From the NCBI RefSeq assembly GCF_000263195.1, contig NC_018749.1:1-64000 (forward strand): 64,000 bases of DNA, in the 5' to 3' direction. The stretch's first letter is position 1, and each line of letters starts with the position of its first letter. The notes under the pieces are model-generated. The model made no database searches, was not told where the DNA came from, and saw only the letters and a program-made list of their open reading frames with translations. This document shows positions 1 through 64,000 of this stretch, piece by piece. This stretch comes from Emticicia oligotrophica DSM 17448. GTDB taxonomy: Bacteria; Bacteroidota; Bacteroidia; Cytophagales; Spirosomataceae. The position numbers and the translations under genes are program-made.

Positions 1-115
1 TTAATTAAACAGCTTATAATCAATTAATTACAATAACAATAAAGGCTTAAAATACTTAAAATTTGAAAACTAAATTAAACCTTTGAGCGTGTTTTTTAAA
101 GCAGTATCACGCAGG

Positions 116-2635
116 CTAATTATGCTGCTTTACTTCATCGATGAAGCGAAGTAATTTATCCAAAACTAACTGTTGACCTTTTCCAGCCATAAACATTTCC
201 GAGTGTTTAAAAGGAAATAATTCAAAGGTTAGCCTTGGTAAAAAATATTTCCATCCCAACAAATCATCAGTATAAGCATGTTCTTTAGAAATCATTAAAT
301 GTGCTTTAATATTCATGGGTTTGTAAGGATATTTCTCCCGAAGTATTTTCGATTGTGCAAATTTTTGAATTGTTTGTTTGTCAACAAATCGTTTTACTCG
401 AGTATTGACCGCATTCTTTATTGCCTTCCATAATCCTAAAAACTTTGTACGTTTTCTAAACATCTTCATACGATTATTAAAACTATAATTGGTAATATTC
501 CATGCATCCATTATAAAAAAACTAAGTGAATTGGGATATATTTCCTCCAACTGATTTAAAATATAAAAAGCAAATTGTTCTCCAGAACAATTTCCAATAA
601 ATATTTTTTCTTTTCCTTTTTCAAATATTCGTTTATCAATTGCTCCAGCGATTTTTTCGAGACTTATGTCATCTTTTTTCCATTCCTCTAATCGTGGATA
701 ATCAATTAAGGTTACCGGAACATGATTACCCAATAATCGAATAAATTCTCTTACTTGAGGGGTAATTCCTTTTAGGGGAGGAAAAGCATAGACATGTACA
801 GAATCATCTTTTGATTTTTTTTGAAAAGGGTCTTCAATTTTTAAAAGTTGCTTAATTTGATTTTGAATAATACTTGGTTTCATCGCTTCATGAATCCATT
901 CACTAGGAAATTTTATCCTAAACTCATGTTCTAAAGAAACAATAAAATTGACGGCTTCCAGTGAGTTGCCTCCGCCCATTTTCCAAGTCAAATCTTTTTT
1001 AAATGATTCATAAGAAACATAAGCACACCAAAGTTTAAGTAGCCGTTCTTCGATGTAATGATTATTTTCTTTGGTTGTTATTTGAGTTGGGGAACCCACG
1101 TTTTTCTCTTGTTCGATATTATGATTATCAATTATTTGTAAGCTTTGATAATCAGTCTTAAAATTATTCAAATATGGAATTTCTTCGAGTTGATAGAAAA
1201 AAGATGGAAACATTTGACTAGGTATTTTTCCCTCTAACTTCATTTTTATTTCATCCAAAGTTACATTTACTTGTAATGAAATATAGGCAACTACTTTATT
1301 AGTTTCACCTTGATTTCTTATCAAAATTGCGGCATCTACCACGCCTTCAACAGCTTTTATGTTAGCTTCAATTTCACCAACTTCAATTCTAAAACCATTG
1401 ATTTTAATCTGCCCATCTCGACGGCCTTTAAATTCTAATAAACCTTCATTATTTATAAGTCCCCAATCTCCAGTCTTCACAGTTCGGCTCCCATCTTCAT
1501 GTAAAATGAAATGCTTCTTTGTAAGTTCATCATCCAGCCAATAGCCTAAAGCACAATATTTACTTCGAACTTGAATTTCACCTAAATCTCCATTGGCTAC
1601 TTCTTTCCCATCATTATTGACTAAAGTCATTACACGGTCTTCCACGGCATATCCTACTGGAACAATGTTTGCAGAAATCTCTGTATGTTTATCAATAAAC
1701 CATTGACGATAAATCGTTGCATTTTCAGTAGAACCTATACCAATATATAATTTACAGGCATCTGAAAATTCGTTTTTATAAATCTCAAAATCTTGCTTAA
1801 AAATTTTATCTCCTGCAAGATAAATTAACCTTACTGTATCTAATGATTGTGATTTATTAACCATTCCTGTTCTAAAAATACTGGGAATAGAATGATAAAT
1901 AGTTAGTTCATTACGAACAATAAAGTCAATGATAGATGTTACGCCATTTTTTTGTAAGTTATTGATATATAATGTCGCACCTGTTAATAAAGCTCCATAA
2001 ATATCTCTGATTGCTCCACTTACACTAGGTGAATAAAGTAAACTTAATTTATCTTCTGCCGTGATTTCAGCCACATTAATATATTGCATTACATCATGGA
2101 GAAGATTTCTCTGATTTTGAAAAACACCTTTGGGTTGTCCAGTTGAACCTGAAGTATAAATGATATACGCTAAACTTTCTGGTTTTTGATGAAAAGGTTG
2201 ATAGGAATCTTTATCGAAATTAGGAGTAAAATCAATAAACTTGATTGAAGAATTTGTGCTATAGTCTTCTAAAATTGAAGTTTCGCTTATAATTACTTTT
2301 GCCTGACAATGGTTAATAATTTGCTGATTTCTTTGATGGGTATGTCCGGCATCTAAGGGGATATAACCCCTACCTGCTTCCAAACATGCTAACATCGCAC
2401 ATATAAAAAAAGCATTATTCTCTAGTAAAATGATGACTGGACCATCAATTTTATCTAATGCGTGTATTTCTCTCGCAATCGCGTTAGTGAGAACTAATAC
2501 TTCACTATAAGTCAATAAATTTTTCCCGTCACTCAAAGCAATTTTCTGAGGAAATTGCTTTGAAATCTCTTCAAAATGTTCAAATACTGTACTATTAATC
2601 CAAGAATTAGGCAAAGTCTTGAATGTTTCATTCAT
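116..2635 (-). CDS. NRPS-like A-T-TE synthetase
   Basis: An 839-residue protein that should adenylate a carboxylic or amino acid, load it on a carrier domain and release it. The adenylation domain fills about residues 15-500: core A3 motif YIIYTSGSTGQPKGV near 157, GYWLDD near 365 and the A8-like KGRRDGQIKINGFRIEVGEIE region near 405. A carrier domain follows with MGGGNSLEAV (Ser for the phosphopantetheine arm) near 555. The C-terminal ~220 residues are an alpha/beta-hydrolase thioesterase-like domain whose elbow reads GNCSGE, i.e. G-x-Cys-x-G where Ser is usual. There is no condensation domain. It lies 31 bp downstream of a URO-D-like gene, probably as one transcript. Product unknown. Sure of A and T, less sure of the release chemistry. 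Confidence 0.85.
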   Translation of the reverse strand: MNETFKTLPNSWINSTVFEHFEEISKQFPQKIALSDGKNLLTYSEVLVLTNAIAREIHALDKIDGPVIILLENNAFFICAMLACLEAGRGYIPLDAGHTHQRNQQIINHCQAKVIISETSILEDYSTNSSIKFIDFTPNFDKDSYQPFHQKPESLAYIIYTSGSTGQPKGVFQNQRNLLHDVMQYINVAEITAEDKLSLLYSPSVSGAIRDIYGALLTGATLYINNLQKNGVTSIIDFIVRNELTIYHSIPSIFRTGMVNKSQSLDTVRLIYLAGDKIFKQDFEIYKNEFSDACKLYIGIGSTENATIYRQWFIDKHTEISANIVPVGYAVEDRVMTLVNNDGKEVANGDLGEIQVRSKYCALGYWLDDELTKKHFILHEDGSRTVKTGDWGLINNEGLLEFKGRRDGQIKINGFRIEVGEIEANIKAVEGVVDAAILIRNQGETNKVVAYISLQVNVTLDEIKMKLEGKIPSQMFPSFFYQLEEIPYLNNFKTDYQSLQIIDNHNIEQEKNVGSPTQITTKENNHYIEERLLKLWCAYVSYESFKKDLTWKMGGGNSLEAVNFIVSLEHEFRIKFPSEWIHEAMKPSIIQNQIKQLLKIEDPFQKKSKDDSVHVYAFPPLKGITPQVREFIRLLGNHVPVTLIDYPRLEEWKKDDISLEKIAGAIDKRIFEKGKEKIFIGNCSGEQFAFYILNQLEEIYPNSLSFFIMDAWNITNYSFNNRMKMFRKRTKFLGLWKAIKNAVNTRVKRFVDKQTIQKFAQSKILREKYPYKPMNIKAHLMISKEHAYTDDLLGWKYFLPRLTFELFPFKHSEMFMAGKGQQLVLDKLLRFIDEVKQHN

Positions 2636-2666
2636 CGGCTATAAAATTAAAAAGTAAACGTTATTA

Positions 2667-3581
2667 TTATGATAGACTACGTACAAAATTTGTCCATAAA
2701 TTTATTTTTTCATTTGGGAAATTTAAAGGTAATACACAATCACAAGTAAGAAAGCTGCTCGTTGGAAAATTATCAAGAATTTCTTTACAATCTTGGAAAC
2801 TATTAGCCTTACTCAAAATATGATGGGCTAAACCATAAATAATAGGATAGCCCGCTTTTTCAATAGATTGAGTATTGCTTGTAGAAACTTCGCTATAAGC
2901 ACAATGGATACTCATTTTGGGAATATTTTCAGCAATACAAGCATAGCAATCATTGCCGTGTAAGTGAAAAATAATAGAATCAAATAATTCTGAAGCCTTA
3001 ATTAAACATATTTCATCGGAGTATCTACCAAATTGTTGGTATGTTTCGAGAGAAAGTATCTCTGTTTGCATGTGTTGTGTGACAAAGTATAGCCCTCCAA
3101 CCCCAACCTTTGATGCTGCATCTATAGTTTTTTTGGTATTTTGAATAATCACAGCAAGGGCTGCGTGAATTGCTTCTGGTTCTTTCTGAGCAGTTTTAAG
3201 GAACAGTTCGATTCCCGAAATTTGAATTAATTGTGATAAAGGGCAAAATATTGTTACATAAACAGGTACGCTTACATTTTCACAACAAATGCGTAAAGCA
3301 TCCAAGATTTCAACGAGCATTTTTTCTTGAAAAGAAAAACTTTTTAGATGGTAAAAATCTCGCGTTTCTTGCAAAGGGAAAGAGGTAATTTTACGTCTAC
3401 CTAGCGAATCATTTTCCCATAGTTCATCTCCAGCTCCATAACATACTGCCAGCCAATCTCCAGCTGAAGTTAATTTAAGGAAATCAAATTGAAAGGTATT
3501 TTGAAAATCAATGGCCTCTTGTGCGAGCAGATGCCCATTCTGGTCTGAATACGGATGGTGTTTCCAAAATGAAATACCCAT
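2667..3581 (-). CDS. uroporphyrinogen decarboxylase (URO-D) family protein
   Basis: A 304-residue protein with the layout of the URO-D/cobamide-methyltransferase superfamily: N-terminal FDFLKLTSAGDW, a central segment with PVYVTIFCPLSQL, then FHLHGNDCYA and a C-terminal ITYGLAHHIL-like stretch (read here as PIIYGLAHHIL). It is shorter than genuine HemE (~340 aa) and lacks the usual HemE N-terminus, so haem synthesis is unlikely; family members also act as methyltransferases or on small ring acids. It is the first gene of a likely two-gene operon with the NRPS-like synthetase, which suggests it makes or modifies that enzyme's substrate or product (inference). Confidence 0.7.
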   Translation of the reverse strand: MGISFWKHHPYSDQNGHLLAQEAIDFQNTFQFDFLKLTSAGDWLAVCYGAGDELWENDSLGRRKITSFPLQETRDFYHLKSFSFQEKMLVEILDALRICCENVSVPVYVTIFCPLSQLIQISGIELFLKTAQKEPEAIHAALAVIIQNTKKTIDAASKVGVGGLYFVTQHMQTEILSLETYQQFGRYSDEICLIKASELFDSIIFHLHGNDCYACIAENIPKMSIHCAYSEVSTSNTQSIEKAGYPIIYGLAHHILSKANSFQDCKEILDNFPTSSFLTCDCVLPLNFPNEKINLWTNFVRSLS

Positions 3582-4091
3582 AGTTATTAAATAAGAAGTT
3601 GAGTTAGAAAGCGGAGTAAGTAAACTTAGAAAGGCTTAAATACTGATTAGCACAAATTTATAATTTTTACTCTTTTAGCCAGTCTAAGAGAGTATGTGTA
3701 ATAAACAAAAATTAAGTATCAAAATTAGTTGTCAGATTGTATGAAAACAGCTTTCTAATTAAAAAAATCTATAAATGGCTGACTTGTGAGGTCAGCCATC
3801 TCTTTATTACAATTTAGGATTAAGGTTACATGATTTTCTGCAGGAGTTTATCATTTGTTGGGTCAAATAATCTTTACGATGTCTGCATTGGTATGGTACC
3901 TGACCGTATCTCTATTAGTCTGCCTAAGATTGTCATTATTGTAGTAATTAAGACACGAATCTACATCTTTTTGCAAGTCTTGCAAGGGGTACCAAGAAAC
4001 TTATTAGTACAAAAAGTAGAAAAGAAACGTGTGATCAAACCTTTCACCACTACAATTGCATAACAACTTAACAAAATTTGATTTAGGTATG
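3582..4091. other. intergenic region without a recognised gene
   Basis: About 510 bp between two minus-strand genes. It holds the hairpin at 3775-3799. A 77-codon open frame at 3830-4063 on the plus strand has no recognisable domain, and I do not regard it as a gene. Confidence 0.5.
3775..3799. terminator. 9-bp stem hairpin, terminator-like
   Basis: A perfect inverted repeat atggctgac / gtcagccat with a 7-base loop. On the minus strand it is followed by a T-rich stretch (tttatagattttttt), so it may end transcripts coming from the GH3 gene about 290 bp upstream. Confidence 0.55.
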
Positions 4092-6386
4092 TTATTTTAA
4101 CCCCTTATTTTCAGGCATTTTGTATTTCGTAACTCTGGTATCCTTGATAATGCCTTTCCAATTCAAGCCAAAGCCGAAATCATAGGTGTTTCCTTCCGAA
4201 TCTTTATGGCAAGTCATATCGTAAGGTACGTCTTCGGCTTGTTTTTCTACTACGCTCATATTGGCAGGCATTTGCATTGGTAAAAGTGCCGATGGCTCAT
4301 TTTTACCCGCAATGGTTTCAATAATGGCTTGGTCTTGCACACCAAAACTTAATAAAATAGCCGAAGCAGAAGGCTCAATTTCAGAGAAAACCATTGGGTT
4401 GGTTGTATTCACTACCACAACCACTGGTTTGTTTTTCATTTTTGCCTTGGTGTTTAGCACCAATTGCATATCAGTAATATTTGGCACTTTGGCTATTTTT
4501 CCTTTGTACGAACGATTCGTGAAATTTTCTAAAATATCTCCGCCTGCAATACTTACCTCACGGGCATCATCGGCTTTATAGTCATTGTATTGCAAACTGA
4601 TTGGCACATAGCCGTTTCCTCCATTTTTAGTATCTTCTTTGTCATAACCAATCGAAGCCTTTGGATTTTCGATGAAAACAAAGGCAAAATCCGCCTCGTC
4701 GACATTATCAGTTACGTTGAAATGCTTTTTCACGATTTCTAAATTTACTGGATAATCTTCCGACGCTGGTGTTTCCATACCCAAGAAATTACGGCTGGCA
4801 GCTACAAATCTTTTTGGCACATAAACCGTCTTTTTTGTAGTTATCGGTAATGTTTTTGCTTGATTTTTCAACATCACGATTGATTTCAATTGGGCTTCGT
4901 AACCTGCTTTCATGAATTCAGGTTTTCCAACAATGACTTTTGTTTCTTCAGTATTCAAATAAGGATTCTCGAAAACACCAACTCTGAAAATATTTTTCAA
5001 TAATCGTACTGCCGAAGCTTCCATTCGGGCTCTCATTTTGGCTTCGCCGTGTTCTTTAATGCCCATTTCATACGCTTCAAGGAGCGGTTTGATGTTATTA
5101 TTACCACCGTATTGGTCAACACCTGCCATGAGTGCTTTATAGTGAAGTTCGACCAAAGAAAGGTTTTCTACGCCCCACGCCTTACCGTCTAAAAACGAAT
5201 CCATGGCTTTGTGTAAAGCCACCACCGACCAATCGGTACAAACTACGCCATCGTAGCCATATTTGGTACGAAGCAAGTCCGTAATCATGTATTTATTGTA
5301 ATTATTGGCCACATTTTCATGGTTTTTCTTATCTTGATTCCACGAAATGGTGTAGTAAGGCATAATTGCCGAAGCCATTTTGGTTTGTCCTTTGAGTTTA
5401 AATGCTCCTTGTGTAAAAGGTATCAAGTGTGCCTCAAAATTATTGCCTGGATAAACCGCAAACTTCCCATTAGCATAGTGTGCATCACGTCCTGCTTCTC
5501 CTGCACCGCCACCTGGCCAGTGTTTTACCATCGCATTTACACTTTTCGCTCCCCAAACACTCGACTGAAAACCATCGCAATAGGCTTGCCCCATGGCAGC
5601 CGAAAGCCACGGACTTTCGCCAAATGTGCCATTGAAACGTCCCCAACGTGGTTCGGTAGCAATATCTACTTGTGGCGAAAGGGCAGTTGTAATACCCAAA
5701 GCACGGTACTCCGCAGCGGCAATTTTCCCAAATTTTTCAATCAAAGTTGGGTCGAAAGTGGCAGCCATACCCAACGAACTTGGCCACATCGAAATTTCAC
5801 CACCCGCAGCAGCATCGTATTCGGCTCTTGCTTTAGTTCCGTGGCGTGGGTCAGAGCTATTGTTTGCAGGAATTCCCAAACCCACACTTTCACAGTAAGC
5901 CTGCATTTTATTATTCCATTTGGCCGCTATTTCTGGCGTTTGTACGGTTGTAATCAACACGTGGCGAAGGTTATCTTCGGCTAAGAATTTCTTTTGTTGG
6001 TCGGTCAAATCGCTTGGGTCGGTTTCGCCTGCTTTGAAAGGTTTTCCGCCGTAAGTTCCAGCAAAATATCCACCCGGGCGAGCAGGAATAGATTGGTGCG
6101 AAGAATATAACATTAAACCTGCAATTTGCTCAACGCTAAGTTTCGATGCTAAATCTTTGGCACGAATATCATCCGCCAAACGCCAGTCTTCGTATTTATC
6201 AAGTTTACCGTTTTTATTAAGGTCTTTGAACGATAAACCATTGATAGTCAAAATTTTTACTCCTGAAGTTGGAGCATAAGCGATGGTTTTTCCACCTTTA
6301 TTTTGGATAACCTTAAAAACAGATTCTTGGGCGATTGCACTCACAAAACCCGTAAAGAGTAAGGCGGTTAAGGTACTTTTTTTCAT
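4092..6386 (-). CDS. glycoside hydrolase family 3 (beta-glucosidase/xylosidase type)
   Basis: A 764-residue exported GH3 enzyme that should release sugars from the non-reducing end of beta-glycosides or xylosides in the periplasm. The N-terminus MKKSTLTALLFTGFVSAIAQ is a signal peptide ending in AxA-like SAIAQ. The TIM-barrel domain shows KHWPGGGAGEAGRDAHY near 285-305 and VVCTDWSVV near 385, which carries the catalytic Asp nucleophile. The C-terminal alpha/beta sandwich follows after about residue 480. A short EF-hand-like segment DLNKNGKLDKYEDW near residues 56-69 precedes the barrel. It stands alone upstream of the aromatic cluster; a link to that cluster is unproven, and the hemicellulose genes at the far end of the window are a more natural partner. 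Exact substrate unknown. Confidence 0.93.
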   Translation of the reverse strand: MKKSTLTALLFTGFVSAIAQESVFKVIQNKGGKTIAYAPTSGVKILTINGLSFKDLNKNGKLDKYEDWRLADDIRAKDLASKLSVEQIAGLMLYSSHQSIPARPGGYFAGTYGGKPFKAGETDPSDLTDQQKKFLAEDNLRHVLITTVQTPEIAAKWNNKMQAYCESVGLGIPANNSSDPRHGTKARAEYDAAAGGEISMWPSSLGMAATFDPTLIEKFGKIAAAEYRALGITTALSPQVDIATEPRWGRFNGTFGESPWLSAAMGQAYCDGFQSSVWGAKSVNAMVKHWPGGGAGEAGRDAHYANGKFAVYPGNNFEAHLIPFTQGAFKLKGQTKMASAIMPYYTISWNQDKKNHENVANNYNKYMITDLLRTKYGYDGVVCTDWSVVALHKAMDSFLDGKAWGVENLSLVELHYKALMAGVDQYGGNNNIKPLLEAYEMGIKEHGEAKMRARMEASAVRLLKNIFRVGVFENPYLNTEETKVIVGKPEFMKAGYEAQLKSIVMLKNQAKTLPITTKKTVYVPKRFVAASRNFLGMETPASEDYPVNLEIVKKHFNVTDNVDEADFAFVFIENPKASIGYDKEDTKNGGNGYVPISLQYNDYKADDAREVSIAGGDILENFTNRSYKGKIAKVPNITDMQLVLNTKAKMKNKPVVVVVNTTNPMVFSEIEPSASAILLSFGVQDQAIIETIAGKNEPSALLPMQMPANMSVVEKQAEDVPYDMTCHKDSEGNTYDFGFGLNWKGIIKDTRVTKYKMPENKGLK

Positions 6387-6643
6387 GATTTTTATTGGTA
6401 TTTGATATAAAAAACAATTTGATTCTTACGCAAAAATGCTGATAAACGTAAGTAATCTACCCTACATTTATCAGCTTTTGAAATTAGTTGGTCAATATTA
6501 TGCCGTGGGCATTTGATATTGGTAAAAAATAATCTTCAAAATAATATATTTCATCCTTACGGGATTTAGTAATCTTTTGAGATTTTCCTCACTACCAATA
6601 TTAATTCCCTAACGGGAAAATTCTACTCTTTAAACTTCTTAAC

Positions 6644-7597
6644 CTAAACTACCTTATTTCTTAAAATCCCGATACCTTCAATTTCGAGTTCAACTACATC
6701 GCCAGGTTCGAGCGGACGATGAACGGTAAAATTATTTTCGATTAAACTGCCCCAACCGAGTGTACCTGAGCCAAGAATATCGCCCGGCATTAGGTTTACG
6801 TTGTTTTCGGAAGCTCGCTCAATCATCTGCTCAAAATTGTAGTACGATGTTTTATAATTTCCTTCACAAACGGTTTGGCCATTGATACGAGAAGTCATTT
6901 TCAGATTTAGTCTATCGCCTGCCACTATTGGTACGCTGATGGGTTCTTGAAAAACACTCTCATCGAATGGCACTCGGTACTGCTCCATTTCGTCGGCAGT
7001 AACGATAAAAGGGCCAATGGCATTGGCAAAATCTTTGCCTTTGTGCGGCCCCAGCGGAATCTCCATTTCTACTTTTTGAATCGCACGGGCTGTCCAATCA
7101 TTGAAAATCGTATAACCAAAAATGTACGGACGGGCATCGGCGGCTTTAATATCTTTGCCTTTTTTACCAATGATACAAGCAATTTCAAGTTCAATATCCA
7201 ATTTGGTTTCTTTGGTCGGACGTTTGATTTCATCCTCAGGGCCATAAATGGCTTGGTGGTTGGTGAAATAAAAAATCGGCATATCGTACCAAGCAGGACC
7301 AATTTTATGTCCGAATGAACGAGAGGCATTTTGCATGTGCATCTCAAAACCGATGTAATCACGGAAACTACGTGGATTGGGCAGCGGTGCTAAAAGTTTT
7401 ACCTCTGCCAAGGTGTAATGTGGCTCAACTTCGCCCAACGCTTTGATAATCTCGAAATAGGTTTCGTGGTTATCAATAAAAGTGAGCATATCGGTCGGCA
7501 ATTTTTCATTAGCCAAACGCATATCAACTACACTTTCGCCCACGAGCCAACCGATGCGACTTTCTTGATTTTTATTTAATAATGTTACGAGTTTCAT
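6644..7597 (-). CDS. fumarylacetoacetate hydrolase (FAH) family protein
   Basis: A 317-residue FAH-fold enzyme; the family hydrolyses or hydrates C-C bonds in acylpyruvates and 2-oxo-dienoates with a divalent metal. Metal-binding acidic residues appear in LDIELEIACI near 140, followed by GYTIFNDWTARAIQ near 165 and the glycine-rich GSGTLGWGS near 282. It is the last enzyme gene of the cluster, 23 bp after a DUF1349 lipoprotein gene. Beside an extradiol dioxygenase its natural job is late in a meta-cleavage pathway (inference). The true substrate cannot be read from the sequence. Confidence 0.88.
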   Translation of the reverse strand: MKLVTLLNKNQESRIGWLVGESVVDMRLANEKLPTDMLTFIDNHETYFEIIKALGEVEPHYTLAEVKLLAPLPNPRSFRDYIGFEMHMQNASRSFGHKIGPAWYDMPIFYFTNHQAIYGPEDEIKRPTKETKLDIELEIACIIGKKGKDIKAADARPYIFGYTIFNDWTARAIQKVEMEIPLGPHKGKDFANAIGPFIVTADEMEQYRVPFDESVFQEPISVPIVAGDRLNLKMTSRINGQTVCEGNYKTSYYNFEQMIERASENNVNLMPGDILGSGTLGWGSLIENNFTVHRPLEPGDVVELEIEGIGILRNKVV

Positions 7598-7620
7598 TTT
7601 GATTTTTTTTACAAAATATT

Positions 7621-8292
7621 TTAAATACCCATTCGGAAATCCTTTACGTTGGTTTCGGCGAATTGAAATTCGGAGAAAACAGATTTATTTCCCTTTCCAG
7701 CGGGCGATTGAGAACCAATGCCTATTTTCAAATTTTTGCCATATTCATTTTTGAAAACCCTGACCAATTGCCAAGTTTTGGCATCGAGCGAATAATAAAA
7801 ACCAACCACTTTGGTATCGGATGAAATCTTTAAATAGACCGATTTCGCAGGAATTGCATCGTGGTTATTATCATCAGAAAACTCCTTAGTTTTTACGGTT
7901 ACGATTCGACCAATCATACGTTCATCTACTTCAAAGGCAAATTTGAGCCATTCCGAATCGCTTACATACAAAAAGGCCATTCCTGCATCATATTTTACGA
8001 GGTGCGTGGGATTGACTTTGATAGAAAAAGTAAACGGTTTGAAGTTATCAACGGGCATCAACAACAACGGGGCATTTGCCTTATTATAAGGTGGTTGGCC
8101 AGGTTCGATAAAGAAATCGGTCTCTGTACTCGAAACCATTTCGAGGCTATCGCTACCAAATACCTTACTGTTTTCTTTGGCTTTGTTAAGGCTTTCCGAA
8201 AACATCCAAGCTATTTTTGTGGGTGAATTGCTGCCTTTTTTTTCTTCACTGCACCCCAAAAAAAGAATAAAAATTAGACTTAAATACTTCAT
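7621..8292 (-). CDS. DUF1349 domain lipoprotein
   Basis: A 223-residue lipoprotein. The N-terminus MKYLSLIFILFLGCSEEKK is a lipoprotein signal with lipobox LFLGC, followed by a short charged linker. The rest is a concanavalin-A-like DUF1349 domain: WMFSESLNKAKENSKVFGSD near the start, then DAGMAFLYVSDSEWLKFAFE and the typical FYYSLDAKTWQLVRVF. Such domains often bind carbohydrate or occur as extracellular helpers. It sits 10 bp after the FAD monooxygenase and 23 bp before the FAH gene, in a run of cytosolic enzymes, which is unusual. Role unknown. Confidence 0.8.
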   Translation of the reverse strand: MKYLSLIFILFLGCSEEKKGSNSPTKIAWMFSESLNKAKENSKVFGSDSLEMVSSTETDFFIEPGQPPYNKANAPLLLMPVDNFKPFTFSIKVNPTHLVKYDAGMAFLYVSDSEWLKFAFEVDERMIGRIVTVKTKEFSDDNNHDAIPAKSVYLKISSDTKVVGFYYSLDAKTWQLVRVFKNEYGKNLKIGIGSQSPAGKGNKSVFSEFQFAETNVKDFRMGI

Positions 8293-8302
8293 ATATAGCG
8301 AT

Positions 8303-9433
8303 TTATATTTCTTCTGTCAATGCCATGCCTGTTTTGCCCATGAGCATACCCATGTTTGCACCTTCAGGCAATGGTTGGTCGGTGTATTCGAGTAGTTCCC
8401 AAGCACCCAAAGTCTCTGAAACCTCTACTACCATTTTACAACGGTCGTAGCGACGTTTCATGTATCTTTCAAAAACCTCTTCTACTGAACCCTCATTCTG
8501 CAATTCTTCAATCAAGACTACCGCATCTTCAATAGCCAAAGCTGCCCCCGAGCCGAGTTGTGGAATGGTTGTATGAGCGGCATCGCCTAACACTACCACA
8601 CGATTTTTATACCACGGAGCGGGCATTTTGAGGGTTTCGAGTGTACGATAATTGACCAATTTTGCATCGGTTACTTGCGGAATTAGTTCCTGCACCATCG
8701 CAATCGGATAAGCCGACATATAGGCTTTTAGCTTATCAACCAATTGGTCTTCAGGGATACTCGGATTATCTCCTTCCGCCGAGTTAAGGAAAATATAACA
8801 CAACTCAGCAGTCATCGGAATGACTCCCAGCTTGTGTTTTTTATTAAAGAAAATATAGCCAGTATCTAAGCTTGTAGGACGTTTGAAGGCGTATCGCCAA
8901 ACTGAAAGGCCTACGTAGTTTGTTTTGAATTCACCAAAAATGAGCTTACGCACTTTTGAGTTCACGCCGTCGGCAGCAATGACAATATCATAGCTACCTG
9001 AAGTACCATCTGAAAAAGTAACATTAGCTATATCAAGCTGATTATCAATGGTTTTGACAGTTACGCCCATTCGATATTTCAATCCTACTTTTTGTGCTTC
9101 TTCAAATAAAACATCGTGCAGAATTCTACGAGAAATACCATTATGACTCGGAAAACGGCCAATCGGTGGTGTTCCAGCTTCACCAATCTGAACACCATGT
9201 GGCAAGCAAAGTTTCACTTTACCATAAGGCGAACCTCGACGCATGGCTTCGTCGGCAACCCCAATCGCATCTAAGGCTCTTAGGGCGTTGGCCTGCTGAA
9301 TGATACCTACCCCATAAACATTAAATTCTTTATGAATTTCAACAACATCTACTTCAAAGCCAGCTTTTTTCAGGCCAATCGCAACCGACTGCCCTCCAAT
9401 ACCAGCACCAACTACTAATATTTTTTTTGTCAT
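8303..9433 (-). CDS. FAD-dependent aromatic monooxygenase
   Basis: A 376-residue group A flavoprotein hydroxylase of the salicylate or 3-hydroxybenzoate hydroxylase type. Motifs: Rossmann GAGIGGQSVAIGLKKAG at residues 8-24, the DG motif YDIVIAADGVNSKVRK near 150, and GDAAHTTIPQLGSGAALAIE near 280, which binds the FAD ribityl and diphosphate. Length is normal. It would use NAD(P)H and O2 to hydroxylate a phenolic ring, giving the diol that the extradiol dioxygenase of this cluster needs (inference). Gaps to neighbours are short (10 and 65 bp), consistent with one operon. Confidence 0.9.
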   Translation of the reverse strand: MTKKILVVGAGIGGQSVAIGLKKAGFEVDVVEIHKEFNVYGVGIIQQANALRALDAIGVADEAMRRGSPYGKVKLCLPHGVQIGEAGTPPIGRFPSHNGISRRILHDVLFEEAQKVGLKYRMGVTVKTIDNQLDIANVTFSDGTSGSYDIVIAADGVNSKVRKLIFGEFKTNYVGLSVWRYAFKRPTSLDTGYIFFNKKHKLGVIPMTAELCYIFLNSAEGDNPSIPEDQLVDKLKAYMSAYPIAMVQELIPQVTDAKLVNYRTLETLKMPAPWYKNRVVVLGDAAHTTIPQLGSGAALAIEDAVVLIEELQNEGSVEEVFERYMKRRYDRCKMVVEVSETLGAWELLEYTDQPLPEGANMGMLMGKTGMALTEEI

Positions 9434-9498
9434 AGTATTTTATAGATTAAAGGTTGAATCATTTTGATTGCGGAAGAAGAGTTTTTCTTAATCTACAA

Positions 9499-9822
9499 TT
9501 AACTGTAATGTTGTACCAAAGGTGGCTCTAAGAAAAACGGGCCGATTAATGCTCGCCATTCTTTGAAAAGTTCAGATTCTCGAAAACCAATGGTGTGGTC
9601 TTCGAGGGTGTCCCACTCAATCAATAAAATGTAGCGATTGGTTTGTTCGATACATTTTTTCACGGTTATTCTTTGAAAGCCTTTCGATTGAGAAATCACT
9701 CCTTTGGCAATTTCTAAGGCTGCCTCAAATTCGGCATTTGTACTTTCTTTAATGTCAATTCTTGCAAGTTCGAGAATACCCCCAGCCCCTAAAGGGGAGT
9801 TTTTTATTTCATGATTATCCAT
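9499..9822 (-). CDS. antibiotic biosynthesis monooxygenase (ABM) domain protein
   Basis: A 107-residue ferredoxin-fold ABM-type protein: ELARIDIKESTNAEFEAAL at the start, then ITVKKCIEQTNRYILLIEWD and HTIGFRESELFKEWRALIGP, the usual signature. Members oxidise quinone-like substrates without cofactor or act as small dimeric accessory proteins. The first ~15 residues (MDNHEIKNSPLGAGG) are partly encoded by an interspersed CCCCTAAAGGGG repeat, so the ancestral start may have been nearer residue 16. It lies 21 bp from the cyclase gene, in the same orientation. Confidence 0.82.
   Translation of the reverse strand: MDNHEIKNSPLGAGGILELARIDIKESTNAEFEAALEIAKGVISQSKGFQRITVKKCIEQTNRYILLIEWDTLEDHTIGFRESELFKEWRALIGPFFLEPPLVQHYS
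9777..9806. repeat. CCCCTAAAGGGG interspersed repeat, copy 1
   Basis: The sequence acccccagcccctaaagggg followed by agtttttt has a 12-bp palindromic core. It lies inside the 5' end of the ABM-domain gene and supplies codons SPLGAGG. A related copy lies 70 bp away at the end of the cyclase gene. Such GC-rich short repeats in AT-rich DNA are common at gene borders in Bacteroidota. Confidence 0.6.
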
Positions 9823-9843
9823 CTTAAATTTATTGGTATTATC

Positions 9844-10623
9844 CTAAATTCCCCTTGAGGGGTTAGGGGTGTTTAATATCGCTACTGCCCTCGTCCAACC
9901 TGCACTGGCTTTTTCGATTTTTGCTGGGAAACAAGCTACTTTAAAGCCCAAAGGTGGTAATTGGTCAAGATTTGCCAGCTTTTCGATTTGGCAGTATTCT
10001 TTTTCGATACCCACATAATGTGCTTGCCAGATAATGCCTGGACGAGGATTTTCTCTAAAATCGGCCGCCTGAATATGCAACGGAATATCCCAGCCCCAGC
10101 CATCAGTTCCCATTACTTTTATGCCTTGGTCTATCAGCCAATGGGTAGCTTTTGCCGATGCTCCAACGTGAATTTTCACAAAATCATCATCATGAATACG
10201 TTTATCGGCATCGCAACGAATTAGCACAATATCAAGTGGTTTTAATTTGTAGCCGATAGCATCCAATTTTTCCTGTAAATCCTCTGGTTCAAACATGTAG
10301 CCGTCGGGTTTATCGGTAAAATCAAGCACTACGCCATCTTGAAAAAACCATTCTAAGGGCATTTCATCAATCGTGCGAGCTGGTTTTCCCTCAGAAGTTG
10401 GAAAATAATGGTAAGGTGCATCGACGTGTGTACCACAATGACTCGTAACCGTCAAGAATTCACCCGCAGGACCATTACCGTCAATAAATACATCGGTCAA
10501 GCCTTCAAAGAGTTTTCCACCCATTTTTTTTGCCCCTTCTTTATGGTCTTCATACACGATTTTGGTCGGAAGTGGCTCCTTTATTTTTTCAGAAATAGTT
10601 ACTGAAAGGTCTATTATTTTCAT
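9844..10623 (-). CDS. cyclase family protein (kynurenine formamidase-like)
   Basis: A 259-residue member of the metal-dependent cyclase/formamidase family (PF04199). The diagnostic metal motif HxGTHxDxPxH reads SHCGTHVDAPYHY near residues 61-73. ASAKATHWLIDQGIKVMGTD near 155 and a C-terminal HYVGIEKEYCQIEKL segment follow. Family enzymes hydrolyse amide or lactone bonds in aromatic breakdown. The last codons (NTPNPSRGI) come from a CCCCTTGAGGGG repeat, so the native C-terminus was altered or extended. Gene order suggests a ring-cleavage product as substrate (inference). Confidence 0.87.
   Translation of the reverse strand: MKIIDLSVTISEKIKEPLPTKIVYEDHKEGAKKMGGKLFEGLTDVFIDGNGPAGEFLTVTSHCGTHVDAPYHYFPTSEGKPARTIDEMPLEWFFQDGVVLDFTDKPDGYMFEPEDLQEKLDAIGYKLKPLDIVLIRCDADKRIHDDDFVKIHVGASAKATHWLIDQGIKVMGTDGWGWDIPLHIQAADFRENPRPGIIWQAHYVGIEKEYCQIEKLANLDQLPPLGFKVACFPAKIEKASAGWTRAVAILNTPNPSRGI
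9845..9875. repeat. CCCCTTGAGGGG interspersed repeat, copy 2
   Basis: taaattccccttgaggggtt followed by aggggtgttt overlaps the stop and the last codons of the cyclase gene. Same palindromic type as the copy at 9777-9806, in opposite orientation; the pair brackets the 21-bp junction between the two genes. Confidence 0.55.
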
Positions 10624-10697
10624 TTATGTTTGATTTGAATATCGTTAATGGTCTTCGTCGTAGAGACGAGGTATGCCTTGTCTCTACAGGAACGCAT

Positions 10698-11468
10698 TTA
10701 TTTTAACAATCGTCCACCATCAACCGTAATGATATTTCCAGTTGAGAATGTCATGGTTGTTGCGAGCGAAAAAACCACATTGGCTACATCAACACCAGTT
10801 GCAAAACGCCCCAATGGTGTATTATCCATTTGGTTTTGCAAATAAGATGGGTCGAAATTTCTGGTATATTCTCCTTCTACAAAGCCTGGTGAAACAGATA
10901 CAACCCTAATTTTTGGAGCTAAAGCCCTTGCCAAGGAGCGTGTCATTGAATCAATGGCAGATTTTGAGGCACAATAGGCCACATTGCTACCTATTCCATA
11001 AATTCCTGCGATAGATGAAATATTTACTATTAAAGAAGAGTCCTTGCTTTCATCAGATGCACTATCCAATAAATCCCTCATGGCTCTGACCATCGCAAAA
11101 CCCCCTCTAAAATTGGTTTGCATGATTTTATCAATCCATTCATCTGTCATCCCTTCTAAATCATTATGTGGAATGGGTGTCGTAATTCCTGCATTATTTA
11201 CCAAAACATCTAATTTGCCGTACTTTCCTTCTACAAAAGCTTTTAAATCATTTACTTTCTGTGCATCGGTCGTTGGAGCGTGGAAAATGTAATGATTGGG
11301 GATTTCGGATTGAGGATTTCGGATTGCGTTTAATTCTTCCAATAAATTCTCTGCCTTAGTTGAATTTGTGTTATAGGTTGCTAAGACCGAAAATCCATTT
11401 TCGGCAAATTTCTTGCAGATTGCTGAGCCAATTTCTCCTGCACCGCCTGTTACGAGAACTGTTTTCAT
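10698..11468 (-). CDS. SDR family NAD(P)-dependent oxidoreductase
   Basis: A 256-residue classical short-chain dehydrogenase. Cofactor motif TGGAGEIGSAI at residues 6-16, structural NNAG in LVNNAGITTP near 91, catalytic Ser in VNISSIAGIYG near 150, catalytic Tyr/Lys in YCASKSAID near 164, and the C-terminal ITVDGGRLL. Residues ~48-58 (AIRNPQSEIPN) are encoded by an interspersed repeat inserted in frame between the first helix and the next strand, a surface position that could tolerate it. It would oxidise or reduce an alcohol or ketone intermediate of the aromatic pathway (inference). Confidence 0.93.
   Translation of the reverse strand: MKTVLVTGGAGEIGSAICKKFAENGFSVLATYNTNSTKAENLLEELNAIRNPQSEIPNHYIFHAPTTDAQKVNDLKAFVEGKYGKLDVLVNNAGITTPIPHNDLEGMTDEWIDKIMQTNFRGGFAMVRAMRDLLDSASDESKDSSLIVNISSIAGIYGIGSNVAYCASKSAIDSMTRSLARALAPKIRVVSVSPGFVEGEYTRNFDPSYLQNQMDNTPLGRFATGVDVANVVFSLATTMTFSTGNIITVDGGRLLK
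11294..11328. repeat. GGATTTCGGATT repeat inside the SDR gene
   Basis: Tandem gattggggatttcggattg then aggatttcggattgcg, the same unit seen in the intergenic spaces at 12840-12913, 14032-14063 and 14427-14457. Here it is translated in frame as IRNPQSEIPN. Confidence 0.65.
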
Positions 11469-11556
11469 ATTTTTGGTTGATTAGTTATTAGAAAGCTGGT
11501 TATTGATTACTATATTAATGAAAAATACAAATCAATAGTAACAAATTCTCCAACAA

Positions 11557-12834
11557 CTATTTACTATACTTACGTACTCTCAAATCTGCTTGTTCTTTAT
11601 GACCAGCGAAGTTTTCAATTTCGCAAAGGCGAGAACAATATTCACCGATTAACTTGCTTGCTTCTTCGGTTTTGATTTCTTGGTATGTACAAGTTTTTAA
11701 GAATTTACCTACCCAAAGTCCGCCAGTGTAGCGAGCTGCCTCACGAGTTGGGAGGGTGTGATTTGTACCAATCACTTTATCACCGTAGGCTACATTGGTT
11801 TTATCGCCTAAGAATAATCCACCGAAATTGGTCATTTTTTCCAAGAAAAGTCGTGGATTTTCGGTCATTACCTGTACGTGTTCACTGGCAATGCGGTCTG
11901 CTTCTGAAATCAACTCGTCAACAGTATCACATAAAATCACTTGTCCATAATCTCTCCACGCTACGCTCGCAACATCGGCCGTTGGTAACACAGCTAACTG
12001 TCTTTGAATTTCAGCTTCGATGCCTTCGGCAATGGATTTGCTGGTTGTCAATAAAATGGCAGGAGAAGTTGGGCCGTGTTCGGCTTGCCCAAGTAAATCC
12101 GTAGCACAAGTTTCTACATCGGTGGTATCATCGGCAATGACCAAAGTTTCGGTTGGCCCTGCAAAAAGGTCGATACCCACTTTGCCAAATAATTGTCGTT
12201 TGGCTTCTGCCACGTAAGCATTTCCAGGCCCTACGAGCATATCAACAGGCTTTACGGTTTCAGTACCGATTGCCATCATAGCGATTGCCTGAACTCCGCC
12301 CAACAAATAGATTTCATCGGCACCCGCCATGTACATTGCCGCTACTGTGGCGGCTGGAATTTGTCCATTAATGGGTGGTGTACAAGCAATTACACGCTTT
12401 ACGCCTGCCACTTTTGCCGTCAGTACGCTCATGTGTGCAGATGCAACCATGGGGTAGCGTCCACCTGGTACATAACAGCCCACCGAGTTTACTGGAATAT
12501 TTTTATGTCCTAAGAAAACACCTGGTAGGGTTTCAACTTCTATATCTTTAATAGATTCACGTTGAATTTGGGCGAAATTTCTGATTTGGGTTTGAGCAAA
12601 TGTAATATCGTCAATTACTTGTTGTGGTAAGCTCGTAATGATTTCTTTGATTTCCAATTCAGAAAGTCGGAAACTTTTAGGCGACCATTTATCAAGATTT
12701 GCAGAAAACTCACGCACAGCGACATCGCCTTCTTGTGTAACTTTTTCGAGCATATTTTCTACCAATGCCCTCACTTTCAAATCGTCCTCTTTACTCTCAG
12801 CGTAAGTGATTCCTTTTTTTATTTGTTGTATCAT
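11557..12834 (-). CDS. histidinol dehydrogenase family NAD-dependent dehydrogenase
   Basis: A 425-residue HisD-family protein. Motifs: [17 protein letters not shown] near 215, [13 protein letters not shown] near 235, [16 protein letters not shown] near 260 and [16 protein letters not shown] near 370; His and Gln/Glu in these coordinate zinc in the family. I start it at 12834 ([13 protein letters not shown]), because the 18 codons of the longer frame are encoded by an interspersed repeat. There are no other his genes nearby, and it lies in a catabolic cluster, so it more likely oxidises an alcohol to a carboxylate, as known for HisD paralogues such as the sulfopropanediol dehydrogenases, than makes histidine. 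Confidence 0.88.
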
Positions 12835-12839
12835 TTTAA

Positions 12840-12913
12840 TTTCGGAATTGGGATTCTGGATTTTGGATTTTAAGAAAATAATTTCCAAATCCGCATTCCA
12901 AAATCCAAAATCA
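12840..12913. repeat. inverted pair of GGATTTTGGATT repeats
   Basis: The spacer between the alpha/beta hydrolase and HisD-like genes is filled by gggattctggattttggatt and, 20 bp on, the opposite-strand version ccgcattccaaaatccaaaa. The two arms can pair into a long imperfect hairpin. Confidence 0.6.
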
Positions 12914-12915
12914 AT

Positions 12916-14028
12916 TTATGCTTTTATCTTCTTCTCAATCCAATCGTACATATTAAACGACTTCGTGAAGTCATCCACTGAGCAATGAGCCGAACCGCTT
13001 TCTTCTTTAGGCACAATTTCCATTACGTGTTCGCAAGTGAGAGCCTCATTTACTTTGTAAGCATTTTCTACAAAATTCTGGCGGTCATCTTCCCCGTGAA
13101 GAATGTAGGTTGGGCATTGGATTTTCTCAGCCACACCTTCCAACGTAAAGTTTTTCAAGCGTTCACGTGCCTCGGTCATGTTGTCAGCCCCTACGATGTG
13201 CTGCACGATTTCGGCCAAAGGGTGATTATCTGGGCGATTTTTCCAAATATCATAATAAGACCAAACTGCACCGAAAATCATACAAACTTTGAAGCGAGGC
13301 TCAAAAGCTGCACAACGAGCGGCCATATACCCACCCATCGAAACGGCTCCGATTCCTACTCTTGAAGTATCAACGTGTTCGACAAGGTTATCAATAATGT
13401 AATCTAAAACTGCTGAACCAGCTACATTATAATCGTAGCGAGTATGAATATGATTTAATCTTAATGCCGCTCCTTGCCCTGGGCCATCAACGGCCATCAT
13501 GGCAATGCCACGTTCGTTGAGATGTTGGGCAATACCGAAATACAATTCTTCGGCCAAACTATCCAAGCCACCAAACATGACCATTACTGGCGGATTTTTT
13601 ACACCTAATGGTTTGAAAAGATAGGCTGGAAGGAAAGAACCTTCAAATGGAATATCTACCGTAATTGGACGCTCATCAAATAAATCAATGGCTTTGATAA
13701 AGGCATCACGGCATTTGATATAATAGGGGATTTTACGCTCATCACGTAGAGTCATGAAAAACTCAGCAGTGCGAAGGTAATTGAACGCTCTAAGGTAAGT
13801 TCGTCGAGCAGATACTCGCTCACCCGCGGCGGCATAGGCCTCGGCTTTTTCGTAGACTTTATCGCCCATTTTTACCCATGCCCGATTAAAGCTCTCACGG
13901 TCGGATGGGTCTATTTCGCCCGCTACTTCTAATATTTCGGCAAATTCACCGCCACCATAATGGGCTTGGGTCAATGCTCTATTTACTTGATATGAGGGCA
14001 TATACTGCCCAGGAAAATAATGCCACAT
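12916..14028 (-). CDS. alpha/beta hydrolase (FrsA/C-C hydrolase-like)
   Basis: A 370-residue serine hydrolase with an N-terminal helical cap of ~130 residues, the layout of FrsA and 2,6-dihydroxypseudooxynicotine hydrolase relatives. Catalytic features: VDGPGQGAALRL near 180, nucleophile elbow GAVSMGGYMAARC near 220, acid in YILHGEDDRQNF near 312, and His in SGSAHCSVDD near 350. Placed between the extradiol dioxygenase and the HisD-like gene, it probably hydrolyses the meta-cleavage product (inference). The ATG gives a normal N-terminus (MWHYFPGQYMPSYQVNRALT). Confidence 0.88.
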   Translation of the reverse strand: MWHYFPGQYMPSYQVNRALTQAHYGGGEFAEILEVAGEIDPSDRESFNRAWVKMGDKVYEKAEAYAAAGERVSARRTYLRAFNYLRTAEFFMTLRDERKIPYYIKCRDAFIKAIDLFDERPITVDIPFEGSFLPAYLFKPLGVKNPPVMVMFGGLDSLAEELYFGIAQHLNERGIAMMAVDGPGQGAALRLNHIHTRYDYNVAGSAVLDYIIDNLVEHVDTSRVGIGAVSMGGYMAARCAAFEPRFKVCMIFGAVWSYYDIWKNRPDNHPLAEIVQHIVGADNMTEARERLKNFTLEGVAEKIQCPTYILHGEDDRQNFVENAYKVNEALTCEHVMEIVPKEESGSAHCSVDDFTKSFNMYDWIEKKIKA

Positions 14029-14031
14029 ACT

Positions 14032-14063
14032 GATTTTGGATTGGGGATTTCGGATTTTGGATT
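14032..14063. repeat. GGATTTCGGATTTTGGATT repeat
   Basis: gattttggattggggatttc followed by ggattttggatt lies directly upstream of the alpha/beta hydrolase start. Same family as 11294-11328. Confidence 0.6.
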
Positions 14064-14137
14064 TATACCTTTTATCCTAATCAATTATTCTTCAACTTCT
14101 TTTTGACAGAATTAATACTTGAAACTATGATTGACAA

Positions 14138-14373
14138 TTATTCATTGCCTTCTTTCCAAAAAGGAGAAACTAAATCTCTTTTTGAATCATCAAGGCCAAC
14201 TGTGAATTCTAACCAAAACATAGTTTCATCTAACTCTTCTTCTACAATTTCTAATTTATATTTGAAATCATTTGTTGATTTCCCCCTACAAGCGGCTCTG
14301 GTAATTTTTCAGCAAACTTTATAATCTCAATTGCATAGGTTTCTAATCTAACTTGTAGTTCTTTTTGTGTCAT
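14138..14373 (-). pseudogene. four-helix-bundle (23S rRNA IVP-like) protein remnant
   Basis: On the minus strand an ATG at 14373 starts MTQKELQVRLETYAIEIIKF, typical of the S23/four-helix-bundle family. After about 31 codons the frame is lost, and a second frame gives DFKYKLEIVEEELDETMFWL and continues to a stop at 14138. The middle (usually ~30 residues, GRQLLRSGTSVGANY-like) is missing. So this is a deleted, frameshifted copy; intact members are about 115-125 aa. It sits between the dioxygenase and the hydrolase without breaking either. Confidence 0.75.
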
Positions 14374-14426
14374 TTTGATTTAGTTTTTTGTGTAATGATT
14401 TGAACATAAAAGTTTCTTTCAATAAA

Positions 14427-14457
14427 TCCACAACCCCAAATCAAAAATCCCAAATCA
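14427..14457. repeat. AATCCCAAATC repeat
   Basis: atccacaaccccaaatcaaa followed by aatcccaaatc ends exactly at the stop of the dioxygenase gene. It is the opposite-strand form of the GGATTTCGGATT repeat family. Confidence 0.5.
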
Positions 14458-15450
14458 TTAAACGTCTGCTGGTTTTACAGTTCCGTCTTCTGAAATGCCC
14501 ATTTTTTTGCCTTTCCCCATTTCGGCAAATGGATTGGCACTTCCCCAAGCATCGTTTGGGTTGTCTTTTAGGTAATGAACATCTAAGTGATCTGGTGCAA
14601 ATACCAATCTCGCACAAGCATAGTATTCAAACAAGATTCCACTTCCTGGGTCGGTGATATAAATGAAAAAACCTTCATCGGCTTTGTGGCGTGTTGGAGC
14701 ACCCATTACACTTTTAAAACCTTTTTCTATGAAATAGTCAAGAGCTATCAAAACTTCCTCACGGCTATCCACATTCCAACATATATGATTCAAAACCCCT
14801 TCATTTTCGTCAAGATTTGGGTCAGTAAAAACTGCAATATCATGTGATAAGTTACCAATTGTCCATAAACCTCCAATTGGGGGAATCTCATCACTAATAC
14901 GAATTTCGTCAGGATTTTTCAGTCCAAAGGTTTGCCAAAATGCTTTTTCAGCAGCATATTTACCTTTTGCCACCATATAAGTTACGTGGTCGAAACGGCG
15001 TGGATTTGCACCTAATTTACGGTTACTTGCATATCGATCAGCATAAATACTACCTCTTTCGCCAGTTTCTCGCAACCAAACTACATCCCAAAATACTTCA
15101 TGTATATGCCCGTCTGGAGATTGAAAACGATAAGCTTTTCCATGCCCTAAATCGCCTTCTACCCAGCCTAATCCAGCACCCAATTTTTGAAGATGTGCAA
15201 CACATTCTTCAAGTGCCTCCGCACTATCAGCTCGCCAGCCGATATGTCCAAGGCCTGATTTTTTACTTTTAGTAAGCTTTAGTGTATGATGAAAATAATC
15301 TCCCCAAGCTCGGAGGTAAACTGACGATTCTTCACGACCGGTTTCGTCCATACCAACAATGTCTCTGAAAAATTCAACAGATTTGTCGAGGTCAGTAGTT
15401 AATACCTCTACATGAGCCATTTGAGAAAGAAAATGAGGATTCTTTGCCAT
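14458..15450 (-). CDS. extradiol (catechol 2,3-type) ring-cleavage dioxygenase, VOC fold
   Basis: A 330-residue two-domain type I extradiol dioxygenase. The N-terminal VOC module starts MAHVEVLTTDLDKSVEFF. The catalytic C-terminal module carries the 2-His-1-Glu iron site: His in RRFDHVTYMV near 153, His in GVLNHICWNV near 214 and Glu in GILFEYYA near 275, at the same spacing as classical catechol 2,3-dioxygenases. It opens a catechol ring next to the hydroxyls. It is the first structural gene of the minus-strand cluster, ~900 bp below an AraC-type regulator. The substrate diol is unknown. Confidence 0.92.
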   Translation of the reverse strand: MAKNPHFLSQMAHVEVLTTDLDKSVEFFRDIVGMDETGREESSVYLRAWGDYFHHTLKLTKSKKSGLGHIGWRADSAEALEECVAHLQKLGAGLGWVEGDLGHGKAYRFQSPDGHIHEVFWDVVWLRETGERGSIYADRYASNRKLGANPRRFDHVTYMVAKGKYAAEKAFWQTFGLKNPDEIRISDEIPPIGGLWTIGNLSHDIAVFTDPNLDENEGVLNHICWNVDSREEVLIALDYFIEKGFKSVMGAPTRHKADEGFFIYITDPGSGILFEYYACARLVFAPDHLDVHYLKDNPNDAWGSANPFAEMGKGKKMGISEDGTVKPADV

Positions 15451-16364
15451 ATACGTTTCTAAAATTGAATGCTTTTAATATTTAAAAAAACTAGTATTTG
15501 ATATTTTTTGAAATTAATCTTAATCGTCATTATCAATCTAAAACACTATGATTTTGATTAATTATTTAGCAGATATTTTCAAAAATATTTTATTGAGTCA
15601 AGTAAATGCCCTTCGCTCCATGTCCATACAATGGCGGGTAATAAAACTTGACTAAGGAAGCCTAACCACGAAGTAGCATCTGAAATTATTGCTTTAGCCC
15701 CTCTGTAGCAAATGCAAATATTGTTGAATGACAAATGCTTGATTCTAAAGAAGTTTTAATAAAAACTAGGTTTTAGGATATTTTTTATTCATTACTTGAG
15801 AAATGTAAACTCTAGCTGCAAGAATATGTATGTTACCTTCATAGCATTAAAAAAACTTTAATTGAATATCAATAGACTAACTAAATTGTCTTCAACAAAA
15901 TGTAGCATCTTTCCTATAATTGTATTATTATGCTAAATATTTGTACAAATGTCAGATTATTTTAAACTTTATGTGAATCAAAAGAACTCAAAAAATATTC
16001 ATAATCAATCTATTTATATTTTTTAAATTAGTTTTAAATTTAAAAATATAAGTGTATCCTAAACCGATATTGATTTTAATAGCTACAAATGTTTCAAAGG
16101 AAGATAATCTGAAAATATTCGAAAAGACGTGATCTGATGATAGAGAATCTAAGATTTAATAAAATTTCTCCCATGCGAGCAAAAAATGCCCAAGGGTCTG
16201 TGGTACAATATTAGGCGTTAAAATACGTCGTAAATCCTAAAAGAATTAAAAAATTGCAACCCTATTTAGATTGAGAAAGAATATAAGAAATACATAAATT
16301 TTAATGGATTTTTTATGAGGCTGGCTGGCTTTATTGAAACAAATTTGAATAGATTTCGCATAAA
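15451..16364. other. long AT-rich intergenic region
   Basis: About 910 bp between the dioxygenase and the AraC-type regulator. No frame with family features was found on either strand. It presumably contains the promoter of the aromatic cluster, but I cannot place it. Confidence 0.4.
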
Positions 16365-17264
16365 TTATCGATAATCTTTGGGCATCATGCTAGTCTTACT
16401 TTTGAAAAATCTCGCAAAATTACTAGGTGTATGATTTCCTAACTTTACAGCGATTTCGGAGATTTGAAGGTTTGAAAATTTCAAAAGTGATTTAGCCTCC
16501 ATTATTAACATTTCATTTAATAACTCTTGGGCAGACTTCATTGTGGTTTTTTTTACACACTTGTTTAAATGATTGGGAGTTACATTTAAGTAGTCTGCAT
16601 ATTCTTTTACCTTTTGTTTCGTATAAATATATTGAGAAAGGGCTTCCTTATATCTTTCTGTGAGCAAAGCTGAAGCATTTTTAATTACATTCTTTTCTTC
16701 AGTGGCAAATTTTGCAGATTCCTTGAGTAATGCAAAAAGGTAGATACTAATTAAATCTAATTCATTAGTTTTGGTTTCATTAACCAGGGTTTCAAGTCTT
16801 TCAAAAATATTTACAAATGCAACTATAGATTGGGTGTCTAATTTCACAACTGGGTGATTAAGAAAACCTAAGAAATTAAAATCCTTTAAAAATTTATCAA
16901 GATTGTGATTTTTAAAAATTGAAGAATCAAAATGTAAGAAAAAACCTTCTGCATCTTTGCTTATATAGTCGTGTGAAGTGATTTGATACGCTGGCAAAAA
17001 GAAAAGTTGTCCGGCTGTAAATTCATATTTGAGTAATCCCTTACTCCGAATAGAATTGCCTTTAGTAAGAAATATAATATCAAATACTGTTTTTCGATGT
17101 GGGGGTAGTGGGAAAGAAATTCTATGAATAAACTCCTCCAATCGATTAATATGAAAAAGATTATGATTTTTAGTAAAATTTAACGGCCAATCTATTCCAT
17201 TAAAATGGAAATTATCAATCCCTTCAGGCCTAATAATTGGAATTTTTACTTCAATTTCTCTCAC
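16365..17264 (-). CDS. AraC family transcriptional regulator
   Basis: A 299-residue regulator with an N-terminal cupin-like sensing half (FDIIFLTKGNSIRSKGLLKY, then FFLPAYQITSHDY) and a C-terminal double helix-turn-helix: VKEYADYLNVTPNHLNKCVK near 218 and the second helix pair ISEIAVKLGNHTPSNFARFF ending SMMPKDYR. It is divergent in sequence at the GY.d.S.FsR.FK position (GNHTPSNFARFF) but complete. The nearest downstream genes on the same strand are the aromatic-degradation genes, so it may control them; this is inferred from position only. Confidence 0.88.
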   Translation of the reverse strand: MREIEVKIPIIRPEGIDNFHFNGIDWPLNFTKNHNLFHINRLEEFIHRISFPLPPHRKTVFDIIFLTKGNSIRSKGLLKYEFTAGQLFFLPAYQITSHDYISKDAEGFFLHFDSSIFKNHNLDKFLKDFNFLGFLNHPVVKLDTQSIVAFVNIFERLETLVNETKTNELDLISIYLFALLKESAKFATEEKNVIKNASALLTERYKEALSQYIYTKQKVKEYADYLNVTPNHLNKCVKKTTMKSAQELLNEMLIMEAKSLLKFSNLQISEIAVKLGNHTPSNFARFFKSKTSMMPKDYR

Positions 17265-17911
17265 TTTTATTTTTTTAAAAGATTGATTACTTTGTTTTTA
17301 TCATGATTAATTTGTTTACAATTAATCATCATTTCTATGAAATACTCATTCCTAAAACTTTACGAAAAATAGAGACATGGAGTATTTTAGTTATTGCCGT
17401 AGCAATAGAATTTCAAGGTACTTATCTATTATCACAATGCTAAAATACATGAGTATTTTCTAAATAAATATCATTTGGTGATAATTCTTATGATGAATAA
17501 TGTCGTTAGAAAGTATTTAAATATATTCATGTCTAAAAGGTCGAAGTTATATTAAGTAATGAAAGTTGGCGTATACCCAAACTTAAATTATGTAGTAATT
17601 AAAATTCATGGATATTCCAAAACTAGGAATTTTTAGTTACATCTATTGCTACTTCCACTTTGCAAACTGACGTAAATCCTTTACTGGGTAAATTGAAGAA
17701 ACTGTAAAGAAAACATACTCAATAGCTTTATAAATTTACTGTGCATAGTTGTATTAAAAAACGTCCGTTTAAATGGACAACTTCATCTTCTTTTTTATTT
17801 AATCTATTATATTTATTAAGTATGCCTATAATTGTATATATTTGTTGTATATATATCAAAGTATAAAATCTATAATCATTACTTGTATAAGTATATACAT
17901 TATTACTAAAA
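17265..17911. other. intergenic region upstream of the resolvase
   Basis: About 650 bp, very AT-rich, without a convincing gene. The last ~80 bp hold the TATATA-rich repeats annotated separately. Confidence 0.4.
17831..17900. promoter_or_regulatory. TGTATATA repeats, possible resolvase binding site
   Basis: Several TGTATAT-like motifs (attgtatatatttgttgtat, atatatatc, cttgtataagtatatacat) sit just upstream of the serine recombinase start. Resolvases bind AT-rich imperfect inverted repeats beside their own genes, so this may be a res-type site. The assignment is from composition and position only. Confidence 0.3.
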
Positions 17912-18505
17912 ATGAAAATAGGCTACGCAAGGGTTAGCACCAAAGACCAAGTGCTCGACTTACAAATAGATGCACTTGAAAAAGACGGCTGTGAATTAAT
18001 TTTTAAAGAAACAGCCTCAGGAGCAAAAACCGATAGACCCGAACTACAAAAACTTATGAACCATCTTAGAAAAGGAGATATTGTAGTGGTTTATAAACTC
18101 GACCGATTGGGGCGTTCGCTCAAACACTTGCTCGATGTGGTTGCTGAACTCAATCAAAAAGAAGTTGGTATCAGAAGTATCAATGATGCTATTGATACCA
18201 CAACTCCCCAAGGTAGATTATTTTTTAATATTTCAGCTTCGTTTGCTGAGTTTGAAAGAGACCTAATCAGAGAAAGAACAAAATCTGGTTTGGAAGCCGC
18301 AAGAGCCCGAGGCAGAAAAGGAGGTCGCCGACAGGGTATGACAAAAGATGCCGTGCAAAAAGCAATTCTTGCCGAAACCTATTACAAAGAAGGAAAAATG
18401 GGTGTCAATCAGATTGCCAAAGAGATTGGTGTTTCTAAGATGACGCTTTACAAATATTTGAGGTATAGGAAAGTGAAAATTGGTGATTATATCAAGATTA
18501 ACTAA
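17912..18505 (+). CDS. serine recombinase (resolvase/invertase family)
   Basis: A 197-residue small serine recombinase. Catalytic Ser9 lies in IGYARVSTKDQ. The conserved block KLDRLGRSLKHLLDVV near residues 62-77 and ASFAEFERDLIRERTKSGLE near 110-129 (E-helix) follow. A C-terminal helix-turn-helix GVNQIAKEIGVSKMTLYKYL begins near 166. Length is normal, so it should be active. It marks the left border of the accessory island; no transposase of the Tn3 type is in view, so it may be a lone resolvase or an invertase. Confidence 0.93.
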   Translation: MKIGYARVSTKDQVLDLQIDALEKDGCELIFKETASGAKTDRPELQKLMNHLRKGDIVVVYKLDRLGRSLKHLLDVVAELNQKEVGIRSINDAIDTTTPQGRLFFNISASFAEFERDLIRERTKSGLEAARARGRKGGRRQGMTKDAVQKAILAETYYKEGKMGVNQIAKEIGVSKMTLYKYLRYRKVKIGDYIKIN

Positions 18506-19233
18506 CTGTTTAGCGAACGTCGCTTCGGTTTGAAAAGTTAATTTTTAGGCTATTTACTATAAGAACCTCATTTTAGAATTTTAAAGGATAAGTTCATCGT
18601 ATTTCGATTTTTAGATTTAAAAATAGGCCGTTTGTATATAGATAGTTCAAGGAAATGCAACTTTATACCTACGTCTGGAATAAGTAAACCTTGAATTATC
18701 ACTCAATAAAATAATACATCTTTGTTGACTAACTATTTTTTCTGGGTTTATCAAGATACCTTTACTTATACGATAGAAGTTTTGAAAGACACTATGCCAG
18801 TAATTTAGGCTATAACTGACGATTAGTTTTTTCTACAATCAAATTTAACTTCGTTATATGGTTGGTTTCCAAGATGCTTTATATACAATATGGCCTGGTA
18901 TTCGGTTAACTCTATGACCCTCGTTTTTCGTTTTTGTATGCTATGATTCATTTGAATTTTTACGAATGTTTCTATAGAATAGAATTAATTCTTACAGCGT
19001 TTTGTAACTAAATTTATCATACCTTTGAAAGGTTTTATTTTTGGTAATGTGGCAAAAAATAGTTGGTGGAAATTTGTAAAAAAAGTATTAATATTCGCTG
19101 CCAGTTTGAAGAGGACATTTGCTCTGGTGGAGACCAACAAATCAGCAATAAAATTGGCCAATACACGACAGAATGTAGCTCTCATCAGGGCTACATTTTT
19201 TGTTCTGTCGGCATTGCTTATGGCTAAAAAAAC
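18506..19233. other. intergenic region left of the IS256-type transposase
   Basis: About 730 bp. I looked for the missing N-terminal half of the dehydratase here and did not find it. It includes the hairpin at 19166-19210. Overlapping short frames on both strands at 18985-19255 have no family features. Confidence 0.4.
19166..19210. terminator. long two-part hairpin with T-run
   Basis: cgacagaa pairs with ttctgtcg, and inside it tgtagc pairs with gctaca around a 10-base loop; an extra tttttt bulge lies on the right arm. The inner stem followed by T6 looks like an intrinsic terminator for plus-strand transcription; it might instead mark the transposon's left end. Confidence 0.45.
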
Positions 19234-20203
19234 TCACTTTTCGTTAGAGAAATAGATATACCACTTGATGAAATTTTTTCGATGCTCCGTCGTCAAACCT
19301 CTATGAATATCCAAATGATTTTTGAGATGAGAAAAGAAACCTTCAATGCCGTTAGTAGTTTTAGGAATAGCTTCATCATCCAGAAAATGGAACATGTTGG
19401 GAATAGCTGATTTGATGTAGATGAACGTTCTCCTTAACAATTTATGTGTGTACCAATATCGGTCTGTTTCTGAGTTAAAAGATTTTTGTTGATAATAGGA
19501 TTTATGAGCTATCTCCCACTGCTTGAACTGTCTCAGCCAAGCAATTTTGTCGTTATGAGTCGATATTTTACTAATCAATAGTACGATTTTTCGAAGTTCT
19601 TTAGCTGATGTATGTTTAGGACTATTGGTAAGCCAAATGAGGCTCTGACGCTGAATATGTACCAAACAACGCTGGATTTTAGTTTCAGTCAATACCTCTC
19701 TAATCGCTCTAAGTGTCCCTTTTTGCCCATCTACTGTCATACTTTCAATCTTTAAACCTAATCGTAATAGATTCTGTAAATCCTCCTTGATTTCTTCATA
19801 TCTTTCCTCATCACTAAACCTGATAAGTTGAGTATAGTTACTATGATGGTCTTGATAACTAATCAGACAAAACTGCTTGAAGTATGTCCCATCCATCCGC
19901 ATATGAAGCACTCGATTATTTTGGATTTTTAGCACAGGGGCTTGGGCTAAAAACTCATAGAATAAGGTTTGAAGTGTTCGTTGGCTATAACTGCTCTCCC
20001 TACTTAAAACCTTTAATGTTTGGCGTTCTAATACCCATTTCTTAAACCAAATAAAACGATTCTTTTGGCGGACATCCTTGCGTTGTTCACAATAAAAAAT
20101 CTCGCAATTTTTACACTTGTATCGCTGTTTGCCTGCCTGTTTACCCCATTTGATACTCGACTGAAATCCACAAGCCCAGCATCGCTTTTTTTTCTATTTT
20201 CAT
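19234..20203 (-). pseudogene. IS256 family transposase (zinc-ribbon variant), out of frame with its ATG
   Basis: The long frame encodes a mutator-like transposase: zinc ribbon CWACG ... YKCKNCEIFYC, then MRMDGTYFKQFCLISYQD, MTVDGQKGTLRAIREV, and C-terminal KTTNGIEGFFSHLKNHLDIH with the catalytic Glu. The zinc ribbon has no in-frame start codon. The only suitable ATG (20201-20203, MKIEKK) enters through an A8 run at 20186-20193 and is one base out of phase; A7 would give MKIEKKRCWACG. So it is either a one-base insertion mutant or a gene that needs slippage on the A run. It abuts the truncated dehydratase, whose 5' end it has replaced. Confidence 0.75.
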
Positions 20204-20212
20204 GAAATAAAA

Positions 20213-20244
20213 AATGATTGATGAAACTAATTTCATCAATCATT
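20213..20244. repeat. perfect 14-bp inverted repeat at the IS/dehydratase junction
   Basis: aatgattgatgaaa / tttcatcaatcatt with a 4-base loop ctaa. It lies between the transposase start and the dehydratase remnant. The first codons of the dehydratase frame (MMKLISSII) are read from its right arm, so that start is IS-derived. It may be an IS end or a terminator shielding the IS from outside transcription. Confidence 0.6.
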
Positions 20245-22473
20245 CAAAAACTACAAGGTAAGTCGCTGATTATTAATTCTTTACAATTGATTTTTGTGCA
20301 TTTTACCAACTATTTTTTGCTAATATACCATTTTTTAGATTCAATCGTATTGAAGCAAAAACAAGTTGCTGGCATTGTATTAAATGGTATTGAAATTTTA
20401 AGTAAACTATCTTCAGAACAAGATGATACGCTCAGAGCGTTCAAAGATGCTTTTTCTGAAAAGTACGATAGACAATTTGTTCCTCTTGGAGAAGTATTAG
20501 ATTCAGAATTTGGTATTGGTTTCCCTCAATTGAAAATGTTCGGCACGGTGGAATCATCTCAAATTATCAATCAGATAGACTATAAATCCGAAGGTAGAAG
20601 TAGGTCTAACCTTAATACCAATGTAGAAAAACTTTGGGTATCAAAATATGAGCAAGCCATAAGAAATAATGCTTGTGAAATTGAAATTACAGATGAAGAC
20701 GTGATTCATTTTTCTTCAAAAGTTTCTAAAATGTCTCCTACTTTTTCCGTAATTACCTCGAATGTGAATATTTCTGATAAGGAATATATCATTTTAACCG
20801 AAGTTGGATGCAGCACAGGCATAAATCTTTTAGGTCGTTTTTGCTTTGCAAATCCCGAAATAAAATCATTAGCAATGAATATTGCACAGAAAGAGAAGGA
20901 GTATTATAAAAATACAATAATAGCAGAAGTAGTTCATCTACCCGAAAAACGTGTAGGGAATATATTATCCAGGCCAAGTTTTTTTGATTACGAAATAGAT
21001 TATTTATCAGGCTCTTGTATTGAGCCAAGCAAACAAATCACCATCACAGATTTGTCAGTTGGGGTAATAGATGATGAAATAATCTTATTTTCAACAAAAT
21101 TTAACAGAAGAGTTATTCCGAGACTTTCAAATGCTCATAACTTTAGTAATGACTCATTGCCTGTGTACAATTTCTTATGTTCGGTACAACATCAAGGAAT
21201 TAAAAGTCTATTTATAGAAATGGGTGATTGGGAAAAGTATGTTACTTATACGCCAAGAATAAGATATAAAAATGTCATTTTGAGGTTAGCAAAATGGGTT
21301 TTATATAAAAGTCATTCAGAAATGATTAAAAAAGAGTCATTGGTAATGTTTTGCAAAAATTGGAAAATTCCGAAGTATGTATCAATAACGGACGGCGACA
21401 ACGAGTTAGTGATAGATACGCTTTCAAATATTGGGATAGATTTGCTTTTAGATAATTTGAAAAATAATGAAAAAACTATATTAACAGAATGGTTACATTT
21501 TTCGGATAAACCGACCTTGACAAAATTGGGAGAACCATTTGTCAATCAAACTATATTCGCCTTCTACAAAACAGTAGAAGGACCTAAATCTGCCTATATT
21601 TCAACTTCAAATATTAAGAAACAATTCATTCCAGGTTCCGAATGGTTATACATAAAAATATATTGTGGAACTCAGATGGCAGACTTGCTATTATTAAAGA
21701 TAACTGAGATAATAACAGATTGGGTAGGTCAGCGAATAGAAAAATGGTTTTTCGTCAGATTCAATGACCCACACCATCACTTACGAATTCGTTTTTTTGT
21801 AAATAATGAGCAAGACCGTGCAGCACTTATTGAGAAAATAAACCAAAAATTGGAATCAATAAAAGACTACCTGCCATTTTGGAAGGTTCAGCATGACAGC
21901 TATGAAAGAGAATTGGGACGATATGGTATTGAAAACATAGAATTATCAGAAACACTATTTTTTATAGATAGTAGTATTTATTCAGAAATTTTAGTAAAAT
22001 TAGGTTCATTTGATGACTCTTCAAGATGGTATCTTGGTATTTATCACGTACATAATTGGCTGGACTTATTCGGCTACAAATTAGACGATAAACTATTATT
22101 AGTGGAAAAATTAAGAGAAAGCTTTGCAAATGAATTTATAAACGATAGTTCACTCAAAGAAAAATTAAGTAGTTTATATCGAACGGAAAGAACGATAATT
22201 GATAAAATAGCATCAGGAGAGGGTGATATGTTGTTCTCATATAGACCCATCAAATCGGTATTTAAAAAATATCGGTCTGTATTGAATAAATCAAAGTGGT
22301 TTGAAAGAATCAAAAAAAGTGATGATTTAGTAGCGAGTTATTTGCATATGAGCATTAATCGCTGGCATATTTCCAATCAACGATTAAACGAGTATATTAT
22401 TTACGACGTATTATTTCGCAGTTATCGGTCTCTTACAAAGCGAAATAGTATCAATGTAAAAGCAAAAGATTAA
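20218..22473 (+). pseudogene. class I lanthipeptide dehydratase (LanB-like), N-terminally truncated
   Basis: A 751-codon frame matching the C-terminal three quarters of LanB enzymes, which glutamylate Ser/Thr using Glu-tRNA and then eliminate to dehydro residues. Recognisable LanB sequence starts near residue 45 (LKQKQVAGIVLNGIEIL), continues with VPLGEVLDSEFGIGFPQL near 90, and ends in the SpaB-C/thiopeptide-type elimination domain from about residue 460 (WLYIKIYCGT, WFFVRFNDPHHHLRIRFFV). Family members are ~1000 aa, so about 280 N-terminal residues of the glutamylation domain are gone, replaced by IS-derived codons. The elimination half looks intact. It overlaps the convergent LanC-like gene by 23 bp. 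Probably inactive as a complete dehydratase. Confidence 0.8.
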
Positions 22474-23440
22474 ACCAATCAGTGGTGTTTTTTTCTATTG
22501 AATAATTCACGAGATTTAAACCCAAATAACCATCCATAATAGAGGTAACTTGATTTGTTTTTATATTCGGGACAAGAATATTGGCTTCTTTAAGCCAGTA
22601 ACTTGCAACTTGTAAATACTTTGGATTTCTATACATTGACCCAAAGTAATGATATAACATTGCATTTCCAGTATAACCCGAAATAATAGAAATTCCATTA
22701 TTATCCAATAGTTCTTTTTTTTGAATGAGAGAAAAAGATAAAATTCTTAATGCCCAACCTGTATATGATTTGTCCAAACATTTACCCAATCTAAAAAAAA
22801 GGAGAGCCAAAGCAAGATTACCAGTATCCCATGATAAATTGTTTGTCATAATAATTTCATTCGTGTTTCGGTCGTACTTATCTGGAAAAAAATTCAAAAA
22901 TTCGCTATTAGTATAAACATCCATTTTTACTTTAACTATGGACTCTATTATATTATCAAGAACAGACAATATTTGCTTATTTCCCGTTCTTTCAAATGCC
23001 AAACAAAGACATATAGTAATACCAACAATACCATTTTTGATACTTAAATTGAGCGGTTCTTCTTGATAGAAAGCATAAAATTTTTGAATTATTTTTTCTG
23101 TTAATATTTCTATTGCTTTAATGGTTTCATTTGGAGGTAATGAAAAAAAATAGTTAATCGACATTGAAGCACCGTTCCAATAATGAATAGCATTCCGCTC
23201 GGACAGTTCAATACCTTTTTGAAGTATAATGTCATTAACTCTTTTAAAGAATGTTTTATCCGATTTTTTTTTGAGATAAAACCCAATCAAAGTATAATGC
23301 CAAAGTTCTAATTCATTATCATACTTCGTCAAAGATTCTTTTGAAATAGAATCAAAATTAGTGGCGTTATTCATAATAACTTCGCAAAAATTATTCTCAA
23401 TTTGAATTGATTTTGCGAAATTATCATAAATTTGAGTCAT
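22451..23440 (-). CDS. LanC-like protein lacking the zinc ligands
   Basis: A 329-residue alpha/alpha-toroid protein of the lanthionine synthetase C type: NGIVGITICLCLAFE near 140, LSWDTGNLALALLFF near 200, GISIISGYTGNAMLYHYFG near 250, and MDGYLGLNLVNYS near 305 match the repeated LanC glycine motifs. In active LanC, zinc is held by Cys of W-C-x-G and by the C-H pair of C-H-G; here these read W-D-T-G and I-S-G. All three ligands are therefore missing and normal thiol activation should fail. It is encoded convergently with the dehydratase, and a 40-codon Thr/Ser-rich frame lies just upstream of its start. It could be decayed or have a new role. Confidence 0.72.
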   Translation of the reverse strand: MTQIYDNFAKSIQIENNFCEVIMNNATNFDSISKESLTKYDNELELWHYTLIGFYLKKKSDKTFFKRVNDIILQKGIELSERNAIHYWNGASMSINYFFSLPPNETIKAIEILTEKIIQKFYAFYQEEPLNLSIKNGIVGITICLCLAFERTGNKQILSVLDNIIESIVKVKMDVYTNSEFLNFFPDKYDRNTNEIIMTNNLSWDTGNLALALLFFRLGKCLDKSYTGWALRILSFSLIQKKELLDNNGISIISGYTGNAMLYHYFGSMYRNPKYLQVASYWLKEANILVPNIKTNQVTSIMDGYLGLNLVNYSIEKNTTDWFNLLLLH

Positions 23441-23453
23441 AAAAGAAGATGTA

Positions 23454-23576
23454 TTAACGATTGTTTATCATAACTGTTGTTGGAATAGTAACACTCGTTT
23501 TGCCATTTGTTGATAATGATTTAAAAAATGATACGGTTGTTTTAGTTAATCTTAATGATGTTTGTGTCTTTTTCAT
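23454..23576 (-). CDS. 40-codon Thr/Ser-rich mini-ORF, possible Cys-less lanthipeptide-type precursor
   Basis: It starts MKKTQTSLRLTKTTVSFFKS and continues LSTNGKTSVTIPTTVMINNR, with 15 Ser/Thr in 40 residues and no Cys. The L-x-L-x-KTTVS stretch resembles leaders of Bacteroidota class I lanthipeptides (KKTVSxL type), but no GG cleavage site is present. It lies 13 bp upstream of the LanC-like gene on the same strand and would be co-transcribed. Coding status is uncertain: it is too short to judge statistically. Confidence 0.35.
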   Translation of the reverse strand: MKKTQTSLRLTKTTVSFFKSLSTNGKTSVTIPTTVMINNR

Positions 23577-23664
23577 TAGTCATAATTGTTTATGTTTACA
23601 GACCAAAGTTGTTGTCTGCAAAAACTAAAAAGAAAAAGATTATATATTCTAAACTATTGCCGAT

Positions 23665-24774
23665 ATGAATCTTGCGAATAACATTAAACTAAGAGAAAAG
23701 GGCATCCTGTTAAACTGGTGGATACACGGTCTTTTTTGGAATACTTATGTATTTATCGCTTTTAATGCTTATTTAATTGAACCCAAGAACATAAGTACTG
23801 TTGATAGATTTATTGATGTTTATGTACATAACCTTTTGGCTATTTCTGTATGCTTCTACTTACAATTCTTCCTTTTGTTAAGATTGAGGGGGGGGTGGAA
23901 GTTAACAAGCTTCATTCTAATTTTTATTGTTTTTACAATACTCAGGATTATTATTAATGATGTATTATGGCGTTGGGGAGTAACTGCTTCAAGTTCAAAA
24001 AGCACTACAACCTATTTAGATGGATTTATTATATATTTTTTTTTTGGTGGAATGGGGACAGGATTTTATTTTGCCATAAATACAATAAAAAAACAAGAAG
24101 TGATTTTTCTGTTAGAAAAAGATAAGTACAATAATGAAATTAAGCTTCATGAGGAAAAAATTCGTAATCAACAACTTCAAATAGAAGGCCAAAAATCAGA
24201 AATGTCAAGGTTGAATGCTCAAATTAACCCTCATTTCTTGTTTAATACATTGAATTTTTTTTATTCAGAGGTTCGAACATTACACCCCAAAATTTCAGAG
24301 TCAATTCTTTTATTATCTGATATTATGAGATACTCATTAATTGAAAATCATAATGCAGATTTAGTACCTGTTGAAGGTGAAATTAACCATATAAAGAACT
24401 ATATAGATTTACAAAAAAACAGATATAATGATATTATGAATCTTTCACTTAACATTGTAGGTGGTAGCAACTGCAAAAATAAAACAATTCCGCCTATGAT
24501 ACTTCTAACGCTGATTGAAAACTGTTTTAAATATGGAGACTTGTTTGATAGTAATGAATCCTGCCAAATAAACATCATATTAGAAGAAGACCGATTTTTA
24601 TATCAATCTGTCAATAAGGTCCAACACCAAACTTCATATTTGCCTTCTACGGAAATTGGACAAAGTAATATAAAAGCAAGGCTTAAAATGATTTATGGAG
24701 AAGAAAATTTTCAATTCAAAACAGATGTGAAAAATAATCGATACTATTGTAATTTAAGTATAAACTACTATTAA
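23665..24774 (+). CDS. LytS-type sensor histidine kinase
   Basis: A 369-residue membrane kinase. Four hydrophobic segments lie in residues ~20-150, followed by a coiled coil (LLEKDKYNNEIKLHEEKIRN region, 152-185). The His_kinase domain has the phospho-acceptor motif LNAQINPHFLFNTLNFF near 185-200, and the N-box PPMILLTLIENCFKYG near 278. It is followed after 4 bp by a LytTR response regulator, so the two form a pair. Placed directly upstream of the peptide cassettes, it probably senses the exported peptide or envelope stress and switches the cluster on (inference). Confidence 0.9.
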   Translation: MNLANNIKLREKGILLNWWIHGLFWNTYVFIAFNAYLIEPKNISTVDRFIDVYVHNLLAISVCFYLQFFLLLRLRGGWKLTSFILIFIVFTILRIIINDVLWRWGVTASSSKSTTTYLDGFIIYFFFGGMGTGFYFAINTIKKQEVIFLLEKDKYNNEIKLHEEKIRNQQLQIEGQKSEMSRLNAQINPHFLFNTLNFFYSEVRTLHPKISESILLLSDIMRYSLIENHNADLVPVEGEINHIKNYIDLQKNRYNDIMNLSLNIVGGSNCKNKTIPPMILLTLIENCFKYGDLFDSNESCQINIILEEDRFLYQSVNKVQHQTSYLPSTEIGQSNIKARLKMIYGEENFQFKTDVKNNRYYCNLSINYY

Positions 24775-24778
24775 TGCT

Positions 24779-25525
24779 ATGCTAAGATGTTTTATAGTGG
24801 ATGATGAACCACCAGCAATTAACCTACTTACACAATATATTAATGAAACCCCATTTTTACAGCTAATTGGTTCAGCCACCGACCCAACTCAAGCCCTAAA
24901 TGAAATTAAATTTTTAGAAATAGATATACTATTTTTAGATATACAAATGCCAAAAATAACAGGATTTGAGTTAATAGAAATCTTAAAACCCAAATGTTCG
25001 GTCATTATGACCACTGCATTTACAGAATATGCTGTTTCTGGGTATGAGTACCAAGTTTCTGATTATTTAGTGAAGCCTATTCGATATGAAAGATTTTTGA
25101 AGGCTGTAACAAAAATATTAAATGAATTTCCTAAAGTGGCATCAAATATCAAAGCCAATGAAGATGAATTCCTTTTTGTAAAAACCGAGCATCGTGGTAA
25201 ATTCAAGAAGATTGAGTTTAGTGATATAAAATATGTGGAAGGCTTACAGAATTATATACGTATTTATCTCAAAAGTCAAGAAAGTGCAGTAATTACGTAT
25301 ATAAGGATAGGTGAAATTATGGAAAAGCTACCCTTAAGTAAATTCGTTAGGGTTCATAAATCCTATATTGTAGCATTAGATGAAATAGAAGCACTGGATG
25401 GAAATGAAATATTTTTAAAAACAATGTCGAGAATACCCGCAGGAGGTGTTTATAAGTCCGAACTCCTTGAAAAATTTAAAGACTCCTTCATAATTGGTAA
25501 TCAGAAAAAGGGAGGTTTGAAATAA
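24779..25525 (+). CDS. LytTR family response regulator
   Basis: A 248-residue regulator with a receiver domain (CFIVDDEPPAINLL with the acidic pair; phospho-acceptor Asp in ILFLDIQMPKITG; MTTAFTEYAV; DYLVKPIR) and a C-terminal LytTR DNA-binding domain from about residue 140 (EDEFLFVKTEHRGKF, IKYVEGLQNYIRIYL, FVRVHKSYIVALDEIEAL). LytTR proteins bind direct repeats about two helical turns apart upstream of -35. Exactly such repeats are found at 25749-25778 and 32298-32326, so this regulator is the likely activator of both peptide transcripts. Confidence 0.92.
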   Translation: MLRCFIVDDEPPAINLLTQYINETPFLQLIGSATDPTQALNEIKFLEIDILFLDIQMPKITGFELIEILKPKCSVIMTTAFTEYAVSGYEYQVSDYLVKPIRYERFLKAVTKILNEFPKVASNIKANEDEFLFVKTEHRGKFKKIEFSDIKYVEGLQNYIRIYLKSQESAVITYIRIGEIMEKLPLSKFVRVHKSYIVALDEIEALDGNEIFLKTMSRIPAGGVYKSELLEKFKDSFIIGNQKKGGLK

Positions 25526-25556
25526 CCCCCCTTTCATTTTGACAATAAAAAATTCC

Positions 25557-25707
25557 CTATTTTTTCAAAAAAATTGAAATGTACTGGCCCCAATCTACAC
25601 CATCCACATCATATATTCGGAGCCTTTCTTCAAGACTTAATCTCTTTGTATAATTTTGAAGTAGCTTGAAATTTACTTTTCTACTTGTTGATTTTATTTC
25701 ATAAACC
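25557..25707 (-). pseudogene. short C-terminal fragment of an unidentified protein
   Basis: The minus strand reads about 49 codons without a start (KLLQNYTKRLSLEERLRIYD then VDGVDWGQYISIFLKK and a stop). It looks like protein rather than noise, but I do not recognise the family. It lies in the 400-bp gap between the response regulator and the first peptide operon. Confidence 0.3.
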
Positions 25708-25745
25708 TAAGCTACAAAATCAATTTTTTATTCTCATAAACCCAT

Positions 25746-25815
25746 TTTAGTATAGGTAAAATTAGCATTTGTATAATTATATTGTTGTTTTTACGCTTTT
25801 AATCTAAATTCAATT
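25746..25815 (+). promoter_or_regulatory. putative LytTR-controlled promoter, copy 1
   Basis: tttagtataggtaaaattag then catttgtataattatattgttg is nearly identical to 32294-32341. Two GTATARxT half-sites (25750-25757 and 25771-25778) lie 21 bp apart. A TTG at 25782 and TAAATTCA at 25805 fit the Bacteroidota -33/-7 pattern (TTG, TAnnTTTG) with a 20-bp spacer. It precedes the DUF6734-VKOR-precursor operon by ~110 bp. Confidence 0.6.
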
Positions 25816-25924
25816 CAAAACAAACAGTCAATTGATATAACAGAGCTTTTATTAAGTATTAAATTACTAAAGAAGTTTTTTTACTGAATAACAACCTTAT
25901 CTTCATTAATATGATTAGCGTAAA

Positions 25925-27556
25925 ATGAAAATAATTCAAACGTTGTATGCTAATAATAATTTAACTCCTATTTCAAATAGGTTTGGTTGGCTTAGACCTG
26001 AATTTCATTTAATGAGTTGGGCTCTAAGTTGTTTACAAATTAAGAAATTTCATAAAGAAGTTCATTTATATGCAAATACTTCTGGAGCAGATTTACTTGT
26101 AAATCAACTCAAATTACCCTATGACTCTGTCAATATCTCACATGATGACTTGGTATTAGCGAATGAAAATTTATGGGCTTTACCAAAAATATTTACATAT
26201 TCATTACAAAAAGAACCTTTTTTGCATATTGATGGAGATGTCTTCCTTTTTGAAGCTTTACCCAAAAAACTTTTAAGAAATAGTTTAATTGCACAAAATA
26301 TTGAAAAGGCTACAAAATTTTATCAAACAACTCAAAGTGAGTTAATGTCAAATTTTGAATATTTCCCCGATTGTGTCAGAAAAGACTTATACAGTGAAAA
26401 ACCAATCAATGCAGTCAATGCTGGCATTTTAGGTGGTCAAAATTTTCTTTTTTTTCAGAAATATACAAAATTAGCATTTTCATACATAGATAATAATGTG
26501 GATTATTTGTCAAAAATAAATGTAAACAAGTTCAATGTTTTTTTTGAACAACATTTATTTTATTCATTAGCAGTTCAGGAGAAAATCCCAATCAGTGTTT
26601 TGTTCAATGAAAAAATTAATGATAATGAGTACGAAGGTTTCGGAAATTTCCATGAAGTGCCATTCAAAAAACATTATTTGCACCTTTTAGGAACTTATAA
26701 AAGCCATCTCCATACATGTATACAAATGGCGAATAAACTTCGACAGTTATACCCTAATTATTATTACCAAATTATTGCATTATGCAAACAAAATGACATT
26801 CAGCTTTTAACCAACTTTTATGCTGAAAATAATTTATTGACATTGCCAGATTACCAAAAACTCCATAAAAGAGCTAAGAGTATCTATAAAAAATCTAAGT
26901 TTTTAACTAAAAACAGGCAAAAAAGTAAACATATAGAAGTATTTGAAGAGTTATACAATATTGAAAAAATCATAACATTAAAGAATATTATAAATCAGAT
27001 TGATTACACAGATAAGCCATTTACAAAAAATGAATTAGAAGCTGATTTTCAACTATTCGCTGAAAATATTGCAGTAACTTTAAAGAGATATATACCTAAT
27101 GAGTTATTATATGGTAGAGATATAGAAGCAACAAACTGGTATTCTTTAATATTTGAACATGAGGAAAATATTAAAGAAGTTCAAATTATCAAGTGCAATG
27201 AGCCTACGATTATTACTTCTGATTACGATTGGGCAACTATCTTGAACAAGTTTTTGCTATCAAATATAAGAATAAGGTATTACGAATCTTTTGAAATTTC
27301 AAAAGGCAATTTTAATAGCTTGATAGTTCCCGAAGTCTACACTGAAAAGTTTTCTTTATATGATTTGGAAGATATAGACGTGATAATTTTACAAATTTTG
27401 ACAAAACCAATGCCAATTAAAGATTTATTCATTGAAATACAAGAATATTTTGACGCTGATGTTATCGAGAACTATGCTCAAAAAGTATTCGATTTTTTAA
27501 TTGTTTTGCTAAAGCAATTGGTTCTGAAAAAGGCAATAATGCCTGTAAATCTATAA
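25925..27556 (+). CDS. DUF6734 family protein (glycosyltransferase-like)
   Basis: A 543-residue protein. The N-terminal ~260 residues match DUF6734: MKIIQTLYANNNLTPISNRF, FHLMSWALSCLQIKKF, LWALPKIFTYSLQKEPFLHI, and a DxD-like HIDGDVFLFEAL near 102-113, as in nucleotide-sugar glycosyltransferases. The C-terminal ~200 residues are an additional region with no family I know (residues 340-543, ending in a helical YAQKVFDFLIVLLKQLVLK segment). It is the first gene of transcript 1, 30 bp before the first VKOR fusion. It might glycosylate the peptide or act as a leader-binding partner; both are speculation. Confidence 0.65.
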   Translation: MKIIQTLYANNNLTPISNRFGWLRPEFHLMSWALSCLQIKKFHKEVHLYANTSGADLLVNQLKLPYDSVNISHDDLVLANENLWALPKIFTYSLQKEPFLHIDGDVFLFEALPKKLLRNSLIAQNIEKATKFYQTTQSELMSNFEYFPDCVRKDLYSEKPINAVNAGILGGQNFLFFQKYTKLAFSYIDNNVDYLSKINVNKFNVFFEQHLFYSLAVQEKIPISVLFNEKINDNEYEGFGNFHEVPFKKHYLHLLGTYKSHLHTCIQMANKLRQLYPNYYYQIIALCKQNDIQLLTNFYAENNLLTLPDYQKLHKRAKSIYKKSKFLTKNRQKSKHIEVFEELYNIEKIITLKNIINQIDYTDKPFTKNELEADFQLFAENIAVTLKRYIPNELLYGRDIEATNWYSLIFEHEENIKEVQIIKCNEPTIITSDYDWATILNKFLLSNIRIRYYESFEISKGNFNSLIVPEVYTEKFSLYDLEDIDVIILQILTKPMPIKDLFIEIQEYFDADVIENYAQKVFDFLIVLLKQLVLKKAIMPVNL

Positions 27557-27586
27557 TTCACCTTTGACAAATAAAAAACTAAACTT

Positions 27587-29200
27587 ATGGCTTACTCTTT
27601 CAATACAGAATTAAAATCAATTGCTGCAAAATACATAGAATTATTGCATGGAAAAGTTACAGTTGGTACGATAAAAAAGGACATTGAAGAAAACCCCTAC
27701 TATCCAAGTCTGTTGGCATTAAGTGATACTTTTGGTAGGTATAATATTACAAATGAGGCGTTTAAAGTTCCGTCTAAAGATTTTGATAAACTCGCAACAG
27801 ATACGCCATTCGTAGCTTTTACGAAAATACCTAATATTGGAACTGACTTTGTGTTAGTAACTAAAATTTCTGAACAAGCGATAAGTTATTTTCATAAAAA
27901 TAGAAAAGTTGAAACAGTTCCAAAAGAAATTTTTTTAGAGGGATATAAAGATGTTATATGGAAAGCACAACTAAACGAACAAAGTGGTGATGCTGATTAT
28001 GAAAGAAAGTATAGAGTTGAAAAAAATGAACAAAACAAAAAAATAGCATGGATTTTTACTACCATAGTAGGCTTTTTGTTAATTGTTGGGGCAAATATTA
28101 GCCATGAAAATACTTTTTCGATAGTCAGTATTACATTTTTGAAAATTATTGGTATTATCACTTCATGTTTACTACTTGCTTATGAAGTAGATAAAAACAA
28201 TCCGTTTGTCAAAAATATTTGCTCCATAGGTGGACAATCAAATTGTGATGCGGTTTTGAGTAGTAAAGCTGCAAAAATAGGTGGTATCAGTTGGGGAGAA
28301 ATCGGTTTTTTCTATTTTATTGCAACTACTTTGGGGCTATTAATACCTAATTTATCATATGAAATAAAAGCAACATGTGTGACTGTGGCCAATATTTTTG
28401 CAGTACCTTATATTTTCTTTAGTATCTATTATCAGTGGCGTGTAATAAAACAATGGTGCCCTTTATGTTTAACTATTCAGTTTGTATTAGCTTCCGAATT
28501 GATTTGGAGTGTCTTTACGGTTTGGCAATATCCTTTCATAAATATTTTGCAACTCCCAATATTACTCACCATACTATTTTGTGTATTAATACCTGTCATT
28601 TCGTGGTATGCTTTAAAATCTATTATAACTAAAGCCAAAGACCATGATTTATATTTATCTGCCTATAAAAGATTACAATATAATCCTGATATTTTTAAAA
28701 GTTTACTTCAACAACAAGCACAAGTACCTGATGGTTGGCAAGACTTAGGTATTGATATTGGCAACCCTTATGCACAAAACACAATCATAAAAATATGTAA
28801 CCCTTATTGTGGACCTTGTCAAAAGAGCCATGTAGAATTGGGACATATCATAAAAGAAAATAAAAACATTAAAGTGAAAATAATTTATATGGCTAGAAAT
28901 AATGAATTTGATAAAGGCCGTTTTGTGGTCAAACATTTGTTAGCAATTGCAAAAAAAGGTGATTTAAATATAACACATTTGGCTCTTGATGATTGGTATT
29001 TAAATGCTGAAAAAGATTACGATTTATTTGCCAATAAATATCCAATAGGTGGGGATAGTTTAAAAAAACAAGAAAAAGAGTTAGACACCATGAGTCAATG
29101 GTGTGACATTACAGATGTTACCTATACACCAACGATATTCGTTAATGGTTTTAGATTACCTGAAAACTATAAGACTGAAGAACTAAAATATATTTTATAA
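27587..29200 (+). CDS. C39-like/VKOR/thioredoxin fusion, copy 1
   Basis: A 537-residue membrane oxidoreductase. Residues 1-~125 form a C39-peptidase-like domain (ENPYYPSLLALSDTFGRYN) without catalytic Cys or His. Five or so membrane segments follow (~150-335) with VKOR cysteines in NICSIGGQSNCDAVLSS and the active-site CxxC in QWCPLCLTIQF. The C-terminal DsbA-like thioredoxin domain has CNPYCGPCQKSH near 405 and a cis-Pro segment TYTPTIFVNG. VKOR passes electrons to quinones and re-oxidises the thioredoxin domain, which introduces disulfides outside the membrane. A gene for a six-Cys GG peptide follows 74 bp later. The dead C39 domain may bind the GG leader (inference). Confidence 0.88.
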   Translation: MAYSFNTELKSIAAKYIELLHGKVTVGTIKKDIEENPYYPSLLALSDTFGRYNITNEAFKVPSKDFDKLATDTPFVAFTKIPNIGTDFVLVTKISEQAISYFHKNRKVETVPKEIFLEGYKDVIWKAQLNEQSGDADYERKYRVEKNEQNKKIAWIFTTIVGFLLIVGANISHENTFSIVSITFLKIIGIITSCLLLAYEVDKNNPFVKNICSIGGQSNCDAVLSSKAAKIGGISWGEIGFFYFIATTLGLLIPNLSYEIKATCVTVANIFAVPYIFFSIYYQWRVIKQWCPLCLTIQFVLASELIWSVFTVWQYPFINILQLPILLTILFCVLIPVISWYALKSIITKAKDHDLYLSAYKRLQYNPDIFKSLLQQQAQVPDGWQDLGIDIGNPYAQNTIIKICNPYCGPCQKSHVELGHIIKENKNIKVKIIYMARNNEFDKGRFVVKHLLAIAKKGDLNITHLALDDWYLNAEKDYDLFANKYPIGGDSLKKQEKELDTMSQWCDITDVTYTPTIFVNGFRLPENYKTEELKYIL

Positions 29201-29274
29201 AAATATTCTTGCAAGGAAACAGGGTAGCCGAAAACTGTAGATAGAGTAGGTACAAAAATAAACCATATGTTAAA

Positions 29275-29466
29275 ATGAAAATGAATTTTGAAGATATCAC
29301 TGGTGTTTTAAACCGTGATGAAATGAAAAAAATTATGGCTGGTTCGGGGACCTCTTGTTCAACAAAATGTACGCCTCGAAATGCTACAGGTCCAATCGGT
29401 TGTTATCCATCTAATGGAACATCTGGCACCTGTAGATGTTTAGATGCTGATAAAAGTTGTTCCTAA
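29275..29466 (+). CDS. GG-leader cysteine-rich peptide precursor 1
   Basis: A 63-residue precursor. The leader MKMNFEDITGVLNRDEMKKI contains the NRDEMKKI form of the LSREQMKxI motif shared by the other four precursors and ends in MAGSG rather than the plain GG of the others. The core has six Cys with spacing C-x3-C-x10-C-x9-C-x1-C-x6-C and is rich in Gly, Thr and Pro. It is flanked by a VKOR fusion and a TlpA oxidoreductase, so the core is probably disulfide-bonded; thioethers are possible, but the only dehydratase here is truncated. Cleavage is presumably by the C39-ABC exporter at 37.8-40 kb, in a different transcript. Confidence 0.8.
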   Translation: MKMNFEDITGVLNRDEMKKIMAGSGTSCSTKCTPRNATGPIGCYPSNGTSGTCRCLDADKSCS

Positions 29467-29552
29467 ATAGTTTTTAGAATGTTATTTTTGATTGAGTTAT
29501 ACATCGAAAATAGCATTCTAATTAATGCTGAAAAAATATAAACACTAAAAAA

Positions 29553-30665
29553 ATGAATGCTAAATTTTGTTGTCTCCTTTTTGTGGTACTACTATCAATT
29601 CGCTTTGAGGTAAACGCTCAAAAGAAATTTACTTTAAAACTACAATTCTCTAAATATATTGATAATACGAGTATTCAAGTAAAATATGATAATGGAAGAG
29701 ATGAAATTAACATTCACCCTGTTATAAAAAATAATTCTATCGTAATAACCGATATCTTTTATTCTAAATATGCTACAATATTAATTAGTTACTCATATGG
29801 AAACTATAACTACAATAATAGTTTTTGGGTCTCTAATAAACCTGCGACAATCAATTTTTTGAATAACTCAAAGGATGAACCATTCAAAAAATACAAATTA
29901 ACAAATGCATATGATATTAAATATATGGGAGAAGAAAAATTCTCAAAGTTTATGGCTGTTGAAGATAAGGATTTTTTTGATTTTATTACTAAAAATGGAG
30001 CTAATATGAATGATTCATTAGTTCAAATTGCTTTCAAAAAAGGGGCAATACGTAGTAAAAGAAAATTAGAATTTGTAAAAGAAAATGGCTATTTATATTA
30101 TGCATTTTGGCTTTTTAGAAAAGAAGTTGCATTTTGTGATACAAGCATAACTACTTTGATGGATGTGTATGATAAAACTTTTTCTAATAGTTTCAAAAAA
30201 AGTATTGAGGGAACTGAAATAACAAAAATATTAAATGGAAGAGCTTTAAAAAAGGATTCTCAAGCTCCAACCTTCATAACTAAGGACGTAACAGGCAAAA
30301 TTATATCATTAGATAACTATAAGAATAAGTTTGTATTACTCACTTTTTGGGCTTCTTGGTGCGGTCCTTGTGTGGAAGAAATGCCTGCCATTAATGCAAT
30401 GAGAGAAAATTATTCTTTGGATAAATTTGAAATTATTTCTGTTACACTTGATGATGATTTGACAAAGTTCAAAGAGGCTGCTGTGAAATATAATATGAAT
30501 TGGAAACATATTTTTGGTGATAAAGATTTAGTTAAGAAATATGGAGTTATTGGTATCCCAGAGATATATTTGATTGATAAATCAGGTAAAATAATTTATA
30601 AAAGAGAAGAAGAAAAGGATTACAAATTGGAATATTTGACCAAATTAGTAGCCGAAAAACTTTAG
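29553..30665 (+). CDS. TlpA-like thiol-disulfide oxidoreductase 1
   Basis: A 370-residue exported protein: signal peptide MNAKFCCLLFVVLLSIRF...NAQ, a ~200-residue N-terminal domain (FTLKLQFSKYIDNTSIQVKY), and a C-terminal AhpC/TlpA thioredoxin fold from about 240 with LTFWASWCGPCVEEMPAI (CxxC = CGPC) and cis-Pro in YGVIGIPEIYLID. Its N-terminal domain resembles that of the TlpA gene at 34.6 kb, so the two are paralogues. It would shuffle or reduce wrong disulfides of the neighbouring Cys-rich peptide (inference). Gap to the precursor gene 86 bp. Confidence 0.88.
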   Translation: MNAKFCCLLFVVLLSIRFEVNAQKKFTLKLQFSKYIDNTSIQVKYDNGRDEINIHPVIKNNSIVITDIFYSKYATILISYSYGNYNYNNSFWVSNKPATINFLNNSKDEPFKKYKLTNAYDIKYMGEEKFSKFMAVEDKDFFDFITKNGANMNDSLVQIAFKKGAIRSKRKLEFVKENGYLYYAFWLFRKEVAFCDTSITTLMDVYDKTFSNSFKKSIEGTEITKILNGRALKKDSQAPTFITKDVTGKIISLDNYKNKFVLLTFWASWCGPCVEEMPAINAMRENYSLDKFEIISVTLDDDLTKFKEAAVKYNMNWKHIFGDKDLVKKYGVIGIPEIYLIDKSGKIIYKREEEKDYKLEYLTKLVAEKL

Positions 30666-30673
30666 AAAATGCT

Positions 30674-31196
30674 GATTCTCGACTCCATATGGAAAACTAT
30701 TCCTTGGAGGAAGTTTAAAACAAGCAACTGTTAATGTTAAAAAAAATGATGATGATACTGAAATTATAGTTAAAATTGCTCTTATTGAAATATCAGTTCC
30801 TGATTTAGTAGATATGTCTGAGATTGTGGTAAACAACGGCGTTGATAATGGAAATAAGGGAGAAGGTATTTCTGAGAAGTTTGTGATTAATGATGATGCT
30901 AAAGAATTAACAATATCAGAGGAGGTTATTCCAACAGAAGTGTTTGAATTAAGTAATTATCCTAATCCAATAGAAAGTAATGCCACAACAGTTACAATAA
31001 AATTACTAAAAACAGAAGAAATTGAAGTTGAACTGTGTAATTATGATGGTAAAGTTTTAAAGGTGAAGTTAAAAAAGAAGAGGTGTTAGAATTTCAAATT
31101 AGAACGGATAAGGTATCTAATGGTATTGGATATATAAGATTGATTACTGTTAAAAAAAATATTGGTGGGTCAAATATTAATCAAAAGATAGTATGA
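30674..31196 (+). pseudogene. remnant of a secreted protein with a T9SS-type C-terminal domain
   Basis: No start codon. The frame STPYGKLFLGGSLKQATVNV leads to FELSNYPNPIESNATTVTIK, the YPNP entry of type IX secretion sorting domains, then stops early at 31089. A one-base shift in an A run (ttaaaaaagaagagg near 31070) restores the rest of the domain (EEVLEFQIRTDKV ... GIGYIRLITVKK ... NQKIV). Hence a truncated and frameshifted leftover between the two peptide cassettes. Confidence 0.55.
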
Positions 31197-31269
31197 AAAA
31201 CCATCTGTTTTTTTTCTAATGTATTTCAGTAATATTGGTTTTACAAAAAAATATTACTGAATTTCAGTG

Positions 31270-31906
31270 AGGGAGTGTTAAAAGTATTCCTCTAACTGAT
31301 TTTTTTAATAACAGTAATAATAGTGGAAAAATAACTTCCTACATTTCAATTCTTCTTTCTCATAGAATCCAGAAATCTAATTTATATTTAGAAACAGGGG
31401 TAAGATTTAATTTTAAAAATTTCAAATTTCAGCAGAATTTAGATACCCTTTCTTATTTCGGAACAATATATTCTCAGCCTAAGTACAGAATTATTTCAGT
31501 AACTTTATTATTTAGTTTTCATAAAAAAATAGATGTGAATTTTAGCCCTATTTCTGAAAAGAAAAGCATAATTATTCTTGCAAGGGTCTATCGTTTGATT
31601 TTGTAAAGGAATTTTCGATAAGAAATTGAATTGACAGGAAAAGAATTTAGTATTAAAACAATTTTTAAAGATAACTTTTCATTTCAATCAAATACTGGCG
31701 TTTCGTTTAATAGTATAGTCTCATATTCTATTTTAAAATTCCAAAACAACAAATATCTTTATTTACTAGGGAGTTATAAATATCCATTTTATAATCAAAA
31801 TGGGATAGATTTAAATTATGATATAAATGGAAATATTAATAAGTATGAAATCAACAAGGTAAAATTCCAAGAAATTTCATTGGGATTTCGGTTACGTTCT
31901 TTTTGA
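31270..31906 (+). pseudogene. beta-barrel-like outer membrane protein remnant
   Basis: Two consecutive frames without proper starts. The first (31270-31605) gives KITSYISILLSHRIQKSNLY, then LETGVRFNFKNFKF and YRIISVTLLFSFHKKI. The second (31631-31906) gives VSFNSIVSYSILKF, KYLYLLGSYKYPF and a final EISLGFRLRSF with terminal Phe. The alternating pattern and terminal aromatic suggest the end of an outer-membrane barrel broken by stops. Family not identified. Confidence 0.4.
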
Positions 31907-31919
31907 GAAACTTCATTTT

Positions 31920-32117
31920 TTATTCGCTGATATAGTTTTTATCGTTAAACTGATTTAAAACCGTAATGAAACTATCAGCGGAAGTGTCAATTGCTTTTAA
32001 AACAAAAATAGGATTCCATGTATGCTTAATCCAATGATTTAGTACAAAAAAGCCTACGTAAAAACTTACTAATGCAAGCGGTATGAGCAAATCTACTAGC
32101 TCTGTTAACCGTCGATA
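31920..32117 (-). pseudogene. fragment of an unidentified membrane protein
   Basis: The minus strand reads RRLTELVDLLIPLALVSFYV then GFFVLNHWIKHTWNPIFVLK and ends DKNYISE-stop. It has one clear membrane segment but no start codon. Family not recognised; part of the junk between the two peptide transcripts. Confidence 0.35.
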
Positions 32118-32293
32118 TCAATACAGAATCTAAGAAAGTAACTCAAATTTGCAAAGAAGGGCTCGAAAAAAATCACTTTTACACTTGAAAATATGTCTTG
32201 CCATGACAATCATTAAAAAAATAGATTTTATTTGTTTGTTCACTTATTCATTTGTCAAAGTTATACTCCCGTCTATTTTTATCAAAAAACCGA

Positions 32294-32361
32294 TTTAGTA
32301 TAGGTAAAATCAGCATTTATATAGTTTTATTGTTGCTTTAACAATTTTAATACAACTTTTG
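32294..32361 (+). promoter_or_regulatory. putative LytTR-controlled promoter, copy 2
   Basis: tttagtataggtaaaatcag then catttatatagttttattgttg matches 25746-25793 with about six differences in 48 bp. Half-sites GTATAGGT (32298-32305) and ATATAGTT (32319-32326) keep the 21-bp spacing. TTG at 32330 and AACTTTTG at 32354 fit a -33/-7 pair. The VKOR fusion copy 2 starts 40 bp on. Confidence 0.62.
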
Positions 32362-32400
32362 CACAATTAGAATTTAGACTCTAAATCATTTATCTAAATC

Positions 32401-34017
32401 ATGTTTAGATTTACCCAATCAAAGGATAATGCCGTTGCGGCAACTTACCAATACCTGAAAGCTATTGGTGCAAAAGTAACTGAAGAAACTGTAGAAGAAA
32501 CCCTCAAAAACCACCCTGATTACCCAAGTCTTTTAGCAGCCAGTGATGCACTTAAGGAGTGGAAAATTGAAAATTTGGCGGCACGCATAACACCCGAACA
32601 ATTGAGCGAATTACCCACACCATTTTTGACTCATCTGTATGTGGATGGCGGAATATTTGCTTTGGTGAAGTCTGTAAAAAATGATGCCGTTGAGTGGATA
32701 CACACAAAAGAGGGTTTTAAGAGTGATAAAACTGAGGATTTTTTAAAGAAATGGAATAGTGTAGTTTTAATGGCAGAAGTCAATACCAACTCTGGTGAAA
32801 GAAACTTTATTGAAAACAATAAAAAAGAAACTCTCCATAACTTACGGACTCCCACACTCATACTCGGAATTCTATTACTTATTATTAGTTTATTTTATAA
32901 TAAGTTTAGCACGGATTGGCATTATAATACTTTATTGTTTACAAAGCTTGCGGGTGTTATAGTTAGTTCATTATTGCTTTGGCAGAGTATAGATAAAAAT
33001 AATCCATTTATTAAAAACCTATGTAAAGCAGGGGGTAAAGTTAACTGTAATGCTATTTTGAGTTCAAATGCTGCACAAGTTACTTCTTGGTTGAGTTGGT
33101 CAGAAGTTGGCTTTTTCTATTTTGGAGGTGGATTTATAGCTTTATTAGTAAATCCCAGTTCAATGTTTCTACTTTGGGGGATTGGAGCAACAGCATTATT
33201 GTATACGTTTTGGTCACTCTATTATCAAGCATTTGTGGCGAAACAATGGTGTACACTTTGTTTAACTGTACAGGTTCTTTTTTTGGTAGAATTTTTCATA
33301 AACATAAATTACATTCCATTATTAACTAAATACTCGCAATTAATGAATGTTAGCGAATTTGTATCTTTCATTTTTGGGGTAAGTATAGTTAGTCTGCTCT
33401 GGGTATTTTTAAAACCCATTTTACAAAAAAGTCAGCAAGTTTTACCTTTAAAAAACAATCTCAGACGCTTTAAAAACAATCCTAATCTATTTTTGAGTTT
33501 ATTACAAGAACAAGTAGAAATGCCCTATGTGCCTACAAATACGATTAATTTTGGTAACCCTAATGCAGAGCATACTCTAACGATGGTAACGAACACATTT
33601 TGCCAACCATGTGCCAAAACTCATAAATTAATTGGGGAATTATTAGAAAACAACGAAAATCTGAATTGCAAAGTCGTATTTTTAGCCAGTAATATGGCAG
33701 ACGACAAACGTGGTATAGTTGCTAAAACCATTCTTTCCTTACCAATCCCACAGCAAGCCGAAGCATTGCACCTTTGGTATGAAAACGAAGAACGAAACAT
33801 TGAGAAATGGCAAAAGCAATTAGGTGCTGTGATAGAAGATAAACGCATAGAAGATGTCATTAGCCAGCACCAATTATGGTGCGAAATAGCTAAAATTGAA
33901 GCAACTCCCACACTTTTTTTAGATGGCTATAAAATGCCAGAATTGTATAGAATAGGTGATTTGAAGGGAGTTTTGAAGTACTTACCAACAACGGATTTGC
34001 AAATCAACCATAAATAA
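32401..34017 (+). CDS. C39-like/VKOR/thioredoxin fusion, copy 2
   Basis: A 538-residue paralogue of the protein at 27.6 kb with the same order: C39-like N-terminal domain (NHPDYPSLLAASDALKEWKI near 37-56) lacking catalytic residues; membrane segments ~150-330; VKOR cysteines in LCKAGGKVNCNAILSS and KQWCTLCLTVQ; C-terminal thioredoxin with NTFCQPCAKTH near 400 and ATPTLFLDGY. It heads transcript 2 right behind the second LytTR-type promoter and is followed after 34 bp by peptide precursor 2. It should oxidise cysteines of the exported peptides and hand electrons to quinone. The last codons (DLQINHK) are duplicated downstream at 35.77 kb. Confidence 0.9.
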   Translation: MFRFTQSKDNAVAATYQYLKAIGAKVTEETVEETLKNHPDYPSLLAASDALKEWKIENLAARITPEQLSELPTPFLTHLYVDGGIFALVKSVKNDAVEWIHTKEGFKSDKTEDFLKKWNSVVLMAEVNTNSGERNFIENNKKETLHNLRTPTLILGILLLIISLFYNKFSTDWHYNTLLFTKLAGVIVSSLLLWQSIDKNNPFIKNLCKAGGKVNCNAILSSNAAQVTSWLSWSEVGFFYFGGGFIALLVNPSSMFLLWGIGATALLYTFWSLYYQAFVAKQWCTLCLTVQVLFLVEFFININYIPLLTKYSQLMNVSEFVSFIFGVSIVSLLWVFLKPILQKSQQVLPLKNNLRRFKNNPNLFLSLLQEQVEMPYVPTNTINFGNPNAEHTLTMVTNTFCQPCAKTHKLIGELLENNENLNCKVVFLASNMADDKRGIVAKTILSLPIPQQAEALHLWYENEERNIEKWQKQLGAVIEDKRIEDVISQHQLWCEIAKIEATPTLFLDGYKMPELYRIGDLKGVLKYLPTTDLQINHK

Positions 34018-34028
34018 ATTTTTACAAT
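33988..34028 (+). repeat. direct repeat, copy A (end of VKOR gene and precursor 5' UTR)
   Basis: acaacggatttgcaaatcaa followed by ccataaataaatttttaca. It covers the last codons of VKOR fusion 2 and the spacer before precursor 2. Copy B is at 35764-35806. Confidence 0.7.
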
Positions 34029-34051
34029 TAAAGTTTTAACGTTTAACGAAA

Positions 34052-34240
34052 ATGAAAAAAATGATTTTAAACTTTGGAAGTTCACTGCTCTCTAGAGACC
34101 AGATGAAGAAAATAAAGGGTGGAAATGATTCAGCAGATGATGCACCGAATAACTGCCGTTCAAATTGTAATAACAATGAGGATTGTGCGAGTGGGGGACC
34201 AAATGGCTGCATCATGTGTGCAAGTTTTAAATGTGTGTAG
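34052..34240 (+). CDS. GG-leader cysteine-rich peptide precursor 2
   Basis: A 62-residue precursor: leader MKKMILNFGSSLLSRDQMKK then IKGG, the classical double-glycine site for C39 exporters; the core starts NDSADDAPNN. Six Cys with spacing C-x3-C-x5-C-x7-C-x2-C-x4-C, the same C-x3-C ... C-x(1-2)-C-x(4-6)-C frame as precursors 1 and 3. Few Ser/Thr stand near Cys, which favours disulfides over lanthionines. It lies between VKOR fusion 2 and precursor 3. Confidence 0.85.
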   Translation: MKKMILNFGSSLLSRDQMKKIKGGNDSADDAPNNCRSNCNNNEDCASGGPNGCIMCASFKCV

Positions 34241-34323
34241 TTTAACTTATATAGTTTATTTAGCCATTCATTCATAAAACTTAAAGGTCCATAGAATAAA
34301 AACAATGTAAATTTTATTTTAAA

Positions 34324-34512
34324 ATGAAAAACACAAAACTATTCAATTTTACGTCTAAACTTAGTCGTGATGAAATGAAAAAAATTGCAGGTGGTACTGA
34401 AGATGGAAGTGTTGAAGGCAATCCAACTTGTGGAATTGCATGCAGTGGAGGGTGCAGACCATCAAGTGACGGTTGTTCAAAATGTGGTAGTAACGGACTC
34501 TGTCAATCATAA
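34324..34512 (+). CDS. GG-leader cysteine-rich peptide precursor 3
   Basis: A 62-residue precursor: leader MKNTKLFNFTSKLSRDEMKK then IAGG; core TEDGSVEGNPTCG onwards. Six Cys with spacing C-x3-C-x3-C-x6-C-x2-C-x5-C, and Gly/Ser-rich loops. Close relative of precursor 2, 83 bp upstream, and of precursor 1 in the other transcript. A TlpA gene follows after 111 bp. Confidence 0.85.
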   Translation: MKNTKLFNFTSKLSRDEMKKIAGGTEDGSVEGNPTCGIACSGGCRPSSDGCSKCGSNGLCQS

Positions 34513-34623
34513 TTAGCAGTAGTCGATTCTTAAAACTGTAGGTTGGACTTTTTGGCATGACTAATTAGTTCACTTACAGTTTTATAATCAATTTCACGTA
34601 TTTCGTACTTTTAACTACACAAA

Positions 34624-35751
34624 ATGAAAAATATATTAAAATATTTACTTCTTATCTTTTTCCCATTAAGTATTCAAGCACAAAAGCCTTTCTTAGTAAG
34701 AATACAATTTCCCAAAAATATTAATGTTGAAAACATAAGAATTGGTTACGAAAATGGTAATGAAAGGATAAGTTTTCCAACAAAGTTTATTGACAATAAA
34801 ATTACTGTGTCGGGGACCTATTATTCCAAATATCTAACGCTTTGGATTTACGACGATTTAAAGGATAGTTATGTAAATTGGACTTATTTTTGGATAGATG
34901 GGTCAAAAGCTTCTATTTCGTTTACAACGACAGATACTTCCCAAAATATTTTGAAAAAATTTATTCTAAAAAATGCTTTTAGTCTTGACATCGTTGGAAA
35001 AAAACATAATTCTTTTGTAAGAACAGAATTAGAACAATATAAGAACTTTTATGAGAAATACTTCAGTCCAAATTATAAAGGGAAGTACACAGATTCTTTG
35101 AATAAAGTTTTTAATGGCATATTCTTAAACCTTTGTCTGAAAGATATCTCGTTTATAAAAGCAAATGGAAATCAATATTATGCTTTTGATTATTTCAGAA
35201 GAAACCTTGCACCACTCAGAGAAATAAACCCCGATACTTTATTGTCAATTTTCAATACTTCATTCCCAAAATCATATAAAGAGAGTTTTGAGGGAAAAGA
35301 GACAGAAATTTTTTTAAAAGGTAAAGTTTTGAAGAAGAATGCAATCGCTCCTATAATCAAAGCTGCTGATTACTACTCAAAAGAAGAATTATCGCTCATA
35401 AATAAAAAATATACACTATTAGTTTTTTGGGCTTCTTGGTGCAAGCCTTGCATAGCCGAAATTCCTAAGATTAAAGAATTACATAAATTTTATCAGACTG
35501 ATAACTTAAAAATAATTTATGTAACGCTTGATGAAGACTCAACAAAGTTTTTGCAAGCGGTAAAGAAGTATGATTTAAGTTGGAATCATGTTTATGGAGA
35601 TAAAAAATTCATTAAGAGTTTTGGTGTGCTTGGTATTCCACAAATATTTCTTATTGATAGTTTAGGAAAAATAGCTTATTCAAGAGAGGAAGAGAAAGAC
35701 TTTAAGTCTGAATTACCAATTCTTGAAGCAATTTTAGAAGAAAAACTGTAA
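34624..35751 (+). CDS. TlpA-like thiol-disulfide oxidoreductase 2
   Basis: A 375-residue exported thioredoxin-fold protein: signal peptide MKNILKYLLLIFFPLSIQAQ, N-terminal domain starting FLVRIQFPKNINVENIRIGY, and thioredoxin domain with LVFWASWCKPCIAEIPKI near 270 (CKPC) and cis-Pro in FGVLGIPQIFLID. Its N-terminal domain aligns along its length with the TlpA at 29.55 kb (for example YENGNERIS vs YDNGRDEIN). Likely proofreading or reducing partner of the VKOR oxidase (inference). Confidence 0.88.
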   Translation: MKNILKYLLLIFFPLSIQAQKPFLVRIQFPKNINVENIRIGYENGNERISFPTKFIDNKITVSGTYYSKYLTLWIYDDLKDSYVNWTYFWIDGSKASISFTTTDTSQNILKKFILKNAFSLDIVGKKHNSFVRTELEQYKNFYEKYFSPNYKGKYTDSLNKVFNGIFLNLCLKDISFIKANGNQYYAFDYFRRNLAPLREINPDTLLSIFNTSFPKSYKESFEGKETEIFLKGKVLKKNAIAPIIKAADYYSKEELSLINKKYTLLVFWASWCKPCIAEIPKIKELHKFYQTDNLKIIYVTLDEDSTKFLQAVKKYDLSWNHVYGDKKFIKSFGVLGIPQIFLIDSLGKIAYSREEEKDFKSELPILEAILEEKL

Positions 35752-35763
35752 GTTACCTTTTAC

Positions 35764-35806
35764 AAACAATGGATTTGCAAATCAATCATAAATAAATCTT
35801 AACATT
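35764..35806 (+). repeat. direct repeat, copy B
   Basis: aaacaatggatttgcaaatc followed by aatcataaataaatcttaac. It can still be read as DLQINHK-stop, i.e. a relic of the VKOR gene's 3' end, directly before precursor 4. Evidence that precursor 4's upstream region was copied from the VKOR-precursor 2 junction. Confidence 0.7.
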
Positions 35807-35822
35807 TTATATTATTACAACA

Positions 35823-36047
35823 ATGAAAAAAATGATTTCGAGTTTTGGTAATGCTGTTCTTTCGAGAGAACAAATGAAGGGTATAAAAGGTGGGGTAAAA
35901 TGTGCAGGTACATGGATTAATGCCAATGGCGATGAGCTTTCTGTTCAAGAGAATTGTTCTGGGTATTCAGTCCAAACTTGTATCGACCGTCTAAATGCAA
36001 GGGTTGGGCATGGACAAGCGGATAGTTATTCATGTGATATTGTCTGA
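35823..36047 (+). CDS. GG-leader cysteine-rich peptide precursor 4
   Basis: A 74-residue precursor: leader MKKMISSFGNAVLSREQMKG then IKGG; core VKCAGTWINANGDELSV onwards with four Cys. The pattern NCSGYSVQTCIDR resembles TCSGSVSQCTGSR of precursor 5, so 4 and 5 form a second subfamily with larger cores (50-57 aa). The even Cys count allows two disulfides. It lies between two TlpA genes. Confidence 0.83.
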   Translation: MKKMISSFGNAVLSREQMKGIKGGVKCAGTWINANGDELSVQENCSGYSVQTCIDRLNARVGHGQADSYSCDIV

Positions 36048-36280
36048 TAATATATGCTAAGTAACAAGAACTATTTAATTGATATATTATAACATGGAGT
36101 CTCACAGAGTAACGCAAAGTATAATCTAAAACTCAGTAAAACTCTGTGTATTTGTAAACATACTCTGTGTTAAGAAATATACTATCAAATAATTCTTTAC
36201 TCTTACTTACAATGGTTATATTGATTTATCGAAAATATTATAACCATTGTAAACTCCATAAAACAAAATCAACAAAAAAC

Positions 36281-37669
36281 ATGAAATTTGGCTTGTATTT
36301 CTATCTAATATTCGGTTATTTAAACTTATCCTATGCTCAAAATGCTTATGTAAAGGGTAATTGCCAAACAAAGGAAACTTTATATATTTCAATTCAAAAT
36401 GAAATAGGAGTTGATATGTCAAAAGAATTATCTTTTAACTACACACAAAACAAATACGAAACAGTTACACTTCCTATAGGTGAGCAGCCTCAATTACTTT
36501 ATATTTCAGCCTCAAGCAAGGACAAAATAAATTTTTATCAAGCAATAATATTTCCAAATGATACTATTGAAATATATAAAAATGATGAAGGATTTATTGA
36601 ATATTTGGGTAAAAACAAAGCAGAATATATGTTTTTATTCAACCTTGAAGAAATGGGATTAGGTATTTATAATACACCTGAAAATAAATGTAAAGGATGT
36701 CCGAAGTATTATGAGGAATTATTAGAAAAAAGGAATAAAATGCTTAAAAAGTTTAGTGACTCATTGAGTTTTAGACCCCAATTCAATGAATTTGTTAAAA
36801 AGTATTTTTATCTAAAACATATTTGGGGTTGGTTGCAATTATATAGCTTTGTTAGTAAAGAAACGAAAGATTACAACCTAGATAAGCAATATTTAGATAG
36901 TTTAAAATCATTTAAAAAGTATTTATCATTAGCACCCATTGAAATTAAAAAACTATATTATATAAGCTATGCTAATACTTTAAAAACCTACAACCGTTTT
37001 CTGACTGAAAATGACTACAAACAAGCCCCACCCTTTGAAAAACAATTTGAATCAGGTATTAAAAATTTTGATGGGTACAACAGAGATTTACTACTAACAC
37101 GGCTCTTAAAAGATGCGTTAAAAAAAAATGAAGTTAAACCAGAACATATTACTAAATTTTTAGAAATATGCAAAACAACAGAGTATATAGACTATATAAA
37201 TGATATTCTAAAAAAGAGGATTAAAAATACATCCGATATAACTGATTCAAGCAAAGTTTTTTATCAAAATAAAAATCAATTTTCTTGGAGAGATTTGATA
37301 GATAAGTATAAAAATAAAGTTACTTATATTGATTTTTGGGCTTCATGGTGTGCACCTTGTCGTTTAGAAATTGAAAATTCAAGAAAAATAGAAAAAGAAT
37401 ATATAAAACGAGGAATTAACTTTGTTTATATTTCTATTGATGATAAATATGATTCTTGGATAAATGCAAAAAAACAGTTAAATCTTCAAGAAAAAGATAA
37501 TTTTTTATTCTCAACTATTTCAGAATCTACTATTTCAAAACAATTGGACTTAATATCAATTCCAAGGTATATTATTATTGGCAAAAATGGAAAGATTGTT
37601 AATTCTGATGCCCCGCGTCCATCTGATTTAAAAATTAAAAAAGAATTTGATGATATTTTAAAACAATAA
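36281..37669 (+). CDS. TlpA-like thiol-disulfide oxidoreductase 3
   Basis: A 462-residue exported protein. I start it at 36281 (MKFGLYFYLIFGYLNLSYAQ), a clean signal peptide; the 38 extra codons upstream lie in a poorly conserved spacer. A long N-terminal region (~residues 20-320) of unknown fold includes NKCKGCPKYYEELLE. The C-terminal thioredoxin domain has YIDFWASWCAPCRLEIENS (CAPC) near 355 and cis-Pro in LISIPRYIIIG. It differs from TlpA 1 and 2 in its N-terminal domain. Third redox partner in transcript 2, 131 bp before the exporter gene. Confidence 0.85.
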   Translation: MKFGLYFYLIFGYLNLSYAQNAYVKGNCQTKETLYISIQNEIGVDMSKELSFNYTQNKYETVTLPIGEQPQLLYISASSKDKINFYQAIIFPNDTIEIYKNDEGFIEYLGKNKAEYMFLFNLEEMGLGIYNTPENKCKGCPKYYEELLEKRNKMLKKFSDSLSFRPQFNEFVKKYFYLKHIWGWLQLYSFVSKETKDYNLDKQYLDSLKSFKKYLSLAPIEIKKLYYISYANTLKTYNRFLTENDYKQAPPFEKQFESGIKNFDGYNRDLLLTRLLKDALKKNEVKPEHITKFLEICKTTEYIDYINDILKKRIKNTSDITDSSKVFYQNKNQFSWRDLIDKYKNKVTYIDFWASWCAPCRLEIENSRKIEKEYIKRGINFVYISIDDKYDSWINAKKQLNLQEKDNFLFSTISESTISKQLDLISIPRYIIIGKNGKIVNSDAPRPSDLKIKKEFDDILKQ

Positions 37670-37800
37670 ACTAACCCTAAGTTTCTTGGAGTATGTTTAA
37701 GTTTCTCGGACTTTAAATAGACCTGTTATATTATATGTTCGTAATTGGGACGATAAATTAAAAATTTACATAGTACTATAAAGAATTGCTTCATTTAACA

Positions 37801-40005
37801 ATGTCCAAATTTTATCACTACCAACAACATGATGCGATGGATTGCGGCCCTACCTGCCTACGCATGGTAGCAAAGCATTATGGGCGAGTGTTTTCGATAC
37901 AAAAACTACGTGAGGCAACCCAAATAGGCAAAGAGGGGGTCTCTTTATTGGGCATTAGTGAAGCTGCTGAGAGCATTGGTTTCAAAACTTTGGCAGTAAA
38001 AGCACCTTTCAAACAATTAGAAAAAGATGCTCCACTTCCGTGCATTGTTCATTGGAAACAAAACCATTTTGTGGTAGTCTATCAAATAAAAAAGAATCAA
38101 GTTTATGTAGCAGACCCTGCAATTGGTCTTATAAAATACTCTTATACTGAATTTGAAAGCCAGTGGGCAACTACGATAATTGAAGGCGAAAAAACAGGCA
38201 TTGCACTACTTTTAGAGCCAACTCAAAGATTTTACCAAGAAACTGACGAGCAAACAAAGGGTATTAACCTAAGTATGTTATCGGGCTACGTTTTTAAGTA
38301 CAAACGTCTTATTTTACAACTTTTCTTGGGGCTTTTTATTGGTTCAATTTTGCAACTTATTCTGCCATTTCTTACACAATCGGTGGTAGATACAGGCATA
38401 CAAACCCGCAATTTGCATTTTATTTATTTGGTTTTGGCAGCTCAATTGATGCTGTTTATTGGCAGAATGTCGGTAGAGTTTATCCGTAGCTGGATATTGC
38501 TTCATATCAGTACACGAATCAACCTGAGTATCTTATCAGATTTTTTGGGTAAGCTCTTGCGTTTGCCTGTTTCTTTTTTTGAATCAAAAAAAACTGGTGA
38601 TATTCTCCAACGAATCGGCGACCACCAACGTATTGAGTCGTTCCTTACGGGAACATCGCTTAATGTACTTTTTTCGATGTTCAATCTCATCATCTTTAGC
38701 GTAGTTTTAGCATATTATAATCTTACTATCTTTGGCGTTTTCTTAATAAGTAGCATTGTTTATAGTATTTGGATAGTACTTTTTCTTCGTTATCGCCGAA
38801 AATTAGATAATAAACGCTTTGCTTTGGCAAGTCAAAATCAAAGTTCTTTGATACAGCTTGTGCAGTCTGTTCCTGAACTAAAACTCAATAATGCTGAAAT
38901 AAAAAAACGTTGGGAGTGGGAGAATCTCCAAGTAAAAAACTTTCATTTGAGCGTCAAGGGGCTTGCTTTGCAACAATACCAGCAAACGGGAGCAATGATT
39001 ATCAACGAGGGTAAAAATATTGTCATTTCGTTTTTGGCTGCCACTGAGGTTGTTAATGGACAAATGACTTTAGGGGCAATGATGGCACTCCAATATATCA
39101 TTGGGCAGCTCAATAGCCCTGTCGAGCAACTCATTCAGTTTATGCAACACTACCAAGATGCTCAAATAAGTCTAGAAAGATTGAATGAAATCCATGAAAT
39201 TGATGATGAAGAAACCACACAAAAGCCATTGTTGCATATTTTGCCTGAAAATCAGGATATTCAACTCAAAAACCTCACGTTTACTTATACAGGTGCAGGC
39301 AATGACCCTGTATTGAAAAATATTAATTTAACAATTCCACAAGGAAAAATAACGGCCATTGTTGGCACAAGTGGAAGCGGCAAAACTACACTATTAAAGT
39401 TATTACTAAAGTTTTATAAACCCCAAAGTGGAGAAATTCGCTTAGGTAATGTTTCGCTCGAAAATATCAGCCACAAACTTTGGCGTAGCAAATGTGGAAC
39501 GGTCATGCAAGAAGGGGTTATTTTCTCAGATACTATTGCTGAGAATATTGCTTTCAGCGATGAATTTCCAGACACCAAAAAACTGCTTCATGCAGTAAAA
39601 GTGGCTAATATTCAATCGTTTATTGAAGAATTGCCATTAAGTTATAATACCAAAATTGGTGCAGAAGGAAATGGAATTTCACAAGGGCAAAAGCAAAGAA
39701 TGCTAATTGCCAGAGCGGTTTACAAAAATCCTGATTTTATATTTTTCGATGAAGCTACCAATGCACTTGATGCCAATAACGAAAGCGTTATCATGACAAA
39801 TTTAGAAGAATTCTTTAAAAGCGGTTCGACGGGTCGAAGAACGGTAATTGTAGTAGCTCACCGACTAAGCACAGTAAAAAATGCCGACCAAATTGTAGTG
39901 ATGGAAAAAGGAGAAATTGTTGAAGTGGGAACTCATGCCCAACTCACGCAAAGACATGGAAAATATTTTGAATTAGTGAAAAATCAGTTAGAATTAGGGA
40001 ATTAA
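37801..40005 (+). CDS. peptidase-containing ABC transporter (C39-TM-ATPase)
   Basis: A 734-residue bacteriocin exporter; I use the ATG at 37801 (MSKFYHYQQHDAMDCGPTCL). The C39 domain has catalytic Cys in DCGPTC, His in NHFVVVY near 95 and Asp in VADPA near 110. Six membrane helices span ~150-460. The ATPase shows Walker A IVGTSGSGKTTLLKLL near 520, signature ISQGQKQRMLIARA and Walker B DFIFFDEATNALD. It cuts GG leaders and exports the cores, so it serves all five precursors here. The stop overlaps the HlyD start by one base (translational coupling). Confidence 0.95.
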   Translation: MSKFYHYQQHDAMDCGPTCLRMVAKHYGRVFSIQKLREATQIGKEGVSLLGISEAAESIGFKTLAVKAPFKQLEKDAPLPCIVHWKQNHFVVVYQIKKNQVYVADPAIGLIKYSYTEFESQWATTIIEGEKTGIALLLEPTQRFYQETDEQTKGINLSMLSGYVFKYKRLILQLFLGLFIGSILQLILPFLTQSVVDTGIQTRNLHFIYLVLAAQLMLFIGRMSVEFIRSWILLHISTRINLSILSDFLGKLLRLPVSFFESKKTGDILQRIGDHQRIESFLTGTSLNVLFSMFNLIIFSVVLAYYNLTIFGVFLISSIVYSIWIVLFLRYRRKLDNKRFALASQNQSSLIQLVQSVPELKLNNAEIKKRWEWENLQVKNFHLSVKGLALQQYQQTGAMIINEGKNIVISFLAATEVVNGQMTLGAMMALQYIIGQLNSPVEQLIQFMQHYQDAQISLERLNEIHEIDDEETTQKPLLHILPENQDIQLKNLTFTYTGAGNDPVLKNINLTIPQGKITAIVGTSGSGKTTLLKLLLKFYKPQSGEIRLGNVSLENISHKLWRSKCGTVMQEGVIFSDTIAENIAFSDEFPDTKKLLHAVKVANIQSFIEELPLSYNTKIGAEGNGISQGQKQRMLIARAVYKNPDFIFFDEATNALDANNESVIMTNLEEFFKSGSTGRRTVIVVAHRLSTVKNADQIVVMEKGEIVEVGTHAQLTQRHGKYFELVKNQLELGN

Positions 40006-41444
40006 TGAGCGAGGAATCAAATCATTCAGAGAAATTACTCCGAACAAATCTGATGGAATTGTTGGGTGGGAAAGGTATGGGAATAACTGATGATTTATTA
40101 AAACAAGAAATCATTGTACCTCCTACTATGCCTCCTGTCATCAACAATCATGGAAATAATGGCAATGATGGAAGAATGCCCGAACTACGAAGCAGCGAGG
40201 TAAATGAAGTTTTGAGCAAACCACCTGCGTGGCTTATTCGATGGGGAATTACCGTTTTTTTCTTTGTTTTGGTGCTTATGCTGGCAGTTACTTGGTTTAT
40301 TCGTTACCCTGATTTAGTTAGAGGCAATCTTAAAATCGTTTCACAAAATCTACCTAAATCTGTTATAGCAAAAACTGATGGAAAATTGGTAAAATTGTTG
40401 GCAATTGATGGTCAAATAGTGCAACAGGGGCAGAAAATAGCTTATTTAGAGAGTACGGCTAACCATGACGAAGTTTTAATTTTGAATGATTTAACTGATT
40501 CTTTGGTCAATATGACCGCTAATGATAACCTTTCTGCTGCTTATACAGCCGTGATTCCAACTTTTTTTCAATTAGGCGAACTACAAAAATCTTATCAAGT
40601 TTTTCAAGAAACATTTACCAGAGTTAAGTCTTTTGTTGGTAACGGTACTTATTTGCAAAAGAGAAAAATGCTCGAAAATGATTTTGCCCAACTAAATTCA
40701 TTGCAGTCAAATCTGAAAAATCAATTGCAGAATAATCAAAAAGATTTGGCACTAGCAGAAGATGAACTTGAAAGCCAAAAACGACTACAAGAAAAGGGAT
40801 ATGTATCAAAAAATGATTATCGTCAAGCCATGAGCAAAGTACTTAGCAAACAGCAAAGTAATGAGCAAATGCTCAGTTCGATGAAGAATAATGTAATGTC
40901 TCAAAATCAAAAACAACAAGAGATTTTAGAATTAGATAAGACTATTATTGAACAAAAAAATGCCCTCATTCAAGCCATGCACACGCTCAAAAGTGATATT
41001 GAAGCATGGAAACAACGCTACGTTGCTATTGCTCCAACGGCAGGAAAAGTGGTTTTATTAACATCACTACAAGAAAACCAGTTAGTAAAAACAGGACAAG
41101 AATTACTCTATGTTTTACCTAATGGAGAAGGGTACCACGGAGAAATGAATATCGGTCAATTTAATTTTGGTAAAGTAAAACGTGGGCAGGAAATTATAGT
41201 AAAGCTTCAAAGTTATCCTTATGAAGAGTATGGTACACTACGAGGGCAGATTCAAAGTATTTCCGAAATCCCAAAAGACTCGGCTTATTTTGTTAAAGTA
41301 AATTTCCCTAAAGGATTAATAACTTCAGCCTATAAAACTATCCCTTTTCGTAATGGGATGACCGCATCAGGTGAAATAATTACAGAAGATAAAAGGCTGA
41401 TAGAGAGGTTTTTTAAAGAATTTATCAGAATTTTTGAAAGGTGA
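40005..41444 (+). CDS. HlyD family membrane fusion protein
   Basis: A 479-residue adaptor linking the ABC exporter to an outer-membrane channel. One membrane segment at ~78-100 (ITVFFFVLVLMLAVTWFI), then a biotinyl/lipoyl half-motif GKLVKLLAIDGQIVQQGQKI near 128, a long coiled-coil hairpin (~200-325), the second half motif AGKVVLLTSLQENQLVKTGQ near 345 and a beta-barrel end. It has a longer N-terminal cytoplasmic stretch than typical HlyD. It shares one base with the transporter stop, so the two are made together. Confidence 0.93.
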   Translation: MSEESNHSEKLLRTNLMELLGGKGMGITDDLLKQEIIVPPTMPPVINNHGNNGNDGRMPELRSSEVNEVLSKPPAWLIRWGITVFFFVLVLMLAVTWFIRYPDLVRGNLKIVSQNLPKSVIAKTDGKLVKLLAIDGQIVQQGQKIAYLESTANHDEVLILNDLTDSLVNMTANDNLSAAYTAVIPTFFQLGELQKSYQVFQETFTRVKSFVGNGTYLQKRKMLENDFAQLNSLQSNLKNQLQNNQKDLALAEDELESQKRLQEKGYVSKNDYRQAMSKVLSKQQSNEQMLSSMKNNVMSQNQKQQEILELDKTIIEQKNALIQAMHTLKSDIEAWKQRYVAIAPTAGKVVLLTSLQENQLVKTGQELLYVLPNGEGYHGEMNIGQFNFGKVKRGQEIIVKLQSYPYEEYGTLRGQIQSISEIPKDSAYFVKVNFPKGLITSAYKTIPFRNGMTASGEIITEDKRLIERFFKEFIRIFER

Positions 41445-41510
41445 TTTTTACAAACTACGGACTTAAGTAAATCAAAATAAATTAATTTCTAACTTTAAAT
41501 TTTCGCGAAA

Positions 41511-41756
41511 ATGAAGACAATGTTTCAACAATTTGCTGATGCTCGTCTAACGAGAGAACAAATGAAAGAGGTAAAAGGTGGTTCTACATATTGTAATGCA
41601 GTATGTGTAAATGATGATGGCGTCAAGTGGTATATGAGCGGAACTTGTTCAGGAAGTGTATCGCAATGTACTGGGTCAAGAGTTGCTGGAACAGGTGCTG
41701 CGTATGACGTAACCTGCGTTAATATTGATTGTTATATCAAAGCACCACAACAATAA
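41511..41756 (+). CDS. GG-leader cysteine-rich peptide precursor 5
   Basis: An 81-residue precursor: leader MKTMFQQFADARLTREQMKE then VKGG; core STYCNAVCVNDDGVKWYM onwards, 57 residues with six Cys. Related to precursor 4 by the CSGS-V-SQC-x3-R pattern. It lies 66 bp after the HlyD gene; the spacer (acaaactacggacttaagta) is again a distant copy of the direct repeat in front of precursors 2 and 4. Confidence 0.83.
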   Translation: MKTMFQQFADARLTREQMKEVKGGSTYCNAVCVNDDGVKWYMSGTCSGSVSQCTGSRVAGTGAAYDVTCVNIDCYIKAPQQ

Positions 41757-41845
41757 CTGAAATATTTAACTTTATCTTCAATCGAATAACATAATGATAA
41801 GATTCATTAAAGAAATTATCATTGCGTTATCTTTCTCAATGTAAT

Positions 41846-42211
41846 ATGAACTTAAAAATCTTTTATTTGATATTTATACTTCCAATCCAACTCTATTCTC
41901 AGGAAGAAATATATCTTTATCCCGAAAAACCTTCAGAATTTGTTTATGGAGAAGATTCAATTTTAATATACATTAAGCAAAACTTTTGTATATGTAATCA
42001 CTTTAATGAAATAAGGTCTGCAACAGTACAATTTGTAGTAGAACCCAATGGAGGTTACAGTAATTTAATATTTATATCAAAAATTAATGATGATTTAAAA
42101 GAAAAAATTAGAGTAGTTATTAATCAGCTACCATTATGGAAACCAGGTACCGTGAAAGATAAGCCTGTCAGAAGTTATAGGATATTGAATATTATTTGCA
42201 AAAATAAATAA
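41846..42211 (+). CDS. TonB C-terminal-like periplasmic protein
   Basis: A small exported protein of 121 residues, started at 41846 (MNLKIFYLIFILPIQLYSQ, signal peptide). The rest resembles a TonB C-terminal domain without membrane anchor: RSATVQFVVEPNGGYSNLIF, then NQLPLWKPGTVKDKPVRSYR, the usual W-x-PG-x5-PV motif. Two Cys lie in NFCICNHF and one near the end. Such stand-alone domains are frequent in Bacteroidota. Its role next to the exporter is unknown. Confidence 0.65.
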   Translation: MNLKIFYLIFILPIQLYSQEEIYLYPEKPSEFVYGEDSILIYIKQNFCICNHFNEIRSATVQFVVEPNGGYSNLIFISKINDDLKEKIRVVINQLPLWKPGTVKDKPVRSYRILNIICKNK

Positions 42212-42263
42212 AAAAAGAGTAGAAAATGAGGGATTTTCAATTTTATTAAAATAAATTATATAA

Positions 42264-43568
42264 ATGAGGCAGTTTGTTTTATTATTAATAATATTACCAA
42301 TTTCGCTTTTAGGGCAGACAAATATAAAGTTTAACCTTATTCAGTGCATTAACTACGCCTACAAACAAAATTTTGATGTAAAATTTAAAGAGTTAAGATT
42401 AAAACAATCTGAGAATACTTTGGAGCAGTCAGAAAAAGCTATTTATCCAAATCTTTCAGGTTCGTTTTCGCAGGGGATTAATTCAGGTAGGAGCATTGAC
42501 CCTTTCACCAACGGCTTCATTCAACGTACTATTTCTTCTAATTCGTTTGGTGCAAATGCTAACTTTACGATTTTCAATGGTTTTTCTCTCAAAAACCAAA
42601 TTATTCAAAACCAATACAATGCAGAAGCAGACCAAGTGGAAATTCAAAGGGCAAAAAATGAATTACGAATCCGAATCACACTTGCTTATATGCAGGTGCT
42701 GATGAACCAAGAATTATCAAAAATTGCCCAGGAACAAATTCAAAACATCCAATCACAATATGAACGAGTGAAGGCATTGGTCAACGAAGGAAATATGCCA
42801 AAAACCAATTTAATTGATTTAGATGCACAACTCATCACTGCCGAATATGATGCCCTAAATGCCAAAAACAATATTGATGTTTCAAAACTCTCATTGGCTC
42901 AATTGATGGCGTTTCCGAATTTTGTAGCTTTTGACATTGAAAATAATTCGATAGAAGAAAAAACAGTTCTCTTAAATGATAATTACTTGCAAAATATTCT
43001 TTCTGGGTTTTATTTTCAACCAATTATAAAAAGTGCAGAATTAAGAGTAAGAAGTGCCAATGTAGGCATAAAACTCGCCGAAGCAGGTAAATATCCAACT
43101 GTTTCTTTGGGTGCAGGAGTTGGTTCGGCGTATTCGAGTGCAGCAGCGAAAGAATATAATTATTTCAATCAATTAGGCTTTAATTTGAATCAATTTGCAC
43201 GTTTAAGTATAAATATTCCAATTTACACCAATGGGCAGGTTAAAGGACGAATTACAAATGCTCAAATCAATCAAAGAATTACTGAAACTCAGCTATCACA
43301 GACAAAACTTCAAATAAAGCAAGAAATTGAGCAGGCGTATCTGACTGCCAAAATTGCCCAAGAAAAGCTAAAGACTGCCCAAAAGCAAGTTTTAGCTCAA
43401 CAAGTTGCCTATGATTCTGCCAAAGACCGCTATTTGGAAGGTTTACTTCATACCATCGAGTTGAATAATTATCGGATAAATCACGAAAAAGCAAAATCAA
43501 ATTTGATTCAATCAAAATACGAGTTTTACTTTAGAAAAATAGTGTTGGATTACTATATTGTCAAGTGA
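42264..43568 (+). CDS. TolC family outer membrane efflux protein
   Basis: A 434-residue TolC-like channel: signal peptide MRQFVLLLIILPISLLGQT, two outer-membrane-efflux repeats (from about 25 and 240) dominated by long helices (QSENTLEQSEKAIYPNLSGS; KIAQEKLKTAQKQVLAQQVA), and typical NSGRSIDPFTNGF near 75. It completes the tripartite C39-ABC/HlyD/TolC route for peptide export across both membranes. Same strand, 52 bp after the TonB-like gene. Confidence 0.93.
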   Translation: MRQFVLLLIILPISLLGQTNIKFNLIQCINYAYKQNFDVKFKELRLKQSENTLEQSEKAIYPNLSGSFSQGINSGRSIDPFTNGFIQRTISSNSFGANANFTIFNGFSLKNQIIQNQYNAEADQVEIQRAKNELRIRITLAYMQVLMNQELSKIAQEQIQNIQSQYERVKALVNEGNMPKTNLIDLDAQLITAEYDALNAKNNIDVSKLSLAQLMAFPNFVAFDIENNSIEEKTVLLNDNYLQNILSGFYFQPIIKSAELRVRSANVGIKLAEAGKYPTVSLGAGVGSAYSSAAAKEYNYFNQLGFNLNQFARLSINIPIYTNGQVKGRITNAQINQRITETQLSQTKLQIKQEIEQAYLTAKIAQEKLKTAQKQVLAQQVAYDSAKDRYLEGLLHTIELNNYRINHEKAKSNLIQSKYEFYFRKIVLDYYIVK

Positions 43569-43593
43569 TTTTAAAGAATCGTATCGACCATAA

Positions 43594-44139
43594 ATGAAAA
43601 AAATACAATTATATGTTATTTCCCTTTGGCTACTATTTTTTTTAGTTGCTGTGAAAGAATTTGTCTTTATTTCATGGCAACCATCTTTTACATTTGAAGG
43701 ATTCCTAACCTTTTTAAAGCCAAATATTATTGCATTAACTGCAATTAGTTTTTCATTACTTGGATTATTCTTTTATGCACGATTTGAATATTTTTTGAAA
43801 GGGGCTACTAAATTACCAAAAAAAATCACAAAAATAGAAGACCAAAGCTATGAACATTTGACATTTCTAACTACCTACATTATACCCTTTTTAAGAGTAA
43901 AATTGGAGGGCAAAGATTTAGTCGTAACCATACTCCTTCTTATTATAATTGGTGCAATTTTTATTAAAACAAATCTATTTTATAAAAACCCAACTTTGGC
44001 TTTATTAGGTTACAAACTTTATAAAGTAGATACAGAAAAAAACACCGGACTAATTTTTATTTCAAAAGAAAATCTAAAATTAGGTGATAGTGTCCACCAT
44101 ATTTTTTTAAGTGATAATGTATATTTCGTAAAACTATGA
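43594..44139 (+). CDS. kwaA: Kiwa anti-phage membrane protein KwaA
   Basis: A 181-residue membrane protein with about four hydrophobic segments: LYVISLWLLFFLVAVKEFVF, NIIALTAISFSLLGLFFYAR, the stretch LTFLTTYIIPFL, and DLVVTILLLIIIGAIFIKTN followed by LFYKNPTLALLGYKLYKV, which I recognise as the KwaA C-terminal signature. Its stop overlaps the start of kwaB by four bases (ATGA). KwaA and KwaB together form Kiwa, where KwaA is the membrane component that senses infection and KwaB the DNA-associated effector. Recognition rests mainly on the KwaB partner and membrane topology. Confidence 0.78.
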   Translation: MKKIQLYVISLWLLFFLVAVKEFVFISWQPSFTFEGFLTFLKPNIIALTAISFSLLGLFFYARFEYFLKGATKLPKKITKIEDQSYEHLTFLTTYIIPFLRVKLEGKDLVVTILLLIIIGAIFIKTNLFYKNPTLALLGYKLYKVDTEKNTGLIFISKENLKLGDSVHHIFLSDNVYFVKL

Positions 44140-45095
44140 ATAGAGAACAACTAATAGCAAGATTAAATTATTTTTTAAATCCTGAAAATGGTATTGGAGC
44201 AGCATTATATTTTGTGTTGCACGAAGACGGAGAGACAATTATTCGTTTTGCTGATATTGAAAATAATGCGAAGCAAGAACTCAAAGAAAGGTTTCTTGAA
44301 TATATTTCTGATAAGTTCATAACTAATGAAGATTTTCATTATCAAAATATTAGTGAAGCGGATGACCGAAAAAATGTAGTATATAAGTATGATTTAGATG
44401 ACAGACCTAATAGTCTTGATATACTTGATGATATTTTACTAAATGAAAACCAACCTAACTTCAATTTTAATCAAGACAATTTTGTAAATCTGCAAGGTTA
44501 CTTAATAACTATTGGGAATGAGGGTAATAAGATGGCTCTCTATAAAAAGCACCACCCTGTAAATTTATTAAAAAGGGATAGGTTTTTACTAATTCCAAGT
44601 AATCAAAGATTAGTTAAGGTGCAAGATGATGCTTTAGCTATTGATAGAAGTTTTGATTTTATGATGCTTGATGGAAACTTAATTGTGCTAAAGCTCAATA
44701 TACTTGAAAGATTTTTTGGGTTTGAAGATGTCATTAGGAATCAGGCCCAAAATACAATTGATTTAATAGAGGCTAATCAATTAATTGAAGACATAGGACA
44801 AATCAATGAAATTGCTCAAAGTATCACAAATGCGAGAAAATTAATGAGAATTCGTAATTCTCCAGTTTTAAATGTTTCAGTAATTAATGTTATTAATTTT
44901 ATTAGAAATCATCCAGAATTAACAGGAAAAATTAGTTTTAATTTAAATGAAACGAAATTAAATCTTGATACGGGTGTTTCTAAAAGGCTATTTCTAAAGT
45001 TATTAAATGATGATTACTTATTCTCTCAATTAACTGAACTTCAATATGATAGTCACGCAAAAGACAAACTTACTGAAATGGAAAACAATGACTAA
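44136..45095 (+). CDS. kwaB: Kiwa anti-phage protein KwaB (DUF4868)
   Basis: A 319-residue soluble DUF4868 protein, the defining domain of KwaB: features include YFVLHEDGETIIRFADIENN, KMALYKKHHPVNLLKRDRFL, FDFMMLDGNLIVLKLNILER and the FFGFEDVIRNQAQNTIDLIE block. Length matches KwaB (~315 aa). Translationally coupled to kwaA by a 4-base overlap. Placed between the peptide exporter and IS elements, it is probably a horizontally acquired defence unit. Confidence 0.85.
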   Translation: MNREQLIARLNYFLNPENGIGAALYFVLHEDGETIIRFADIENNAKQELKERFLEYISDKFITNEDFHYQNISEADDRKNVVYKYDLDDRPNSLDILDDILLNENQPNFNFNQDNFVNLQGYLITIGNEGNKMALYKKHHPVNLLKRDRFLLIPSNQRLVKVQDDALAIDRSFDFMMLDGNLIVLKLNILERFFGFEDVIRNQAQNTIDLIEANQLIEDIGQINEIAQSITNARKLMRIRNSPVLNVSVINVINFIRNHPELTGKISFNLNETKLNLDTGVSKRLFLKLLNDDYLFSQLTELQYDSHAKDKLTEMENND

Positions 45096-45153
45096 TAATA
45101 AATGTAATCCCATGTTTAAAATACATATTTGGCATCACTCGACGTGAAACTAC

Positions 45154-45253
45154 CGAACACGCTTAAAATCCATCCGCAAACCAGTCTTCAATTCAGTAGA
45201 AGAGACCAGTCCAGCACGGTAACTTTCTACTACTTTTCGTAAGTAGGGTATGA
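45154..45253 (-). mobile_element. IS3 orfA fragment
   Basis: A 100-bp stretch (cgaacacgcttaaaatccat to aagtagggtatga) is almost identical to 48137-48236 inside the IS3 element's orfA. Only this part is present; it is a scar of an earlier copy in the same orientation, cut off on its right by sequence leading into the IS110 element. Confidence 0.85.
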
Positions 45254-45563
45254 CGTATGCTACCCTCAATAAATCTTAAAATTTTCTATCATTGAGAACG
45301 CATTACATTTTTGTTTAAATTTGAGTTATTATCAGTTGCTTCGGAGGAGAAATCTAAAAGAAGAAAAATCGAATCTCAATTTGGTGTTTTTAGCCCTTAT
45401 GCTACCCAGATTTAACTACTCAAAGAAGTGATTCTTGTGCGAACTATCATTTTGGTGAAACTTAGAAGTTATTGACATTTCTAACTTATCCCGTATATAA
45501 TGTCCCGTTAGTTTTAAATAGTAGTTCCTCTGATAATAGTATTTAACCATAAACTGTATTATC
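45254..45563 (+). other. IS110 left flank, possible bridge-RNA region
   Basis: About 310 bp of non-coding DNA before the IS110 transposase. In the IS110 group the left end between the element border and the gene encodes the bridge RNA that guides insertion. I cannot fold it by eye or fix the border; inverted stretches such as tctaacttatcccgtatata near 45480 are candidates. In IS1111-type relatives the RNA lies downstream instead. Confidence 0.35.
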
Positions 45564-46925
45564 ATGGAAACAAATCAAAGTCAAACTTTCGTTAAAATGC
45601 CCGTTGTAAATCCTAATGCCGCTGGGATTGATATTGGCAGTAAATTTCATGTGGTTGCTTTAGATGGCAAAAATAGTGAGGTGAAGGAATTCGGTGTATA
45701 TACCGAGAATCTTTACGAAATTGCTCAATATTTAAAAGACAATCATATTCAAACTGTTGCTATGGAAGCTACTGGCGGATACGAAAGCCCTTTAGTTGCC
45801 ATATTGCAGGCATACGATTTAAAAGTTGTGGTTACTGCTGGAGTAAATACGAAGAATTTCAAAGGTAAAAAGTCTGATGTTCAGGATTCAGTTAGAATTC
45901 AACAGTTACATTCTCTTGGCTTATTACCTTCATGTTTTGTTCCAGATAATTTTTCTATGGAATTGCGTTCATTGGTTAGATTGAGAAGAAACCTAATAGA
46001 AAATTCATCTGATTACATTCGCAGAACACAAAAAATACTTAGAAATGCCAATATTAGATTAGATGTGGCTCTGGCACATTCAACCTCTCAATCAAGTTTG
46101 CGTATTATTGAGTCCATTATAAATGGTGAAATGGATGGAGTCAAACTAGCTCAATTGGCTGATAAAAGATGTAAAAAAAGTAAAACAGAAATTGCGAAGG
46201 CTCTTACTGGCAATATTAAAGCAACCGACATATTTCAATTAAAACAGTGTTATCGAATTTATCAAAATTTGTTAGAGGAGTTAAAACTATTGGATTGTGA
46301 AATTGAAAAGCTACTTAAAAGTGAGGCACAAAACAACAATATTGATTTGGTATGTGCAAAAACAAATAAAAGAGTTGATAGAAATGTCCCTAAATATCCA
46401 GTTGAAAACTATGCCTATCAAATATTTGATGGCATTAATCTGGATACTATACCAGGGATGGGACGAGATGCTATTTTAGTGTTTTTATCAGAAATAGGTA
46501 ACAGGATTGATTCTTTTCAATCAGCAAAAAGTTTTTCAAATTATTTAAGACTCACACCAAATCACCGAGTTACTGGAGGAAAAATAAAGTCAAATCACTC
46601 ACAGAAAAACAAGTCATCTATGAGTGTAACTTTAAAAAGAATTGCATTAAATGTCGGTAAAATGAAAGATAATAATCCTCTAACTACCTTTTTTAATAAG
46701 ATTAAAAGCAAAGTTGGTACGATGAAGGCTATTACTGCAACTGCTAATAAAATGGCACGAATAATATGGACTCTGTTTAAGAAAAATGAAGAATTCAATT
46801 TCTCGAAATTACAACAGAAACCTATTAATAAAACCAAAGTATTGGAGCAAATGAAAAAAAAGATTTCAAATTTGAACTTAGAAAAGTCCGAATTAAGTAT
46901 TTTTTTGCAAAGTATAACTACCTAA
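45564..46925 (+). CDS. IS110 family transposase
   Basis: A 453-residue RuvC-like DEDD transposase: NAAGIDIGSKFHVVALDG near residues 13-30 (first Asp), VAMEATGGYESPLVAIL (Glu), GKKSDVQDSVRIQQLHSLGL (Asp pair region), then the C-terminal domain with NLDTIPGMGRDAILVFLSEIG near 292 and LRLTPNHRVTGGKIKSNHSQ; the conserved catalytic Ser region follows (NKSSMSVTLKRIALNVGKM). Length is at the long end of the family because of an inserted middle segment (~200-280). Intact and probably active. Confidence 0.93.
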   Translation: METNQSQTFVKMPVVNPNAAGIDIGSKFHVVALDGKNSEVKEFGVYTENLYEIAQYLKDNHIQTVAMEATGGYESPLVAILQAYDLKVVVTAGVNTKNFKGKKSDVQDSVRIQQLHSLGLLPSCFVPDNFSMELRSLVRLRRNLIENSSDYIRRTQKILRNANIRLDVALAHSTSQSSLRIIESIINGEMDGVKLAQLADKRCKKSKTEIAKALTGNIKATDIFQLKQCYRIYQNLLEELKLLDCEIEKLLKSEAQNNNIDLVCAKTNKRVDRNVPKYPVENYAYQIFDGINLDTIPGMGRDAILVFLSEIGNRIDSFQSAKSFSNYLRLTPNHRVTGGKIKSNHSQKNKSSMSVTLKRIALNVGKMKDNNPLTTFFNKIKSKVGTMKAITATANKMARIIWTLFKKNEEFNFSKLQQKPINKTKVLEQMKKKISNLNLEKSELSIFLQSITT

Positions 46926-46981
46926 TTATAAGAAAGTTATGAATAATGCGTATATAACGAGGATAGCTTGACAGTTTCGGA

Positions 46982-47977
46982 TTAAGCCGTATTTACAGGT
47001 TTTCTAATCACATTAGAAAACCTTATTTTTTTATACGGATACCACCTAAGTCTTTGACTACCAATAGATTGATGAGCCTGCTTAGGTGTTCTGTAATCTA
47101 ATGAAGCATGCGGGCGGTAATCATTATAAGTCTTGATTACTCGCTCAATTACCTCCGAAGCCTCACAAAAAGAAATAAATCCCTTCACATTAAAATCCTC
47201 TTTTAAAGTACGATTCAGGCGTTCAGCCATCGAATTTTCATTGGGTTCGGCCGATGAACACATACTAATTTCCACATTTGAATCCCTCAATAAATCCACA
47301 TATACCCATGAGCAGTACTGTACACCTCTGTCCGAATGGTGTATTAATTGTGTGGCTTTAGTGCGGGATTTTAATGCCATTTTTAGAGCTAAAACAGGCC
47401 CTTTGGCATCCAACTTTTTTTGTATAGACCAGCCAACAATCTTTCGAGAAAAAGCATCCATAATCAATGATAAATAAGCAAAGCCACGACCACACGAAAG
47501 ATAAGTCATGTCGGACACCCACAACGTTTCAGTTTCTGTTGGAATAATATCTTTCACTAAATTTGGATACTTTTTCAAGCAATGGTCAGAATTGGTTGTA
47601 ACCACTCTACGACCTTTCTTTTTGACCAATAAACCCTCTTTTTTTAGTAAATAATGTATCTTATCGCGACCCATTTTAATGAAATGGGAAGACAAAAAAG
47701 GCTTTAAAAGTTCATACAATTTAGCCGTACCAATACCTGGTATTCGCTTGCGAATAGCTAATATTTCAGCCAAAACTGCATCAAATTCAAACGAAACCTT
47801 TTCTTTCTGCTTGATAGCCGCATACCAAGCCTGACGACTAAACCCAAACAATGAACAGAGCAAACTCATACCCAGCAAGGGGTAGCGACAAGTCAGCTTT
47901 TCAACCGTTTGGGTGCGAACTTTTTTTTGATAGAAATATTCATAGTTTCTTCGGCCACATCGACCAAAGTTTCCCAA
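46982..47977 (-). CDS. IS3 transposase OrfB (DDE integrase)
   Basis: 331 codons in the -1 frame relative to OrfA. The helical HTH_21-type region is followed by the rve integrase core: Asp in LWVSDMTYLSCG near 150, Asp in LIHHSDRGVQYC near 215, and Glu in NENSMAERLNRTLKEDF near 252; C-terminal YNDYRPHASLDYRTPKQ. The real product is an OrfAB fusion made by -1 frameshifting at the A8G run; the N-terminal ~28 codons of this frame overlap OrfA. Complete. Confidence 0.92.
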   Translation of the reverse strand: MGNFGRCGRRNYEYFYQKKVRTQTVEKLTCRYPLLGMSLLCSLFGFSRQAWYAAIKQKEKVSFEFDAVLAEILAIRKRIPGIGTAKLYELLKPFLSSHFIKMGRDKIHYLLKKEGLLVKKKGRRVVTTNSDHCLKKYPNLVKDIIPTETETLWVSDMTYLSCGRGFAYLSLIMDAFSRKIVGWSIQKKLDAKGPVLALKMALKSRTKATQLIHHSDRGVQYCSWVYVDLLRDSNVEISMCSSAEPNENSMAERLNRTLKEDFNVKGFISFCEASEVIERVIKTYNDYRPHASLDYRTPKQAHQSIGSQRLRWYPYKKIRFSNVIRKPVNTA

Positions 47978-48279
47978 GCAACAGCCTTCAATTTGAAAAA
48001 TTCTTTTTCTTTTTCGAGTAACTTGATTTTTGCTTCAAGTTCTTTGATTCGTGCATTCTCTGATTTCATTTTCTTAGTTTTTTTAGGTTTAAGAAGGGGT
48101 AAAACTCTATGCTTAAAATACCATCTGTTAAGATGTCGAACACGCTTAAAATCCATCTGTAAGCCAGTCTTCAATTCGGTAGAAGAGACCAGTCCAGCAC
48201 GGTAACTTTCTACTACTTTTCGTAAGTAGGGTATGAAGTTACGATTTTTTTTATTTCTTTGTAAGTACTTGATTATCAT
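47893..48279 (-). CDS. IS3 OrfA (helix-turn-helix)
   Basis: A 128-residue protein with an N-terminal helix-turn-helix/recognition region (YLRKVVESYRAGLVSSTELK) and a leucine-zipper-like coiled coil (ARIKELEAKIKLLEKEKEFF) that mediates multimerisation in IS3 elements. Its 3' end overlaps OrfB by 85 bp across the frameshift site. Confidence 0.9.
   Translation of the reverse strand: MIIKYLQRNKKNRNFIPYLRKVVESYRAGLVSSTELKTGLQMDFKRVRHLNRWYFKHRVLPLLKPKKTKKMKSENARIKELEAKIKLLEKEKEFFKLKAVAWETLVDVAEETMNISIKKKFAPKRLKS
47920..47928 (-). promoter_or_regulatory. programmed -1 frameshift heptamer (A8G)
   Basis: On the minus strand ATC AAA AAA AAG TTC contains A-AAA-AAG, a classic slippery heptamer. Slipping back one base moves ribosomes from OrfA (IKKKFAPK) to OrfB (QKKVRTQT). 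Located in the overlap of the two frames. Confidence 0.8.
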
Positions 48280-48302
48280 ATATTTATATTATATATGTCA
48301 AG

Positions 48303-48664
48303 TTAAATTAGTAGCATATGATATGTTTTATAATTAATCTTATGTTAAGTAACATTTATAAATGCCTGATACAATTTCAGTGTTAATCAAAATAAATAAA
48401 TCATTATCAAATTTTAAACCTTTCAAAACTCCTATTAATCATTTCAAGCTGTTGGATTACATGAGCTTCATAGGCTGTGCGTTACCTTTATTGAACTCTG
48501 ACTTCTAACTTACATTTACGCCATTAATAACTCCACGGAAATATTCAAAAACAATAGTTAATTTACACACCGAACCAAATAATAAATATCTAAATTCAAT
48601 TTTGATTGATTCTAATCATTTTTAGTATTTGCATACACTATCCCGCCTATTCCATGAAAATACT
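48303..48664. other. AT-rich region before the cas ruins
   Basis: About 360 bp with no recognised gene or repeat array. I looked for regularly spaced repeats here, as expected near cas genes, and saw none. Confidence 0.4.
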
Positions 48665-48784
48665 ATGAGATTTGCCTTAACTCTACGACCAACTGCTGAC
48701 AATCAACCATTGCTGCAATACCCCTGACTGAAGGAATCTGATGAAGAATATGCTCATTCCTTCATCAGAATGGTTATCAAGTAA
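48665..48784 (+). pseudogene. cas6: possible cas6 remnant
   Basis: An ATG at 48665 starts MRFALTLRPTADNQPLLQYP then a stop, resembling the Cas6 N-terminus (MRFxLTL). The next frame reads LKESDEEYAHSFIRM, like the Cas6 helix SDEEYAxFLH. Only ~40 codons survive. It lies directly upstream of the cas4 remnant. The match is short, so confidence is modest. Confidence 0.4.
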
Positions 48785-48787
48785 TAG

Positions 48788-49262
48788 CTTAAGAATTTCA
48801 AACATTTTACGTTCTCCAGTTTCCTTTATCTGCATTTATGCCACCGTAAGCTATGGCTCGCCCATGCAATACTTATGGAGCATACATCGGATATTGTGGC
48901 TGAAGGGAAATTGATTGGCGACACAAGCTACCCACAAAGAGCTGACAAAAACCAAGAACTCGAAATTTCGGCCGAAGTCTTTACCGATAAGGGTTTTGTG
49001 ACTTGCACCGCCAAGATTGATTTTTTTGATGCGATTCGGAGTGTGGTTTACTAAACCAAAAAATCAGCGGCCAAAGAATTGGCTCATGTGGCACAGGTGC
49101 AGTTTTATTTGTATTTATTGCGTAATAATTGAAAAATCGGTTTTACAAGCTACTGAGATTATTTCGCTCGAAAGCTGGCCTCCTACCCTACCCAAATCAA
49201 AATGCGGTAAACGCTCGTATTTTGATTTTTGCCGGAGTAACGAAGAGTATTTTTTGTTTTGA
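48788..49262 (+). pseudogene. cas4: cas4 pseudogene (CRISPR adaptation exonuclease)
   Basis: The frame from 48788 gives LHLCHRKLWLAHAILMEHTS then DIVAEGKLIGDTSYPQRADK, the canonical Cas4 N-terminus including the first cluster Cys. IDFFDAIRSVVY is followed by a TAA where Glu is expected, then TKKSAAKELAHVAQVQFYLY, the QxxxY motif. After LLRNN the frame shifts and the C-terminal cluster CGKRSYFDFCRSNEEY appears in the +1 frame, ending at 49262. So it carries at least one nonsense mutation and one frameshift/deletion. Functional Cas4 needs all four Cys; this gene is dead. Confidence 0.8.
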
Positions 49263-49276
49263 AATCAAAACAAAAA
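49251..49276. repeat. 12-bp inverted repeat before the ATPase gene
   Basis: tttttgttttga / tcaaaacaaaaa with a 2-base centre, overlapping the end of the cas4 ruin and 35 bp before the ATPase start. It may be an operator, or the border of the inserted ATPase cassette. Confidence 0.45.
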
Positions 49277-49310
49277 AATATTATATTTGTATTGAACTCA
49301 AAACAATTAT

Positions 49311-50507
49311 ATGGAAAAACTATTTTCATTTCAAGACAATTTACTCCGTAATGTAAAGTCAGATTACAAAAGGTATCTTTATGATGCTATCTCTTTTAGT
49401 GAGCGTATGATTGCCATTAAAGGGATAAGAGGGGTTGGGAAAACAACCCTACTTTTGCAATATTTGAAAACCCAAAACCTCAATAAATCACTGTATGTTA
49501 CGGCCGACCATCCATGGTTTTATACAAAAAATCTATTGGACACTGCTGAAGAATGGCACAAATTGGGAGGCCGACTTCTGATAATTGATGAAGTACATAA
49601 ATATAAAAACTGGTCATCGGAGATGAAAAATATCTATGATGGTTTTCCTGATATGCAAATAATTTTTACAGCATCATCAGCATTAGATATTTATCGAGGA
49701 GAAGCTGATCTAAGTCGCAGAGTACTTTCTTACTCATTACATGGATTGTCATTTCGAGAGTACTTGATAATTAACAAAATAGCCCATTGCAAAACATACT
49801 CACTGAGCGATATATTAGAGAACCATCGGGCCATTGCTGCTGAAATAATGGAGCAAATCGCATCTCCACTTGGACATTTTAAGTCATATTTGCGTCACGG
49901 ATATTTACCATTTGGTACTGTAAAAGGAAACGAACAAGACTATTTGACAAGAGTTTTTCAGATAATTGATGCGTGTTTAGCTTATGATTTGGCTTTTATT
50001 AATGATTACTCGGCCGAACACCAATCAAAAATTAAAAAATTATTGGGAATTTTATCAGAAACGGTTCCGTATATCCCTAATATTTTGGAATTAGCCACTC
50101 AACTTCAAATTGGCAGAAACACTCTTTTAATGCTTTTACAGCATCTGGAGCAGGCCGCATTGATAAATTTAATCAATAAAACAGGAAAGGGCTTTTCAGC
50201 ACTTCAAAAACCCGACAAGATTACCTTAGAAAATACCAACTTCTGTTATGCACTAAGTAATGTACCAGATGAAGGCTCAATGCGAGAGACCTTTTTTGTA
50301 AATCAACTTAGAAATGCAGGTAGAAATGTTGAAGTATCTGATACGGCAGATTATATAATTGATGGCAAAATAACGGTGGAAATTGGTGGAAAAAGTAAGA
50401 AAAAGAAACAAATAAAGGCTATTGATGATGCCTTTGTTATAAAAGATAATATCGAAACAGGAATTGGAAATGTGGTTCCGCTCTGGCTTTTTGGCTTTTT
50501 ATATTAA
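49311..50507 (+). CDS. AAA family ATPase (DUF4143-type), copy 1
   Basis: A 398-residue P-loop ATPase: Walker A IKGIRGVGKTTLLLQYL near residue 40, Walker B RLLIIDEVHKYKNW near 90, sensor-type IIFTASSALDIYRG near 120, and the C-terminal DUF4143 part with SMRETFFVNQLRNAG and a PD-(D/E)xK-like tail DYIIDGKITVEIGGKSKKKK. These proteins are common, patchily distributed and of unknown function. The gene is intact although it stands between dead cas4 and cas1, so it arrived as a separate unit. Confidence 0.88.
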   Translation: MEKLFSFQDNLLRNVKSDYKRYLYDAISFSERMIAIKGIRGVGKTTLLLQYLKTQNLNKSLYVTADHPWFYTKNLLDTAEEWHKLGGRLLIIDEVHKYKNWSSEMKNIYDGFPDMQIIFTASSALDIYRGEADLSRRVLSYSLHGLSFREYLIINKIAHCKTYSLSDILENHRAIAAEIMEQIASPLGHFKSYLRHGYLPFGTVKGNEQDYLTRVFQIIDACLAYDLAFINDYSAEHQSKIKKLLGILSETVPYIPNILELATQLQIGRNTLLMLLQHLEQAALINLINKTGKGFSALQKPDKITLENTNFCYALSNVPDEGSMRETFFVNQLRNAGRNVEVSDTADYIIDGKITVEIGGKSKKKKQIKAIDDAFVIKDNIETGIGNVVPLWLFGFLY

Positions 50508-50528
50508 GCATATTTAAAATTTTTCTTG

Positions 50529-50811
50529 ATGTGAAAAAACTTACTATTTGTTCAATCCTAGTCGGTTAAGTCGGCAAGATAGTACGCTCAAATTTTTGCC
50601 CGTTGATGAAAATGGCAATGAAGGGCAGGCTGTTTTTTTACCCGTTGAGAACATAGACAACATTTATTGTTTTGGCTCGCTTGATGCCAATTCGGCAATG
50701 TATAATTTTCTTGGGGAACACCATATTTCGGTGCATTTGTTTGAATAGTATGAGCATTATACGGGTTCGTTTATGCCAAAAGAATATTTATTGGAGGGCA
50801 AAATGTAGGTT
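50529..50811 (+). pseudogene. cas1: cas1 pseudogene, truncated
   Basis: From 50533 the frame reads EKTYYLFNPSRLSRQDSTLK, ENIDNIYCFGSLDANSAMYN and HHISVHLFE, which is the Cas1 N-terminal beta-domain. A TAG replaces a codon that should encode Tyr, after which YEHYTGSFMPKEYLLEGKM follows in the same frame, then another TAG. The start is lost and the whole catalytic C-terminal half is missing; the sequence switches to an outer-membrane protein fragment at about 50812. Confidence 0.85.
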
Positions 50812-51247
50812 GAACGAACGAAGTATTTTTTATCGAAAAATCAAAGGTTCATTATTTGAAAATGCCGTTTCGGTTAATAGTAAAGGTTGGGTTTATTCTA
50901 TTAATTATCAAATTACGCCGACATTTAGTACGCAATTTAATCTTTCATATCTTTCGGCAAGAAATACCGCTCAGGGTGAAGATTCACGATTTTATCAACC
51001 AAATTTTTCTATCAAAAAGTCTTTCTTAGAAAATAAATTGTCAGTTTCTGCACAATGGCAAAATGCAGCTTTAGGAAATATGAAAGTAAACGAACAAAGA
51101 ATTACGACTTTGGGCTCAAATCTTTATACAACAACAAACTACATTCAAGAACGTAATATCTTATTGCTTAATCTCGCTTACAGTTTCAATAAATCAGATA
51201 AAAAGACCAAACTGCCTTCAAGTGAGTTTGGCGAAAAAGAGTTTTAA
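50812..51247 (+). pseudogene. C-terminal fragment of an outer membrane beta-barrel receptor
   Basis: SIFYRKIKGSLFENAVSVNS leads to KGWVYSINYQITPTFSTQFN, then ALGNMKVNEQRITTLGSNLY and a C-terminus KLPSSEFGEKEF. This is the end of a TonB-receptor-like outer-membrane beta-barrel family protein. About 130-145 codons remain, with no start of its own; an apparent ATG at 50672 lies in the wrong frame of cas1. Confidence 0.7.
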
Positions 51248-51330
51248 ATGATTTCAAGGTCAAAAATTCTCAATTAATACGCACCGCTGAAATTAATTTC
51301 AGAATTAACTTATAAAAGGTTGCTTGACAA

Positions 51331-51365
51331 TAAAATCCTTCATTAGCCATTAATGAAAGATTTTA
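51331..51365. terminator. 15-bp stem hairpin at the end of the arabinose transcript
   Basis: taaaatccttcatta pairs with taatgaaagatttta (one mismatch) around a 5-base loop. It lies just downstream of the truncated transaldolase on the minus strand, where the araBA/araD transcript would end. Confidence 0.6.
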
Positions 51366-51366
51366 T

Positions 51367-51441
51367 TACACCATCCAAAACGCCTAAATCGTTGGCTTCT
51401 TTGATTTCGGCTAAATTTGCAGTATCAATAAAAAATTTCAT
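51367..51441 (-). pseudogene. transaldolase (fructose-6-phosphate aldolase type), 5' fragment
   Basis: From the ATG at 51441: [20 protein letters not shown] then VLDGV, the exact N-terminus of the small TalC/FSA-type transaldolases, after which the match stops (expected T-T-N-P-S). Only 25 codons are left. It lies 24 bp after araD and was probably the next gene of the arabinose operon before a rearrangement joined it to the receptor fragment. Confidence 0.78.
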
Positions 51442-51465
51442 CTTATAGAATTTTAGTAGATTTGT

Positions 51466-52170
51466 TTAACATCCTTGTCCATAATAAGCATTTTTGCCGT
51501 GCTTACGATCGTAATGTTTCATTCGTAAAGTATCCTTAATTCTTGGCGTATTCGGATTTATTTGAAGTGTTAGCATTGCTATTCGGGCAATTTCCTCTAG
51601 AACCGCCGCATTATATACCGATTTTTCAGCATTTTTCCCCCAAGTAAATGGCCCATGATTTTGCAGTAAAACCATTTCTACTTCTTTATGTGATAGATTT
51701 TTTTCGGCAAAACAATCGAAAATTTGATTTCCTGTTTCAAATTCATAATCACCTTGAATCATCGCATCAGTCAGTACTGAAGCACAGGGAATATCTTGGT
51801 GCGTGTGGTCGGCGTGGGTTGTCCCAAAAATTGGAATATCTAAACCCGCTTGTGCCCAAGCCACGGCGTAAGTGCTATGCGTATGCGTAATTCCTCCGAT
51901 ATCTTCCCAGTTTTTATAAAGTTGTGCGTGCGTTTTTGTATCTGAAGATGGTCGCATTTTTCCTTCCACAACTTTCGCTTCATAATCCATGATTACGATG
52001 TCTTCGGGCTTGAGTTGTTCATAAGGAACACCACTAGGTTTAATAGCAAATATTGCTTTGTTTCTATCAACGGCACTGACATTCCCAAAGGTAAAAAGCA
52101 CTAAGCCTAATTTTGGAAGCATCATATTAGCTTCGAAACATTCTTCTTTTAATGATTTAAATGTATTCAT
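51466..52170 (-). CDS. araD: L-ribulose-5-phosphate 4-epimerase
   Basis: A 234-residue class II aldolase-fold epimerase converting L-ribulose-5-P to D-xylulose-5-P. Zinc site: HTHSTYAVAWAQ near residue 95 (two His) and LLQNHGPFTWG near 170; substrate-binding GNVSAVDR near 30 and KPSGVPYEQL near 45. I start at 52170 (MNTFKSLKEECFEANMMLPK), because the longer frame runs through the promoter and the divergent ATPase gene. It is separated from araA and araB by that ATPase on the other strand, so it needs its own promoter in the 58-bp divergent space. Confidence 0.93.
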   Translation of the reverse strand: MNTFKSLKEECFEANMMLPKLGLVLFTFGNVSAVDRNKAIFAIKPSGVPYEQLKPEDIVIMDYEAKVVEGKMRPSSDTKTHAQLYKNWEDIGGITHTHSTYAVAWAQAGLDIPIFGTTHADHTHQDIPCASVLTDAMIQGDYEFETGNQIFDCFAEKNLSHKEVEMVLLQNHGPFTWGKNAEKSVYNAAVLEEIARIAMLTLQINPNTPRIKDTLRMKHYDRKHGKNAYYGQGC

Positions 52171-52228
52171 TTTACACTTCCTTAATAAATTTATGTAATT
52201 TTGAATTTCAATTTCAATTTTGCATAAA

Positions 52229-53395
52229 ATGTATATTCCAAGAAATATTGAAAGCTCGATTTTGAACTTAATCTCAAAATTTCCAATCATTTCTCTAACC
52301 GGACCAAGGCAATCTGGCAAGACTACTTTATTGAAAAATATGTTCCCTGAGTATCAGTATGTGTCATTAGATTATATTGATAATAGAGCGTTTGCCGAGA
52401 ATGACCCAAGAGGTTTTTTGGAGAAATATGATAGGTATGTGATCATTGATGAAGCACAAAGAGTGCCCCAAATTTTTAATTACCTACAAGGCAAAGTAGA
52501 TAATGACCAAATTATGGGGCAATACATCATTTCAGGTTCACAAAATTTCTTATTGCTACAAAATATAACTCAAAGTCTTGCTGGGAGAGTTGCAATATTA
52601 CGCTTATTACCCTTCGACTTTACAGAATTAAACCAACAGCAGCTACTCGATGGCAATTATCTAACTCATTGTTTTAAAGGCTTTTATCCGAGCATTTACG
52701 ATAGAAAAATAGAATCTCCATTCTATTATGATAGCTACATTGAAAGTTATGTGGAGCGAGATATTCGAACCATTATCAATGTAAAGGATTTGTCACAATT
52801 CAGATTATTTCTGAAATTATGTGCAGGAAGAATCGGCCAGCTTTTAAACCTAAATGCAGTAGCTAGTGAGTGCGGAATTTCATCAAATACCGCACGTGCT
52901 TGGCTGAGCATCTTAGAAACTTCATACATTGCCTTTACTTTACCCCCATACTTTCAGAATATTAGTAAAAGGCTAGTAAAAGCACCTAAATTATACTTTT
53001 GGGATACGGGTTTGCTTTCTTTTTTATTAGATATTAGGCATCAAGAGCAATTAGAAAATCATTACTTAAGAGGTAATATTTTTGAAAATTTGGTCATTGC
53101 CGAAATGCTCAAAACAAATTATCACCGCCTACACCAGCGAAATTTTTATTTTTATCGAGATTCCAATCAAAATGAAATAGACTTGATGATACAAAATGTA
53201 ACCAAGTTTGACCTTGTTGAAATTAAATCTAGCAAGACTATTAATAGTGAATTTTTCAAAGGAATTCAAAACTTTGAAAAACACTCACCCCAATTAATTC
53301 AAAATAAATATTTGATTTATGGTGGTGATGATGCTTATAATCGACAAAACGTAAATGTAAAAGGCTGGCAATTAAGCCCAAAAATCTTGGAATAA
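52229..53395 (+). CDS. AAA family ATPase (DUF4143-type), copy 2
   Basis: A 388-residue P-loop ATPase started at the ATG 52229 (MYIPRNIESSILNLISKFPI). Walker A LTGPRQSGKTTLLKNMF near 27, Walker B RYVIIDEAQRVPQIFNYL near 72, ISGSQNFLLLQ near 100, LLPFDFTEL, and DUF4143 with ESYVERDIRTIINVKDL, a winged-helix part and a C-terminal PD-(D/E)xK-like FYRDSNQNEIDLMIQNVTKF...LVEIKSSKT. A different branch from copy 1 (which lacks the GPRQSGKTT form). It lies on the opposite strand within the arabinose operon and looks like an insertion. Confidence 0.92.
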   Translation: MYIPRNIESSILNLISKFPIISLTGPRQSGKTTLLKNMFPEYQYVSLDYIDNRAFAENDPRGFLEKYDRYVIIDEAQRVPQIFNYLQGKVDNDQIMGQYIISGSQNFLLLQNITQSLAGRVAILRLLPFDFTELNQQQLLDGNYLTHCFKGFYPSIYDRKIESPFYYDSYIESYVERDIRTIINVKDLSQFRLFLKLCAGRIGQLLNLNAVASECGISSNTARAWLSILETSYIAFTLPPYFQNISKRLVKAPKLYFWDTGLLSFLLDIRHQEQLENHYLRGNIFENLVIAEMLKTNYHRLHQRNFYFYRDSNQNEIDLMIQNVTKFDLVEIKSSKTINSEFFKGIQNFEKHSPQLIQNKYLIYGGDDAYNRQNVNVKGWQLSPKILE

Positions 53396-53434
53396 CATTT
53401 CAAAGAACTCTACAATTTGGTGTATTTCAGATTG

Positions 53435-54925
53435 TTATCTGTAATACACTTCATTTAACTTTAATTCACTTTTTAAACTTTTGATACTGGTATTTTTATC
53501 AATTACTACCAACTCCACCTCTAACATTTCTGCTAAATCTTCGATGTATTCGGTTGTAAGATTCTGGCTATAAACAGTATGATGTGCTCCGCCCGCCAAA
53601 ATCCATGCTTGCAAGCCAATTTCCATACTTGGTTGAGGCTTCCAAATAGCACGAGCTGTGGGTAACTTAGGGAAAGATTCTGTGACTTCAACCGCTTCTA
53701 CTTCGTTGACAATCAGACGGAAACGATTGCCTAAATCAACTAAAGAAACATTTAAAGCAGGGCCAGCAGATGCATTAAATACCAAGCGAACAGGGTCTTC
53801 TTTGCCACCAATCCCAAGCGGATGAACCTCGCATTTGACTGCTCCTTGTGCAATTGATGGACAAATTTCTAACATGTGCGAACCTAAGACCATCGAATCA
53901 GTTGGATGGAAATGATAGGTATAATCTTCCATGAACGAGTTTCCTCCCGGCATACCACTTGCCATTACTTTTAATACATGCACCATTGCCGAGGTTTTCC
54001 AATCGCCCTCGCCGCCATAACCATAACCAGCGGCCATCATACGTTGGGAACCAATGCCCGGAAGCTGTCGCATACCATGTAGGTCTTCAAACGTATTAGT
54101 ATAGGCAGAAAAACCACCATCTTCGAGGAATGCTTTTAAACCTAATTCTATTCTGGCAGCTTCAACGAGAGCACTTCTATGCTCACCGTTTTTGCTTAAT
54201 GAGGGCATTAATTCGTAGGTATCTTCATAGGCTTGAATAAGTTTATCAATTTCGTTTTCGGAAAACTGATTGATTACTTTGACCAAATCTCCCACGGCAT
54301 AAGTATTAACTTCAAAGCCAAATTTCATTTCAGCAGAAACCTTATCGCCATCAGTTACTGCAACATACCTCATATTATCACCAAAACGAGCAATTTTCAT
54401 GGTTTGCATTTTGTACTTCCCAATCGCAACACGAACCCAACTATTAATTTTTTCGAGTACCGATTCTGTTTGCCAATGCCCAACTACTACTTTGCGATTC
54501 AAACGCATTTTAGACAAAATATGCCCAAACTCTCGGTCGCCATGTGCCGATTGGTTCAAGTTCATGAAATCCATATCTATTTCAGAAAAAGGAATATCAC
54601 GATTGAATTGCGTATGAAGGTGTAGAATCGGAACTTGCAAAGCGTTAAGCCCACGAATCCACATTTTGGCAGGAGAAAAAGTATGCATCCAAGTAATAAT
54701 ACCCACGCAGTTGTGCGTAATATTGGCTGCTCTACAAATATTCAGAATCTCATCAGGTGTTTTTACAACAGGCTTAAATACTACTTTTACAGGTATTTTG
54801 GGTGAATTATTGAGAAAATCAGCAATAATTTTTGAATGTTCATCAACCTTGCGGAGTGTTTCTTCCCCGTACAGGTGCTGACTACCCGTTACGAACCAAA
54901 CCTCGAATTGTTTTAAATCAAGCAT
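53435..54925 (-). CDS. araA: L-arabinose isomerase
   Basis: A 496-residue enzyme converting L-arabinose to L-ribulose. FEVWFVTGSQHLYGEETL at the N-terminus, HTFSPAKMWIRGL near 83, QFNRDIPFSEIDMDFMNLNQ, GHWQTE near 155, and Mn ligands in ALVEAARIELGLKAFLEDG (Glu ~306) and MEDYTYHFHP (Glu, His ~350). Start taken as the ATG at 54925; three extra codons upstream would need TTG. It overlaps the end of araB by 8 bp, so the two are coupled. Confidence 0.96.
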   Translation of the reverse strand: MLDLKQFEVWFVTGSQHLYGEETLRKVDEHSKIIADFLNNSPKIPVKVVFKPVVKTPDEILNICRAANITHNCVGIITWMHTFSPAKMWIRGLNALQVPILHLHTQFNRDIPFSEIDMDFMNLNQSAHGDREFGHILSKMRLNRKVVVGHWQTESVLEKINSWVRVAIGKYKMQTMKIARFGDNMRYVAVTDGDKVSAEMKFGFEVNTYAVGDLVKVINQFSENEIDKLIQAYEDTYELMPSLSKNGEHRSALVEAARIELGLKAFLEDGGFSAYTNTFEDLHGMRQLPGIGSQRMMAAGYGYGGEGDWKTSAMVHVLKVMASGMPGGNSFMEDYTYHFHPTDSMVLGSHMLEICPSIAQGAVKCEVHPLGIGGKEDPVRLVFNASAGPALNVSLVDLGNRFRLIVNEVEAVEVTESFPKLPTARAIWKPQPSMEIGLQAWILAGGAHHTVYSQNLTTEYIEDLAEMLEVELVVIDKNTSIKSLKSELKLNEVYYR

Positions 54926-56561
54926 TTTTTTCAATGAATTTTCCTAAACTTTGATATTTTCGATATAATTTCTGATAAACTTCTACGAAGTTGGGGCGGG
55001 GTTCATAACGAGCATCGAAGCCCGAACCCATCGCTTTTTGTGCATCAAATAAGTTTGCATGAACACCCGCAGCAACCGAAGCATTCATTGCAGCACCAAG
55101 AGCACAAGCTTGGTCGGAACTGGCAACTTTGATTGGCATATTCAGTACATCTGAGAGCGTTTGCATGACAAAAGGAGATTTTTTGGCAACCCCACCAATA
55201 GCAATTACTTGCTTAATAGGTACACCCTCTTCAATAAATCTATCTACAATAGCTTTTGAGCCAAAGGCTGTTGCTTCAACAATCATCTTGAATAGCTTAA
55301 TGGCATCAGTACCTAAATTTAGGCCCATAAATGCCGCTTTGAGTTCATGGTTTGCGTCAGGTGTTCTTCGTCCATTAATCCAATCGGTAGCTACTGGGTC
55401 ATTTTCGGTAATAGGTATGAGAGAAGCCTTTTCGGATAAATAAGGGATAAGTTTTTGCACTAATTCATCGGCAGCTTTTTCTCCTAAAAGTTCTCTAACA
55501 GGCTCAGAGATAATTTTTTGAAACCAAGCATAATAATCGCCGTAAGCTGATTGTCCGGCTTCCATTCCTAACATATTCGGAATAATCGAACCATCTACTT
55601 GACCACAAATTCCTCGAATGAGCAAATGACCGATTTCTTCATTGGGAGCAATTAGCATATCGCAAGTTGAAGTGCCCATCACCCGCACAAAATCGTAAGG
55701 TTCAATTTCTGCACCAACGGCTCCCATGTGGCAATCAAAAGCTCCAACACCTATAGATACATCTTCAGGAAGGCCTAATTTAATAGCCCATTCCTTGGAA
55801 ATGATGCCCATAGTTTCATTAGAAGTATATGTTTGACTAAAAAGTCGTTCTCTTAAACCTGTCAATAAAGGGTCAAGTTTTGTAAGAAATTCCTCTGATG
55901 GAAGTCCTTCAAACTCTTGATGCCACATAGCTTTATGACCAGCTGCACAGCGTGAACGCTTCAAGGTGAGTGGGTTTGTATTACCTGTCAGCACCGCAGA
56001 AATCCAATCACAATGTTCTACCCACGAAAAAGCCTTTTCACGAATCGCAGCATCTACTCGAAGGGTTCGCAGAATCTTTGCCCAAAACCACTCTGAAGAA
56101 TAAATCCCACCCACATATTTGGTAAAGTCGGTGCTCCATGTATGGGCTAATTGGTTGATTTCTTCTGCTTCAGTGTTGGCGGTATGGTCTTTCCATAGAA
56201 TAAACATACCGTTTGGATTTTCAGAGAATTCTGGTAAAAGAGCCAAAGGAGTACCTTTTTTATCAACTGCTACGGGCGTTGAGCCAGTTGTATCAATTGA
56301 AATACCAACAATACTTTTTTTGATTTCGTCAGAAAGTCCTTCTAAAGCACCTTTTATTGCACTTTCAAGGCCTTCGAGATAATCAAGTGGGTGTTGTCTG
56401 AATTGTGAAATAGATGGATTGCAGAATAAACCATTTTTCCATCGTTCATAATAATGGACTGCAGTTCCAACATTTTCACCAGTTTGTGTATCGACTACCA
56501 ATGCTCGTACCGAATCAGTTCCGTAATCAAGACCTATGGTATATTTCTTTGACATTTTCAT
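54918..56561 (-). CDS. araB: ribulokinase
   Basis: A 547-residue FGGY-family kinase phosphorylating L-ribulose. N-terminal ATP-site TIGLDYGTDSVRALVVD, SIDTTGSTPVAVD near 95, the long insert with LKRSRCAAGHKAMWHQ near 205, GVGAFDCHMGAVGAE near 272, GTSTCDML, and C-terminal IAIGGVAKKSPFVMQTLSDV near 450. Start at 56561 or at the internal ATG 56555. Two palindromes with TGACACA half-sites lie immediately upstream, presumably operators. First gene of the araBA unit. Confidence 0.96.
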   Translation of the reverse strand: MKMSKKYTIGLDYGTDSVRALVVDTQTGENVGTAVHYYERWKNGLFCNPSISQFRQHPLDYLEGLESAIKGALEGLSDEIKKSIVGISIDTTGSTPVAVDKKGTPLALLPEFSENPNGMFILWKDHTANTEAEEINQLAHTWSTDFTKYVGGIYSSEWFWAKILRTLRVDAAIREKAFSWVEHCDWISAVLTGNTNPLTLKRSRCAAGHKAMWHQEFEGLPSEEFLTKLDPLLTGLRERLFSQTYTSNETMGIISKEWAIKLGLPEDVSIGVGAFDCHMGAVGAEIEPYDFVRVMGTSTCDMLIAPNEEIGHLLIRGICGQVDGSIIPNMLGMEAGQSAYGDYYAWFQKIISEPVRELLGEKAADELVQKLIPYLSEKASLIPITENDPVATDWINGRRTPDANHELKAAFMGLNLGTDAIKLFKMIVEATAFGSKAIVDRFIEEGVPIKQVIAIGGVAKKSPFVMQTLSDVLNMPIKVASSDQACALGAAMNASVAAGVHANLFDAQKAMGSGFDARYEPRPNFVEVYQKLYRKYQSLGKFIEKNA

Positions 56562-56562
56562 T

Positions 56563-56579
56563 TGTGTTATTTTGACACA
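56563..56579. promoter_or_regulatory. putative AraR operator 1
   Basis: tgtgttattttgacaca, an imperfect palindrome directly in front of the araB start codon. It shares the half-site TGACACATT with operator 2, 25 bp away. Binding here would block transcription or initiation of araBA. Confidence 0.6.
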
Positions 56580-56587
56580 TTAATATT

Positions 56588-56604
56588 CGTGTAAATATGA
56601 CACA
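56588..56604. promoter_or_regulatory. putative AraR operator 2
   Basis: cgtgtaaatatgacaca, second imperfect palindrome of the same type, 25 bp (about 2.4 helical turns) from operator 1, within the 92-bp space between araB and the Nudix-type regulator. Confidence 0.6.
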
Positions 56605-56653
56605 TTTTTATTTATTTCCAAAGTATTTTAATTTTTTAATGAAAATTTATTAT

Positions 56654-57352
56654 TTATCTCATTGAATCGGAGATAAAATAATGGAAGGCATTAAACTGTC
56701 TTTGATATTTATCTTTGTCGAGCTGGTAGAGAATTGCCTTTTTTGTAGCTGAATTCTGATTTTTTTCACCAGTATCAATCAGAAGGTTAGTAGAAAGAAT
56801 TTTTCGGCTAAAATTTCTTCTATCAAGTGGGGTATCATAAATAGCTTCGTATAATTTCTGAAGTTGTGGAATGGTAAATTTTTCGGGTAAAAGTTCAAAT
56901 CCAATAGGGTGCAGGGCCGCTTTATAACGTAATTGTTCTAAAGCTAAATCGACCATTTGGTTATGGTCAAAAATAAGGTTTGGTCTATTTTTTAAATCAA
57001 TCCAATAAGCGTTTTGTGCTTTGGCAGAATCTTGATTATGAGCGTGGATATTGATTAAGGCAAAAAAACAAATTGAAATTGTACGCTCAACTGGGTCTCT
57101 ATCAACTTTTCCGAAAGTCTTAATTTCTTCAAAATAAATATCTTGTAAACCTGTCAAATCGTATAATATGCGATTAGCGGCAACTTCAAGGTCTTCATTT
57201 CCTTCTAAAAAACCACCCATTAAAGACCATTTACCTTTTTCTGGTTCAAAATTTCTTTTAATTAATAAGAGTTTAAGGGCTTCACCATCAAAGCCAAAAA
57301 CTATACAATCAAGAGCTACAAGTATTCGAGTTGAATGAGGGTACTTATCCAT
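56654..57352 (-). CDS. araR: Nudix-type transcriptional regulator of arabinose use
   Basis: A 232-residue protein: an N-terminal Nudix-fold domain (VALDCIVFGFDGEALKLLLI, then KGKWSLMGGFLEGNEDLEVA) whose Nudix box lacks the full REUxEE catalytic signature (AANRILYDLTGL), so it probably binds rather than hydrolyses ligand, and a C-terminal winged helix (FTIPQLQKLYEAIYDTPLDR, NFSRKILS). Bacteroidota use such a Nudix-wHTH protein as the arabinose repressor AraR. It sits directly upstream of araB with two palindromes between them, which supports that role. Confidence 0.85.
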   Translation of the reverse strand: MDKYPHSTRILVALDCIVFGFDGEALKLLLIKRNFEPEKGKWSLMGGFLEGNEDLEVAANRILYDLTGLQDIYFEEIKTFGKVDRDPVERTISICFFALINIHAHNQDSAKAQNAYWIDLKNRPNLIFDHNQMVDLALEQLRYKAALHPIGFELLPEKFTIPQLQKLYEAIYDTPLDRRNFSRKILSTNLLIDTGEKNQNSATKKAILYQLDKDKYQRQFNAFHYFISDSMR

Positions 57353-57401
57353 CTATTTTTTGCAAGCATTAAAATTTAGTTTGCAATTTGGTTAGTGTTT
57401 T

Positions 57402-57444
57402 TAATAAAATTAGTGAAAATATATAATCTCCACTAATTTTATTA
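57402..57444. terminator. 14-bp perfect stem hairpin between GH51 and araR
   Basis: taataaaattagtg / cactaattttatta with a 15-base loop, 92 bp after the GH51 stop. It probably separates the GH51 transcript from the regulator gene. Confidence 0.55.
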
Positions 57445-57535
57445 AATAAACAATGTTCTTTCTTTTATAAATGAAATACAAGACGGCATTTCATGCTCAT
57501 ACAATCTTGTATTAAAATAGGGCTAACAAGATACG

Positions 57536-59077
57536 TTACTTTGAAAGATTTAACACAATCACTGAAAAAGCAGGAATGGTTAGTTTTAAAACTCCTTTTT
57601 CAAATTTTACGCCACTAAAATCTTTGATTGCTATTTTATTAGGTTGTTCAAAGCTATTGTGGTCATCAATTTTAGAAGAAGCTAATATTTTGCCTGAAAC
57701 TTTAGAAAAATCTTCACCTCTTAAATTAATTGTTACTTCATGCGATTTCGTATAATCAATGTTTGTCAAAGAAATATTCAAATTTCCTGATGCATCTTTA
57801 GAAGCCGAAGATGAAACTGCCGTTAATTTTTTACCATTAAATTCGTAATTTGGCGATTCGATATTCATTGGTACGAGCATTGCATCTTGATGCACATTAT
57901 ACATTTTCATCACATGATAGGTTGGCGTCAGTAACATTTTTTCTTCGTTAGTCAAAATGACCGCCTGTAAAACATTTACAATTTGTGCCAAGTTTGCTCC
58001 ACGTACACGTTCTGCATGATTATTAAAAATATTGAGTGTTAGACCAGCAATCACCGCATCACGCATGGTATTTTGTTGATAGAGGAAACCTGGGTTTGTA
58101 CCTTGTTCAACATCATACCAACCGCCCCACTCATCAACTATTAATGCAATTTTCTTTTGTGGGTCATATTTATCCATGATGGTGCTGTGTCCTTTGATGA
58201 ACTCGTCCATTTTCCAAGCTTCATCCATCGTTTTGAAATATTGAGTTTCAGTAAAGCCAACGGCAGGGCCTTTAGTCTCTTTCCAACTCAAAACAGAATA
58301 ATGGTGTAGAGCCACCCCATCCATCATGTGATGAGGGATATTTTTCATTAGTGTTTCTGTCCAATCATATTGGCCATCACTTGCACCAGAGGCAATTTTA
58401 TAAAGTTTGGCATCTTTTGAGTCAGACATAAAAGTGGCATATTGACGGTAAATATTTGAATAGTATTCTGCCGTCATATTACCTCCACACCCCCACGCTT
58501 CATTTCCAACGCCCCAAAGTTTTACATTCCATGGGTTTTGGCGACCATTTTGTTTACGAAGTTCTGCCATTGGACTACCTCCTGGATGATTTACATACGA
58601 AACCCAATCTGATAAGTCTTTTACAGTGCCACTTCCTACATTTCCAGCCAAATATGGTTCTGCTCCAATTCTTTCGCAAAGGTCAAGAAAATCATGTGTA
58701 CCGAAGCTATTATCTTCTGTAACTCCTCCCCACCACATATTAACCATTTTAGGACGCTTATCTTTTGGCCCAATACCATCTTTCCATTGATAGGCATCCG
58801 CAAAACAACCACCCGGCCAACGCAAATTTGGCACTTTCAATTCTTTAAGTGCTTGAATTACATCATTTCTAACACCAGCAGTATTTGGAATTTTTGTATT
58901 TCCTTCGCCTACATACATTCCACCGTAGATACAACGACCAAGGTGTTCGGCAAAATGTCCATAGATATGTTTATTAATTTTTGTTTTAGCCAAATCAGTA
59001 TTTAGCGTGATTTTGGTTTGGGCTGATAAAGTTAAAGTAAAGCAGCCTGTTAAGATTGATAGAATTATTTTTTTCAC
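57536..59077 (-). CDS. alpha-L-arabinofuranosidase, GH51
   Basis: A 513-residue exported GH51 enzyme that removes arabinofuranosyl side chains from arabinoxylan or arabinan. Signal peptide MKKIILSILTGCFTLTLSAQ; NLRWPGGCFADAYQWKDGIG near 85; acid/base Glu in WGVGNEAWGCGGN near 190; nucleophile Glu in ALIVDEWGGWYDVEQG near 315; C-terminal beta-sandwich ending ILNLSK. Free arabinose then feeds AraA/B/D encoded downstream. Export into the periplasm fits the neighbouring exported esterases. Confidence 0.95.
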   Translation of the reverse strand: MKKIILSILTGCFTLTLSAQTKITLNTDLAKTKINKHIYGHFAEHLGRCIYGGMYVGEGNTKIPNTAGVRNDVIQALKELKVPNLRWPGGCFADAYQWKDGIGPKDKRPKMVNMWWGGVTEDNSFGTHDFLDLCERIGAEPYLAGNVGSGTVKDLSDWVSYVNHPGGSPMAELRKQNGRQNPWNVKLWGVGNEAWGCGGNMTAEYYSNIYRQYATFMSDSKDAKLYKIASGASDGQYDWTETLMKNIPHHMMDGVALHHYSVLSWKETKGPAVGFTETQYFKTMDEAWKMDEFIKGHSTIMDKYDPQKKIALIVDEWGGWYDVEQGTNPGFLYQQNTMRDAVIAGLTLNIFNNHAERVRGANLAQIVNVLQAVILTNEEKMLLTPTYHVMKMYNVHQDAMLVPMNIESPNYEFNGKKLTAVSSSASKDASGNLNISLTNIDYTKSHEVTINLRGEDFSKVSGKILASSKIDDHNSFEQPNKIAIKDFSGVKFEKGVLKLTIPAFSVIVLNLSK

Positions 59078-59095
59078 TTTAATAAATGATTGGTT

Positions 59096-61051
<1,956 letters not shown>

Positions 61052-61077
61052 TCAGTTTTTAAAAGTGTCTGTAAAGT

Positions 61078-62232
<1,155 letters not shown>

Positions 62233-62332
62233 CTAATGGCACAGAGTACCAACACATATTTTACTTTGGCTTTCAGCGTTAATCAACGTTTCTGAAAGAC
62301 TCCATATAATCTGCGTTCTATACTTTTTATAA

Positions 62333-63487
62333 TTATTTAAACAAAATAGGCAAAGTCTCGTTGAGATACTTTTTCACGTTCATCCAAGTATGTCCGCCAT
62401 CGGTTACATAGCTTTTAAATTTAATTTTCTTTTCTTTTAAATAATTTTCCCACTCAGTAGTACCTTTATAAAGGAAGTCATCTGTACCAATTCCCGAAAA
62501 AAGTAACTTAAAATCTTTGTTAGTTTTTACGGGATTTTCGGTAATGTTTGTAAAACTCTTATCCATTTCGGCGGGAGAAATGTAGGATGCATAGCTACAC
62601 ACGTAGGCAAATTTATCAACGTTGTTAAAGGCGGTGCGGAGCGTTTGTCCACCTCCACGAGAGAAACCACCTATCGCACGATTATCACGATTTGCAATAA
62701 CTCGATAATTTTTTTCTACGTAAGGAATAACTTTCGTAATGAGGTCGGTCTCAAATAACTTCATACGTTTGAGGGCATCTTCACCATCACGGCTCATCAC
62801 ATCAGAGGGTTTATCTTTACCAGTTTGTTCAGCAATTCTTGCTAAAGGATTTCCGTAAGGCATTACGACAATCATTGGCTTTGCTTTTCCTTGAGCAATC
62901 ATATTATCCAGCATCAGATTTACTTTTCCTACTTTCCAAAAGGTTTCTTCTGTATCGGTTGTACCACTGATTAAGTAATAAACTGGATATTTTTTAGCCG
63001 TTTCTTTATTGTATCCTGGTGGTGTATATACCACAAGCGTACCCGTAGAACTTTCTACAGAAGGATAATATTCATAATTAATAGAGCCATGAGGCACATT
63101 TTGAAGAGCATAAATAGCTGGCGAATCAGAAGGAATTTCAACTAAACTTGCTTTAAAACGTTCGTTTGGAAATAAATACGTATTAGAAGGGTCGCTTATG
63201 GTTACACCATCAACTTTGAATCCATAAGGATAAATATCTGGCTTGATTGGACCTACCGTAATTGACCAAACACCGTTCTCGCCTTTAGTCATAGGTACAT
63301 TTGCAGAGCCAAATTGATTGCCATCAAGTAAAACGCTTGTAGCATTTGGAGCTAAATAGGAGAAAGTTACTGTTTTATCAGGGTTTACTTTCGGCGAAAC
63401 AACAATCGGGCCTCGTGGGGCTTGCCCTTGTGCTGTAAATGCACCCAAAATCAGCCCGAAATAGATTAAAAAGTATTTGTTTTTCAT
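62333..63487 (-). CDS. CE1-type esterase with N-terminal E-set domain
   Basis: A 384-residue exported esterase, started at 63487 (MKNKYFLIYFGLILGAFTAQ, signal peptide); the longer frame would overlap the upstream gene. E-set domain ~30-115 (TFSYLAPNATSVLLDGNQFG), then CE1 with YYLISGTTDTEETFWKVGKV, nucleophile in IGGFSRGGGQTLRTAF near 260 (Ser in GFSRG) and C-terminal DGGHTWMNVKKYLNE with catalytic His. The elbow is GxSxG with Phe and Arg (GFSRG), unlike the GLSMG of its paralogues, hinting at another substrate. Confidence 0.9.
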   Translation of the reverse strand: MKNKYFLIYFGLILGAFTAQGQAPRGPIVVSPKVNPDKTVTFSYLAPNATSVLLDGNQFGSANVPMTKGENGVWSITVGPIKPDIYPYGFKVDGVTISDPSNTYLFPNERFKASLVEIPSDSPAIYALQNVPHGSINYEYYPSVESSTGTLVVYTPPGYNKETAKKYPVYYLISGTTDTEETFWKVGKVNLMLDNMIAQGKAKPMIVVMPYGNPLARIAEQTGKDKPSDVMSRDGEDALKRMKLFETDLITKVIPYVEKNYRVIANRDNRAIGGFSRGGGQTLRTAFNNVDKFAYVCSYASYISPAEMDKSFTNITENPVKTNKDFKLLFSGIGTDDFLYKGTTEWENYLKEKKIKFKSYVTDGGHTWMNVKKYLNETLPILFK

Positions 63488-63516
63488 AGTTATAGAGAAT
63501 TTAATTGATATCGTTT

Positions 63517-64000
63517 TTAGAGTAGTTTGTTTCGCTCCATCCAATCAAATAATGGATTCATCCAACCTTTATGACGGAAGATAAATCCGTGGTCGCCTTT
63601 CGGAAAAATATGCATTTCTACTTCTACTTTATTTTTTCGAAGGTTTTCAAAATACTGAATACTATTATCAACATCTACCACTTTATCGTCGGCGGTATGA
63701 GTAAGCCACGTAATTGGTGTATTTGTTTTTATCTGTAATTCATTTGAAAATAAATCTTTATCTTCCGTTGTAGGGGTTTTACCAAGAAGGGCATCACGCG
63801 AACCACCGTGTGTTAGACCATCTTGCATAGTAATGACCGGGTAAACCAGTACCTGAAAATCTGGTCTGAGATTGGTATTTTGAAGGTTTTCTATGTATGA
63901 TTTTTCGAAATGAGTAGCCGCTGTACTCGCCAGATGTCCACCTGCACTAAACCCCATCACACCAATTTTATTTTTATCAATGCCATATTTTTCGGCATTT
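63517..64000 (-). CDS. alpha/beta hydrolase (BD-FAE/acetyl esterase type), partial
   Basis: The C-terminal 161 codons of a serine esterase; the 5' end lies beyond the window. It contains KIGVMGFSAGGHLASTAATH (GFSAG elbow), VLVYPVITMQDGLTHGGSRD, the acid in WLTHTADDKVVDVDNS and the His in FPKGDHGFIFRHKGW, so the visible catalytic residues are intact. Family members deacetylate xylan or cut feruloyl esters. It is the most upstream gene seen of the hemicellulose cluster. Confidence 0.9.
   Translation of the reverse strand, partial: NAEKYGIDKNKIGVMGFSAGGHLASTAATHFEKSYIENLQNTNLRPDFQVLVYPVITMQDGLTHGGSRDALLGKTPTTEDKDLFSNELQIKTNTPITWLTHTADDKVVDVDNSIQYFENLRKNKVEVEMHIFPKGDHGFIFRHKGWMNPLFDWMERNKLL

Follow-up and report, generated by a model that had tools for sequence, protein, structure and literature searches.

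A C39-like/VKOR/thioredoxin fusion encoded with cysteine-rich GG-leader peptides in Emticicia oligotrophica: a candidate leader-guided disulfide synthase

What is a VKOR-type oxidase doing among the genes of a peptide exporter and its substrates? The question arises from a 64-kb stretch of the Emticicia oligotrophica DSM 17448 genome (the window; positions 1 to 64,000 of contig NC_018749.1), whose open reading frames encode five small precursors interspersed with a pair of VKOR fusions, three proteins of TlpA type and a C39-ABC/HlyD/TolC exporter (Table 1). The prevailing view, to our knowledge, is that exported bacterial peptides receive their disulfides outside the cytoplasm, from enzymes that take no account of the leader. 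We argue that the locus probably (at roughly 0.6) serves the export of disulfide-rich peptides and has its own dedicated, leader-guided disulfide synthase, which would oxidise its substrates before their export by the C39-peptidase ABC exporter (PCAT).

Gene content and shared upstream element

Pfam supports nine of the ten window proteins scanned, the exception being the 129-aa protein at 41822, in which we take a motif seen by eye to be TonB-C-like; LytS and LytTR, which stand apart from these ten, were named from their own sequence. An earlier note on this DNA, made from its letters alone, had listed an exporter and three TlpA proteins, and domain matches bear out both (PF03412, PF13437 and PF02321 for the former; PF08534 at 29553 and PF13905 at 34624 and about 36284 for the latter), with PCAT1 as the closest solved structure to the window PCAT (4ry2, E 2.2e-117). 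The LytS/LytTR pair under which it set the system is present upstream, at 23665-25525, outside the range 25746-43568 with which it dealt. We chose the start codons of TlpA-like protein 3 (36284, in a frame that opens at 36167) and of the PCAT (37801, in a frame that opens at 37786). No close match to the window DNA was found among plasmids.

Table 1. Features of the locus, with positions in the window
Feature	Position	Strand	Basis
LytS-type sensor histidine kinase, 369 aa	23665..24774	+	ORF, named by sequence
LytTR response regulator, 248 aa	24779..25525	+	ORF, named by sequence
Upstream element, operon 1	25746..25787	+	42-bp match to element at 32294
DUF6734 protein, 543 aa, heads operon 1	25925..27556	+	PF20508 E 7.7e-104 over residues 1-285
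C39-like/VKOR/thioredoxin fusion 1, 537 aa	27587..29200	+	PF07884 5.8e-17, PF13462 9.4e-06, PF03412 0.027 (below cut-off)
Precursor 1, 6 Cys, leader ends AG	29275..29466	+	ORF and Cys count
TlpA-like protein 1, CGPC	29553..30665	+	PF08534 5.9e-20; signal peptide by eye
Upstream element, operon 2	32294..32335	+	42-bp match to operon 1 element
C39-like/VKOR/thioredoxin fusion 2, 538 aa	32401..34017	+	PF07884 3.1e-14, PF13462 2.8e-09, PF03412 3.3e-07
GG precursor 2, 6 Cys	34052..34240	+	ORF
GG precursor 3, 6 Cys	34324..34512	+	ORF
TlpA-like protein 2, CKPC	34624..35751	+	PF13905 6.3e-17; signal peptide by eye
GG precursor 4, 4 Cys	35823..36047	+	ORF
TlpA-like protein 3, CAPC	36284..37669	+	PF13905 2.6e-14; signal peptide by eye
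C39-peptidase ABC exporter (PCAT)	37801..40005	+	PF03412 3.4e-41
HlyD-type adaptor	40005..41444	+	PF13437 2.1e-11
GG precursor 5, 6 Cys	41511..41756	+	ORF
Small secreted protein	41822..42211	+	ORF, no Pfam family above cut-off
TolC-like outer membrane factor	42264..43568	+	PF02321 5.5e-48

How might the two operons be controlled together? The element GTATAGGTAAAATNNNNNTTTNTATANT occurs at exactly three sites in the whole 5.2-Mb genome when up to two mismatches are allowed, all three having none: upstream of 25925, upstream of 32401 and upstream of the third VKOR operon, which lies on contig C1 (L064) and is itself preceded by a LytS/LytTR-homologous pair (6976-8836). The reversed control pattern has no site in the genome. 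An element ahead of each operon supports the two transcripts that had been proposed, and LytS/LytTR would turn on both predicted transcripts through it. Hits to promoter and terminator consensus patterns were roughly as numerous as in shuffled sequence (100 vs 95.6 and 8 vs 7.7), and a LytTR-cluster protein is present in 4 of 54 fusion loci.

Precursors and genes that accompany the fusions

The five precursors carry 4 or 6 cysteines, as had been noted; the GG leader ascribed to all five is found in four, the leader of precursor 1 ending in AG. The four GG precursors have cores of 38, 38, 50 and 57 aa. A leader profile, which was trained on the fusion loci it was counted in, takes no account of cysteine content and misses the AG-leader precursor, gave 127 matches in 53 fusion loci outside the window, against none in the 512 kb that surround ordinary VKOR genes or in 961 kb of reversed sequence, so that the association of precursors with fusions is not due to chance. 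Same-strand GG peptides at these loci have an even number of cysteines in 105 of 110 cases (75/78 after core clustering) and none lacks cysteine, whereas opposite-strand GG peptides have no cysteine in 21/21. The 110 precursors are spread over 39 of the 54 loci, window included, with up to 20 in one locus; none was detected in the other 15. The earlier reading was to fall if fusions and GG precursors did not co-occur elsewhere, and they do. Twenty PCAT loci without VKOR yielded ten same-strand leader matches, seven of them with an even, non-zero count, a set too small and too unlike for a cysteine comparison.

In all 110 leaders position -12 is L, I or F and position -4 is I, V, M or L, in agreement with the -4/-7/-12 recognition code of LahT; position -7 departs from it, being most often Gln (57/110) and not hydrophobic as in LahT, with M or L in 50/110.

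Regions sampled comprised 79 with a VKOR and one with a PCAT (L097); VKOR sampling took open frames of at least 500 aa and a selection of shorter ones; the majority of stand-alone VKORs (140-190 aa) lie outside it. Within this sample 36 of 51 fusions, against 0 of 28 ordinary VKORs, have a PCAT nearby; in the remaining 15 fusion loci no PCAT reaches 400 bits within the stretch sampled, six of these stretches being shorter than 16 kb. TlpA-like genes occur in 18/54 loci; L064, the second copy of the system in this genome, has a 447-aa TlpA-cluster protein. The idea of dedicated oxidases is upheld by the co-occurrence of fusions with precursors; the TlpA proteins, cast as dedicated proofreaders, are at this frequency better regarded as accessory, and their apparent signal peptides point to a further redox step, one that takes place beyond the cytoplasm.

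Domains and predicted orientation of the fusion

The earlier note recognised two VKOR-thioredoxin fusions. Both are there, although each has three domains and not two, in the order C39-like, VKOR, thioredoxin. PF07884 matched all 28 fusion members scanned, which places them in the VKOR family, and cysteines 208, 216, 284 and 287 (VKOR) and 401 and 404 (thioredoxin) are invariant in 53/53 aligned fusions. For the N-terminus, PF03412 matched at E <=0.01 in 16/28 members (best 1.5e-14; the match of fusion 1 by itself is weak), a profile comparison with real PCAT C39 domains gave a probability of 98.3, and the first 26 Foldseek rows for a model of the domain (pLDDT 66) were all C39 or C39-like domains, including PCAT1, HlyB, the LahT-leader complex 6mpz, ComA, 3zua and 3b79. 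It is on these three lines that the C39-like assignment rests. A solved-structure search with a 28-row alignment retrieved VKOR (4nv6, 6wv9) and DsbA-like chains and no C39 chain at E <=0.01, which at that sensitivity counts against it.

Is the domain a working peptidase? The catalytic Cys, His and Asp columns are each filled in 33/33 neighbouring PCATs; among 53 fusions they are filled in one, one and six, and no fusion holds two or three triad residues together, so that these are not C39 peptidases. As judged from sequence and modelled fold, the fusion N-terminus is a C39-like domain of the HlyB type, a C39 fold that lacks the catalytic Cys. Such dead domains can tether cargo, as described for HlyB (PMC6363468), and since HlyB binds its cargo on the face opposite to that used by ComA (PMC8277102), the presence of such a domain does not of itself imply GG-leader binding. 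From fold and context we infer that the domain here may nevertheless hold the precursor leader. The HlyB domain, to which the N-terminal model has fold matches (3zua and 7sgr) and in which the catalytic Cys is likewise missing, sits inside an ABC exporter and serves RTX cargo (PMC6363468, PMC8277102), whereas the one described here is joined to an oxidase, and the neighbouring exporter retains a triad-bearing C39 domain.

On which side of the membrane would the fusion act? The positive-inside rule, a statistical predictor, gave a negative K+R score for 53/53 fusions and a positive one for 27/27 scorable control VKORs (the cysteine pattern of control L096 could not be scored). Two TM segments precede the loop cysteines in 52/53 fusions and one in 27/27 controls, and the 25 residues past TM5 are net positive in 51/53 fusions vs 1/26 controls. 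The fusions have six TM segments and a charge pattern inverted relative to ordinary VKORs of Bacteroidota, which lack the extra segment, and all three of their domains are predicted to face the cytoplasm, unlike a periplasmic VKOR-DsbA protein, whose active site and thioredoxin domain face the periplasm. Median G+C differs (0.63 in control loci vs 0.37 in fusion loci); scores stay at +1 to +8 for the four controls below 0.5 and at -5 for the single fusion above 0.5. The set comprised 53 fusion ORFs longer than 490 aa, namely 49 from L041-L120, L004, L005 and the two window copies, L074 contributing two copies with identical loop sequences; it excluded fusions that are split or truncated, namely L078, L093, L094, L095 and one split copy from L092. 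From a full-length AlphaFold model of fusion 2 on a four-row alignment, which was poor (pLDDT 57, pTM 0.37) and did not place the membrane, we used the helix count alone. An oxidase that is predicted to face the cytoplasm and carries a C39-like domain suggests that oxidation probably precedes export. Of the bacteriocin-like oxidative-folding scheme first proposed, GG export and dedicated oxidases are retained, with the oxidase moved to the cytoplasmic side by prediction.

Proposed mechanism, alternatives and related systems

We propose that the dead C39-like domain would grip the leader of each precursor while the thioredoxin domain, in the cytoplasm, hands its disulfide on to the cysteines of the core; the thioredoxin domain would be re-oxidised by the VKOR active site, which is predicted to face the cytoplasm and would pass electrons to membrane quinone. 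The oxidised precursor would then move to the PCAT, whose live C39 domain would cleave after GG, and the cut peptide, which may have an antibacterial role, would leave through PCAT/HlyD/TolC. The periplasmic TlpA proteins and DUF6734 would carry out accessory steps.

Could oxidation instead follow export? The fusion might work periplasmically on mature peptides leaving the PCAT, the TlpA-like proteins isomerising or reducing them and the C39-like domain docking on the exporter. The strong PCAT association, the TlpA-like proteins with apparent signal peptides encoded in the operon and the TlpA-like genes at a third of the loci would suit such a scheme. So would the clostridial VKOR-DsbA fusion, which functions in the E. 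coli periplasm and, like that of Synechococcus (4nv6), joins a four-redox-Cys VKOR to a thioredoxin fold (PMC12453122); the window-type fusions, by contrast, are predicted to face the cytoplasm. The inverted charge and the extra TM segment speak against oxidation after export, and a periplasmic thioredoxin domain on a six-TM protein would put the C39-like domain in the periplasm, away from leaders that are cut in the cytoplasm. We hold this alternative to be unlikely.

Glycocins, such as sublancin, combine a GG leader, disulfides, a PCAT, a glycosyltransferase and dedicated oxidoreductases, the last acting outside the cytoplasm. That the window peptides are glycocin-like, disulfide-bonded and glycosylated by DUF6734 with oxidation secondary, is suggested by the place of that gene at the head of operon 1 and by glycosyltransferase-like or DUF6734 genes in 11/54 loci, window included, the Spirosoma and Parabacteroides plasmid loci having two annotated genes of glycosyltransferase type each in the same gene run. 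By the query set used, however, 43/54 loci have no such gene; DUF6734 recurs in a single other locus (L071), its glycosyltransferase role is putative, and in nine loci (L052, L066, L082, L083, L085, L087, L088, L090, L091) the same-strand genes of at least 100 aa listed around the fusion comprise just a TPR regulator, the fusion, PCAT and HlyD. We consider this account doubtful. Very improbable, in our estimate, is that the even-cysteine peptides are lanthipeptides or radical-SAM RiPPs with similar leaders, the VKOR fusions serving another purpose. Four of the five leaders do match TIGR04149 (13.4-21.4 bits, cut-off 25) and four NF047798 (18.1-21.7, cut-off 23.5), with three weaker matches to NF038153 (11.6-14.8, cut-off 22), and LanC-like genes occur in the Parabacteroides plasmid locus and in L073; yet no window precursor reaches any NCBIfam cut-off, and Pfam found no LanB, LanC or radical-SAM family, hence no enzyme cognate to TIGR04149 or NF038153, among the ten window proteins scanned. 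Even cysteine counts fit disulfides rather than thioethers, and the six redox cysteines of the fusions are invariant.

Set beside oxidation before export by a leader-guided fusion, what has been described? The earlier statement that no Bacteroidota system of this composition was known went too far: the nearest described peptides are the bacteroidetocins of Bacteroidota, which have a GG leader and 4 Cys and run differently in reduced and non-reduced form; with them come a thiol oxidoreductase dedicated to the system, a protein with five TM segments and an ABC exporter of C39 type (PMC6671954). The GG precursors of the window share their GG leader, Cys core (about 42 aa in bacteroidetocin, 38-57 aa here) and exporter type. 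The bacteroidetocin region has four genes with one peptide and no regulator, whereas several precursors and LytS/LytTR are found here, and the oxidase here is a single three-domain fusion with a predicted cytoplasmic active site; the words "VKOR", "thioredoxin" and "C39" are absent from the main text in a word search (PMC6671954). Among the open-licence PMC papers listed, none described VKOR in a leader-peptide, bacteriocin or RiPP setting, a search that subscription papers or other wordings may escape. As a precedent for a VKOR serving the cytoplasm, that of the archaeon Aeropyrum pernix is reportedly active in two compartments; we know of no peptide-biosynthesis context for it.

We would give even odds to the broader proposition that these fusions form a class of leader-dependent disulfide synthase: the GG leader would be read by a dead C39 peptidase, an inside-out VKOR-thioredoxin unit would put in the disulfides within the reducing cytoplasm and ahead of export, and the class would be widespread in Bacteroidota and occur on plasmids too. 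We did not find such a class of RiPP-modifying enzyme in the literature searched, and the arrangement is present in many related bacteria. If the proposition is true, disulfide formation would be a guided RiPP step like other RiPP modifications, it would become clear how a quinone-linked oxidase can act on a tethered substrate despite reducing surroundings, and a large set of disulfide-rich peptides, the 110 precursors described above, would be opened up.

The DUF6734 protein, which the earlier note did not mention, is possibly a glycosyltransferase, judged by eye, and it and the glycosyltransferase-like genes may add a second peptide modification. A PqqD-like leader-binding domain, suspected by eye at its C-terminus, was rejected, Pfam being empty in four C-terminal parts scanned; the C-terminal part of the window protein itself matches no Pfam family above cut-off. 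Matches to the protein occur in 10 of 198 genomes of the phylum, that of E. oligotrophica among them; in three cases the match is weak and does not extend beyond residues 335-417, and one of these three is a CysN-like protein.

The three-domain fusion and its predicted orientation

The earlier note had described fusions 1 and 2 as VKOR-thioredoxin fusions; both domains are indeed present, but the description was incomplete because each protein also has an N-terminal C39-like domain. Against Pfam Peptidase_C39 the N-terminus of fusion 2 gave an E-value of 3.3e-7 and that of fusion 1 matched weakly (0.027, below cut-off), and 16 of the 28 fusion family members scanned matched at E <=0.01 (best 1.5e-14). 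A profile of the fusion N-terminus, compared with one of C39 domains from 33 neighbouring PCATs (C39-peptidase ABC exporters), gave a probability of 98.3. Each position of the catalytic triad (Cys, His and Asp) is occupied in 33/33 of those PCATs, whereas in 53 fusions Cys was found in 1, His in 1 and Asp in 6, with no fusion (0/53) having two or more triad residues together. The domain modelled alone had a pLDDT of 66, and the first 26 solved-structure matches to this model were PCAT1, HlyB, the LahT-leader complex, ComA, the HlyB C39-like domain and another C39-like domain, and nothing else. A profile search of solved structures with the fusion family did not find the C39 chains, and the full-length fusion model was poor. 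Weak C39 matches also occurred in a different protein, encoded by open frames of ~1,016-1,029 aa (e.g., genome:contig G010:C11, G040:C50, G098:C71, G048:C48 and G044:C79).

All six redox cysteines are invariant (53/53 fusions), and the 28 aligned members are 21-38% identical to fusion 2, with the exception of the paralogue in its own genome (74%). Relatives of fusion 2 in the genome collection include an Emticicia MAG (72%) and an Arcicella MAG (59%). At five Bacteroidota loci (L078, L093, L094, L095 and L092) the fusion is broken into two adjoining or overlapping reading frames, which we kept as separate pieces.

For topology, our controls were VKORs from Bacteroidota loci lacking a fusion 2 match at E 1e-5 (28 loci, 27 scorable). 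Fusions have one TM segment more than ordinary VKORs, with two segments before the loop cysteines in 52/53 fusions versus one in 27/27 controls. Scored by the Lys and Arg content of their loops, 53/53 fusions have the pattern expected of cytoplasmic VKOR cysteines (mean -5.3, range -8 to -2), and 27/27 controls have the opposite one (mean +3.9, range 1 to 8). After subtraction of acidic residues, 49/53 fusions were still negative and none positive, and 27/27 controls were still positive. A net positive charge is carried by the 25 residues that follow the last TM segment, ahead of the thioredoxin domain, in 51/53 fusions versus 1/26 controls. G+C content is a possible confounder (median 0.63 in control loci versus 0.37 in fusion loci), although below 0.5 the four controls still have scores of +1 to +8, and above 0.5 the single fusion has -5. 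The VKOR cysteines of the fusion are thus predicted, on statistical grounds, to face the cytoplasm; the additional TM helix and the charge distribution are mutually consistent, and both fit a leader-reading domain that needs to sit where leaders are. A precedent comes from Archaea, where a VKOR is reported to act in two compartments.

Spread of the fusion and its candidate substrates

VKOR was present in 93/395 Bacteroidota genomes sampled. We retrieved 80 stretches, 79 of them VKOR regions and the other, L097, a PCAT region, and found the fusion in 51. Within the retrieved stretch, 36/51 fusion loci had a PCAT scoring >=400 bits and 15/51 did not, versus 0/28 control VKOR loci with one; for an HlyD of >=100 bits the counts were 33/51 versus 0/28. 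Adding L004, L005 and the window to the 51 gave a set of 54 loci, in which same-strand neighbours clustered as PCAT (37), HlyD (31), TlpA (18) and TPR regulator (12), with glycosyltransferase-like or DUF6734 genes in 11/54. Within the window's genus, 4/11 genomes, the window's own counted, had a match. Six plasmid records matched the fusion, five covering >=80% of it; in those of Spirosoma oryzicola, Hymenobacter monticola, Aureibacter tunicatorum and Parabacteroides distasonis it is annotated as a 'vitamin K epoxide reductase family protein' and is followed downstream by a peptidase-domain ABC transporter (4/4). Annotated transposase or recombinase genes flank the operon in the Hymenobacter (L167) and Spirosoma (L165) plasmids, consistent with its movement between strains.

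The pairing of VKOR fusions with GG precursors proposed in the earlier note recurs elsewhere: a leader profile, constructed ignoring Cys, detected 131 peptides in the 54 loci (127 matches in the 53 outside the window), with same-strand precursors in 39/54 loci, window included, and a precursor undetected in 15/54. It had no matches in 512 kb around control VKORs or in 961 kb of reversed sequence. A precursor starts <=150 nt after the fusion stop codon in 26/39 loci. Among the 110 peptides on the fusion's strand, 2, 3, 4, 5, 6, 7 and 8 Cys occurred in 4, 1, 30, 2, 59, 2 and 12, respectively; the number is even in 105/110 and none is Cys-free. These peptides are not independent, as 20 come from L060 and 17 from L063, but 75/78 were even-Cys after similar cores were clustered and all were even-Cys in 34/39 loci. 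Both the even parity and the lack of Cys-free peptides on this strand would be expected of a dedicated disulfide enzyme. In the L060 and L063 arrays, different GG precursors surround a single VKOR fusion and a single PCAT; each array has one 5-Cys precursor and all others even.

On the opposite strand, 21/21 leader peptides lack Cys. They have short Gly/Asn/Lys-rich tails, number up to five per locus and occur at L052, L066, L074, L083, L085, L087, L088, L090, L091 and L092. A TPR regulator is found in 10/10 of these loci (12/54 overall), and the peptides are possibly secreted signals that it senses.

Proposed leader-guided oxidation ahead of export

What would a C39-like domain without its triad do? 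The structure of LahT with a leader shows hydrophobic residues at positions -4, -7 and -12 occupying a groove, ~20 A away from where the peptide is cut (PMC6363468). In the 110 same-strand leaders, position -12 is occupied by L, I or F and position -4 by I, V, M or L (110/110 each); a dead C39 domain could thus hold a precursor uncut. The most likely scheme, judged from sequence, is leader-guided oxidation by the fusion before PCAT cutting and export: with the precursor held by its leader in the dead domain, the core would be oxidised by the thioredoxin domain, which the VKOR unit would in turn recharge using quinone; the already oxidised precursor would then be cut and exported by PCAT. TlpA proteins occur in one in three loci and may act on the exported peptides by correcting or reducing them. 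Several points stand against the scheme. Position -7 is most commonly Gln (57/110), followed by M or L (50/110) and K or A (3/110), and the five window precursors have M there; the topology is statistical; the poor full-length model and the lack of C39 chains among the solved-structure profile matches also count against it; some loci show no PCAT of >=400 bits in the retrieved stretch or no detected precursor; and the HlyB C39-like domain binds cargo on a different face from that of ComA (PMC8277102), which we counted against a leader-reading role. Overall, we put the probability that the fusion is a leader-dependent disulfide synthase at about one half.

The claim that no such Bacteroidota system had been described was too strong, as bacteroidetocins are likewise Cys-rich peptides of Bacteroidota that carry a GG leader and have a thiol oxidoreductase dedicated to them (PMC6671954), and the general idea is therefore not new. 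The new part would be the three-domain, leader-reading, predicted inside-out fusion within a known kind of peptide system; literature searches for VKOR together with terms for leaders, bacteriocins or RiPPs gave no description of it, none of the papers listed containing the VKOR term, and the words C39, peptidase, Bacteroidetes and fusion are all absent from a VKOR phylogeny paper (PMC4555120).

Regulation and layout of the window

ORFs and a Pfam scan of the window recovered the genes that the earlier note had named. Precursors 1-5 have 6, 6, 6, 4 and 6 Cys, respectively, and the GG leaders attributed to them were borne out in four of five, the leader of precursor 1 ending in AG. The two-transcript arrangement gains support from the 42-bp elements before operons 1 and 2, which closely resemble each other. 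A related element on contig C1 lies upstream of the genome's third VKOR operon, where a separate LytS/LytTR pair, precursors, PCAT, HlyD and a TolC are also encoded. The pattern GTATAGGTAAAATNNNNNTTTNTATANT, searched allowing <=2 mismatches, has three sites in the 5.2-Mb genome, all with 0 mismatches, and the backward control pattern has none; this supports a single small regulon, with two of its transcripts in the window. We infer that LytTR would bind this element.

Positions of features in the window and at two other Bacteroidota loci
Feature	Locus	Positions	Strand	Remark
Upstream element, operon 1	Window	25746
Fusion 1	Window	27587-29200
Short reading frames only	Window	30666-32290		Between operons 1 and 2
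Upstream element, operon 2	Window	32294
Fusion 2	Window	32401-34017
Kiwa anti-phage pair KwaA/KwaB	Window	43594-45095	+	Immediately 3' of TolC gene
Broken VKOR fusion	L092	5819-7358
DUF6734 relative and gene LanC-like by eye	L151	763-2361; 3146 onward	-; +	Near each other

One short frame between the operons resembles, by eye, a C-terminal sorting domain, and the region may be gene remains. KwaA matched at 3e-64 (PADLOC) and KwaB at 5.1e-116 (PADLOC) and 4.9e-40 (Pfam KwaB). The first gene of operon 1 encodes a DUF6734 protein of 543 aa, and the L151 neighbourhood suggests that this family may have a place in other peptide-modification settings as well.
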